Of a stretch of DNA of 35,203 nucleotides, positions 1-35,203 are shown one piece after another. The stretch spans positions 1-35,203 of the forward strand of contig JAUVJU010000006.1 of NCBI GenBank assembly GCA_030592285.1, written 5' to 3'. The notes beneath the pieces are model-generated. The model was not told the DNA's origin and did not search any database. It worked only from the letters and a program-made list of their open reading frames with translations. Position numbers and translations under genes: made by a program. This stretch comes from Caldifarciminota bacterium. GTDB lineage: Bacteria; Hydrothermota; 32-111. How positions within the stretch are numbered: the first letter of the stretch is position 1; each line of letters begins with the position of its first letter.

Positions 1-410
1 CCTGCACCCATATCAATTGTTGCACTGCCTCCAAGTCCTACATATACCTTTTTACCTGTTTTTAATGCCTTGTTAAGAGCAATTCCAAGCCCTCTTGTTG
101 TTCTTTTAAATGGATCTGATGATCTTCTTATTCTCTTAATACCTATTATATCGGCACTCTCAATGTAAATGCAATTATTAATTTCGTACATTCTAAATTT
201 AATACGATTATTATTGGCATTCACTGTATGTGAGATAATTATTTTTCCGCCTGGCATTAGAAATTTTACCGTATCTAAAAATCCATCACCGCCATCAGTA
301 ATGGGAATAATGGTATAATCCAATCCGCGTAATTCCCTTACAGCAATTTTATATGCTTCTAAGGCAGATAAAGTTGTTTTAAATGATTGAACAGCAAAAA
401 ATGTTTTCAC
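1..410 (-). CDS. glxK: Glycerate kinase, GlxK/GarK family (3' end outside window)
   Basis: This is the first ~136 residues of a glycerate kinase, which phosphorylates D-glycerate and feeds it into lower glycolysis. Reading the minus strand from GTG at 410 gives the family's conserved N-terminal features: a PITDGGDGFLDT segment near residues 36-47, an ESA segment near 84-86, and VGLGGSATIDMGAG near 124-137, the last being the hallmark glycine-rich motif. The GTG start overlaps the stop of the upstream propeller gene in the four bases GTGA, so it is probably translationally coupled as the last visible gene of the deoC operon. No separate Shine-Dalgarno is evident. The C-terminal two thirds lie beyond the left edge. 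Family assignment is firm; the exact product (2- or 3-phosphoglycerate) cannot be told from this fragment. Confidence 0.88.
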   Translation of the reverse strand, partial: MKTFFAVQSFKTTLSALEAYKIAVRELRGLDYTIIPITDGGDGFLDTVKFLMPGGKIIISHTVNANNNRIKFRMYEINNCIYIESADIIGIKRIRRSSDPFKRTTRGLGIALNKALKTGKKVYVGLGGSATIDMGA

Positions 411-2332
411 TTTACTGATTTTTTTGCTCTGCCAATATTTCCAAACTTATCTAATGCATAGATCACAATAAACAGATTTTCATCTGATTTTTTCTCAATA
501 TTTATACTAAAACTCTCTCTCTTTGAATCATAGATCCCATCATCGGGAAAAACGGTTTTAAGAGATGAACCATTTACAGAATAATACATTTCATCAATAA
601 ATGAATGAGCATCTTCTACATTAAACTTTAAGATATTTCTTGCAAAACTAATATTATTAATAACAGGTTCTATATTATCAATAAAAATTTGTTTCTGTTT
701 TTGTGTTTTCATAGATTTATTGGGATTGGACAATGAATCATCTGCCTCAATTACCAGATCATAGTATCCATTATCAAACCCATCACAATAGATCAATGCA
801 TAGTTCTCAATTAGATGTTTTTTTACAGGATATAATCCGTATTTATCTTTTAAATAAACATTGTAATGGAGTTTATCAAAGTCCCTATCCTTAGCAAACC
901 ATGAAACAAAGATCACTTTTCTATCTGTTTTATAAATGGGTGTATTATATTCAGGATACATTGACATATTAAGCGGAGTATACATATTTAAACTCTCATC
1001 ACTTATATAATCAGGTATAATTCTCGGTTCAAATATATTAATACTATCAATCTCCGGTTTATGGTTTCTTGTTTTATAATAAAAATCAATACTATTCAAT
1101 CTATCATTTTTATCTGAAAAATCGTATCTATATTGAATAAATCTATATTCAGGCATATTCATATACATACCTGGCTTTATAAGTATAAATGAGGTCCATG
1201 ATGAATCAATATCAAAGGAATTTCCCTGTTTAACATACAATCGTCCCTTACCGTCAACAGATGCATGAATTGAATTAATAATTACTTCCTTGCCAAAATC
1301 AATAACATTTGAAAAATATGTCTGTTCATTATTAAATCCCTTAACAGCATATATTCTGCCAGGATCTCCTGTTGAAATATATGCATTTTTCCCATAAACA
1401 TTTAATGAAAGTATATAATCGGTTTTTAAAAATCCACATGTAAATATTTTCTCTCCATCATAATAAAGTATTTCAGGTGTTTCCCCTCTTGTTAATAAGA
1501 CCCCATCAAGATACTCCTCTGCCAGCAGTATAAAATCCTCATCAGCATAGATTGTATCAGCTGTATTATCATATATTTTAAGAAGTGATGATCTATAATT
1601 ACTATTTTTACCATTATTTTGAATCACTGTATTATATAGGGCAATAATATTTCCATTCTTTTTTGTTATGAAATTAACCTCTCCTGATTTTGAAGAAAAT
1701 AATACCTTTTGTTTCTTTCCGGTAATTTTAATGATCTTCCCTTTACCCTCTGTTCCAATATAAAGATCTTTGCCATTTTTATATAAATAGGAAATATTAT
1801 TATCATTCACTTCAATGATCTTTTTTAATTCATTGCCCTTCAATATATAAAGCACATTATTGGCAGCAATATATATTTCCTTATTAATCTTTTTTAATAC
1901 ATTTATTCCTGAATTCTCAAAAACTGCAATTGTATCCGATTTATTATCCTTTATGCTTATAATTGCTCCAGATGGCATAATTGCAGCAATGATTCCAAGT
2001 TTCTTATCATAAACCATTTTATAAACCGTTTCACCATCCTGAAATTCTGTAATGGTATCTCCTGTTAATATATCATATATGATTGGTTTAATTCCTGTTC
2101 CAATAATCTTTTTACCATTTTCTTCCATATATGCAAAAATAGGCAGATGTGTATAATACTTTCCTGTATCTATTATAAAACCAGGATTTGCATACTTTTT
2201 TGATATCATAACACCATCAGTTGCAGGAAGATTAAAGGCGGATTCATATGGATAATGAATCTTCTTGCCTGATTCAAATCCACTAATAAAAACAAATAAA
2301 ATCATTATAAACATTGATAGTCCGAATTTCAT
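407..2332 (-). CDS. Exported beta-propeller (PQQ/WD40-like) protein
   Basis: This 641-residue protein starts with a short hydrophobic signal sequence (residues 1-22) and is probably exported. Residues ~60-340 consist of short repeating strand units such as IYIAANNVLYIL, DLYIGTEGKGKIIKI and NAYISTGDPGRIYAV, typical of a PQQ- or WD40-like beta-propeller. A jelly-roll-like segment around 345-420 (ending RFIQYRYDF) follows, then an Ig/FN3-like C-terminal part with WFAKDRDFDKLHYNVYLKD and VIEADDSLSN. I recall this order from exported propeller proteins of Acidobacteria and candidate phyla; no catalytic function is evident. The start ATG has an AGGAGG site formed by the last two sense codons of the S55 peptidase gene just upstream. 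It overlaps the glycerate kinase start by 4 nt. The role is unknown; pairing with a secreted S55 peptidase suggests an envelope or surface function. Confidence 0.75.
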   Translation of the reverse strand: MKFGLSMFIMILFVFISGFESGKKIHYPYESAFNLPATDGVMISKKYANPGFIIDTGKYYTHLPIFAYMEENGKKIIGTGIKPIIYDILTGDTITEFQDGETVYKMVYDKKLGIIAAIMPSGAIISIKDNKSDTIAVFENSGINVLKKINKEIYIAANNVLYILKGNELKKIIEVNDNNISYLYKNGKDLYIGTEGKGKIIKITGKKQKVLFSSKSGEVNFITKKNGNIIALYNTVIQNNGKNSNYRSSLLKIYDNTADTIYADEDFILLAEEYLDGVLLTRGETPEILYYDGEKIFTCGFLKTDYILSLNVYGKNAYISTGDPGRIYAVKGFNNEQTYFSNVIDFGKEVIINSIHASVDGKGRLYVKQGNSFDIDSSWTSFILIKPGMYMNMPEYRFIQYRYDFSDKNDRLNSIDFYYKTRNHKPEIDSINIFEPRIIPDYISDESLNMYTPLNMSMYPEYNTPIYKTDRKVIFVSWFAKDRDFDKLHYNVYLKDKYGLYPVKKHLIENYALIYCDGFDNGYYDLVIEADDSLSNPNKSMKTQKQKQIFIDNIEPVINNISFARNILKFNVEDAHSFIDEMYYSVNGSSLKTVFPDDGIYDSKRESFSINIEKKSDENLFIVIYALDKFGNIGRAKKSVK

Positions 2333-2335
2333 TCT

Positions 2336-3988
2336 TTACCTCCTGATTTTAATAATTGCAGTGCTTTGTCCTGTAATAACACCTAATGTTGATAATACTT
2401 CTTCATTAAGTAAGCCCGCATAAACCTGCTTTTTCCCCATTAATAGCATTTGGGTGATCTTAGTCCCTGTTAATTTTGTGTATTCCTTATTCACATCCAC
2501 AAAGCCCGTTTTGTTATCAATCAATTTAACAACTATACTATTTGCAGGTTTTAATTTGGTAATAATATTCTTTAATTCGTCAAAATTTGTAAAATCATAC
2601 ATACCTTCGCTTCGTGATAATTCAAAAATGGGTTCATCCCTGCCGCTTATTGCTATTAATATAATTGAATCACCTTGAATATTATCAGGTATATTAAGAG
2701 TAAATTTAATACTTTCTTCATTTCCTCTTAATTTACTTAATAAAACAGAGCCATTTATTGTTTCACCTGGAGAATAATACTTTTTAGGTATAATAATATC
2801 CTGAATTGAATATATCAAAATATCTTCCTGTATTTCCGCCTTAATGTAAATTGAATCTATAAGAGGTGCTTTAAAAATATTTTTTGTATAGGCATATAAA
2901 ATTGATTGAATATCAATATATGCAAATATAGGAGCAAAGTCAGAAGATACCATATTTTCATAATTAACATTACCTGATTTTTTTGAGAATAGAGTTATAT
3001 GATACTGTACAGTCATAGAACCCGCTGATTTATAATTATCAAATAATGATTGAATGAACATTAATGGTAATAAAGATGAGATCAAATCCTCATCTCTTAC
3101 AAAATTAAGATTTACATTCTTTTTTTCATTAAGAATAAATTTTACAGGTATCATAGGCGTTTTAATATTTTTAAGTGCAAGAACCCCTGCCATTCTATCC
3201 TGAACTGCTGTTGCCTCATTGTCTATAAATGGAATACCAATCTTATATGATAGATCAGTTTTTGCTAAAATAGTATAAATATATGCCTCACTTACAGGAA
3301 ACTGTATTTCTCCTTTCATATAGAAAGGATGCCCGAAAAGATACAATTTATCACCATCCTTATATGTACATGTACCTATTGCAGATGCATTCATATCTCC
3401 TTCAACAATCTTAACTGCTACAGCAGAACCGGGCTTTATGTTTGATTTCCTTTTATCATAATATTCACTGCTGCCTGATCCGCTAATAGTAAATCCATTT
3501 ATACTACTAGGCATATAGTCCTTGACTGATTCAATTACTTTATCACTTACACCATTTAGAATGATCGGATTCATTATGCCCTGAAGTTTATAAATCCCAT
3601 TTTTACCATGCACTTCAAATTTATCTATTTTAAGCATATCATTTATTGCAGTAACCCCTGCAATTGGTTCTTTCATGTTTGCCCAAGTATAGCTTAATGC
3701 CCCTGCAAGTTTATTATTAAAATAAACAGGACTACCACTCATTCCCTGTGCAATACCGGTTTTCTCAATATTCTCTCCTAAGCATTTTACAAGAATGACA
3801 TCCTGACTTCCATTATAATTTCTCACAATATCAATAACTTCAAGTTGAATTGTATCAATATCGGTTTCCTCAAAAACAGTTAAAGCATATCCCTTCATTC
3901 CCCTATAAATTTCATTAAACTCAGCAAATTCCTTTGCTTTAAGTATTAGTACAATAAAAATAAGCAATATAAATATGGTTTTTTTCAT
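2336..3988 (-). CDS. S55 (SpoIVB-like) serine peptidase domain protein, exported
   Basis: This 550-residue protein has an N-terminal hydrophobic signal (residues 1-18). It carries the S55 signature GIAQGMSGSPVYFNN at about residues 78-92, with the presumed nucleophile serine at 85 or its neighbour. Nearby GYALTVFEETDIDTI (33-47) and, further on, YLFGHPFY match the rest of the SpoIVB-type fold. In Bacillus, SpoIVB triggers a sporulation sigma-factor checkpoint, but nothing here indicates sporulation: this is the longer, PDZ-less form seen in Gram-negative lineages. The C-terminal half (about 350-550) is not recognised and looks beta-rich. It starts 5 nt after the pyrimidine phosphorylase stop and ends in AGG AGG TAA, which doubles as the ribosome-binding site of the next gene. 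The substrate is unknown; the neighbouring exported propeller protein is a candidate partner by context only. Confidence 0.8.
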   Translation of the reverse strand: MKKTIFILLIFIVLILKAKEFAEFNEIYRGMKGYALTVFEETDIDTIQLEVIDIVRNYNGSQDVILVKCLGENIEKTGIAQGMSGSPVYFNNKLAGALSYTWANMKEPIAGVTAINDMLKIDKFEVHGKNGIYKLQGIMNPIILNGVSDKVIESVKDYMPSSINGFTISGSGSSEYYDKRKSNIKPGSAVAVKIVEGDMNASAIGTCTYKDGDKLYLFGHPFYMKGEIQFPVSEAYIYTILAKTDLSYKIGIPFIDNEATAVQDRMAGVLALKNIKTPMIPVKFILNEKKNVNLNFVRDEDLISSLLPLMFIQSLFDNYKSAGSMTVQYHITLFSKKSGNVNYENMVSSDFAPIFAYIDIQSILYAYTKNIFKAPLIDSIYIKAEIQEDILIYSIQDIIIPKKYYSPGETINGSVLLSKLRGNEESIKFTLNIPDNIQGDSIILIAISGRDEPIFELSRSEGMYDFTNFDELKNIITKLKPANSIVVKLIDNKTGFVDVNKEYTKLTGTKITQMLLMGKKQVYAGLLNEEVLSTLGVITGQSTAIIKIRR

Positions 3989-3993
3989 ATTAT

Positions 3994-5286
3994 CTACACC
4001 TTTTCAATTTTTATTAATTTTGGAGAATTGCATTTTTTACTGCCTATATAAAATACATTTTTCAATATATTCATTGCTTTTACATAGTCCCCATTATGAT
4101 AAACAGTAAATACTGTATCTCTTTTTTTTACTCTATCACCTATCTGTTTATGAACATAAACACCCGTTTTATGATCAATTATATCTTTTTTGGTAAATCT
4201 CCCTGCCTTTAGATAAATTAGAGCAATCCCAATATTATATGTATCCATTCCTTTAAGATATCCATTCTTTTCTGCTTTTATTTCTACTCTTTTATTACAC
4301 AAAAGATCACTTCTTTTTAATGTATCAATATTCCCACCCTGTGCCTTTATCATTTTCAGAAATTTTTCAAAAGCATAGCCTTTATTAATGCAATAATCAA
4401 TTTTTTTATATGCATCTTTCTTTGATTTTTCAATACTGTTTTTTATCATAATCATTGCGGCAAATTCTCTTACAAGATGATATGCTCTATTTTTATTTTC
4501 ACCCTTTAGTATTTCCATTGATTCTAATATTTCAATGCCATTACCGGCAGTACTGCCTAATACCTGTGACATATCAGTAATTGCATAGATCATTTTCTTA
4601 TTGAATTTAATTCCTATTTCATACATACTTTCAGCAAGCATTTTTGCCTGCTTTGCTGTTTTCATAAATGCACCATTGCCTTGTTTTATATCCAAAAGTA
4701 ATGAATCAATTCCTTCGGACATCTTTTTACTCATTATTGATGCTGTAATTAATTGTATGGATTCAACAGTACCTGAAACGTCCCTTAATGCATATAACTT
4801 TTTATCAGCAGGTACAAATTTCTCCGTTTGTCCTGCCATTACCACTTGTTCATTTTTAAGAATTGTTTTGAATTTTTTAGCACTCAGATTTACATTAAAA
4901 CCATTAATGGATTCAAGTTTATCCAATGTCCCGCCGCTATGTCCAAGTCCTCTTCCTGAAACCATTGGTACATAAAATCCCAATGATGCAAGTAAAGGGG
5001 CAAGTGGAATGGAAACCTTATCTCCAACACCGCCTGTTGAATGTTTATCAACCTTAATACCGTCTATATCTGAGAAATCATACATATTACCGCTTTTCAT
5101 CATTGTTTCAGTAAGAAAGTATGTTTCCTTTTTACTAAGTCCATTAATAAAACATGCCATTAAAAAAGAAGATACTTGATAATCTGGAATTTTATTATTT
5201 ACATAACCATTAATAATAAATTCAAAATCCTCTTTCCTAATGCTTTTACCATCCCTTTTTTTCTTAATAATATCAGGAATATACAT
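3994..5286 (-). CDS. pdp: Pyrimidine-nucleoside (thymidine) phosphorylase
   Basis: This enzyme splits pyrimidine (deoxy)nucleosides with phosphate, giving free base and (deoxy)ribose 1-phosphate. At 430 residues it has the normal family length. The phosphate-binding signature KHSTGGVGDKVS lies at 81-92, GRGLGHSGGTLDKLES at 111-126, and the RDVSGTVES segment at 168-176. The C-terminal alpha/beta domain includes the usual HKTGVYVHKQIGDRVKKRD portion. Its ATG shares one base with the stop of deoC (TAATG), so the two are translationally coupled. The next enzyme in the pathway, DeoC, is encoded immediately upstream. Whether thymidine or uridine is preferred cannot be decided by eye; the length and motifs fit the broad-specificity Pdp branch as well as DeoA. 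Confidence 0.93.
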   Translation of the reverse strand: MYIPDIIKKKRDGKSIRKEDFEFIINGYVNNKIPDYQVSSFLMACFINGLSKKETYFLTETMMKSGNMYDFSDIDGIKVDKHSTGGVGDKVSIPLAPLLASLGFYVPMVSGRGLGHSGGTLDKLESINGFNVNLSAKKFKTILKNEQVVMAGQTEKFVPADKKLYALRDVSGTVESIQLITASIMSKKMSEGIDSLLLDIKQGNGAFMKTAKQAKMLAESMYEIGIKFNKKMIYAITDMSQVLGSTAGNGIEILESMEILKGENKNRAYHLVREFAAMIMIKNSIEKSKKDAYKKIDYCINKGYAFEKFLKMIKAQGGNIDTLKRSDLLCNKRVEIKAEKNGYLKGMDTYNIGIALIYLKAGRFTKKDIIDHKTGVYVHKQIGDRVKKRDTVFTVYHNGDYVKAMNILKNVFYIGSKKCNSPKLIKIEKV

Positions 5287-5930
5287 TATTCTCCCTTAAC
5301 AATTGCAATTGATGAAGATGTGCCCAATCTATCTGCACCTGCTTCAATCATTTTGATTGCTTTTTCTCTTGTTCTTATACCGCCGCTTGCCTTTATTTTT
5401 ATTTTTCCTGCTGCAAGTTCCTTGAATAATTTAATATCATTAATATCTGCTCCTCCTGTTGAAAAACCTGTTGATGTTTTGATAAAATCTGCATTACCCT
5501 TTATAACTGCTTCAAGTGCTGCTTTTTTTTCATCATTACTTAATAAACATGTTTCAACAATAACTTTAAGAGTTTTTTCACCTGCAATATTCTTTATTGA
5601 ATTAATTTCATTAATTATATAATCAATATTTCCCTGTTTTAACATTCCAATATTTATCACCATATCAAGCTCATCAGCATTTCTTTTTATTGCATCCCTT
5701 GCTTCATTTATTTTACTTTCTGTTGTATTTGCTCCAAGGGGAAATCCAATAACAGTAGCAACTTTCACATTAGTTTTTATTAATGCTTTTTTTGCTAAAT
5801 CAATAAAACATGGGTTTACACACACAGAAAAGAAATTAAATTCAATTGCTTCATTAATTAAGATCATTATTTGCTCATTTGTTGCATCCGGCTTTAGAAG
5901 CGTATGATCAATGTATTTATTAAGTTCCAT
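5286..5930 (-). CDS. deoC: Deoxyribose-phosphate aldolase
   Basis: DeoC cleaves 2-deoxyribose 5-phosphate to glyceraldehyde 3-phosphate and acetaldehyde, the last step of deoxynucleoside breakdown. The 214-residue TIM barrel begins YIDHTLLKPDAT and has the Schiff-base lysine in FIKTSTGFSTGGA (Lys151). A second catalytic lysine is in IKASGGIRT (Lys180), and the conserved Asp is in DELDMVINIG (about Asp89). It is the first gene of a five-gene operon. An AAGGA site precedes the ATG. The region upstream (5931-6424) is repeat-filled and I see no convincing promoter there, so transcription may start inside the repeat patch or read through from the gene ending at 6425. Phosphopentomutase, needed to link the phosphorylases to DeoC, is not in the window. 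Confidence 0.95.
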   Translation of the reverse strand: MELNKYIDHTLLKPDATNEQIMILINEAIEFNFFSVCVNPCFIDLAKKALIKTNVKVATVIGFPLGANTTESKINEARDAIKRNADELDMVINIGMLKQGNIDYIINEINSIKNIAGEKTLKVIVETCLLSNDEKKAALEAVIKGNADFIKTSTGFSTGGADINDIKLFKELAAGKIKIKASGGIRTREKAIKMIEAGADRLGTSSSIAIVKGE

Positions 5931-5967
5931 AATTAATCCTTTTTATTTAATTATCATAAGAAAATTT

Positions 5968-6166
5968 CGAGTTATTCTTAATAAAGGCGGACGAGGACAA
6001 CAATAAGTATAATATATTTATTGAATTACTCGGAATGTACTTACATATGGAATAACAACTTTCTGCGGAGGAAGACAAGAAAGAGGAGGAGCATCTGCAC
6101 ATTCGCCCTGTTTGCTGCATACAATGTGTAGCAGTTCCTCCGTTTACTTGTGTGACGGAGCAGAAA
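5968..6166 (+). repeat. Composite hairpin repeat, copy R1 (divergent)
   Basis: This is one of three copies of the same composite element, filling most of the gene-free gap between deoC and the transglutaminase-like gene. It has a half-site (about 5984-6007, GCGGACGAGGAC), then a palindrome-like spacer (about 6011-6040), then a hairpin. The hairpin left arm (about 6075-6098) holds ACAAG, GGAGGA and CTGC, and the right arm (about 6131-6151) holds GCAG, TCCTCC and CTTGT. Here the inner stem is extended by ACATT (left) and AATGT (right). It is followed by TGTGACGGAGCAGAA, matching the right flank of the R2 and R3 copies. This copy is the most diverged, but its pairing is kept. Function unknown. 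Confidence 0.7.
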
Positions 6167-6226
6167 AAAATAAAGATAATGCATAATATATTGGCGGACA
6201 ACTCATTTATTTGGTTGTGTGAGGTA

Positions 6227-6243
6227 ACATGCCATAGGCATGT
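6227..6243. repeat. GC-rich triloop palindrome (copy 1)
   Basis: A perfect 7-bp palindrome, ACATGCC and GGCATGT, surrounds an ATA triloop. The same structure occurs at 15096-15112, where the outermost pair is G-C instead of A-T, so the pairing is maintained while the sequence changes. Both copies follow the same GTGTGAGGTA lead-in and precede CAGGAA. It is probably a REP-like extragenic palindrome; no gene is involved. Confidence 0.7.
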
Positions 6244-6266
6244 CAGGAAAGGAATATAATTATTAA

Positions 6267-6327
6267 TGCTCAATACATTCTTCGAATTACTCCTGCTCAA
6301 TACATTCTTCGAATTACTCAGAATGTA
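6267..6327. repeat. Tandem duplication of a 26-bp repeat ending in an imperfect palindrome
   Basis: Bases 6267-6292 and 6294-6319 are identical 26-mers, a recent-looking tandem duplication with a 27-bp period. The second copy continues into a right arm, so 6301-6308 (TACATTCT) pairs with 6320-6327 (AGAATGTA). The first copy lacks that right arm. The core TCGAATTACTC between the arms is shared with similar palindromes at 7810, 14788, 14875 and 15139. Read on the minus strand it resembles the dispersed ATTCTGAG...CGAAGAAT repeats that I recall from many bacterial genomes. Confidence 0.75.
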
Positions 6328-6374
6328 CACTCCTTTCTTATGTGATGAAGCAGAAAAGAATGAATAGCCAATAA

Positions 6375-6410
6375 GGAGATTGCTTCTTCTCTTTGTTCAT
6401 CACAATGACA
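6375..6410 (-). repeat. Degenerate dispersed repeat of the TGTCATTG...GAAGCAATCTCC type
   Basis: On the minus strand this stretch begins TGTCATTGTGATGAA and ends GAAGCAATCTCC. That matches the framework of the TCATTGCGAG...GAAGCAATCT dispersed palindromes that I recall in intergenic DNA of diverse bacteria, with many substitutions in the middle. It sits just past the end of the transglutaminase-like gene. The identification is from memory of the repeat class, not from a search. Confidence 0.45.
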
Positions 6411-6424
6411 TACAAAATACATAA

Positions 6425-7717
6425 TCATTCCCTGCTTATTAATTTTATTTTCAATTTATTCTGCATCTTACCCAAAAGAATAGTTGTTGGCGGATATCCT
6501 GTTGACAATTCTATATGTGTAACATCAGCATCAAATTGATTAAGTGTAGCATCAATAGTATATATTTTCCCATTAAGAAGAACCCTGTTCCATGCATGAT
6601 AATAAAATGCTCCATTGGTATAAACAATGCCGGTAACAATATCCGCATCAAATCCGGCAGAAAGTACCATTGCTGCAAATAGTTGAGCATGCTCCGTGCA
6701 ATCACCCCTACCCATTTCCATTATTTCATCAATGCTAAGTAATGCAGATACAATGGATTTATTAAGTCGTTTAAAAACAAAATGCATTATTTCCTGTAAT
6801 AATTTTTCCTGATCATCACCTGTTTTCTTTTTCAATGTGTTAATAACAGTATTGATCTCATTATTTGATTTTACATAATGTTTACTTGTCTCACTTAATT
6901 TTTCAGGAATAAAAAATGGTGTTTTATTAACTATAAGTGTATCTCCTGAATGGCTTTGTCTATAATTTGAAATATTTTCATTACCAACGGAGTAGAGAAG
7001 AAAGGATGCTTTTTTTGCATTCTTAATATTTTTGAAATTTCCTTGTGCTTGAATAATAAAATGATCAACAATATCAACATTTTCAAAATCAATATTTTTA
7101 CTATCTGCCTTTTGCATAATAATGCCTTCTCTTGTTACACTCTTCACAACCTGTTTATCCTTAAAATATATGAATGAACCCGTTGTACTGCTTTTCACAT
7201 TAAGTACCCTGTCATAACCATCCTCATCAGTAGCACTAAAAACGGTTAATTTTTCAATAACTCTTGTTAATGGATTAAACATAAAAAGGTCTTTTTCTAA
7301 TAATTCATCACTTAATAATTCCATATTAAAAACAATTGTTTTATCACTAATATCAAAGGTATCATAAAAAGAACTATTTCCAAGAACGGTTTTTACAATC
7401 AATTGATCCTCATCTCTATACCCATTTGAATAGAATGTCATTTGTTCACTAATCACACTTGAGAAAAACTTTTCAATTTTGTAATGCTTATCATAAATTG
7501 TTAGATTTTGTCCTTTTACATTTACAGTATTATTATAAACAATAAGTTTCATTTCAGAAACTTCATTTACGGTTATATTGTTTTTTACAGTATCAACCAA
7601 TGATTGATAATATCCAATGTGATTTCCTCCCAGAATAATATCCATAAATCTTTTTTCACCCGCTACTATAAATATTGATACTAATATTATTATGATCACT
7701 ATAAGTATTTTTTTCAT
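6425..7717 (-). CDS. Exported transglutaminase-like (papain-fold) protein
   Basis: From the ATG at 7717 the product is 430 residues. An in-frame extension 19 codons upstream exists, but the chosen start immediately precedes a signal/anchor sequence (MKKILIVIIIILVSIFIVAG) and follows an AAGGGA site. The N-terminal ~290 residues are unrecognised and beta-rich. The C-terminal domain has a full transglutaminase-like triad: Cys340 in GRGDCTEHA, His374 in YYHAWNR and Asp389 in TIDATLNQ. Such exported domains act as cysteine proteases, cross-linkers or peptide hydrolases; the intact triad argues for activity, but the substrate is unknown. It lies between two repeat-bearing gaps, downstream of the C25 peptidase gene on the same strand. 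No terminator is visible after its stop. Confidence 0.82.
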   Translation of the reverse strand: MKKILIVIIIILVSIFIVAGEKRFMDIILGGNHIGYYQSLVDTVKNNITVNEVSEMKLIVYNNTVNVKGQNLTIYDKHYKIEKFFSSVISEQMTFYSNGYRDEDQLIVKTVLGNSSFYDTFDISDKTIVFNMELLSDELLEKDLFMFNPLTRVIEKLTVFSATDEDGYDRVLNVKSSTTGSFIYFKDKQVVKSVTREGIIMQKADSKNIDFENVDIVDHFIIQAQGNFKNIKNAKKASFLLYSVGNENISNYRQSHSGDTLIVNKTPFFIPEKLSETSKHYVKSNNEINTVINTLKKKTGDDQEKLLQEIMHFVFKRLNKSIVSALLSIDEIMEMGRGDCTEHAQLFAAMVLSAGFDADIVTGIVYTNGAFYYHAWNRVLLNGKIYTIDATLNQFDADVTHIELSTGYPPTTILLGKMQNKLKIKLISRE

Positions 7718-7802
7718 TTTATTTCCCTTTTTTCCATTCCTTTTGCTTGCTAAAATATAAATACAATATTGCATTTAATCCTCATACAATACTGGATTCC
7801 AA

Positions 7803-7853
7803 AGATGAACATATTCTTCAAATTATTCAGAATATGCATACGTGCGGAATGAC
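7803..7853. repeat. Imperfect palindrome repeat between C25 and transglutaminase genes
   Basis: Bases 7810-7817 (CATATTCT) pair with 7829-7836 (AGAATATG) around the TCAAATTATTC core shared with the other palindromes of this window. It is followed by a GTGCGGAATGACA tail, which on the minus strand reads TGTCATTCCGCAC, the usual lead-in of this repeat class. It lies in the 211-bp gap between two minus-strand genes and would be transcribed as a hairpin if the two are cotranscribed. Confidence 0.65.
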
Positions 7854-7928
7854 ATCTAAGAATTATTATTAACCTACTTTTTTTCATTCTTTAATATCTT
7901 CTTTCTTTATCATTGTTTATTCTTGTCT

Positions 7929-10900
7929 TCATTTTACTATCTTCACCAATTTCTTATTTTTCGTTATTACATCTTTTCTGCCAAAATAACTGAATTCTGT
8001 TTTCATTATATAGATACCTGGCGGTATTTTTCCCGTAATCCCGCTATTAATATCTAATTTAAATGAATTAAATCCATCCTTAAATGGTATGATCTGCTTT
8101 AATAGCACTCCACCATTTCTGTTTAATAATGTTAGAGTTAAATTACCACCGCCATTTGAAAGAAATGATACATACACATACTCATTTGCAGGATTAGGAT
8201 AAAGAGTAAAATCAGTAAAATATTTTACTCCATGCATATGATCAACAGTAAAATCCTTTGATGCATGTAATAATTTATTATTGTAAACAGAAACAGAAAC
8301 CGTATCGGTAAATTGTTCCGAATTTATTTCAATCCTCTTTGTATAGGTACCTGTATTATTATTATAAATAAAATCATTAACTGTTTCTGCTATACCATTT
8401 ACTGTAATTTTAGGTAAGTATCTATTTATATTACCCAAATATATACCATATCTATCATTTACTTCAATATCAAGAAAATAATCCGACGGCAATTTAATAT
8501 TATCACTAATTTCAATTCCACCACTCTTTACTGTAAGAATGGGATATTGATCATATAGCGTATCCGATTCAAGATGTAAAAGATAATTACCACTATTTAA
8601 TCCATAATGAATAATATTATTGTCTCCATATATTGCTGTTATTTCAATATTATCATAGTATGGTTTAACTATCAATGATTCGGGAAATGGCACTTCAATC
8701 ATTAATGATTCACCTTCAATATCATAATTACCCCTGAATATTAATCCATCCGTTTTATTATAATCTTGATAATGATAAGGCTCCTCATGCCAATAATCAT
8801 GAGAATCCTTATATGCAGGTTGATATACCACTATTGAAACCTGTTTATTATTTGTATTGGGGAATACAAATGAAATTGTGTCAATTGTGCCAAATGCAAA
8901 TGTATCATTTGTACTTATTTGAATATCATTTATCCTTGTTCTTACTTGCATGGCAGGATCACCAATAATATTAAATGGTGTATTTGTTAGATTATTTGTA
9001 TAGACCATTGAAAGATAATATTCCCCTATTGTATTAAAATCACCTCTAATCAAATCCCCTGTAAATATATACCTCATTAAATTCACATTGGCACCATCGA
9101 ATGTTGCTCTTATTGCAGCAAAAACAGCAGAAAAACCTGAATAGGGCAGTTTCTGAAAAGCATCTCCAATACTGCCCTCATCATAATCAAATTGTCCTGC
9201 ATTGCATGTACCAAGTAGAGCAATGGGATAATTATATAAATTATAAAATTCATCTATATCATCCGGATATAATAATATATGTTCATGTGCCAATGTATAA
9301 TGTGCCCCATGACCATAAAAATATACAAATCCTACACCCTCATTTAATTTCTTATAAATATCAAATCTAACCTGTCTCTTTTCTCCGGGATCAGTAGCCC
9401 AATGTTCATTATATGTCTGTTTATCTCCCATATAATCAACTAAATATATTTTTTCATTATGAAAATCCGAATCCAATACATTAGCCAAATACTCAGCATT
9501 TTTTGTAAATACAATTTCATGAAATTGAGATGAAGATCTACTGCTGTATTCATCATCGGCAATTAAAACAACTCTATTTTGAGAAAACATCTTCATTTTT
9601 GTTTCATAATCAATTATTTTCTTTAATACATCCCTTGCTTCCCTTTCATTTAATATAGTCATTCTGCCAGGTATCACATCAATATATTGGTCTTCACCAA
9701 TAATTGTGCAAAACCATCTATCCGTTACATTACTTGTTGATTGTGTAAGCAATGGTTCTTCCTTAATAAAATATCCCTGTTCATAAACAGGAACAATATT
9801 TCTTTTTTCATTTGGATTTAGAATATTCTTATAATCATAGGTACCCGCACCTAAAAATAATAGATATCTTGGCGTGATCTTCCAATTGTTAAATGCATAA
9901 TACATTAATGATTTTATAGAAACAGGATGCTCAATACCCAAAGAAAATGCATTATATACTTCATCCATTTCAAAAACCTTTACAGAAACACCATTTTCTT
10001 CTCTATAATATTTGTATGTATTTGCTGCATTACGCATTCCATTCCCTGTAATAATGATCATTTCAGCACCATTAAAATTATATATATTATCATTATCAAT
10101 ATATTCAATATTCTTTGGTTCATATAAATGTGTTCCAATAAAGAGTTCTTTAGGATTTCTCACCTTAATATTGTATTCACCCTGCCTTAATTGAGATAAA
10201 TGGTAATTAGTATTTTGATAATATATTAACATATCCCCATTAGAGGCAATACTAAATATATCACCATTAAATTCATTTGTAAAAATATCATCATAAATAT
10301 CTTCATTATCGGGTTTATACATTATCCGTATTTCATCAAGATACATGCGCTTATAATATGAATCAATATTTTTAAGTGTAATTTTAACAGTATTATTATT
10401 ATCAAGATTATTAACAGGAAATTCATATTCAAATGGAATTCTTGTATTATAATCCCTTATATCTATTGTTCCTGCAAGAGAATCATTTAAAAATATTTCT
10501 AATGAAAATGTATCATCTGTTTCAAAAAATATTTTTACTTTTAATGAACCGGTATCTGATTTTAATGAATGTATATCAAAATCAAATTCATATTCCATGT
10601 CCGCACTATCAGGACCCATTCTAAATGCCTTCCATACCCAGCCATATCCCGCTTTTAATGGATTTACTGAATCATAATGAAATACTATTGTATTAAACGG
10701 ACTAATCGTATCTTCATCAAATGTTAATTCTGCCGGATAATTTATTAATGATGATCCACTATAATTCACATCAAGCATATAAATATTTCTATCAGTATAT
10801 GGATTATTGTACAATTCATAATTACCATACTTATTTTTATTATCTCCATAAATTGATTGTGCAAAGAACAGAATATATTCATCCTCTTCAAATAGATTAT

Positions 10901-11612
10901 CAGTATCTCCAATAAATGAAAATGGTTTTTTTATTGGATCTCTATATACAAACATATCTGGTGTATCTACGGGGATCATTATTGTACAAGGAGTGAAAAG
11001 ACATAGTTTATTGGGATTGATCATTAATGGATTCATTCCTGCATTTTCCAAATCATTAAAGTCAATTTTATATATGCCCGTACTGTCAATCTCCATTTTA
11101 ACAAACTTCTTTACAGGAATTGTTTCCTTTGTCTGAATTTTTATTGGAGACGAGTATTCAGCATTTATTGATATTGAATTGATATCACTTGATCTCATCT
11201 TATTAATGCTATTTTCAAATTCAATATTAAATATATAATCATCATAATAATACAATTTAGCATTTTCATTCCTAAGTGGATAAAGAGTAATATGTAATAC
11301 CCTTTGTAATCCCATAAACACTATCTCTTCTTCATAAAAAGGTGATTTCACATTACTTTTTATATTATTTAAGAAATGCTTTTTTCCATTAATACTCATT
11401 AAAAGAGAGTAATCCCCTGATGAAGGCAAATTAATATAAAATTGCTTTTTAAAATCCTCTATTTCCATTTCTATTGCTGCCTTTAGTACAATATCATCTT
11501 TGGTGCTATATGTAAAAACCACAGAAGCATTGCTTGATTTTTTTTCTATTGCTGAAAATATTGATATAAAGGTACATATCAGCAATACTGTAATTACTAT
11601 TCTATTTTTCAT
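7929..11612 (-). CDS. Gingipain-like C25 cysteine peptidase with C-terminal T9SS-type sorting domain
   Basis: I place the start at ATG 11612 (1227 residues) because a clean signal peptide (MKNRIVITVLLICTFISIFS) begins there; an upstream in-frame TTG at 11633 would add seven residues. The peptidase domain spans roughly 500-880. It carries the catalytic His768 in YFYGHGAHY and Cys803 in LLGTCNAGQFD, matching the GHG and C-x-x-G patterns of gingipains and PorU. It is preceded by the MIIITGNGM and YLLFLGAGTYDY strands typical of C25. The last ~85 residues start LYPNPANEYVYVSF and end in a basic tail, the look of a type A T9SS sorting domain. It is likely a secreted or surface-bound protease or a PorU-like sortase; the N-terminal 500 residues are not assigned. 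The start lies inside the end of the Trm112-like gene (11-nt overlap). Confidence 0.88.
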   Translation of the reverse strand: MKNRIVITVLLICTFISIFSAIEKKSSNASVVFTYSTKDDIVLKAAIEMEIEDFKKQFYINLPSSGDYSLLMSINGKKHFLNNIKSNVKSPFYEEEIVFMGLQRVLHITLYPLRNENAKLYYYDDYIFNIEFENSINKMRSSDINSISINAEYSSPIKIQTKETIPVKKFVKMEIDSTGIYKIDFNDLENAGMNPLMINPNKLCLFTPCTIMIPVDTPDMFVYRDPIKKPFSFIGDTDNLFEEDEYILFFAQSIYGDNKNKYGNYELYNNPYTDRNIYMLDVNYSGSSLINYPAELTFDEDTISPFNTIVFHYDSVNPLKAGYGWVWKAFRMGPDSADMEYEFDFDIHSLKSDTGSLKVKIFFETDDTFSLEIFLNDSLAGTIDIRDYNTRIPFEYEFPVNNLDNNNTVKITLKNIDSYYKRMYLDEIRIMYKPDNEDIYDDIFTNEFNGDIFSIASNGDMLIYYQNTNYHLSQLRQGEYNIKVRNPKELFIGTHLYEPKNIEYIDNDNIYNFNGAEMIIITGNGMRNAANTYKYYREENGVSVKVFEMDEVYNAFSLGIEHPVSIKSLMYYAFNNWKITPRYLLFLGAGTYDYKNILNPNEKRNIVPVYEQGYFIKEEPLLTQSTSNVTDRWFCTIIGEDQYIDVIPGRMTILNEREARDVLKKIIDYETKMKMFSQNRVVLIADDEYSSRSSSQFHEIVFTKNAEYLANVLDSDFHNEKIYLVDYMGDKQTYNEHWATDPGEKRQVRFDIYKKLNEGVGFVYFYGHGAHYTLAHEHILLYPDDIDEFYNLYNYPIALLGTCNAGQFDYDEGSIGDAFQKLPYSGFSAVFAAIRATFDGANVNLMRYIFTGDLIRGDFNTIGEYYLSMVYTNNLTNTPFNIIGDPAMQVRTRINDIQISTNDTFAFGTIDTISFVFPNTNNKQVSIVVYQPAYKDSHDYWHEEPYHYQDYNKTDGLIFRGNYDIEGESLMIEVPFPESLIVKPYYDNIEITAIYGDNNIIHYGLNSGNYLLHLESDTLYDQYPILTVKSGGIEISDNIKLPSDYFLDIEVNDRYGIYLGNINRYLPKITVNGIAETVNDFIYNNNTGTYTKRIEINSEQFTDTVSVSVYNNKLLHASKDFTVDHMHGVKYFTDFTLYPNPANEYVYVSFLSNGGGNLTLTLLNRNGGVLLKQIIPFKDGFNSFKLDINSGITGKIPPGIYIMKTEFSYFGRKDVITKNKKLVKIVK

Positions 11613-11775
11613 CAAGCGGTTTTGCTTTATCAATTAATAGAATTGGAATATTATTCTTCACTTCATAATAAATATTGTCTTTTTTGCATATAAGAATATC
11701 CCTTTTCTCATCATATTCTAAATCACCTTTGCATTTGGGACATGCAAGAATATCAAGTAATTTTTTATCTAACAT
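11602..11775 (-). CDS. Trm112-like small zinc-binding protein (57 aa)
   Basis: A short gene between the lipoprotein and C25 genes. Translation gives 57 residues beginning MLDKKLLDILACPKCKGDLE and ending PILLIDKAKPLDEK. That is the Trm112/YcaR pattern: a CPKC knuckle at residues 12-15, a lone Cys in ILICKKDN, then the conserved IPILL near the C-terminus. In other organisms Trm112 proteins support methyltransferases; many bacterial members have no assigned role. A strong AGGAGG site sits just upstream of the ATG at 11775. It starts 14 nt after the lipoprotein stop and overlaps the C25 start by 11 nt, so it belongs to the cdd operon. The fourth metal ligand usual in the family is not obvious here. 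Confidence 0.85.
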   Translation of the reverse strand: MLDKKLLDILACPKCKGDLEYDEKRDILICKKDNIYYEVKNNIPILLIDKAKPLDEK

Positions 11776-11789
11776 AATGCCTCCTTAGA

Positions 11790-12833
11790 TTATTTTGCCG
11801 GATATTTTATTATTGAATATAGATATTTAGCCATTTGCGGCTGAATTTTCAATATTTTTACATAATTACCAAATTCAAATACTTCACATTTAAATAAACT
11901 CTTATATGTGAATAAACAGAAATTTTCTTCACTTTCAATATTGAATTCCTCAATAATAATATCAATAAATGGTCCCCTGCTTTGCGGAATTAATAATTCA
12001 TTCCCATTAAATGTATATAGTGTATCAATAATTATAGCAGTATTTTTTAAATTACCATAAAAATACTTTTCATCTTCATATATTAGCGGTTCAACATAAT
12101 CAAAATATCCTATATGAGCTTTCTCTGTATATAAAAGCATTTCTATATATTCATTTCTCTTTTCATAAAGTTCAATTTTGCCTTTATTTACTGTTCCCAT
12201 TCCTGTTAATTCAAGACGCTTTTTAATTATTTCATTATTAATGGGAAATGTATCAGGTAAAATTAGCAATGCTTTTCTTTTGGGTGTTATGATAATATTA
12301 TTACTATATTTAATATTAATATTCAATGAAAAATCATTTTCATTTACTGATACATTTTCCAAAAAACCATTTTTTGAAATAACTATTTTACCATTTCTTT
12401 CATAATTAAATGGTGTAATAAAAACAGTATTGATCATTGTATTATAATTACCTGCCTTTCCATTTGATTCAGTATGAAAGAATGAATCATTTATTAAAGC
12501 ATTTCTTATAAATTCATCAGGATTTATCGGAGAATCATATATTATGGGTTCACCGGTATCAGCATCATACCATTTACCATCATAATATGTATTATATATA
12601 ATTTTCTCACCATCAATATTCATTTCTCCGCTTACATTCATCTTGCCTAAAGCATCCTTCTGCCCCTTTAAATTAAGATTCATTATACCATGCTTAATAT
12701 CAATATTGAATTTATAGGGAGTATTGAGATTATAAAGAATATTCTGTTTTGAAAATACAATGGGTTCTCGTATCTGCTGTTTTGCACATGCAATAAGTAA
12801 AATAGTAAATAATAGAATAGAATATTTTTTCAT
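11790..12833 (-). CDS. Uncharacterised lipoprotein (347 aa)
   Basis: The N-terminus MKKYSILLFTILLIAC has a basic start, a hydrophobic run and a lipobox ending in Cys16, so this is very likely a lipoprotein. The mature part is rich in alternating beta strands (for example FNIDIKHGIMNLNLKGQ and KMNVSGEMNIDGEKIIY), which resembles LolA/LolB-type or DUF4292-like half-barrels, but I cannot assign a family with confidence. Its ATG overlaps the cytidine deaminase stop by four bases (ATGA), indicating coupling. The gene is followed after 14 nt by the Trm112-like gene. A role as an envelope lipoprotein is all the sequence supports. Confidence 0.7.
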   Translation of the reverse strand: MKKYSILLFTILLIACAKQQIREPIVFSKQNILYNLNTPYKFNIDIKHGIMNLNLKGQKDALGKMNVSGEMNIDGEKIIYNTYYDGKWYDADTGEPIIYDSPINPDEFIRNALINDSFFHTESNGKAGNYNTMINTVFITPFNYERNGKIVISKNGFLENVSVNENDFSLNINIKYSNNIIITPKRKALLILPDTFPINNEIIKKRLELTGMGTVNKGKIELYEKRNEYIEMLLYTEKAHIGYFDYVEPLIYEDEKYFYGNLKNTAIIIDTLYTFNGNELLIPQSRGPFIDIIIEEFNIESEENFCLFTYKSLFKCEVFEFGNYVKILKIQPQMAKYLYSIIKYPAK

Positions 12834-13207
12834 AATTTAAATTGCTTTGGAAGTAACTTATTAAGTGAATATGTTTCATCACACTTATCATTTGAAACAA
12901 TAATAATTGTATCCTTTTCACAAAATTCCGACATTACCTGTAAACAGGCACCACATGGATATGGTAATGTTTCATTATTGGAGTAGATTAATATTTTAAC
13001 AATTTTTTTACTGCCATCAGAAATTGCCTTGAAGATTGCAACCCTTTCAGCACATATTGTCATTGAATACGATGAATTCTCAATATTTGTTCCTGTATAG
13101 ATATTCCCATTCTCTGTTTCAATAGCTGCCGAAACCCTATAATGTGAATATGGGCTATATGAATGTTTTATTGCTTCTTTTGCTTTGGCTTTCAATGTAT
13201 TATACAT
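12830..13207 (-). CDS. cdd: Cytidine deaminase
   Basis: This enzyme deaminates (deoxy)cytidine to (deoxy)uridine. The 125-residue length fits the homotetrameric, single-domain type. Zinc and catalytic residues are intact: Cys52 and Glu54 in TICAERVAIFKA, and Cys85 and Cys88 in PYPCGACLQV. The substrate loop SPYSHYRVSAAIE at 18-30 is also typical. Its uridine product is a substrate for the pyrimidine-nucleoside phosphorylase encoded at 3994-5286. A promoter-like TTGACT/TATTAT pair lies directly upstream, placing the expected transcript start only a few bases before the ATG. No Shine-Dalgarno is visible, so the message may be leaderless. It heads the operon that continues into the lipoprotein, Trm112-like and C25 genes. 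Confidence 0.95.
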   Translation of the reverse strand: MYNTLKAKAKEAIKHSYSPYSHYRVSAAIETENGNIYTGTNIENSSYSMTICAERVAIFKAISDGSKKIVKILIYSNNETLPYPCGACLQVMSEFCEKDTIIIVSNDKCDETYSLNKLLPKQFKL

Positions 13208-13215
13208 AATGTAAT

Positions 13216-13243
13216 ATAATATAATAAATTCTTAACAAGTCAA
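13216..13243 (-). promoter_or_regulatory. Predicted sigma70 promoter for cdd
   Basis: On the minus strand TTGACT (13243-13238) and TATTAT (13221-13216) are separated by 16 bp. The expected start is about 13209, almost on the ATG at 13207. The large hairpin at 13253-13323 begins only 9 bp upstream of the -35 box. Confidence 0.55.
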
Positions 13244-13252
13244 GATAAAGAT

Positions 13253-13323
13253 TAGGGACGGTCGTCCAATTTGTCCACGAATAAAGAATTATTCTTTGTG
13301 GACAAAATGGACGACCGTCCCTA
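13253..13323. repeat. Large 31-bp-stem inverted repeat between divergent cdd and M28 genes
   Basis: Bases 13253-13268 (TAGGGACGGTCGTCCA) pair perfectly with 13308-13323. After one A-A mismatch, 13270-13278 (TTTGTCCAC) pairs with 13298-13306. After a 4-nt bulge, AAAGAA (13283-13288) pairs with TTCTTT (13292-13297) around a 3-nt loop. The GGGACGGTCGTCC tip is much more GC-rich than the surroundings. Because it lies between divergent genes it cannot be a shared terminator. It looks like a REP/MITE-type mobile palindrome of the kind moved by Y1 (RAYT/IS200-like) transposases, none of which is encoded here. Confidence 0.85.
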
Positions 13324-13373
13324 TTAATTTTTTATATAATAGTTGTAAATTATAAAAAAATCAAGTATTTTTG

Positions 13374-13401
13374 TTTACAAATATTTTTTTATAAGTAAAA
13401 T
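13374..13401 (+). promoter_or_regulatory. Predicted sigma70 promoter for the M28 peptidase
   Basis: TTTACA (13374-13379) and TAAAAT (13396-13401) are spaced by 16 bp. The expected start near 13408 gives a very short leader that just contains the AGGAGG site at 13411-13416. Confidence 0.45.
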
Positions 13402-13420
13402 TATACAAAAAGGAGGTCTT

Positions 13421-14686
13421 TTGCGAAGTGCAATAAAAATAATGAATGAAATAAAAGGTGTTAGAATAGCAGGAACAGATGCCGAGAAAAATGCTGCTAA
13501 TAAAATAGTCCGATTCCTTGGAAAAAAGGGAGTAAAAGCAAAAAAAGAATTCTTTCCAATGCTTGTTTCAGATACAGGTGACGGTATAATAAAAGTAAAA
13601 AATGTAATAGTTAAAGGTATTCCCTATGGTTTAACTGTTCCCTATAAAATAAATGGAAAATTGATTTGCATTGACAGCATAAGTGAAGTAATGAATTTAA
13701 GCAATAAGAATAAAAATGCAATCATCCTTACAAGAGAAAGACCTAAAATGTCTCAATTCAAAAAATTAAAGAAAATTGGTATAAAAGGAATTATTACAAT
13801 TGTAAGATTTGATGGCAATATTTCTTCACAGCACTTATCTCAACATATGATAAAGGATAGATCAGTAATACCCATGATGGATATTTCATTTGATGATGCA
13901 ATTAAATTACGCTATCAAACAGGACAAAAAATTATAATGACGGGAAATGGAAAAACCTTTAAAACAAAAGCAACAAATATTATTGTTAATATGAAAGGAA
14001 AGAAAAAAACAAATGAGACCTTTATTGTTGTTGGTCATTATGATACTGTTCCTTATTCACCGGGTGCTGCAGATAATGGTGGTGGAATTGGTGTAATTAC
14101 TGAAATGATTGAATATTTCCATAAAAATCCTGTTAAACGAAATTTAATATTTATTATGTTTTCTGGAGAGGAATGGGGATTATGGGGTTCAAGACATTAT
14201 TGCAACAAACATAAAAAGGAATTAAAAAATATTATTGGCGGACTTAATGTTGATGTGGCAGGAGATGTTCTTGGAGTTAATCGCGGTATAATTACGGGTA
14301 ATAAAAGATTAATGCATACAGTAAGGGATATTGCTGACTTTAATGGTTTTCCAATAACTGTAAGTGAAGATATCTATTCATCAGACAATATGTCATTTGC
14401 ACATAACGGTATTCCGTTTCTCAATATTTGCAGAGCCGGCGGAAAACCATCAGTTTTCATTCACACAAAAAATGATAAAATGAGTTATATTGATGAAGAG
14501 TCATTTGAAGATATTGTTAATTTTGTAATAATGTTTACTGAAAAGATAGGAAATGCTGAACGAAATATTATTGAAAGGAAGATTGATGATAATATGAAAA
14601 AGAAGATTTCTGAATATTTTAAGAAAAAAGGAACAGATAGCGAACAAGTAACTAATAATTTACCATATTTAAAGAAAAATAAATAG
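13421..14686 (+). CDS. M28-family zinc aminopeptidase, cytoplasmic
   Basis: This is a 421-residue M28 metallopeptidase. The start is TTG at 13421, chosen because AGGAGG lies four bases upstream; no in-frame ATG or GTG is closer. There is no signal peptide, so it probably acts on peptides inside the cell. Zinc ligands are complete: His206 in VVGHYDTVP, Asp218 in AADNGGG, Glu250/251 in SGEEWGLWGS (catalytic base plus ligand), Asp278 in NVDVAGD and His348 in FIHTKND. Residues ~60-190 form a PA-like insertion. The last ~30 residues are charged and lysine-rich. It is transcribed alone, divergent from cdd and followed by repeat patch R2. The closest functional class is leucyl or mixed aminopeptidase; specificity is unknown. 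Confidence 0.9.
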   Translation: MRSAIKIMNEIKGVRIAGTDAEKNAANKIVRFLGKKGVKAKKEFFPMLVSDTGDGIIKVKNVIVKGIPYGLTVPYKINGKLICIDSISEVMNLSNKNKNAIILTRERPKMSQFKKLKKIGIKGIITIVRFDGNISSQHLSQHMIKDRSVIPMMDISFDDAIKLRYQTGQKIIMTGNGKTFKTKATNIIVNMKGKKKTNETFIVVGHYDTVPYSPGAADNGGGIGVITEMIEYFHKNPVKRNLIFIMFSGEEWGLWGSRHYCNKHKKELKNIIGGLNVDVAGDVLGVNRGIITGNKRLMHTVRDIADFNGFPITVSEDIYSSDNMSFAHNGIPFLNICRAGGKPSVFIHTKNDKMSYIDEESFEDIVNFVIMFTEKIGNAERNIIERKIDDNMKKKISEYFKKKGTDSEQVTNNLPYLKKNK

Positions 14687-14787
14687 TGAAATACAGAACA
14701 GTATAATCATGATGGAAAGATTCACACAATTACTCTGATATATTATATTAAAGAAATAATCAATGTTTAATATAATGCTTTGCTCAA

Positions 14788-14926
14788 CATATTCTTCGGA
14801 TTACTCAGAATATGCAACAGAGCAATTGATCTTCACCTTTCCAAAGATAAACATCAAGATTGATTCGCGTTTAACATATTTTTTGAATTACTCAAAATAT
14901 GCAATCCTCAACATTATTCGGAATGT
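14788..14926. repeat. Cluster of three imperfect palindromes in patch R2
   Basis: The first pairs CATATTCT (14788-14795) with AGAATATG (14807-14814). The second pairs CATATTTT (14875-14882) with AAAATATG (14894-14901), a compensatory change at one pair. The third, near 14910-14926, keeps only short ACATT and AATGT arms around a shortened centre. All contain a form of the GAATTACTC core. No gene is supported here; a 120-codon open frame over the area consists of repeat sequence. Confidence 0.7.
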
Positions 14927-14945
14927 ACCTCAAATTACTCTTAAC

Positions 14946-15095
14946 AGAAGCGAACGAAGACAAACAATAAGGCCAATATATTCCTCAAATTATTCTTATC
15001 AGAAGCGGACGAAGACAAACAATAAGGAGAGCATCTGCGACACAGTTGGTATTTACTATACTCGCAGCAGCTCCTTTTATTGTTTGTGTGAGGTA
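14946..15095 (+). repeat. Composite hairpin repeat, copy R2 (best-preserved)
   Basis: A 27-bp half-site occurs twice, at 14946-14972 and 15001-15027, differing at one base, with a palindrome-like spacer between. The second copy runs into a two-stem hairpin. The outer stem is ACAAACAATAA (15015-15025) with TTATTGTTTGT (15077-15087), followed by GAGC (15029-15032) with GCTC (15070-15073). The inner stem is CTGCGA (15035-15040) with TCGCAG (15062-15067), closing a 21-nt loop. The right flank GTGTGAGGTAGC continues into the triloop palindrome. The R3 copy has the same stem lengths and loop length with paired base changes. Confidence 0.8.
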
Positions 15096-15112
15096 GCATG
15101 CCATAGGCATGC
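15096..15112. repeat. GC-rich triloop palindrome (copy 2)
   Basis: GCATGCC and GGCATGC form a perfect 7-bp stem around an ATA triloop, as at 6227-6243 but with a G-C outer pair in place of A-T. It directly follows the R2 hairpin right flank. Confidence 0.7.
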
Positions 15113-15138
15113 CAGGAAGAAATAAAAGTTTTTCGTAA

Positions 15139-15165
15139 CATATTCTTCTGATTACTCAGAATATG
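15139..15165. repeat. Imperfect palindrome in patch R2
   Basis: CATATTCT (15139-15146) pairs with AGAATATG (15158-15165) around TCTGATTACTC. Same family as 7810-7836 and 14788-14814. It is followed by another TTGGTTGTGTGAGGGAGC right-flank motif, so a partial composite element may begin here. Confidence 0.65.
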
Positions 15166-15210
15166 CAATTATTTGGTTGTGTGAGGGAGCTGAAGATAAA
15201 TGATTTGAGT

Positions 15211-15233
15211 AAGGCACTGCACACCGTGCCCTT
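15211..15233. repeat. Short GC-rich hairpin at the end of patch R2
   Basis: AAGGCAC (15211-15217) pairs with GTGCC plus CTT (15226-15233) with one bulged C. The sequence resembles the ends of other REP-like palindromes but is short. It lies about 50 bp upstream of the glycosyltransferase promoter and lacks a T-tract, so it is not a clear terminator. Confidence 0.45.
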
Positions 15234-15284
15234 ACAAAAATGGGGACATTTTTTATTGATAACCACATAAATAAATGATAACTC

Positions 15285-15312
15285 TTGAATAATTACTTTT
15301 AATAAATATAAT
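15285..15312 (+). promoter_or_regulatory. Predicted sigma70 promoter for the glycosyltransferase operon
   Basis: TTGAAT (15285-15290) and a perfect TATAAT (15307-15312) are 16 bp apart. The ATG at 15321 is only 8 nt beyond the -10 box and has no Shine-Dalgarno, so a leaderless transcript is predicted. Confidence 0.6.
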
Positions 15313-15320
15313 TATATATT

Positions 15321-16427
15321 ATGAAAATTGCTATTGTACATGATTATCTTAATCAATATGGAGGAGCCGAAAGGGTATTTGAAACCTTTCTTGAAATATG
15401 GCCCAAGGCAGAGGTATTCACTCTTCTTTATGATAAAAAACAATTACCAAACCGACTCAAAAAATTAAAAGTTAAAAAATCATTCTTGAATAAATTCCCA
15501 TTTAAAGGATTCTATTATGAATATCTATTACCTTTCTATCCATTAGCAGTAGAGAGCTTTGATACAAGAAAATATGATTTAGTGATTTCAAGTTCAAGTG
15601 CATGGACAAAAGGTCTTTTAACAGATATTAAAACATGCCATATTACATACTGTTATAATCCTATGCGTTTTGCATGGGATTCATTTTTTTCTATTGTAGG
15701 AACAAAAGGTTTAATTGCAAAGGGTTTAAGGTTTATAATATCAGTATTAAGAGTATGGGATTCTGTATCATCAAAGAGACCTGATAAATATTTTACAATA
15801 TCAAAATTTGTGAATAAACGAATAAAAAAATATTATGATATTGAGGCAGAAATAATTCATCCTCCGGTTAATACTGATTATTTTATACCTGATAATAATA
15901 AAAGACAGGAAGAGTTCTTCCTTCTTGTTTCAAGATTAAAACCATATAAGAAAATATGTATTGCAATTGATGCTTTTAATGAATTGGGTTTACCTCTTGT
16001 TATAATTGGAGAGGGTGTTCATAAAGGTGAATTAAAATCAAAAGCAAAGAATAATATTCAATTTTTAGATAATATTAATGATGATAAATTATTATCATAT
16101 TATCAAAGATGTCGTGCCTTTGTATTTCCTGCTGAAGAGGATTTTGGCATTGTTCCACTTGAAGCACAATCATGCGGAAAACCGGTTATTGCATTTAAAG
16201 GCGGCGGCTCTCTGGAAACAATAGAAGAAGGAGTTACAGGTAAATTCTTTTATCCTCAAACACCAGAATCACTTATAGAGGTTATTAGGGATTTTGACCA
16301 TAAACAGTATGATCCTATTATAATTAGAGAACATGCTTTAAAGTTTTCTAAGGAAATTTTTAAAAAGCAATGTAAAGAAAAATTTATTTCATTTTATAAT
16401 GAATATAAAAAACAATTGGAGGAATAA
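15321..16427 (+). CDS. Family 4 glycosyltransferase
   Basis: A 368-residue GT-B fold glycosyltransferase of the GT4 family, which transfers sugars from nucleotide donors in polysaccharide or glycolipid synthesis. The N-terminus has MKIAIVHDYLNQYGGAERVF with the acceptor-side GGAE motif. A donor-binding lysine region follows SRLKPYKKI (205-213), and the E-x7-E signature is EDFGIVPLE (Glu273 to Glu281), followed by GGGSLETI. No membrane segment is present. The ATG has no Shine-Dalgarno and sits just downstream of a strong -10 box. The stop shares one base with the next gene's ATG (TAATG), so the acyltransferase partner is coupled. Sugar and acceptor are not predictable from sequence alone. Confidence 0.9.
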   Translation: MKIAIVHDYLNQYGGAERVFETFLEIWPKAEVFTLLYDKKQLPNRLKKLKVKKSFLNKFPFKGFYYEYLLPFYPLAVESFDTRKYDLVISSSSAWTKGLLTDIKTCHITYCYNPMRFAWDSFFSIVGTKGLIAKGLRFIISVLRVWDSVSSKRPDKYFTISKFVNKRIKKYYDIEAEIIHPPVNTDYFIPDNNKRQEEFFLLVSRLKPYKKICIAIDAFNELGLPLVIIGEGVHKGELKSKAKNNIQFLDNINDDKLLSYYQRCRAFVFPAEEDFGIVPLEAQSCGKPVIAFKGGGSLETIEEGVTGKFFYPQTPESLIEVIRDFDHKQYDPIIIREHALKFSKEIFKKQCKEKFISFYNEYKKQLEE

Positions 16428-17350
16428 TGAAACCATTTTTTTATCCTCTTAATCTTATGAAAAAAACAGAAGATATTCCAATCTTTAATTCCACATATAA
16501 ATTATTTATAGATAAAGTAAAAGATAAGTATCCTTCTGCTAATTTATTTAATTTACCATCAAAAAATGAAGAACAAATAATTATTGAAAATTACTGGGAC
16601 TTGATATTCATTATGAATCGTCTTATTGAATTATATATAGAAATAATGAATCCAAAAAAATATCATTATAATATAAAAGCAATAAATGGAAATAATATCT
16701 ATATGAGTAAAAATATAAAGATCATTGGAGATACAGTTATCAATGATTCAATGGGTCCGGTAATAATCTCAGAAAAATGTAAACTAAATGGATTTAATTT
16801 TATTGAAGGACCTGCCTTTTTTGGCGAGAACACACTTATTGATAATGCTGTTATAAGAGGACCTGTTATTACAGGAAATACATGCAAATTATCCGGAGAA
16901 ATTGAAGAATCATTTATTATGGATTATGTTAATAAACATCATTATGGATTTCTGGGACATTCTATTATTGAGAATTGGGTAAATCTTGGTGCAGGTACAA
17001 CTAACTCGGATCTGAAAAACAATTATTCATCTATAAGGATCTTTAATGGAGAAAAACATCTTGATTCAGGTCATATTAAATTAGGATGCATTATTGGAGA
17101 ACATTCCAAAACAGCAATTGGCACAATGATCAATACAGGAACAGTTATAGGACCATTCTGCAATATTTTTGGTTCAATGTTAAGGATTAAACATCTAAAA
17201 CCATTTTCATGGGGAACAGATGGATATAAATTTGATTTAAATAAACTTTTGGATCTAACTAAAACCATTATGGCAAGAAGAAAAGTTGACCTTAATAAAA
17301 ATTATATTGAAAAAATTACAACACTATATAATGAATTCATCGAAGAATAA
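16427..17350 (+). CDS. Left-handed beta-helix acyltransferase, GlmU-like but without the nucleotidyltransferase domain
   Basis: This 307-residue protein has hexapeptide repeats from about residue 85 to 260 (for example NIKIIGDTVI, NTLIDNAVIRGPVITGN) and the family block WVNLGAGTTNSDLKNNYSSI. Conserved KLGCIIGEHSKTAIG and PFSWG segments follow. These match the C-terminal half of the GlmU-like sugar-nucleotidyltransferase/acetyltransferase family of Bacteroidetes-type bacteria (TIGR03991-like). Full-length members are about 390-430 residues, so the N-terminal nucleotidyltransferase domain appears to be absent, leaving only a short helical lead-in. Its GGAGG site lies at the end of the glycosyltransferase gene. 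It likely acetylates a sugar or nucleotide sugar in the same pathway. The last 14 bases overlap the convergent M14 gene tail to tail. Confidence 0.82.
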   Translation: MKPFFYPLNLMKKTEDIPIFNSTYKLFIDKVKDKYPSANLFNLPSKNEEQIIIENYWDLIFIMNRLIELYIEIMNPKKYHYNIKAINGNNIYMSKNIKIIGDTVINDSMGPVIISEKCKLNGFNFIEGPAFFGENTLIDNAVIRGPVITGNTCKLSGEIEESFIMDYVNKHHYGFLGHSIIENWVNLGAGTTNSDLKNNYSSIRIFNGEKHLDSGHIKLGCIIGEHSKTAIGTMINTGTVIGPFCNIFGSMLRIKHLKPFSWGTDGYKFDLNKLLDLTKTIMARRKVDLNKNYIEKITTLYNEFIEE

Positions 17351-19490
17351 GTAATCCCCTTTTTATATAGTCCTCACCCTTAATATTCAAATAGTATCTT
17401 CCTGAATTTAAAAATGATAGATCAATTGATATATCATTATCCGTTCTTACAGATTTAACCTTTTCTCCAAGAAGATTATATACTCTTATCTCAATCTCAG
17501 TTTCGGATTGTCCATTAAAATTTATATCCAATCTTCTAATAAGAGGATTAAAAAATATATTATTTATCTTTCTATCATTGATTTCCTGTCTATTTGTAAA
17601 ACTCAATGCATTGACCATTAATCTATCTGACTGAGCAGTATACCCATAATCAGAGTTATATGCTGTAATTGTAAAATACTCCTCTGAAAATATATCCTGT
17701 TCAAATATCATTATTGACCCTGTTACAGAATCATCATAAACAGTATCAGTTTCAAAAAATACAACAGGATAAATATCATCAATATAGATACCTTCAAATA
17801 GCGTTCTATTATCATAAATAGTTCTGATTCTTATATATGCCTGTTTTCCTGCATAATCATTTAATGAATATGATTTCTTTATCCAATCAGGAGAAAGTCC
17901 ATTCATTTTTCCATTTATTGTATCAAGAGGGAACCATTCAAAACCATTTTCACTGATTTCCACAAAAGCCATATCAAAATTAAGTTCAATATTATACCAT
18001 GTATAGAAAGAAAATGTATCATTTGCTTCTATTTCAAGTTTATATATTGATGATAAAATTCCGGAACTTGCATTTTCTGTTGAATCCTTAAATGAATGTA
18101 TGGATGAGTAAAATCGTGATGGACTAATATAAAATTTATTTATTTTATGTAATGTATCAACATTTAATGTATCTTTAATGATTTGAATGTCAGTTAGATT
18201 TTTTATAGTAAAGTAATCCGCTTTATCAGCATTAATTCCAGTCCATTTTAATGTATCATTGTTTTGAGAAAGAATGGGCATTATAGGTAATTCAATTTTA
18301 TTATTTCTTGCATAATCACATTGGTTAAGACCCTCATATATTCCTCTATATACATTCCTGTAAATAGAATCTAATTGTTCTGAAGTAGCAGAATTGAATG
18401 ATCTGTCAATTTCATATGTAAATGGAAAAACGGTCTTGCCTTTAACAAATTTTGACCATCCATATATCCAATCATCAGTGTCTCCTGTTGTTGGATATAA
18501 TGATGCTGATTGAATAGCATTATAATAACCACCATATAACTTCTCTACTTTTGAAGCCATTTGAGTGCCAATAAAGCTTAATGCCACACTATCAATTGCC
18601 CCTTCATATATTGATCCCCAGGGCCATATGATCATTTCTCCATAGGAATGTAGTGATATTGAGATATCAAAATCATAATCATTAATCAATCTCATAACAC
18701 TCTGCGTTTCTCTTTCACTTGCCTGATATATGCCACAGTATGTGTCACTTCCAGGAAAATGAGAGCATGCACCACTTCCAGCATAACCCCATTCACATTC
18801 CAAAATGGTATTAACCCCGCCTCCATAATTCCTATTTAGATCAACGCCATAGTATCCATTTCTTAATGTTCTATTTTTTCTCCATGATGGATTATTTAAA
18901 TCCATTGAATAATAATAACCATCTGGATTCACAACAGGGTACACAACAATAAAAGTAGAATCAATAAGTTTTTTCACTATACTATCAATTGAATAAGATG
19001 ATAAAAGAGAATCAGCAAAAAAAAGCGGCATAGAAGCCGTCTGCCATTCCCTTGCATGATGACATCCCATAACAAGATAACCATTAAAGCCATCATTCTG
19101 CATATTAGGATTAACACCATTAATTTTGAGTATCTTTAATGGAAAATTATAAACAGCAGTATATCCCAATGTGTCAATATCAGTTATTAAAGGATAAAGA
19201 AAATGTAAAGAATCCATCCATGAATATACCTCTCCCAAAGTAATAAAATCCGCCTTGCTTAATTCAATATTTATTTTCTTAAATTGTATTCCATTATTAA
19301 TAAGCAATTGGTTTTCATCATTCTTTACAAATATTTCATAATAGTTACCTTTACTAAAACCTGCTACATCAAGTGATCTTAATATATCCACAGCATTATT
19401 ATAGTCATCCCAATTAATTCTTATTAAATTATCTGAAAATAATCCAAAAAATGTGATTACTATACTAATCAATAGTAGTATTTTTTTCAA
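17337..19490 (-). CDS. Secreted M14 zinc carboxypeptidase with C-terminal sorting domain
   Basis: A 717-residue carboxypeptidase T-like enzyme that would remove C-terminal amino acids outside the cell. The start is TTG at 19490, supported by AGGAG five bases upstream and an immediate signal peptide (KKILLLISIVITFFGLFS). The M14 centre is complete: HxxE zinc ligands His145 and Glu148 in CHHAREW, the third zinc ligand His281 in SISLHSYGE, and the catalytic Glu360 in TYEIDRSF. DLNRNYGGG provides the usual substrate-binding Asn-Arg. A beta-sandwich linker follows (about 430-630), then a T9SS type A-like tail, IFFNPLIRRLDINF to the end. It is a second cargo-type peptidase beside the C25 protein. 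It has its own promoter-like sequence and converges on the acyltransferase gene. Confidence 0.93.
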   Translation of the reverse strand: MKKILLLISIVITFFGLFSDNLIRINWDDYNNAVDILRSLDVAGFSKGNYYEIFVKNDENQLLINNGIQFKKINIELSKADFITLGEVYSWMDSLHFLYPLITDIDTLGYTAVYNFPLKILKINGVNPNMQNDGFNGYLVMGCHHAREWQTASMPLFFADSLLSSYSIDSIVKKLIDSTFIVVYPVVNPDGYYYSMDLNNPSWRKNRTLRNGYYGVDLNRNYGGGVNTILECEWGYAGSGACSHFPGSDTYCGIYQASERETQSVMRLINDYDFDISISLHSYGEMIIWPWGSIYEGAIDSVALSFIGTQMASKVEKLYGGYYNAIQSASLYPTTGDTDDWIYGWSKFVKGKTVFPFTYEIDRSFNSATSEQLDSIYRNVYRGIYEGLNQCDYARNNKIELPIMPILSQNNDTLKWTGINADKADYFTIKNLTDIQIIKDTLNVDTLHKINKFYISPSRFYSSIHSFKDSTENASSGILSSIYKLEIEANDTFSFYTWYNIELNFDMAFVEISENGFEWFPLDTINGKMNGLSPDWIKKSYSLNDYAGKQAYIRIRTIYDNRTLFEGIYIDDIYPVVFFETDTVYDDSVTGSIMIFEQDIFSEEYFTITAYNSDYGYTAQSDRLMVNALSFTNRQEINDRKINNIFFNPLIRRLDINFNGQSETEIEIRVYNLLGEKVKSVRTDNDISIDLSFLNSGRYYLNIKGEDYIKRGLLILR

Positions 19491-19514
19491 AGATTCTCCT
19501 ATTGTTTTTATATA

Positions 19515-19543
19515 ATCCTATATCTAAAAATTGAATTAGTCAA
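19515..19543 (-). promoter_or_regulatory. Possible sigma70 promoter for the M14 carboxypeptidase
   Basis: On the minus strand TTGACT (19543-19538) is followed after 17 bp by TAGGAT (19520-19515). The -10 box is imperfect. It lies downstream of the polA-operon terminator, as expected for an independent unit. Confidence 0.45.
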
Positions 19544-19620
19544 TATGAGAAATATTCACATAAAATAAATATATTAAAAAGTATATGATAAAAATAAAAC
19601 AGAATAAACAATATTTATGG

Positions 19621-19653
19621 AGAAAATAAAAATACCCGGGACAATGTCCCGGG
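19621..19653 (-). terminator. Rho-independent terminator of the divIVA-polA operon
   Basis: CCCGGGAC (19635-19642) and GTCCCGGG (19646-19653) form a perfect 8-bp GC stem with a 3-nt loop. Read on the minus strand it is followed by TATTTTTATTTTC, a T-rich tract. It begins 17 bp after the stop of the last gene of the operon (19670). This is the only textbook terminator I see in the window. Confidence 0.9.
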
Positions 19654-19669
19654 ATAATTGAAGATCTTA

Positions 19670-19966
19670 TTAGGTAATTTGATTAAAGCTGTTCTGAACA
19701 ACAGCCATTCCGATTGGGCCAAGAAGGATCATCAAAACAAAAGCAGTTGCTGCATTTGTTTTGCCTTCTGTTACTTTCTCAACACCTTTACCATACTGCC
19801 AAAGCCAGAAAAGATTAGCAATAGGAATGATAAGAAACCATGCAGTGGGAATTTCTGCACCTTTGGCAACCATTTCATTTTTTGTTTTCACATACCAGAT
19901 TATTCCATAAACACCAAAAGTGATTAGTGGAAGAAGAAATACCATGATTGGATTTCTGTTAGTCAT
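19670..19966 (-). CDS. Small DUF4234-like membrane protein (98 aa)
   Basis: The start is ATG 19966, preceded by AGGAGG that is made of the last arginine codons of polA; an upstream in-frame start would be nine residues longer but has no such site. The product has three hydrophobic segments: PIMVFLLPLITFGVYGIIWYV, then PTAWFLIIPIANLFWLWQYG, then a C-terminal FVLMILLGPIGMAVVQ. A YGIIWYVKTKNEM segment and the W-x-W motif of the second helix are typical of DUF4234 proteins. No function is known for that family. It overlaps the polA stop by 8 nt and ends the operon just before a terminator. Family naming is from motif memory. Confidence 0.75.
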   Translation of the reverse strand: MTNRNPIMVFLLPLITFGVYGIIWYVKTKNEMVAKGAEIPTAWFLIIPIANLFWLWQYGKGVEKVTEGKTNAATAFVLMILLGPIGMAVVQNSFNQIT

Positions 19967-22466
19967 CTTTAGACCTCCTTTCCTTACATTCATACCAATT
20001 ATTACATATTTTACTGTTTATTGCAAGTATATTATCAAATGGTTTTATCATTATCATTCTTTTCTCAATTTCTTTTAGAGTGTCATTATCAATATTTTGA
20101 GGAATTTCAAATAGTAGTTCATCATGAATTGTTAATAGCATTTTTATATCTATATGTTCAGATTTAAGAAAATCATATACATCCTTTATTGCTATTTTAA
20201 TAATATCAGCAGCAGTGCCTTGTATTGGCGTATTCACAGCAATGCGTTCTGCCTGACTTCTTACCATTTTATTTCTTGAACTGATCTCCGGAATATATCT
20301 TATCCTTCCAAATAATGTTTCTGAAAATCCCTTTTCTCTTGCATTATTTATTGCAATATCCATCCATCTTTTCACACCCGGATAGTCAATAAAATATCTG
20401 TCTATAAATGCAGTTGCTTCTTTTCTACTAATATTAAGTTCCTTTGATAATCCAAATGCTGTTTTGCCGTAAATTATTGAAAAATTTATTATTTTTGCTA
20501 TTTTCCTCATTTCAGCAGTTATCTGATTCTCATCTGCATTAAAGATCCGCATTGCTGTTTCATTGTGAATATCTCTTCCATTCTCAAAAGCACATAACAT
20601 ATTCTCATCCTCTGATATATAAGCAAGTATCCTTAATTCAATCTGCGAATAATCAATTGCATATAATTGGAATCCATTTCCTGATGGAATAAATCCTTTT
20701 CTGATTTCTTGAGGAATATTCTGCATATTGGGATTTTTAGATGAGAATCTACCTGTTGCTGCATACGATTGTTCAAATTTTGTATGTATGTAATTTGTCT
20801 TTAATGATAAACTTAAAATGGGATCCACAAAACCTGTAAGTAATTTTGTTCTTTCCCTGTATAAAAGAATTTCCTCTGCAATTTCATATCTCAAGGCTAG
20901 TTCTTTAAGAACTTCGGAATCCGTTGAATAACCTGTTTTTGTTTTCTTTATTGGCTGTATTTTGAGTTTATCAAATAATATCTTTTGCAACTGCTTAGGT
21001 GAGTTTATATTAAATTCCTCATTTGCCAATCCATATATCTCTTTTTTCAATTTATTTGTCTGCTCAATATATTCAGTTTTTTTCCCAATAAAGAATTCCC
21101 TGTTCACCTTAATACCTGTTTGTTCCATTTTGATTATTGCAGGCACTATAGGTAATTCAATATTTCTATAAATATCTATATTAGGGTGCTTTTCACAATC
21201 ATCAATAAATCTCCTCCCTGCTTCTGCTATCATAACTGCATTTTCATAAATATCATTACTTTTATACTGTTCACCCAAGTATTCCTTAATAACATTTTCA
21301 ATCTTTGGACTTCTCATTTGTAGGTTTCGTAATATGCTTATATCATATATATTATCAGTAATCAAATTCTCCATTATAAAATCTATTGTTCTTAAAGAAT
21401 CAACAATAATTTTTTTCTCTTTAAGTATATTGATTTTTGATTCTATAATATCTCTTTTAAAAATTCCATACACATTTTCTGCTGCAATACATATATGTTC
21501 CATTTCTGATAAAATCACAATAATATCAAATCTCAAAATATCTTCAATGTTTTTTGTCTCTATCCCCTTTTTAAATATTGATAAGGAATCTTTGTTTTCC
21601 AAATTCATTTTTTCAATAAATGAATATAATTCAAAATTTTTAAACATGTGAATTAATTTCTCTTTATCCATTTCTTTTACTGATAAATCATCCCTATTTA
21701 ATTCAAAATCCGCATCTGTTTTTATTTTTAGCAAGTCCTTATATAATTTAATATTATCCCTATTATTAATGATTTTCATTCTAATCTTTTCATTTTCAAT
21801 TTTGCTTTCTACCTCTTCTCTACTTTCAATGTCATTAACCATTTTCAGTATTTTTTGTGCAGATACTGGACCAATACCTTCAATGCCTGGAATTGCATCA
21901 ACCTTATCTCCAATAAGTGCATAATAATCAATAATTTGATCAAAATCTACTTTAAGCTTATTTTCAATATCCTTAATATTAAATTCCGGGAATTTGCCAT
22001 CTTCCCTTTTGGGACTCATAATAATTGATTTACTATTTAATAGTTGTGCCATATCTTTATCAGTTGTTACTATAACAAAATGATCAAATTCATTTTTCAT
22101 TTTAGTCATTGTAGTTCCTATCACATCATCAGCCTCAATACCTTCAACACCCAAAACTTTAATTCCCATAGATTTTAAAATTTCAATAATATATGGCATC
22201 TGTTGAAGTAACTCATCAGGAGTTTCATCTCTTCCGCTTTTATATTCGGGAAAAATATCATGTCTATATGTTTTTGCTTTAACATCTATAGCAGCCAAAA
22301 TGTTTTCCGCATTATATTTATCAATAAGTTCACACACAAAATTAATTGTTCCATATATTGCTGAAGTATTATGTCCATCCCTTGTTCTTAATGGTTGCCT
22401 TATAAAACCAAAATGATATCTGTACATTAAATTTGTTAGATCAAGAAGAAATAATTTATTTTTCAC
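19959..22466 (-). CDS. polA: DNA polymerase I, 3'-5' exonuclease site not conserved
   Basis: PolA fills gaps and removes RNA primers during replication and repair. The 835-residue protein is close in length to Taq polymerase. The N-terminal 5'-nuclease domain (1-~290) has LLDLTNLMYRYHF, EADDVIG, VTTDKDMAQLL and the helix-hairpin-helix around GIEGIGPVSAQKIL. Residues ~300-430 hold the place of the proofreading domain, but the DxE and other acidic exonuclease motifs are missing, so it should not proofread. The polymerase domain is complete: Asp605 in IDYSQIELR (motif A), Lys658, Phe662 and Tyr666 in motif B, and Asp782 in TIHDELLFE (motif C). Its ATG lies inside the end of nadD (11-nt overlap). 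Its last codons form the ribosome-binding site of the downstream small membrane protein. Confidence 0.97.
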   Translation of the reverse strand: MKNKLFLLDLTNLMYRYHFGFIRQPLRTRDGHNTSAIYGTINFVCELIDKYNAENILAAIDVKAKTYRHDIFPEYKSGRDETPDELLQQMPYIIEILKSMGIKVLGVEGIEADDVIGTTMTKMKNEFDHFVIVTTDKDMAQLLNSKSIIMSPKREDGKFPEFNIKDIENKLKVDFDQIIDYYALIGDKVDAIPGIEGIGPVSAQKILKMVNDIESREEVESKIENEKIRMKIINNRDNIKLYKDLLKIKTDADFELNRDDLSVKEMDKEKLIHMFKNFELYSFIEKMNLENKDSLSIFKKGIETKNIEDILRFDIIVILSEMEHICIAAENVYGIFKRDIIESKINILKEKKIIVDSLRTIDFIMENLITDNIYDISILRNLQMRSPKIENVIKEYLGEQYKSNDIYENAVMIAEAGRRFIDDCEKHPNIDIYRNIELPIVPAIIKMEQTGIKVNREFFIGKKTEYIEQTNKLKKEIYGLANEEFNINSPKQLQKILFDKLKIQPIKKTKTGYSTDSEVLKELALRYEIAEEILLYRERTKLLTGFVDPILSLSLKTNYIHTKFEQSYAATGRFSSKNPNMQNIPQEIRKGFIPSGNGFQLYAIDYSQIELRILAYISEDENMLCAFENGRDIHNETAMRIFNADENQITAEMRKIAKIINFSIIYGKTAFGLSKELNISRKEATAFIDRYFIDYPGVKRWMDIAINNAREKGFSETLFGRIRYIPEISSRNKMVRSQAERIAVNTPIQGTAADIIKIAIKDVYDFLKSEHIDIKMLLTIHDELLFEIPQNIDNDTLKEIEKRMIMIKPFDNILAINSKICNNWYECKERRSKDD

Positions 22467-23031
22467 AGTAAAGATTTTCTCTCTTAATAATTTTTAGAAC
22501 ATCAGGATTCACATATTCATTAATATCTTTTTTATCATAAATCATTTTGCGAATTTTTGATGAAGATATATTTATAACAGGATTATCAATAAATATATCT
22601 TCAGTAAAATATTCATTATTAATTTTATAATTTTCAGTATCTTTATTGATTATCACAAATTTTATTAATTTCCTTAATTCCATAAATTTATGCCATTTAT
22701 CAATAATTCCTGCTTCATCTCTGCCAATGATAAAAAACAATTTATCATTACAGTCATCTTTGATCTTTTTGATTGTATTTATTGTATATGATGGAACTTC
22801 AAGATTCTTTTCAATATCAGAGACATCAATATTATCAATTCCATTAAATGCTTTTAAAGTCATTTCAAATCTAATATCATATTTTGTTAATACTCTGGAT
22901 TTTAATGGTTGAATATTACAGGGGATTATCAGTATTTTATCAATCAATGAATGATTTAGAATATATTGGGCAGATATTGTATGCCCAATATGCGGAGGGT
23001 CAAAAACACCTCCCATTATCCCAATTTTCAT
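22456..23031 (-). CDS. nadD: Nicotinate-nucleotide adenylyltransferase
   Basis: NadD adenylates nicotinate mononucleotide in NAD synthesis. The 191-residue protein has the nucleotidyltransferase GGVFDPPHIGH motif at residues 7-17 (His14 and His17) and the VPSYTINTIKKI substrate segment. The C-terminal ISSSKIR motif binds ATP phosphates. Its length is normal for the family. The ATG shares one base with the bamD stop (TAATG), and the 3' end overlaps polA by 11 nt, placing it firmly within the long divIVA-polA operon. Nothing unusual is seen. Confidence 0.95.
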   Translation of the reverse strand: MKIGIMGGVFDPPHIGHTISAQYILNHSLIDKILIIPCNIQPLKSRVLTKYDIRFEMTLKAFNGIDNIDVSDIEKNLEVPSYTINTIKKIKDDCNDKLFFIIGRDEAGIIDKWHKFMELRKLIKFVIINKDTENYKINNEYFTEDIFIDNPVINISSSKIRKMIYDKKDINEYVNPDVLKIIKRENLYCEK

Positions 23032-23780
23032 TATTTATTTGTCCGAATTTTATTAAGAAGCTTTTCTGCTTTTTTATAATATTTGTTATTTTTATCCATC
23101 ATAAGAAGTACATTTTCCGCTTCATCCCATTTATGCAAGTTAGAAAGAGAAATAGCATACTTATACAAATACATTCCAAAATATTCCGGAAGAAGGTTTT
23201 CAGGAATAATATTTGAGAAATAAACTTCTGCTGCTTTATTTTCCTTTTTCTTCAAATAGAAATTCCCTGTATGCAATTTCTTTTCTTCAAGACGGGACAA
23301 CAAAATTCTATTCATAGAATCAACTTTGCTTATATACTGTGATTCAGGAAATTCCAATCTGAAATCCGCAATAACACTTAATGCACTATTAGTTAGTGTT
23401 TGGTCAAATTGATAAGATGGTGTTAATGTAAAATAACAGAATGATAAATTATAAAAACTTGTTTCTCTTAATTTATAGTTTTTAAAATTATTAAGAAAAT
23501 AATTAAATTCAATTATTGCCTGTGAATAATTTTTATCATTAAAATGTGCATCAGCAAGATAAAATTGTGCTTTTTCAGTTCTTTCACTTGCCGGATATGC
23601 AAAAATATATGATTGGAAACCCTCAATTGCTTTTCCCCATTTACCATTTTCATAAAAGTTAAATGATTTTTCAAATATATCCATTTCACTTATTCCAACA
23701 TCTTCTAATACCGTTTTCTTGGCACATCCTGCTGCCATTAATATTAAAATAATAAAAATCATAATTAATTTTTTTGTCAT
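23031..23780 (-). CDS. bamD: Outer membrane assembly lipoprotein BamD
   Basis: BamD is the essential lipoprotein of the BAM complex that inserts outer membrane beta-barrels; its presence argues that the cell has an outer membrane. The N-terminus MTKKLIMIFIILILMAAGC gives a lipobox with Cys19. The mature part is tetratricopeptide repeats in the order usual for BamD: FEKSFNFYENGKWGKAIEGF, AQFYLADAHFNDKNYSQAI and TSFYNLSFCYFTLTPSYQFDQT. The last, with its SYQFDQT ending, and the following DFRLEFPESQYI are especially characteristic. At 249 residues it is full length. Start and stop are overlapped by the neighbouring genes (4 nt with the TPR lipoprotein, 1 nt with nadD). Confidence 0.9.
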   Translation of the reverse strand: MTKKLIMIFIILILMAAGCAKKTVLEDVGISEMDIFEKSFNFYENGKWGKAIEGFQSYIFAYPASERTEKAQFYLADAHFNDKNYSQAIIEFNYFLNNFKNYKLRETSFYNLSFCYFTLTPSYQFDQTLTNSALSVIADFRLEFPESQYISKVDSMNRILLSRLEEKKLHTGNFYLKKKENKAAEVYFSNIIPENLLPEYFGMYLYKYAISLSNLHKWDEAENVLLMMDKNNKYYKKAEKLLNKIRTNK

Positions 23781-24679
23781 TTTCCTGTCCTTTCTGCTAT
23801 TTTTCTAAGTTTATTATTTGCTTCTATATATGTATCCTGTGATCCATATAATTTAATATTATTTAATTCTTTCACTTTATTATATGCAGGAATTGCTTTG
23901 TGATACTCTTTTAAGTCAAAATAAATATTTCCTAACAGTAAATATGCATCATCAAGTAAAGATCTGGGTTTTTCAACAGAAATAAACTCATTAAGTAGAT
24001 TAATTGCTTCATTCATTTCACCATTTTTATATCTTGTTTGAGCTATCTTAAATATGATTTCTCCCATGTCAATAGAAAAATTCTGATCAGGATTATTGCT
24101 TACGCCGAACTCATCCCTTGCCTGCTTAACATATATATATGCAGTATCATATTTAAGATTCATTTTATAAATATTTATTATCATTTTGTAAGTATTTATA
24201 CGCGATACAGACGGTATAGATATATTAATAGCATTTATAAGTAGTGGTTTTGCTTCATAATATTTTTCCTGATCATAATAATGTTTTCCAAGATAGTAGT
24301 AACCAATATTAATATCATAATCCGGATCCATATCAAGGATTTTTTTCCAGAATCTTATTGCATTATAATTGAAACCCTTCATAAAATCAGTCATTGCAAT
24401 AGAAGAATATGAATTAACGATATCATCTTTTAAATCCTGATTCTCCTTAAGTGCTACCATATAAAATGAGTCCGCAATAACAAATTTCCGAATCCCCTTA
24501 TATGCTTCTCCAAGTAGAAAATGTGAATTAGCATTATGTACTTCTATACTTTCAAGAATATTTATTGCTTCAAAATATTTTTGTTCAGTAATCATTTTTT
24601 TTGCCTTGTTAATATCGCTGGTTTTGTTACATCCAAAACCCAGCAAAACAATTATAATAAAAATAATGACTTTTCTCAA
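23777..24679 (-). CDS. TPR-repeat lipoprotein
   Basis: A 300-residue protein with a signal sequence ending in a lipobox (LLGFGC, Cys17), followed by tetratricopeptide repeats across the whole mature region. Examples are AKKMITEQKYFEAINILES, FLLGEAYKGIRKF, GYYYLGKHYYDQEKYYEAKP and AYLLLGNIYFDLKEYHKAIP. TPR lipoproteins typically hold partner proteins in the periplasm. Lying directly upstream of bamD with a 4-nt overlap, it may assist outer membrane assembly, but that is inference from context only. It overlaps the PNP stop by 4 nt. I do not recognise a named family beyond TPR. Confidence 0.8.
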   Translation of the reverse strand: MRKVIIFIIIVLLGFGCNKTSDINKAKKMITEQKYFEAINILESIEVHNANSHFLLGEAYKGIRKFVIADSFYMVALKENQDLKDDIVNSYSSIAMTDFMKGFNYNAIRFWKKILDMDPDYDINIGYYYLGKHYYDQEKYYEAKPLLINAINISIPSVSRINTYKMIINIYKMNLKYDTAYIYVKQARDEFGVSNNPDQNFSIDMGEIIFKIAQTRYKNGEMNEAINLLNEFISVEKPRSLLDDAYLLLGNIYFDLKEYHKAIPAYNKVKELNNIKLYGSQDTYIEANNKLRKIAERTGK

Positions 24680-25494
24680 AGATCTACCTCTTCAATGAAT
24701 TTATTCAAAATAGTGCGCAACTTCACTCCTGCCATTTTCGCATTTTCAATCACACTGTTATGTGAAGCATCATCTCTATTCTCATCATTATTAATATTTG
24801 TTATAATACTGAATCCCAGAACATCAATATTCATATGTCTTGCAGCAATCACTTCCGGAACGGTTGACATACCAACGGCATCTCCCCCAATTATTCTTGC
24901 CATATTGTATTCAGCATTTGTTTCAAGGCTTGGTCCCTGAAGTGCAAGATATACACCACTATTAATATCAATGTTCAATTTTGCTGCAATTTCTATTATA
25001 TGCTTTCTATGTTTAAGTGAATAGGCATCCTTCATTAAAGGAAATCGTTCTCCAAGTTCCTCAATATTGGCTCCTCTAAGTGGATTACCTGCCATAAGAT
25101 TAATATGATCCTCAATAAGCATAACATCACCATTTCTGTAATTATGATTTACTCCACCGGCTGCATTTGACAATATAAGCATTTTGCATCCAAGATGCAT
25201 TAATACACGCAAAGGAAAAACAATTTTATCAAAATCATAGCCCTCATAATAATGAAATCTGCCTGAAAGAATATTTATCTTCTTATTATGCATGCTACAT
25301 TCAATTAGATTACTTGAATGTGATTCAACGGTTGAAACAGGAAAATCAGGAATATCTTCATACTCAATTTCTCTGATTATTTCCATATCATTAATGATTG
25401 ATGATAATCCGGTTCCTAAGACAACAATAATATCACTGGAAGAAAAGCCTTTATTCCTTAAAAACTCCGCCGAGTCTTTGATTTTCTTGATCAT
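24676..25494 (-). CDS. punA: Purine nucleoside phosphorylase (trimeric, PunA-type)
   Basis: This 272-residue enzyme splits purine nucleosides to base and (deoxy)ribose 1-phosphate. It has the family strands IVVLGTGLSSI (23-33) and the phosphate-binding VLILSNAAGGVN region (here MLILSNAAGGVN). Substrate residues are in LQGPSLETNAEY and GMSTVPEVIAARH, and the base-contacting Asn in SIITNINND fits 6-oxopurine specificity. The usual GHAG loop reads ESHSSNL, which keeps the histidine. Its ATG lies 44 nt inside the divIVA gene, but an AAAGGAG site immediately upstream supports this start. Together with Cdd, Pdp and DeoC it completes a nucleoside-breakdown set in this window. Confidence 0.92.
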   Translation of the reverse strand: MIKKIKDSAEFLRNKGFSSSDIIVVLGTGLSSIINDMEIIREIEYEDIPDFPVSTVESHSSNLIECSMHNKKINILSGRFHYYEGYDFDKIVFPLRVLMHLGCKMLILSNAAGGVNHNYRNGDVMLIEDHINLMAGNPLRGANIEELGERFPLMKDAYSLKHRKHIIEIAAKLNIDINSGVYLALQGPSLETNAEYNMARIIGGDAVGMSTVPEVIAARHMNIDVLGFSIITNINNDENRDDASHNSVIENAKMAGVKLRTILNKFIEEVDL

Positions 25495-26059
25495 GGTTCT
25501 CCTTTAATGGTTCTTCTGCTTTCTTGTCTTTATTGAAAAGAGATCCAATATTTGAGACTGTTTCAGGATGCTCTTTTAGTATCTTATTAATATCATTAAC
25601 ATCAACTTTATGATCCAATATTTCTTCACCAAGCAATTTAGAGTATGCTTCGATCATTCCTTTGAATTTAGCAATGAAATTATTTTTCATTGTAATTAAT
25701 ATTTTAATTTCACTTCTAAGCTGAGATTCTTCTATTTTTGCCTGTTGAATAATATTTTGAGATTCCAAACTGGAATTCTTTAAAATGATTGAGCCTTCTC
25801 TTTCAGCATTTTTTCTTAATTCATCTGTTGTTTTCTGTGCAGAAGTTAATGTATCCTGTAATGTTCTTTCCATTCTCCTATAATCATCTATCTTTCTCTC
25901 AACATCATTCAATTGCTCTTTATAACTCATATTTTCTCTGATCAATCCTTCTAATTGCATTGCCACCATTTCAAGAAAATTTTCAACTTCTCGTTTGTCA
26001 TAGCCGGAAAATGATTTCTTAAATTCCTGTTTCCGTATATCTAATGGAGTTACTTCCAT
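25451..26059 (-). CDS. divIVA: DivIVA-domain cell division/polarity protein
   Basis: This 202-residue protein begins with the DivIVA membrane-binding motif, TPLDIRKQEFKKSFSGYDK (residues 4-22), then REVENFLEMVA. Long coiled coils follow (about 30-150). DivIVA proteins mark curved membranes at poles and division sites. In a diderm such homologues are seen mainly in Deltaproteobacteria and candidate phyla. The last ~40 residues are charged and low-complexity, and their coding sequence is shared with the PNP start (44-nt overlap). AGGAGG lies upstream of the ATG. It is the first gene of the operon ending at 19670, behind a TTGATT/TATAAT promoter. Confidence 0.9.
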   Translation of the reverse strand: MEVTPLDIRKQEFKKSFSGYDKREVENFLEMVAMQLEGLIRENMSYKEQLNDVERKIDDYRRMERTLQDTLTSAQKTTDELRKNAEREGSIILKNSSLESQNIIQQAKIEESQLRSEIKILITMKNNFIAKFKGMIEAYSKLLGEEILDHKVDVNDINKILKEHPETVSNIGSLFNKDKKAEEPLKENHDQENQRLGGVFKE

Positions 26060-26085
26060 TTATCCTCCTTATTTCTTAAACACTT

Positions 26086-26113
26086 ATTATATTATATTGT
26101 TAATTAAAATCAA
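26086..26113 (-). promoter_or_regulatory. Predicted sigma70 promoter for the divIVA operon
   Basis: On the minus strand TTGATT (26113-26108) and a perfect TATAAT (26091-26086) are 16 bp apart. A second TATAAT overlaps it upstream. It faces the promoter at 26158-26188 back to back. Confidence 0.6.
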
Positions 26114-26157
26114 TAGTATTGTTCTGTTTTTTAATATTTAATTATAAAGAGCTGATA

Positions 26158-26188
26158 TTGACATTTTTTTGAATTTTATTATTATAAT
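26158..26188 (+). promoter_or_regulatory. Predicted sigma70 promoter for the small coiled-coil/HtrA/sigma operon
   Basis: TTGACA (26158-26163) is a perfect -35; TATAAT (26183-26188) is 19 bp away, slightly long, with ATTATA two bases earlier at 17 bp. The AGGAG site of the first gene follows at about 26204-26208. Confidence 0.6.
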
Positions 26189-26215
26189 AGTTAAACTAAA
26201 AAATAGGAGTTATAA

Positions 26216-26497
26216 ATGGAAACCAGTTTATGGGGTAAAGTAAAAATAAGATTATCTCAGGCACTTGAAAAATCTGAGGAAATCACGAAATTATCCAGTA
26301 AGAAAATGGAAATTGCAGGATTAGAATATAAAATTGAAAAAGCATTAACAAACTTGGGCGGACATGTTTATGAATATCTTGTTGAGAAAAACAAAAAACA
26401 GATTACCAAAAGCAAAGAATTCACAGAAAAACTCAACACAGTAAAAGAACTTCATAAACTTTTAGACAAAAAAGAAAAAGAACTCAAAAAAATCTAA
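26216..26497 (+). CDS. Small coiled-coil protein of unknown function (93 aa)
   Basis: A charged, Lys/Glu-rich protein with heptad-like spacing (KSEEITKLSSKKMEIAGLEYKI-type pattern) and no signal peptide or membrane helix. A central GGHVYEYLVEK segment resembles small conserved proteins often placed beside stress or envelope genes. I do not recognise a family. An AGGAG site lies seven bases before the ATG, and a near-consensus promoter lies upstream. It is the first gene of the HtrA/sigma/LytM operon (29 nt to the next gene), so a role linked to envelope stress is possible but unproven. Confidence 0.7.
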   Translation: METSLWGKVKIRLSQALEKSEEITKLSSKKMEIAGLEYKIEKALTNLGGHVYEYLVEKNKKQITKSKEFTEKLNTVKELHKLLDKKEKELKKI

Positions 26498-26526
26498 TCC
26501 GGTTTTTTTTGAAAGGAGGACTCCCA

Positions 26527-27987
26527 ATGAGAAGATTTGTTACTATATTTTTAATTATTGCACTTGTATTTATATTAGGTGCTATTTCATCAACTATTGT
26601 AAAAGAAGCAATGGCAAAAGATTCCGTAATAATAGAAACTATTGATAATAACAATATTCTGAATCCTAATGCTTCATTCCGTGACTTGGCATCATCAATA
26701 ACACCTGCGGTTATTCATATTAGTTCTATTTCAACAGTTAATACGCAATCATTCTCACCATTTAATGATCCCTTTTTTAAATACTTTTTTAAGGAAATGC
26801 CTGAAATGGAAAGAAAAAATACTTCAATGGGGTCAGGATTTATCTGTAATAAAGATGGATATATTGTTACCAATAATCATGTTGTAAAAAATGCAGAAAA
26901 GATAACAATAAAACTACCTGACAACAGAGAATTCTCAGGTGATGAAATAGAAGTAATAGGCACTGATAATAGAACAGATATTGCAGTATTGAAAATTAAA
27001 ACAAATAAAGACCTGCCATATATCCCCTTTGGGAACTCTGATAATATCATGGCTGGCGATTGGGTAATGGCTGTTGGGAATCCCTATGGATTTGACGGCA
27101 CTGTTACAGTTGGAGTTATTTCAGCAAAAAACAGATCTAATCTTTCAATGAGAAATGCACCTGTTTATCAGGATTTCATTCAGACAGATGCTTCCATTAA
27201 TCCTGGTAATAGCGGAGGTCCACTTGTTGACATTCATGGAAGCGTTATTGGTGTTAATGCTGCCATTGTTTCACCATCAGGCGGTAATGTGGGTATTGGA
27301 TTTGCAATACCATCAAATATGGTTTTAATGGTTGTAGAACAACTTATAGAAAAAGGAACTGTTACAAGAGGCTATTTGGGGATTTATCCTCAGGAATTAA
27401 CAAAGGAACTTAAAGAGAAATTCGGAATTAAGAAATCTGAAACAGGAGTGCTTGTAGCACAGGTAGAGAAAGATACTCCTGCAGAAAAGGCAGGGCTTGA
27501 AGAAGGAGATATTATAGTAAGTTTTGATTCTAAGACAGTAAAAAATGTGAATGATTTTAGAATTTCTGTTGCAAAAACCCCTATTGAGAAAAATATTGAA
27601 ATTATAGTGATTAGAGATAAAAAGAAAAAATCAATTATGGTAATGCTTGGCAAACTTGAAGATGAAGCAAAAATTAATAATGAAAATAATGATATTAAAT
27701 CATCTAAGTGGATGGGATTAGAAGCAGAAAACATTACATCTTCAAATAAAGAGAAATTTGGAACTATTGTGAATGATGGTGTAATCATCACCCATGTTAA
27801 TAGTAATTCACCCATTATTGAGGCGGGCTTGAGAATTGGTGATGTTATAGTTAAAATTGAGGACTTAAAGATCAGTAATATTAATGATTATAATGAAGCG
27901 GCAGATAAGTATAAAGATAGAAAAAGCCTTCTATTAACTGTAAAAAGAGGACGAATAAATATTTGGGTTGTTATCAATCTGAAATAG
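26527..27987 (+). CDS. degP: HtrA/DegP-family periplasmic serine protease with two PDZ domains
   Basis: DegP-type proteases degrade or refold damaged proteins in the periplasm. From ATG 26527 (AGGAGG eight bases upstream) the product is 486 residues. A longer in-frame TTG start 18 nt upstream would run through that ribosome site and is less likely. Residues 1-30 form a signal/anchor. The trypsin-like domain has His118 in VTNNHVV, Asp151 in DNRTDIAVL and Ser229 in NPGNSGGPL, all intact. Two PDZ domains follow, the first around GYLGIYPQEL and KAGLEEGDIIVSFD, the second around APIIEAGLRIGDVIV-like sequence. It is cotranscribed with a sigma factor and a LytM-fold protein. HtrA genes are commonly part of envelope-stress responses. 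Confidence 0.95.
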   Translation: MRRFVTIFLIIALVFILGAISSTIVKEAMAKDSVIIETIDNNNILNPNASFRDLASSITPAVIHISSISTVNTQSFSPFNDPFFKYFFKEMPEMERKNTSMGSGFICNKDGYIVTNNHVVKNAEKITIKLPDNREFSGDEIEVIGTDNRTDIAVLKIKTNKDLPYIPFGNSDNIMAGDWVMAVGNPYGFDGTVTVGVISAKNRSNLSMRNAPVYQDFIQTDASINPGNSGGPLVDIHGSVIGVNAAIVSPSGGNVGIGFAIPSNMVLMVVEQLIEKGTVTRGYLGIYPQELTKELKEKFGIKKSETGVLVAQVEKDTPAEKAGLEEGDIIVSFDSKTVKNVNDFRISVAKTPIEKNIEIIVIRDKKKKSIMVMLGKLEDEAKINNENNDIKSSKWMGLEAENITSSNKEKFGTIVNDGVIITHVNSNSPIIEAGLRIGDVIVKIEDLKISNINDYNEAADKYKDRKSLLLTVKRGRINIWVVINLK

Positions 27988-27999
27988 TGAGGCACACTT

Positions 28000-28842
28000 A
28001 TTATAATATATGATTTCAATGATAAATCACTGCAAATATACTTAAGGGATATTAAAGCTTTTCCTCTTATTAAACCCGAAGAGGAAAAGAGACTTGCACG
28101 CCTGATAAAAAATGGAGATGCATTAGCTCTTGAAAAATTAATTCAGGCAAATTTACGATTCGTTGTAAGTGTATCAAAAGAATACCAAAATAAAGGTTTA
28201 TCCCTTTCTGAAATAATAAATGAAGGAAATTATGGATTAATAATTGCTGCAAGAAAATTTGATCCTGATAAAAATGTGAAATTTATTTCCTATGCAATAT
28301 GGTGGATCAGACAATCAATTATGAAAGCAATACTTGAAAATTCAAATAATATTAGAATTCCTCTTTCCCAGATAAATAAAATCAACAGAATTAAAAGAGC
28401 AAAAAATGAAATCATTGATGAAACAGGAGATTTACCAAGTATTAAGGAATTAGCAAAAAGATTAGACCTATCTGAAAATGAAATAAATAATGCAATAAAA
28501 TTGAATAAGACCGAATTATCATTACATACTCCATTATCCGGAGACGATAATTTGTATCTTGCCAATACAATAGCACAGACAAGATTTCTCACACCTGAAG
28601 AATCATTTTTAAGGAGAAGATATAAGGAAGTGCTTAAAACACAATTAGATAAATTATCAGAAAGAGAAGCATATATATTGAGAATGTATTTTGGTCTGGA
28701 TGACAATCGCCCTCATACACTTGAAGAAATCGGAACAAAATTAAATATTTCAAGAGAACGAACCAGACAATTAAAGGAAAGAGCAATAAAAAAATTGAAG
28801 GATTTAACAAGAGGCACATTAGAGCCATATAGGAAAAAATGA
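28000..28842 (+). CDS. rpoD: Sigma-70 family (primary-type) sigma factor; no canonical start codon
   Basis: The open frame from 27991 encodes a complete region 1.2-4 sigma factor of about 280 residues: DKSLQIYLRDIKAFPLI (1.2), ANLRFVVSVSKEYQNKGLSL and EIINEGNYGLI (2.1-2.2), FISYAIWWIRQSIMKAI (2.3-2.4), ETGDLPSIKELAKRL (3.0-3.1) and TLEEIGTKLNISRERTRQL (region 4 helix-turn-helix). Region 1.1 is absent. No ATG, GTG or TTG lies in frame before GTG at 28276, which would delete regions 1.2-2.2. I place the start at ATT 28000, seven bases after a GAGG site. One missing G near 28012 in the real genome would give ATG GAT TTC and a natural N-terminus, so an assembly indel is an equal alternative. It overlaps the next gene by 4 nt. 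The symbol is tentative; this could be an RpoS-like paralogue. Confidence 0.85.
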   Translation: MIIYDFNDKSLQIYLRDIKAFPLIKPEEEKRLARLIKNGDALALEKLIQANLRFVVSVSKEYQNKGLSLSEIINEGNYGLIIAARKFDPDKNVKFISYAIWWIRQSIMKAILENSNNIRIPLSQINKINRIKRAKNEIIDETGDLPSIKELAKRLDLSENEINNAIKLNKTELSLHTPLSGDDNLYLANTIAQTRFLTPEESFLRRRYKEVLKTQLDKLSEREAYILRMYFGLDDNRPHTLEEIGTKLNISRERTRQLKERAIKKLKDLTRGTLEPYRKK

Positions 28843-29714
28843 AAAGAAGAAAATTAAAGATATCTATTATACCTCATGGTACAGAAAAAATTAGGGCAAC
28901 ACGATTTTTTATAATTATTTTGCCTGTCATTGCGATAATTATTTTGTGTATTTCAATATTTATTACAACTATGACAATTATAAATATTGGAAATATTAAG
29001 GATTACAGATCTATAAAGAAAATGCGTGAGAATATTGCAATACTTACAATTAAGAATAGAGAATCCAAAAAAGCAATTGATGAGATTGAAAAGGGCATTG
29101 GGGAACTTCAAAAAAAAACATCTGATATACTTCCCTATTATAATTATATGTCAGGAATTGCTCGTTCAGATACATTCAATCTAAAACTTCCGACAAATAC
29201 AGATTCTTTACTCACATTTTCCGATTATATTATACTTACCTATAATAGTATTTTTGAGGCAGTAAAAAATCCATCTTATGCCAATAAGATTCCCACAATT
29301 ATTCCTGTTAGCGGTTGGGTTTTTAGGGACTTTGGAAATATAATAGATCCTTATACTGAAACAGAAAGATTTAATCCGGGAATAATAATTGTTGCTAATG
29401 AGGGAGAAAATGTATATGCAGCAGGAGATGGTTATATTTTATTTGCCGGAGATAAACCTAAATTAGGTCAAACTATAATTATTAAACATACAAAGGACAT
29501 TACAACTACATATGCTCATTTATCAAGCATAAAGATTGATGCTGGAAAAACAGTGAAAAAGGGTGAGATTATTGGATACATTGGAAAATCAGGGAAAGTG
29601 CTTGCACCATCATTATTTTTTGAAATAACAAGAAATGATAAACCAATAAATCCAAGAAATGCTTTTCTTGTTCCCCTTTATGATCTTTATGATTCATTAA
29701 GTATAAACTTATAA
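28839..29714 (+). CDS. LytM/M23-fold protein with degenerate metal site
   Basis: This 291-residue protein has one N-terminal membrane helix (about 22-50), a short coiled coil (60-95) and a C-terminal M23 domain (155-275). The fold is clear from AAGDGYILFAG, GQTIIIKHTKDITTTYAHLSS and GEIIGYIGKSGK. However the zinc ligands are lost. The first His and the Asp of the HxxxD motif are Asn179 and Ile183, and both histidines of the HxH motif are Ser258 and Phe260. Only the YAHL His227 remains. It therefore should not be an active endopeptidase and may act, like EnvC or NlpD, as a regulator of a cell wall amidase. It overlaps the sigma gene by 4 nt. Its last 28 bases overlap the convergent lytic transglycosylase gene. 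Confidence 0.85.
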   Translation: MKRRKLKISIIPHGTEKIRATRFFIIILPVIAIIILCISIFITTMTIINIGNIKDYRSIKKMRENIAILTIKNRESKKAIDEIEKGIGELQKKTSDILPYYNYMSGIARSDTFNLKLPTNTDSLLTFSDYIILTYNSIFEAVKNPSYANKIPTIIPVSGWVFRDFGNIIDPYTETERFNPGIIIVANEGENVYAAGDGYILFAGDKPKLGQTIIIKHTKDITTTYAHLSSIKIDAGKTVKKGEIIGYIGKSGKVLAPSLFFEITRNDKPINPRNAFLVPLYDLYDSLSINL

Positions 29715-31348
29715 ATGTAATAATCTCTTAAAACATTCTTTATGAATATTCTTGTTTCCCTAAATGGGATCATTTCAATATAAAGTTCCCAATCAATTTT
29801 TTTCCTATTCCATTTCATCACATTTCCAGGACCAGCATTATAGGACATAATGCCATAGGCAAGATTTACTTCAAACATACTTAAATATGTACTGATATGC
29901 CTTGAACCAACTGTAATGTTTTTTTCAATATTGAAATTATCATTGTCATCAAAATGTTCTTCATACACAAAATCCATTAATTGCATTATTCCCTTTGCTC
30001 CTGCTGGCGACACTGCATTAGGATTAAACCAGCTCTCCTGTCTTGCAATTGCATATAGTAAAGCAATATCAACATTTGTCTTTTCTGCTGCTTCTTCAAA
30101 TATTTTTCTATGAGGAAGTGGAAACAGGTATTTACTGCATTCATTAACAGGAATACCAATATGCAGCATTCTATAACCAAAGGTCATTGTTCTATTATAT
30201 ATTTCCATTCTGTAATAAAACTCTGCAAAATATTTTGCAGTATTTTTATTTGCTCTATATGTTTTATCGGCAAAACTATTAAATATGCTTTCTTTATCAT
30301 ATTCCTGCAATTTCAGGAATATTTCCTTATATTTATCAAATCCTTTTAATGTATATTTTTTATTGTTCGTACTAATTTTATTTATAATTTGTCTTGCTCT
30401 AACACAATAAAAACTAACACTGTTAAGGTTTGATAAATAGAGAAATAATGAATCGGCAATGCCTCGCTTTCCATCAAAGTACAATGCTTTTGCTTTATGA
30501 TAAAGAACCGATTCAAAATCAGATTCATCCTTTAATAAAATAGAATCACTTTTACTGCGGAAAGAATGTTCTCCTATTTTAGCAATTATTCTTATATATG
30601 CTTCCGGATCATTTGCCTTTAAATACATTTTAAGTGCTTTTTCAAATTCTTCTTCCTTTTCATAGTATCTTCCTCTATAATATGCCGGTTTTGTAAATTC
30701 AATATTATCATCAATATATGCACCCGCAAAAAGCATTTTATTTCTATCCTTAATATATTGAAGCAGATACTCATATTTCTTCATTAATTTACTGATAATA
30801 AATTCATTCTCTTTAATTATACCATTAAGGAAGATATATAAACTGTCATTTGTTAAAGAATACATTGAATCATTAAAATTGGTGCTCAATATTCCGCAGG
30901 CAAAAATCTCTATTTTATCTTTATCTATTATTTCCGAATTTTTTAATATACATTCCCTTGTCTTCATAGCATTGGGAAAATGTATAATCATTTTTTTCCA
31001 ATCATTTTTCTTAAATAATTCATCAATGAAGAATATTTTATAACCAGTATTTTTTAATATATAAACAAAATTTTCATACTGCGGGTTTTTAGCAATTTTT
31101 AATGCATTCCTTTCAAGCAATGAATCATAGGGAATAAAGATTGATTTCAGGATTTTCTTATTTCCCTTTTCATAAAAGTAATCAGCATAGTATGATTTAA
31201 TTGATGCCCTTAGAAATATATTATCAATATTATTAATAAGGTGAATATTCTTTTCGGGTTCCTTTAGTATTTTTTCAATAATAGATATATTGCTGTAAAG
31301 AATAATAAATATAAAAAATATGGGGAAAAATAATGCTTTCTTATACAT
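29687..31348 (-). CDS. slt: Soluble lytic transglycosylase, Slt70-like
   Basis: This enzyme cleaves the glycan strand of peptidoglycan, forming anhydro-muropeptides. The 553-residue protein has an N-terminal signal (about 1-22), a long alpha-superhelical middle (for example KEEEFEKALKMYLKANDPEA) and a C-terminal SLT domain. The catalytic Glu438 is in ARQESWFNPNA, followed by SPAGAKGIMQLM and the SYNAGPGNV segment; all three family motifs are intact. It starts 8 nt inside dapF, so the two are coupled. Its 3' end overlaps the LytM-fold gene tail to tail by 28 nt, and no terminator is visible between them. Confidence 0.93.
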   Translation of the reverse strand: MYKKALFFPIFFIFIILYSNISIIEKILKEPEKNIHLINNIDNIFLRASIKSYYADYFYEKGNKKILKSIFIPYDSLLERNALKIAKNPQYENFVYILKNTGYKIFFIDELFKKNDWKKMIIHFPNAMKTRECILKNSEIIDKDKIEIFACGILSTNFNDSMYSLTNDSLYIFLNGIIKENEFIISKLMKKYEYLLQYIKDRNKMLFAGAYIDDNIEFTKPAYYRGRYYEKEEEFEKALKMYLKANDPEAYIRIIAKIGEHSFRSKSDSILLKDESDFESVLYHKAKALYFDGKRGIADSLFLYLSNLNSVSFYCVRARQIINKISTNNKKYTLKGFDKYKEIFLKLQEYDKESIFNSFADKTYRANKNTAKYFAEFYYRMEIYNRTMTFGYRMLHIGIPVNECSKYLFPLPHRKIFEEAAEKTNVDIALLYAIARQESWFNPNAVSPAGAKGIMQLMDFVYEEHFDDNDNFNIEKNITVGSRHISTYLSMFEVNLAYGIMSYNAGPGNVMKWNRKKIDWELYIEMIPFRETRIFIKNVLRDYYIYKFILNES

Positions 31349-32147
31349 TTAAAAGTAATTGTCCTTTATAAATGGGACTAACTTTGCCTTCCAAATAAAC
31401 CTTATCAAAATTCTTATCAAATTCAATATTTAGTATTTCTCCTGAAACTGTTTTAATTTTAATTGGACTTGTGATATTCATATTTAGCGAAGCAGAGATT
31501 GCAGCTGCAACAGAGCCAGTACCGCATGCAAGGGTTTCATCTTCTATTCCCCTTTCATATGTTCTTATTAAAATCAAGTCCCCCTGTTTACTGATAAAAT
31601 TTACATTTGTTCCCTGTTCTCCAAATACTGGATTATTGCGAATCTCTCTTCCAATATTTATTACATCAATATTTTCAATATCACTTAATATTGTTACAAA
31701 GTGTGGAACACCTGTATTTAGAAAATCTCCGGTAAACTTCTGCTCTGATATCTTAATAGTCATATTCCGTTTAAAGAATTGTGGTCTTTCAATCTGTAAT
31801 TTTATAGTATTATTGTTTTTTATATATGCCTTATGAAGTCCATTTCTTGAACTGAATATAGTTTCATTCCCATTAACTATTCCATTCATCTTAGCAAAAA
31901 GAACAATACATCTACCCCCATTACCGCACATATCCGCTCCAAATCCATCATTATTAAAGTATTGCATTTCAAAATCATACTTTAATGATTTATTTAAAAG
32001 GATCAACCCATCTGCCCCAACACCCGTTTTCCGTTCACATATTTTCTGAATTTTAGCAGGAGACAGTTCAATAGAGCTGTCTCTATTATCCATTATAATA
32101 AAATCATTACCGCTGCCGGAAATCTTGTAAAATTCAATTGCTTTCAA
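31341..32147 (-). CDS. dapF: Diaminopimelate epimerase
   Basis: DapF converts LL- to meso-diaminopimelate for lysine and peptidoglycan. The 268-residue protein has the two catalytic cysteines: Cys74 in ADMCGNGGRC and Cys208 in LACGTGSVAAA, with the usual GSGNDF (11-16) and GADGLI motifs. Length and motif order are normal. It is followed by the lytic transglycosylase (8-nt overlap), giving a small cell wall unit. A 357-bp repeat-filled gap (R3) separates it from argF upstream, and I see no clear promoter in that gap. Confidence 0.96.
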   Translation of the reverse strand: MKAIEFYKISGSGNDFIIMDNRDSSIELSPAKIQKICERKTGVGADGLILLNKSLKYDFEMQYFNNDGFGADMCGNGGRCIVLFAKMNGIVNGNETIFSSRNGLHKAYIKNNNTIKLQIERPQFFKRNMTIKISEQKFTGDFLNTGVPHFVTILSDIENIDVINIGREIRNNPVFGEQGTNVNFISKQGDLILIRTYERGIEDETLACGTGSVAAAISASLNMNITSPIKIKTVSGEILNIEFDKNFDKVYLEGKVSPIYKGQLLLNV

Positions 32148-32204
32148 AAGTTATTACCCCTGTTTGATTGTGTGATGGAGATGAAGAGATAAAGATAATG
32201 CGAA

Positions 32205-32401
32205 ACATATTCTTCAAATTATTCGGAATGTATCTTTTCTGCGGAGAAATATCATTCAACAACCTCATGACAAACAAGAAAGATAAGAAACATATTTTTT
32301 GAATTAATCTTAACAGAAGCGGAAAAGGACAATCAATAAAGTGAGCATCTGCAACACGATTAATAATTACTATACTTGCAGCAGCTCTTCTTATTGATTG
32401 T
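32205..32401 (+). repeat. Composite hairpin repeat, copy R3
   Basis: The same order as R2 is seen: a half-site-like stretch (about 32268-32287, ACAAACAAGAAAG), a palindrome-like spacer with ACATATTTTTTGAATTAATC, then AGAAGCGG and the hairpin. The outer stem is ACAATCAATAA (32329-32339) with TTATTGATTGT (32391-32401), then GAGC (32343-32346) with GCTC (32384-32387). The inner stem is CTGCAA (32349-32354) with TTGCAG (32376-32381) around a 21-nt loop. Against R2, one A-T pair becomes T-A and one G-C pair becomes A-T, each on both sides. A separate degenerate palindrome starts at 32205. It fills the gap between argF and dapF. Confidence 0.8.
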
Positions 32402-32457
32402 GTGATGGAGCTGAAGAAATAAATAATATAGGTTAAGATAATGTGCAATACATTGGT

Positions 32458-32477
32458 GGACAGGTCAAGTTCTGTCC
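32458..32477. repeat. Short hairpin next to argF end
   Basis: GGACAG (32458-32463) pairs with CTGTCC (32472-32477) around an 8-nt loop, followed by CTACAAA. It lies 28 bp past the argF stop but has no T-tract on the minus strand, so terminator function is doubtful. The GTCCCTA tail resembles the tip of the large hairpin at 13253-13323. Confidence 0.45.
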
Positions 32478-32504
32478 CTACAAACATATCTTTCAAATTT
32501 TTCA

Positions 32505-33431
32505 TCATGCCTTTTTCATAAGACGCAGGATCACTGCCTTCTGAGCATGTAATCTATTCTCTGCCTCATCAAAAACAACTGAGTTCTTACTATCAATAAC
32601 ATCATCAGTAACCTCATCACCTCTATGGGCAGGCAAACAATGCATAAATAATGCATCATCTTTTGCATGGGTGAATAATTCTTTATTCACCTGATATTTC
32701 ATAAATGCTTTTGCTCTTTTTCCCTTTTCTGCCTCTTCGCCCATTGATGCCCATACATCTGTATAAACAATATCTGCATCCTTAATTGCTTTAATGGGAT
32801 CATTGGTTATATCTATTTTGGCTCCGCTCTTTTCTGCTAATTCTCTTGAAATTGTCAAATATGATTCAGCTGGTTCATAGCCCTCTGCACATCCAACAAT
32901 CATATTCATACCCATGAGTCCTGCCATTAGCATTAATGAATGGGACATATTGTTCCCTGCCCCCATAAATGCAAATTTCATTGAATCTATTTTACCTTTA
33001 TGTTCAAATATTGTTAAATAATCCGCCATAACCTGACATGGATGTTCATAATCAGATAATGCATTAATAACAGGTACTTTTGAATATTTTGCAAGCTGCT
33101 TTATTGATTTATGCGAGAATGTTCTTGCCATAATAATATCTGTCATTCTATCTAAATTCCTGGCAATATCAGGAACACTTTCTCTTTTTCCAAGTGAAAT
33201 ATCATTTGGACCAAGATATATTGCATGTCCTCCCAATTGTGTAAAACCTGCCTCAAAGGAAACCCTTGTTCTTAGAGATGGTTTTTCAAACACCATTGCC
33301 ATTGTCATTTGATTAAGCACATTTCTATATTGTCCCTTTTTCACCTCATTCTTTACTTCTATTGCAAGATTAAATAGGTCTAAAACCTCATCTTTTGAAA
33401 CATCTTGAATTGATATAAAGTCCTTTTTCAC
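32505..33431 (-). CDS. argF: Ornithine carbamoyltransferase
   Basis: This enzyme makes citrulline from ornithine and carbamoyl phosphate, or runs the reverse when arginine is used as fuel. The 308-residue protein has the carbamoyl-phosphate motif SLRTR at 52-56, HPCQ at 130-133, the ornithine-binding DVWASMGEE at 225-233 and HCLPAHRGDEV at 264-274. The start is GTG 33431, preceded by AGGAGG. DVWASMGEE argues for ornithine rather than acetylornithine as substrate. No other arginine gene is in the window, so biosynthetic or catabolic use is undecided. It lies 14 nt after the YbjN-like gene stop. Confidence 0.95.
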   Translation of the reverse strand: MKKDFISIQDVSKDEVLDLFNLAIEVKNEVKKGQYRNVLNQMTMAMVFEKPSLRTRVSFEAGFTQLGGHAIYLGPNDISLGKRESVPDIARNLDRMTDIIMARTFSHKSIKQLAKYSKVPVINALSDYEHPCQVMADYLTIFEHKGKIDSMKFAFMGAGNNMSHSLMLMAGLMGMNMIVGCAEGYEPAESYLTISRELAEKSGAKIDITNDPIKAIKDADIVYTDVWASMGEEAEKGKRAKAFMKYQVNKELFTHAKDDALFMHCLPAHRGDEVTDDVIDSKNSVVFDEAENRLHAQKAVILRLMKKA

Positions 33432-33445
33432 CTATCCTCCTTTAA

Positions 33446-33940
33446 TTAATTATTATCAACAGTATATACTTCTGCATCAAATTCTTCTGAAAGTTCCTTT
33501 GTTAATTTTGTTCCTGATTCTGCAAGAAAAGAAACAATATAGGTACATTCTTCAAGAGATGTAAGATCAATTCTCCTCTGTGCCATTAATAAAATAAGAT
33601 TCTCTTCAACACTAAATCCAATATCATGCAAATAAAGATTATGCTCCAATAATTTCCTGTAAAATGGTAATATATTTGTTGTTGGCAATTTTAAAATTGG
33701 AGATACAAGTCGCAGATACATATTCTTGTCCTCTCCCTTAAATAAATATATGTATATAATAATATCATTAACACTTATTGCCCATCCAAGCATGTTCTTA
33801 TTATCCGTTTCCATGCTTGCATCCTTTTCATTGGTGCCTAATGATTTAAGCATTTCATTTATTATCTGAGATGCCTTTTCCAATGTATTAATTTTTTCAC
33901 TATTAAATAGTGACTTTATATTATCAATAATTGAAGTCAT
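33446..33940 (-). CDS. YbjN-like small protein (164 aa)
   Basis: A soluble alpha/beta protein without signal peptide. The pattern MLGWAISVNDIIIYIYLFKGEDKNMYLRLVSPI followed by FYRKLLEHNLYLHDIGFSVEENLILLMAQRRIDL (split here from one continuous segment) is the layout of YbjN/type III chaperone-like folds, which bind partner proteins. No specific function is known for YbjN family members of this type. It starts one base after the stop of the zinc-ribbon HtrA gene (TAA C ATG), with an AAGG site inside that gene's end, so the two are coupled. A chaperone or regulatory role for the upstream protease is possible by context only. Confidence 0.65.
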   Translation of the reverse strand: MTSIIDNIKSLFNSEKINTLEKASQIINEMLKSLGTNEKDASMETDNKNMLGWAISVNDIIIYIYLFKGEDKNMYLRLVSPILKLPTTNILPFYRKLLEHNLYLHDIGFSVEENLILLMAQRRIDLTSLEECTYIVSFLAESGTKLTKELSEEFDAEVYTVDNN

Positions 33941-33941
33941 G

Positions 33942-34712
33942 TTAACCTTCCTTTAATTTTTTCCCGCAATTAATGCAGTATTTTGCATCTGTTTGATTCT
34001 CTGTTCCACATATAGAACATATACCCTTTTTCCCTTTGACTTTTTTATCATTGGTTTTTATAAGGATTGAACCGCATTTTTTACAATATTTTCTTCTACT
34101 TGAGGATGATGCTCCGCAAATAGAGCATAATGTCCTTTTTTTCAGGGTTTCAAAATTATTTTTTATTTCAGCAATAAGATCATTAATATCCGGTATAGGG
34201 ATTGCAAATCCAAGCCCTGTTGCATCAATGATCTTTAATGTATTTATACCAATGATCTGACCTTTTATATTCACAAGCGGACCACCGCTATTACCGGGAT
34301 TTATAGCAACATCTGTCTGAATATACATTTTATTCTCTATTTCCCTTTCCTTTGTTGAAATAATTCCCTTTGTTACCGTATTTTCAAGTCCCAATGGATT
34401 TCCAAATGCAATAACAGTATCTCCTACTTCATACGATTTATTGGGAATAAGCTCAATATTCTTAAATTTCTTCTTTTTTCTTATACTAAGAAAAGCAATA
34501 TCCAAATCCCTATATGCAACTAATCCCTTGGCATTGTATTCCTTATTATCATTGAATACAACAATTGCATTTGTATGATTGCTAATAACATGGGCATTTG
34601 TAATAATTAATCCCCTTTTATCAATTAGTAATCCTGTTCCAAGCGTATCTGGGGTATTAATGTTCACAACGGATTTTGCTACTTTTTCTATAATTGTTGA
34701 TAGTTTCTTCAT
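33942..34712 (-). CDS. Cytoplasmic HtrA-type serine protease with two C-terminal zinc ribbons
   Basis: The start is ATG 34712 (AAAGGA nearby); a longer in-frame frame begins 84 nt upstream but crosses the promoter region. The 256-residue protein has no signal peptide. Its trypsin-like domain (1-190) is complete: His41 in TNAHVI, Asp71 in YRDLDIAFL and Ser142 in NPGNSGGPL. Instead of PDZ domains it ends with two zinc ribbons: Cys196, 199, 210, 213 and Cys232, 235, 246, 249, each in a C-x2-C-x10-C-x2-C arrangement. This is a cytoplasmic protease architecture that differs from standard DegP. The YbjN-like gene follows after one base. Substrate and role are unknown. Confidence 0.88.
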   Translation of the reverse strand: MKKLSTIIEKVAKSVVNINTPDTLGTGLLIDKRGLIITNAHVISNHTNAIVVFNDNKEYNAKGLVAYRDLDIAFLSIRKKKKFKNIELIPNKSYEVGDTVIAFGNPLGLENTVTKGIISTKEREIENKMYIQTDVAINPGNSGGPLVNIKGQIIGINTLKIIDATGLGFAIPIPDINDLIAEIKNNFETLKKRTLCSICGASSSSRRKYCKKCGSILIKTNDKKVKGKKGICSICGTENQTDAKYCINCGKKLKEG

Positions 34713-34736
34713 TATGCATTTCCTTTTTTTGATATT

Positions 34737-34764
34737 ATTGTATATATTAACCATTAAAAGTAAA
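34737..34764 (-). promoter_or_regulatory. Possible sigma70 promoter for the zinc-ribbon protease operon
   Basis: On the minus strand TTTACT (34764-34759) and TACAAT (34742-34737) are 16 bp apart. It is back to back with the rpsP promoter, leaving only nine bases between the two -35 boxes. Confidence 0.45.
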
Positions 34765-34773
34765 GACCTACCC

Positions 34774-34802
34774 TTGACAAAGTTAAAATGCTTCATTATA
34801 AT
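34774..34802 (+). promoter_or_regulatory. Consensus sigma70 promoter for rpsP
   Basis: TTGACA (34774-34779) and TATAAT (34797-34802) match the consensus at all twelve positions with the ideal 17-bp spacer. Transcription should start near 34809. AGGAGG of rpsP follows at 34845-34850. This is the strongest promoter in the window, fitting a ribosomal protein gene. Confidence 0.92.
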
Positions 34803-34854
34803 GAATCACTTAAAAAATAATATAGAAGATATTAAACTTATTATAGGAGGATTA

Positions 34855-35203
34855 ATGGTAAATATTCACTTACGCAGAATGGGTAAAAAAAAGCAACCCT
34901 ATTATAGATTAGTTGTTGCTGATAATAGGGCACCTAGAGATGGCAGATTTATTGACATGATTGGCTCATATGATCCAAGAGGTAAAATGGTTACTAAGAT
35001 TGATATTGATAAATACAATGCCTGGGTAAAAAAGGGAGCACAGCCAACAAAAAGAATTAAGAAGATCATTGGTTTTTATTTGAATGATAAGCTTGAAGGC
35101 AAAGTCATGAAAGATAATGTAATTACTGAAAACAAAGAAATCAAAGACAAAGTAGTTAAAAAAACTAAAGTTAAAGCAACAGAAGAACCTAAGGTAGAGA
35201 CAG
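34855..35203 (+). CDS. rpsP: 30S ribosomal protein S16 (3' end outside window)
   Basis: S16 is a small-subunit ribosomal protein needed for 30S assembly. The visible 116 residues begin MVNIHLRRMGKKKQPYYRLV and continue VADNRAPRDGRFIDMIGSYDP, a classic S16 start, then KYNAWVKKGAQPT. Typical bacterial S16 is 80-95 residues; here a lysine- and glutamate-rich tail (from about residue 85, ending the window in KATEEPKVET) extends it beyond 116. Such charged extensions occur in some phyla. ATG 34855 has AGGAGG four bases upstream and a perfect promoter. In most bacteria rpsP leads an operon with a KH-domain protein, rimM, trmD and rplS; those would lie past the right edge. Confidence 0.97.
   Translation, partial: MVNIHLRRMGKKKQPYYRLVVADNRAPRDGRFIDMIGSYDPRGKMVTKIDIDKYNAWVKKGAQPTKRIKKIIGFYLNDKLEGKVMKDNVITENKEIKDKVVKKTKVKATEEPKVET

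Follow-up and report, generated by a model that had tools for sequence, protein, structure and literature searches.

The insertion sequences of the IS1202 family are 1.3-1.75 kb long, with 5'-TGT...ACA-3' ends, imperfect inverted repeats of 24-26 bp and an extra internal repeat copy by each end, and they encode a DDE transposase of 394-507 aa with a Q at the seventh position after the E (Harmer, Pong and Hall, 2023; PMC10132070). Members of the long-duplication group generate duplications of 16-17 (27-28) bp, and no target was found for this group (Harmer et al., 2023; PMC10132070). The window analyzed here, a stretch of 35,203 nucleotides from a Caldifarciminota bacterium (contig JAUVJU010000006.1), carries three copies, R1, R2, and R3, of an imperfect hairpin of about 105 nt, here called H. 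Judging from the hairpins, their copy number and covariation, the terminal repeats, the target duplications, and the -35/-10 geometry, H is probably the conserved inner hairpin of a MITE family that is moved in trans by an IS1202-family transposase inserting immediately upstream of the -35 box.

The three copies lie on the + strand where the sequence-only reading had placed them:

6058..6167 (+): R1, H hairpin without terminal repeats; right side toward the 3' end of the gene at 6425-7774 (-)
14998..15103 (+): R2, H hairpin of an element with a right terminal repeat
32312..32417 (+): R3, H hairpin without terminal repeats; right side toward the 3' end of the gene at 32505-33431 (-)

Against dinucleotide shuffles, R1, R2, and R3 fold with z of -5.7, -4.6, and -3.3, respectively, and another H copy reaches -6.8. 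Several details of the fold were revised. What had been taken for a flank beside the hairpin is a further stem, as H extends outward past the GGA(C/G)GAAG / GTGA(G/C)GGA internal loop into additional pairing, and the true ends of the element, which had been missed, sit still further out. The 3x3 internal loop described for R2 consists of two G.U pairs and one A.C, and the shared end given for the 21-nt loops was correct for R3, which ends ATTACTATAC, and incorrect for R2, which ends TTTACTATAC.

A genome-wide search with a covariance model had been proposed as a source of further copies. Built from 22 copies and searched against the window's own genome, such a model returned 65 matches (best E 6e-34); a few of these are the opposite strand at the same palindromic sites, hence at least 55 H loci in the 2.14-Mb genome. 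The copies are heavily interrupted by nested palindromes, and REP-like GTAG palindromes are nested with H. The hairpin was not found in 79 relatives, four from the same family among them, and exact-pattern scans of the genome contig and viral contig sets were also negative; thus, within the reach of these searches, H is limited to this one genome. In agreement with its earlier description as unrecognized, no Rfam family matches H (weak matches fall far under the gathering scores), and nothing was found in the literature on the CCTTCGACAAGCTCAGG palindrome.

About a dozen H clusters sit inside elements with the inverted repeats TGTTATTACCATAAAAAAATGTCCC...GGGGACATTTTTTATTGGTAACAACA. These terminal repeats occur at 37 sites in the genome with up to two mismatches, versus none for a reversed-pattern control. 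Complete H elements are non-coding and about 200-490 bp long; ten, measuring 202-488 bp, have both ends, with target duplications of 15-18 bp, three of them perfect (TCAATGAAATAAACCC, TACAATAGATTCTTTGAC, and ACATTTTGTCCACAAAT). Short, non-coding, and bounded by inverted repeats and target duplications, the H elements with terminal repeats have the features of a MITE, and in 11 of 12 the right-side gene begins there. The suggestion of a non-autonomous mobile element therefore holds for a defined subset, which has inverted repeats at its ends, duplicated targets of 15-18 bp, and insertion sequences related to it in the genome; R1 and R3 are not in this subset. For the same subset, a match to an IS/MITE end, which the sequence-only reading had named beforehand as telling against its view, did occur.

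The genome carries IS1202-family insertion sequences with ends related to those of the MITEs. IS-A (1441 bp) and IS-B (1388 bp) possess TGT...ACA inverted repeats that match at 27 of 28 and 21 of 28 positions, respectively, and an extra internal repeat copy near the ends can be read directly in both. The transposase ORFs comprise 401-453 aa, with a catalytic E and a Q seven residues on (E256/Q263, invariant in A2; E303/Q310, invariant in A3). With the NCBIfam ISNCY model (cut-off 250 bits), the IS-B transposase scores 332 bits and that of IS-A 141 bits, under the cut-off; no match for the transposase was obtained in the PDB at E 0.01. The end of IS-B, which is present in a single copy, is identical to the MITE ends at 18 of 26 positions and that of IS-A at 13 of 26. 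An autonomous partner with exact MITE ends was not found in the genome, and IS-B was rejected as the sole MITE partner, its ends being similar yet unequal. Two other identities were considered and set aside: a reverse-transcribed element (group II intron or retron), for which the genome (96.7% complete) contains no RVT_1 match, and an integron attC site, considered from the fold alone, for which no supporting feature was seen.

The paired changes described earlier between R2 and R3 are two-sided, as claimed: in the outer stem, an A-T pair becomes T-A (ACAAAC/GTTTGT versus ACAATC/GATTGT), and in the inner stem, a G-C pair becomes A-T (CTGCGA/TCGCAG versus CTGCAA/TTGCAG). Among the 22 copies, 77 cells with two-sided changes were observed versus 33 expected by shuffling, cells that are not independent events given the shared descent of many copies. 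The covariation score (0.283 versus 0.151) was matched by none of 500 shuffles. One pair of the stem, seen as CG, GC, AU, UA, and UG, is broken in no copy, and the central pair of the purine-rich internal loop (CG in 11, GC in 10, and AU in 1) is likewise never broken. Mismatches on one strand comprise 29 G.U and 4 A.C. On account of the strong paired changes and this excess of G.U over A.C, one strand of H probably folds, and its folding would serve the element. The earlier claim of selection on a folded single strand gains support from the one-strand excess but is unproved, and RNA cannot be told from single-stranded DNA.

Most H copies, R1 and R3 included, have no terminal repeats; mobility by the MITE route is therefore demonstrated for a minority. 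With 3 mismatches allowed, no terminal repeats were found in the 450 bp around R1 and R3. A degenerate left repeat at about 5951 beside R1 (4 mismatches) is probably a chance match, because the gene start is only about 20 bp away and no promoter is present. The repeat-less copies, of which 26 of 28 stand directly behind gene 3' ends, are either decayed relatives or the product of another route of spread. The common direction of R1 to R3 is real, all three being on the + strand, but its cause differs by class, with R1 and R3 facing gene 3' ends and R2 facing a promoter. Clusters without terminal repeats run against the GC skew in 29 of 34 cases. A replication-strand lock was nevertheless rejected as the cause of orientation: gene direction correlates with GC skew at 0.94, and the H3-side gene predicts the orientation of repeat-less copies in 26 of 28 cases, versus 17 of 29 for the other neighbor, so that gene-end adjacency is the simpler reading.

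These observations bear on two alternatives. H could be a functional RNA with a regulatory or 3'-end role, maintained and amplified to the benefit of the host, with the mobile ends incidental. The covariation, the strand-asymmetric mismatches, and the position of the repeat-less copies behind genes speak for such an RNA; it is unlikely, however, in view of the absence of H from the relatives, four of the same family included, the lack of an Rfam match, and the extent to which nested palindromes break up the copies. Moreover, the mRNA at gene 3' ends would hold the complementary strand, where G.U turns into A.C. It is similarly doubtful that the repeat-less copies are REP-like palindromes moved by Y1 (RAYT-type) transposases via single-stranded DNA. 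Eight Y1 loci were examined among the 11 Y1_Tnp genes that make this route conceivable, and these loci have their own terminal palindromes and no H, on which ground H was rejected as a Y1/RAYT REP. The nested GTAG palindromes and the strand bias of the repeat-less clusters, together with the absence of mixed H orientation (0 of 21 clusters), would fit this route, but H is far longer than REPs, and its orientation is better predicted by gene-end adjacency than by replication.

Template switching or gene conversion creates matched changes in palindromes. Acting between the arms of a quasi-palindrome, it could yield the paired changes with folding unselected, and the relatedness of many copies by descent lends this some weight. 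The proposal is nonetheless quite improbable: internal loops should vanish under such a process, yet GGASGAAG/GTGASGGA is unpaired except at its center, and no excess of G.U over A.C is predicted, in contrast to the observed 29:4.

Exact TTGACA stands 15-18 bp outside 13 of the 37 MITE ends (shuffle mean 0.05, maximum 2 in 5000), and 13 of the 14 exact hexamers near MITE ends fall at this distance. TATAAT peaks at 37-40 bp from the ends, and -10 boxes with at least a 5/6 match accompany 77% of these TTGACA hexamers versus 41% of other intergenic TTGACA; some MITE ends have no recognizable -35 box on either side. In the C127 copy of IS-A, the duplication TGACATTAATAATTG is followed at once by TTGACA, and nine more elements in the phylum with perfect duplications all adjoin TTGAC[ACT]. 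A promoter-blind test across GTDB covered 32 complete elements of IS1202 type, drawn from many phyla. As the search preset the length (1.2-2.0 kb) and the ends (TGT/ACA or TGY/RCA), the ends give no independent support for the element calls, which comes instead from perfect duplications. Duplications measured 15-18 bp in all 32 elements. In 26, TTGACA (at least 5/6) begins exactly at the first base past the duplication, which is thus the first T of the hexamer, whereas every other offset between -12 and +40 is represented by 0-2 elements; the match to the -10 box has its sole peak at a spacer of 17 bp from the -35. All elements examined are intergenic with the promoter left intact, as if insertion occurred anywhere between genes and only promoter-sparing events survived, but such survivorship is scarcely credible, since it predicts a spread of distances rather than the single offset and the 15-18-bp spacing seen here.

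The R2 locus displays the following features:

14705..14842 (-): H2, a second hairpin type with the motif GARGACAA/TTGTGTGA in common with H, its tip split by a P palindrome; arms from sequence
14788..14816 (+): one of the window's several P palindromes, with the stem CATATTCT/AGAATATG and the loop TCGGATTACTC
15242..15267 (+): terminal inverted repeat GGGGACATTTTTTATTGATAACCACA on the right of the R2 element
15268..15284 (+): 17 bp from the element end to the -35 box, the expected place of the target duplication
15285..15312 (+): promoter of the gene at 15321-16427, with -35 TTGAAT, a 16-bp spacer, and -10 TATAAT
15321..16427 (+): glycosyltransferase group 1 gene that follows this promoter

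The right end of R2 lies 17 bp ahead of the promoter of gene 15321, in agreement with the insertion rule. One end only is available, as the left end and the left copy of the duplication were not found in the sequence.

In the proposed mechanism, an IS1202-family (ISNCY, TnsB-like) transposase would act in trans on the MITE, using its TGT...ACA ends and joining each to one of two points with 15-18 bp between them, directly before the -35 hexamer in a sigma70-type promoter. To locate the site, the transposase would either rely on RNA polymerase/sigma bound at the promoter or read the -35 DNA itself. A single copy of the duplicated 15-18 bp would then lie between the element and the intact promoter, and the gene would thereby be spared. 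Insertion at the promoter edge would account for those H copies that stand before promoters, but not for the repeat-less copies toward gene 3' ends. More broadly, the evidence leans toward recognition of sigma70 promoters by transposases of the long-duplication IS1202 group, probably via RNA polymerase bound at the promoter or via sigma region 4 at the -35, with a cut placed so that the 15-18-bp duplication preserves the upstream part of the promoter. Bacteria would then have their own counterpart of polymerase-guided integration, one that is spread over many phyla and of which hairpin MITEs make use. No report of promoter targeting by the IS1202 family was found in open-licence PMC papers, and insertion directly before the -35 box is, as far as could be found, a target not reported earlier for this family. 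The target left open in 2023 now appears, at base-pair precision from sequence, to be the promoter itself. If true, this is a class of bacterial transposon that finds promoters, which bears on how insertion sequences avoid host harm and rewire genes.

ERIC/NEMIS-type imperfect palindromes and REP/BIME are intergenic, occur in dozens of copies, and form nested clusters behind genes. H resembles them by description, whereas the H subset with terminal repeats differs in its defined transposon ends and long duplications. MITEAba12 is also a bacterial MITE, from another organism, and is likened to the H elements by class alone. The yeast elements Ty1 and Ty3 integrate upstream of RNA polymerase III genes, and protein tethering has been shown. 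They share with the present elements a fixed insertion spot by transcription start sites that spares genes, but are retrotransposons with another integrase; no kinship is implied, and tethering is only presumed for the IS1202-type case. The ISAjo2 group of the IS1202 family shows the same geometry, with the duplication separating the element from a target for a host protein, the XerC site of dif/pdif at a distance of 5 bp; this group differs in its 5-bp duplications and XerC/dif, as opposed to 15-18 bp and a promoter. The long-duplication group itself shares the TGT/ACA ends, imperfect inverted repeats of about 26 bp, an extra internal repeat near an end, the transposase size, and the Q seven positions past the catalytic E, with duplications of 16-17 bp in most published members versus 15-18 bp here (PMC10132070). 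Unlike the insertion sequences of that family, the H elements are non-coding with a conserved hairpin, and unlike the published long-duplication group (PMC10132070), the elements described here have the -35 edge of the promoter as their target.

The three hairpins that a sequence-only reading had singled out in the window (R1, 6058-6167; R2, 14998-15103; R3, 32312-32417; all on the forward strand) are real and belong to a large family, hereafter H. A blastn search with R2 returned 49 matches in the genome that contains the window, a single draft assembly of 2.14 Mb in 205 contigs on which this survey rests. A covariance model from 22 aligned copies gave 65 hits, a few of them second readings of one palindromic site from its opposite strand. 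H opens at its outer edge with a short stem (AGC/GCT, TGC/GCA or TAC/GTA) that leads inward to a symmetric purine-rich loop, GGA(C/G)GAAG / GTGA(G/C)GGA; in 22/22 copies the bases at the loop centre pair as C-G, G-C or A-U. The 14-pair main stem starts ACAA/TTGT and occurs in two common designs; inside it lie GAGC/GCTC, then a small loop, the CTGCGA/TCGCAG stem and a tip that varies. The paired base changes proposed earlier lie far above shuffles (77 cells vs 33; 0/500 shuffles), and mismatches at well-paired positions comprise 29 G.U vs 4 A.C on the strand as written (11 vs 3 pair columns), although both counts are indicative rather than formal tests because the copies are related. Such asymmetry is not expected of a cruciform in double-stranded DNA, which would show none. 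Searches of 79 relatives, including four from the same family, did not find H; its exact patterns had no match among the species genomes of GTDB r220 or in IMG/VR, and no Rfam match, which the first reading would have taken as refutation, was found.

The composite appearance of these repeats is explained by other palindromes, which repeatedly occupy the tips and loops of H, of a second hairpin family (H2) and of a palindrome repeat (P); hairpin tips seem to collect hairpins. H2 shares the internal-loop motif GARGACAA/TTGTGTGA with H and lies near it in opposite orientation. P (ATTCC-TCAAATTACTC-GGAAT) has a covarying stem and a conserved loop, and forms 27-bp tandem arrays that lie both inside H copies and between them, in every case oriented as H is. 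Several copies carry, at one point of the H 5' arm (GGAC|AAG), an inserted palindrome (CCCTTCGATTAACTCAGGG and variants) whose TTCGACAAGCTC loop is similar to that of P; REP or REPIN palindromes of the GTAG type have inserted within or beside H.

Hairpins and palindromes associated with H (L, locus)
window 14705-14842, reverse strand: H2, with the motif common to H
L009:7718-7813, reverse strand: H2, same motif
L009:1373-1468, reverse strand: H2, same motif
L015:1766-1861, forward strand: H2, same motif
L070:1249-1344, forward strand: H2, same motif
L082:1088-1177, reverse strand: H2, same motif
L060:200-900, L077:1440-1600, L026:36-145 and many others: P arrays
L018:351-482, L024, L085, L028, L032: TTCGACAAGCTC-loop palindrome in H
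L024:1620-1740, L031:1560-1640, L023:1569-1695, window 32459-32480: GTAG-type REP/REPIN at H

In some H copies the GTGTGAGGTAGC tail leads into a small palindrome, GCATGCCATAGGCATGC (window 15098-15112, 6229-6245 and others). The 2.1-Mb genome also carries eleven Y1_Tnp (RAYT-like) genes (L089-L096); the ones read are bounded by inverted terminal palindromes of their own, such as GGGGACGGAGGATGCAAATATGCA.

Following the simplest H copies outward brought terminal inverted repeats to light, TGTTATTACCATAAAAAAATGTCCC... / ...GGGGACATTTTTTATTGGTAACAACA; the genome has 37 such ends at ≤2 mismatches, and a reversed-pattern control gave none. Both ends are present in ten elements of 202-488 bp, flanked by 15-18-bp target duplications that are perfect in three (TCAATGAAATAAACCC, TACAATAGATTCTTTGAC, ACATTTTGTCCACAAAT) and near-perfect in most others; L119 has none. 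Several carry an internal second repeat copy before the right end (e.g., GGGGACATTTATTAATAGTAATTTAAGGGGACATTTTTTATTGGTAACAACA, L006/L013). The IS1202 family is defined by TGT/ACA ends, imperfect 24-26-bp repeats and a further internal site close to either end, with duplications mostly of 16-17 bp in one subgroup (Harmer, Pong and Hall, PMC10132070), so that the ends, internal copy and long duplications seen here are family hallmarks. The same genome holds IS1202-type insertion sequences: IS-A (contig C179; 453-aa ORF, 141 bits vs the ISNCY model), with a stop-bearing 88% copy on C127, and IS-B (C127; 407-aa ORF, 332 bits, above the 250 cut-off). Both transposase groups have Q seven residues past the catalytic E, as in the IS1202 family, and the IS-B end TGTGATTACTATATGAAAATGTTAAC matches the H-element end TGTGATTACCAATAAAAAATGTCCCC at 18/26 positions. 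At L136:636-3477 (C127), IS-B and the stop-bearing IS-A are adjacent, the IS-A duplication beginning directly after the IS-B end. On account of these hallmarks, the similar IS-B end and the resident insertion sequences, the H-carrying element is best read, from sequence, as a putative IS1202-family MITE; no exact autonomous partner for it was found in the window's genome.

Beyond the duplication, a promoter was found outside the MITE ends. Exact TTGACA lies 15-18 bp outside 13/37 ends (shuffles, 0.05), with a single further site in the scanned flanks, at 12 bp, and TATAAT peaks at 37-40 bp; these statistics count the two ends of one element separately. Matches of ≥5/6 to the -10 box accompany 77% of these TTGACA at MITE ends vs 41% of other intergenic TTGACA. 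The promoter-proximal end is more often the right, and the L067 element sits between two divergent promoters, both -35 boxes adjoining its 18-bp duplication.

R2 agrees with this arrangement: its right end (15242-15267) is followed by 17 bp, TTGAAT, 16 bp, TATAAT and a glycosyltransferase gene at 15321, its left end being lost within nested repeats. The earlier suggestion of a non-autonomous mobile element holds for copies with terminal repeats; R1 and R3 have no convincing ones. With genes called as simple ORFs, H clusters on mapped contigs fall into two placement classes: the right-side gene starts there in 11/12 clusters with terminal repeats, and its 3' end faces H in 26/28 without, sometimes with only about 30 nt between H and the stop codon. 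Because of this facing, clusters lacking terminal repeats run against the coding/GC-skew strand (29/34), which accounts for the orientation of R1 and R3 against their neighbours. This class may have been spread by another enzyme or kept as gene-end structures. Between R1 and R2, the reverse strand encodes a 1234-aa protein (7929-11633) whose peptidase C25 domain is of gingipain type; close by are genes for a transglutaminase-core protein (6425-7774) and an M28 peptidase (13421-14686).

Complete insertion sequences follow the same placement. Among same-phylum NF033594 matches, TTGAC[ACT] directly adjoins one duplication copy in 9/9 elements with perfect duplications. Scanning GTDB with an alignment of seven transposases yielded 80 loci from many phyla, and a promoter-blind rule (≥15/28 terminal-repeat match plus a perfect 8-30-bp duplication) retained 32 independent elements across both sets, a test free of the double counting of ends. 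Their duplications are 15-18 bp in 32/32; a ≥5/6 TTGACA starts at the first base past the duplication in 26/32, other offsets from -12 to +40 having 0-2 each, and the TATAAT match peaks only at a 17-bp spacer (3.92 vs about 1.7). The promoter is downstream of the transposase in 14 and on the opposite side in 12. We regard insertion abutting the -35 box as established at the sequence level; how the transposase would find that box we can only infer. In the ISAjo2 group, elements are placed exactly one 5-bp duplication from a XerC site (PMC10132070), paralleling the promoter and 15-18 bp described here. This parallel suggests that joining beside the binding site of a host protein may be one theme of the family.

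Follow-up and report, generated by a model that had tools for sequence, protein, structure and literature searches.

The DNA analysed here, referred to as the window, is a stretch of 35,203 nucleotides from a Caldifarciminota bacterium (GenBank assembly GCA_030592285.1, contig JAUVJU010000006.1). The operon of interest comprises three of its forward-strand genes. The upstream gene is htrA (26509..27987, +), with a TTG start in the list of open reading frames and a TAG stop at 27985-27987; it encodes a Do-family serine protease with trypsin and PDZ domains, which matches TIGR02037 at 476 bits against a cut-off of 416. It is followed by a gene for a sigma-70-family factor of 280 amino acids (28000..28842, +) and then by an M23 peptidase gene (28839..29714, +; Peptidase_M23, 94 bits), whose ATG overlaps the sigma stop codon (ATGA). 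The order htrA-sigma-M23 recurs in relatives within the family and also in two further families, one belonging to the same class and one more distant within the phylum.

The sigma factor contains regions 1.2, 2, 3 and 4, with the Pfam entries Sigma70_r1_2, r2, r3 and r4 all above their gathering scores. It falls below the cut-offs of both the RpoD C-terminal profile TIGR02393 (219 bits against 354) and the RpoS profile TIGR02394 (233.9 bits against 378.7), and the nearest solved structures are SigA/RpoD and RpoS chains. A 575-residue RpoD on contig C16 of the same genome passes TIGR02393 with 363.9 bits; therefore the window gene encodes an accessory, not the primary, sigma factor, namely a second one that is RpoD-like without region 1.1. 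The original prediction had taken it for the main sigma factor and a housekeeping gene, a role that belongs to the RpoD on the other contig.

Read in the sigma frame, the htrA stop (TAG 27985-27987) is followed by TGA (27988-27990) and then by GGC ACA CTT ATT (28000) ATA ATA TAT GAT TTC, after which the frame runs without a stop until TGA 28840-28842. Between TGA 27988 and GTG 28276, this frame contains no ATG, GTG or TTG. The GTG, its first canonical codon, is codon 92 counted from ATT and lies deep in region 2; the next canonical codon is ATG at codon 107. Gene finders restricted to ATG, GTG and TTG would shorten the product to 188 of its 280 residues, cutting off region 1.2 together with the greater part of region 2.

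A Shine-Dalgarno (SD) core, GAGG (27989..27992, +), can be read directly in the sequence 7 nt upstream of ATT 28000. Its duplex energy is -6.4 against the consensus anti-SD, the standard sequence being used in place of the host's own because the window-genome assembly yielded no 16S gene. Both the absence of ATG, GTG and TTG and the GAGG seven bases ahead of ATT had been described in the original prediction, and our reading agrees with it at every position. We propose AUU at 28000..28002 (+), which ranked best in the start survey of the window genome, as the start codon; the ATA codons at 28003 and 28006 (+), spaced 10 and 13 nt from the SD, are less likely, although a simpler start-scoring scheme favoured ATA 28003 over ATT 28000.

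The window genome can be compared with four relatives (G001-G004), which together with it make up all five available species of the family, in three genera and in separate public assemblies (one contig is labelled with a coverage of 164). The sigma proteins of the four are 62-67% identical to that of the window, and the five proteins are about 0.9 amino-acid changes per site apart, as summed from the tree. A usable canonical start is absent from all five species; instead, the homologous place holds an SD and a near-cognate codon, ATA in G001, G002 and G003 and ATT in G004 and the window, with ATT 28000 aligned gap-free to the SD-spaced ATA of G001 and G003. An in-frame TTG lies five codons further in in G001, and an ATG ten codons further in in G004, neither with an SD. 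Comparison with close relatives was a check named beforehand, and all four of them speak for the proposed start at ATT in having no usable canonical start and in keeping ATT or ATA with the SD site. The third base of the start codon has switched between A and T within the family and is G in none of the five. Five concordant genomes are not five independent events, because the species share ancestry, and the lack of G at this single base, taken alone, would be weak evidence of selection. When the start sites of the five genomes were folded, no common hairpin appeared, and the window has no match in Rfam.

The same genomes bear on three explanations that dispense with an unusual start. One is a sequencing or assembly error in which a base lost at about 28012 conceals a normal ATG: a single added base would make ATG GAT TTC, and the window comes from a metagenome-type assembly of 205 contigs. 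A lost G at 28012 had indeed been suggested as the alternative. The suggestion fails on the relatives, which have AAA, AGG or AAG at the codon that the added G would make into ATG; all four likewise have no ATG there, and each has an SD with ATA or ATT at the same position. Because these are separate assemblies with the same lack of a canonical start, an error in the window is most improbable as the cause.

A second explanation is that read-through of htrA, or a frameshift, yields an HtrA-sigma fusion for which a start codon is needless. In the window htrA and the sigma gene do lie in one frame, separated by TAG TGA, but these are two successive stops. In each of the five genomes 10-20 nt lie between the htrA stop and the sigma start, and in G002 and G001/G003 the htrA stop falls in the two frames other than that of sigma, with the SD retained after or across it. 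A conserved fusion is ruled out because the htrA frame differs among the family genomes, and we give the explanation as a whole next to no credence.

Lastly, the gene could be decaying and give only a shorter protein, from GTG 28276 or the later ATG, or none at all. The window does have no canonical start ahead of region 2; against decay stand the intact 280-codon frame, a coding signal and a conservation that extend over regions 1.2-4 across five species, and the conserved operon. We consider decay highly unlikely, if marginally less so than the other two.

How unusual such a start is in these genomes can be judged from samples of 578, 320 and 253 kb, in which a hand count puts near-cognate starts at roughly one gene per 100. 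In a survey of starts covering 440 genes (578 kb) of the window genome, no gene has a larger margin for a non-canonical start than sigma; nadE (ATT or ATA) ranks second and infC fourth, the third being method noise. Within the first 284 kb (226 genes), sigma is the gene that suffers most from a forced canonical start, with 76 codons of coding signal lost on the measure used. Surveys of G004 and G002 likewise picked up sigma and infC. Several candidates were discarded: radical SAM and maf genes of the window genome start at a good ATG and represent method noise, and the near-cognate look of pcrB in G002 probably comes from a sequence slip at the poly-A run that immediately precedes it. Apart from start codons, the word GGGTTNNNAACCC has about 20 occurrences over many contigs of the window genome, whereas relatives have 0-5 and the reversed control has 0; it is perhaps a regulator site or a repeat.

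In E. coli and other bacteria, infC starts at AUU, AUA or AUC and is autoregulated by IF3. The infC starts found here (ATT in the window genome, ATT or ATC in G001-G004 and ATA in a neighbouring family) match expectation because of this known rule, and the ATT of the window genome's own infC supports the parallel with infC that the original prediction had drawn.

Other family genes use such starts too, and for this reason the near-cognate start may reflect a lineage habit: the family would accept these codons in about 1% of its genes, and the AUU/AUA of the sigma gene would have no regulatory meaning. Near-cognate codons with a good SD are indeed found at four further genes. In nadE of the window genome (L072:2959-3741, contig C9), AGGAG is followed by ATT ATA, with no canonical start before a TTG in the P-loop region; nadE of the relatives starts at ATG. 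An M16-type peptidase gene (L104:17140-18288, contig C26 of the window genome) has AAAGGAG and an ATA start, and no close relative of it was found in G001 or G002. The DUF4159 gene has an SD and CTG in G001-G004 (L158:5442-4789, minus strand, in G004; further loci L217, L218, L220 and L219) and ATG in the window genome. In the thiD2-thiE fusion, GGAGG with ACG in G004 (L171:7397) and G002 (L212) is aligned with GGAGG and ATC in the window genome (L215), and G001 and G003 have ATG. Against a mere habit, nadE, DUF4159 and thiD2-thiE each revert to ATG in at least one species; of the five genes that include sigma and infC, these two alone are near-cognate throughout the five genomes.

A second lineage of the phylum, showing the same change in the sigma gene, also argues against habit. 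A close homologue of the sigma factor is present in 38 of 147 genomes of the phylum, and outside the family its start is almost always ATG, TTG or GTG. In another family, the homologue L016 has ATA with an SD where sister genera carry ATG or GTG, and in L009, from the same genus, ATA is the probable start, TTG being too near the SD (the two loci come from genomes G011 and G023). A near-cognate sigma start requires two changes on the tree, and the ATA of L009 and L016 is apparently a second, independent gain. On balance a lineage-wide tolerance with no regulatory meaning is a serious rival but the less likely one, and as the cause of conservation we hold regulation to be about twice as probable as a relaxed start habit.

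Two features of the initiation machinery were considered as sources of relaxed starts. A scan for the initiator-stem motif found initiator tRNAs with anticodon CAU in four of the five family genomes, each confirmed as tRNA-Met by ARAGORN, and gave no hit in G004. A special initiator tRNA was dismissed, as none of the four genomes with hits has an initiator with an anticodon for AUA or AUU. In IF3, the motif DYGK of most bacteria aligned is DFGK in G001-G004 (L036-L039). This Tyr to Phe change does not track relaxed starts, because the window genome's own IF3 (L040) keeps Tyr, and it was rejected as their cause.

The explanation we favour, with some confidence, is that the accessory sigma factor is translated weakly from AUU/AUA in an IF3-sensitive manner and is in part supplied by translation of htrA. 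An ordinary CAU initiator tRNA would begin at AUU 28000, directed there by the SD that closely follows the htrA stop. By the precedent of infC, IF3 would reject AUU and AUA, and because IF3 discriminates against such codons, sigma output would be low and would track the IF3:ribosome ratio. To judge by the spacing, ribosomes finishing htrA 10-20 nt upstream would supply part of the initiation and tie the sigma level to htrA expression; coupling of this kind is likely. The low output would probably stop the accessory factor from competing with RpoD. Translational control through the sigma start codon is plausible by analogy with systems already described.

Of these, infC shares its codon class with the sigma start. 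It differs in being autoregulated through its own product, whereas the window sigma factor would be a target only. The closest parallel by type of gene is Streptomyces sigR, for which IF3 represses translation from GTC, and SigR goes up when GTC is replaced by ATG, GTG or TTG or when IF3 is impaired (Feeney et al. 2017, PMC5472188). Both are sigma genes with a conserved non-canonical start and an SD, for which low synthesis is expected, and we propose the same role for IF3. The sigR start, however, is GTC/GTT and its host an actinobacterium; its IF3 effect was measured, whereas that on the window gene is proposed from sequence. Moreover, SigR is regulated with the anti-sigma gene rsrA in its operon, whereas the neighbours of the window sigma gene are htrA and the M23 peptidase gene. 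In S. aureus, ccpN (AUA), cvfC1 (AUU) and citZ (AUA) use non-canonical starts, those of ccpN and cvfC1 being conserved; in poor medium the AUA/AUU sites yield about 10% of the output from AUG, and ccpN reaches as much as 30% when the medium is rich (PMC13009471). These genes resemble ours in their codons, and ccpN too encodes a transcription regulator, but it is a repressor, and their SDs are long and extended where that of the window is moderate. The weak AUU start of E. coli pcnB, reported to restrict expression (cited in PMC9410913), is similar, but pcnB encodes a poly(A) polymerase and no sigma factor.

That a sigma factor can be limited by a non-canonical start is thus already known from Streptomyces sigR. 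The present case is new in its start codon, sigma class and phylum and in having no adjacent anti-sigma gene; the literature searched, which left out most subscription journals, yielded no sigma factor with an AUU or AUA start. A more tentative and rather doubtful extension is that infC and sigma in all species, and in part DUF4159 and thiD2-thiE, might form a translational regulon that responds to IF3 availability across the genera of this WOR-3-type family, in which the IF3 level would set a transcription programme via the sigma factor. If the favoured explanation is true, Streptomyces sigR would be joined by another, independent example of limitation through the start codon, found in an unrelated phylum and in a different, unrelated sigma class, which would suggest that the use of IF3-sensitive starts to limit sigma factors is recurrent.
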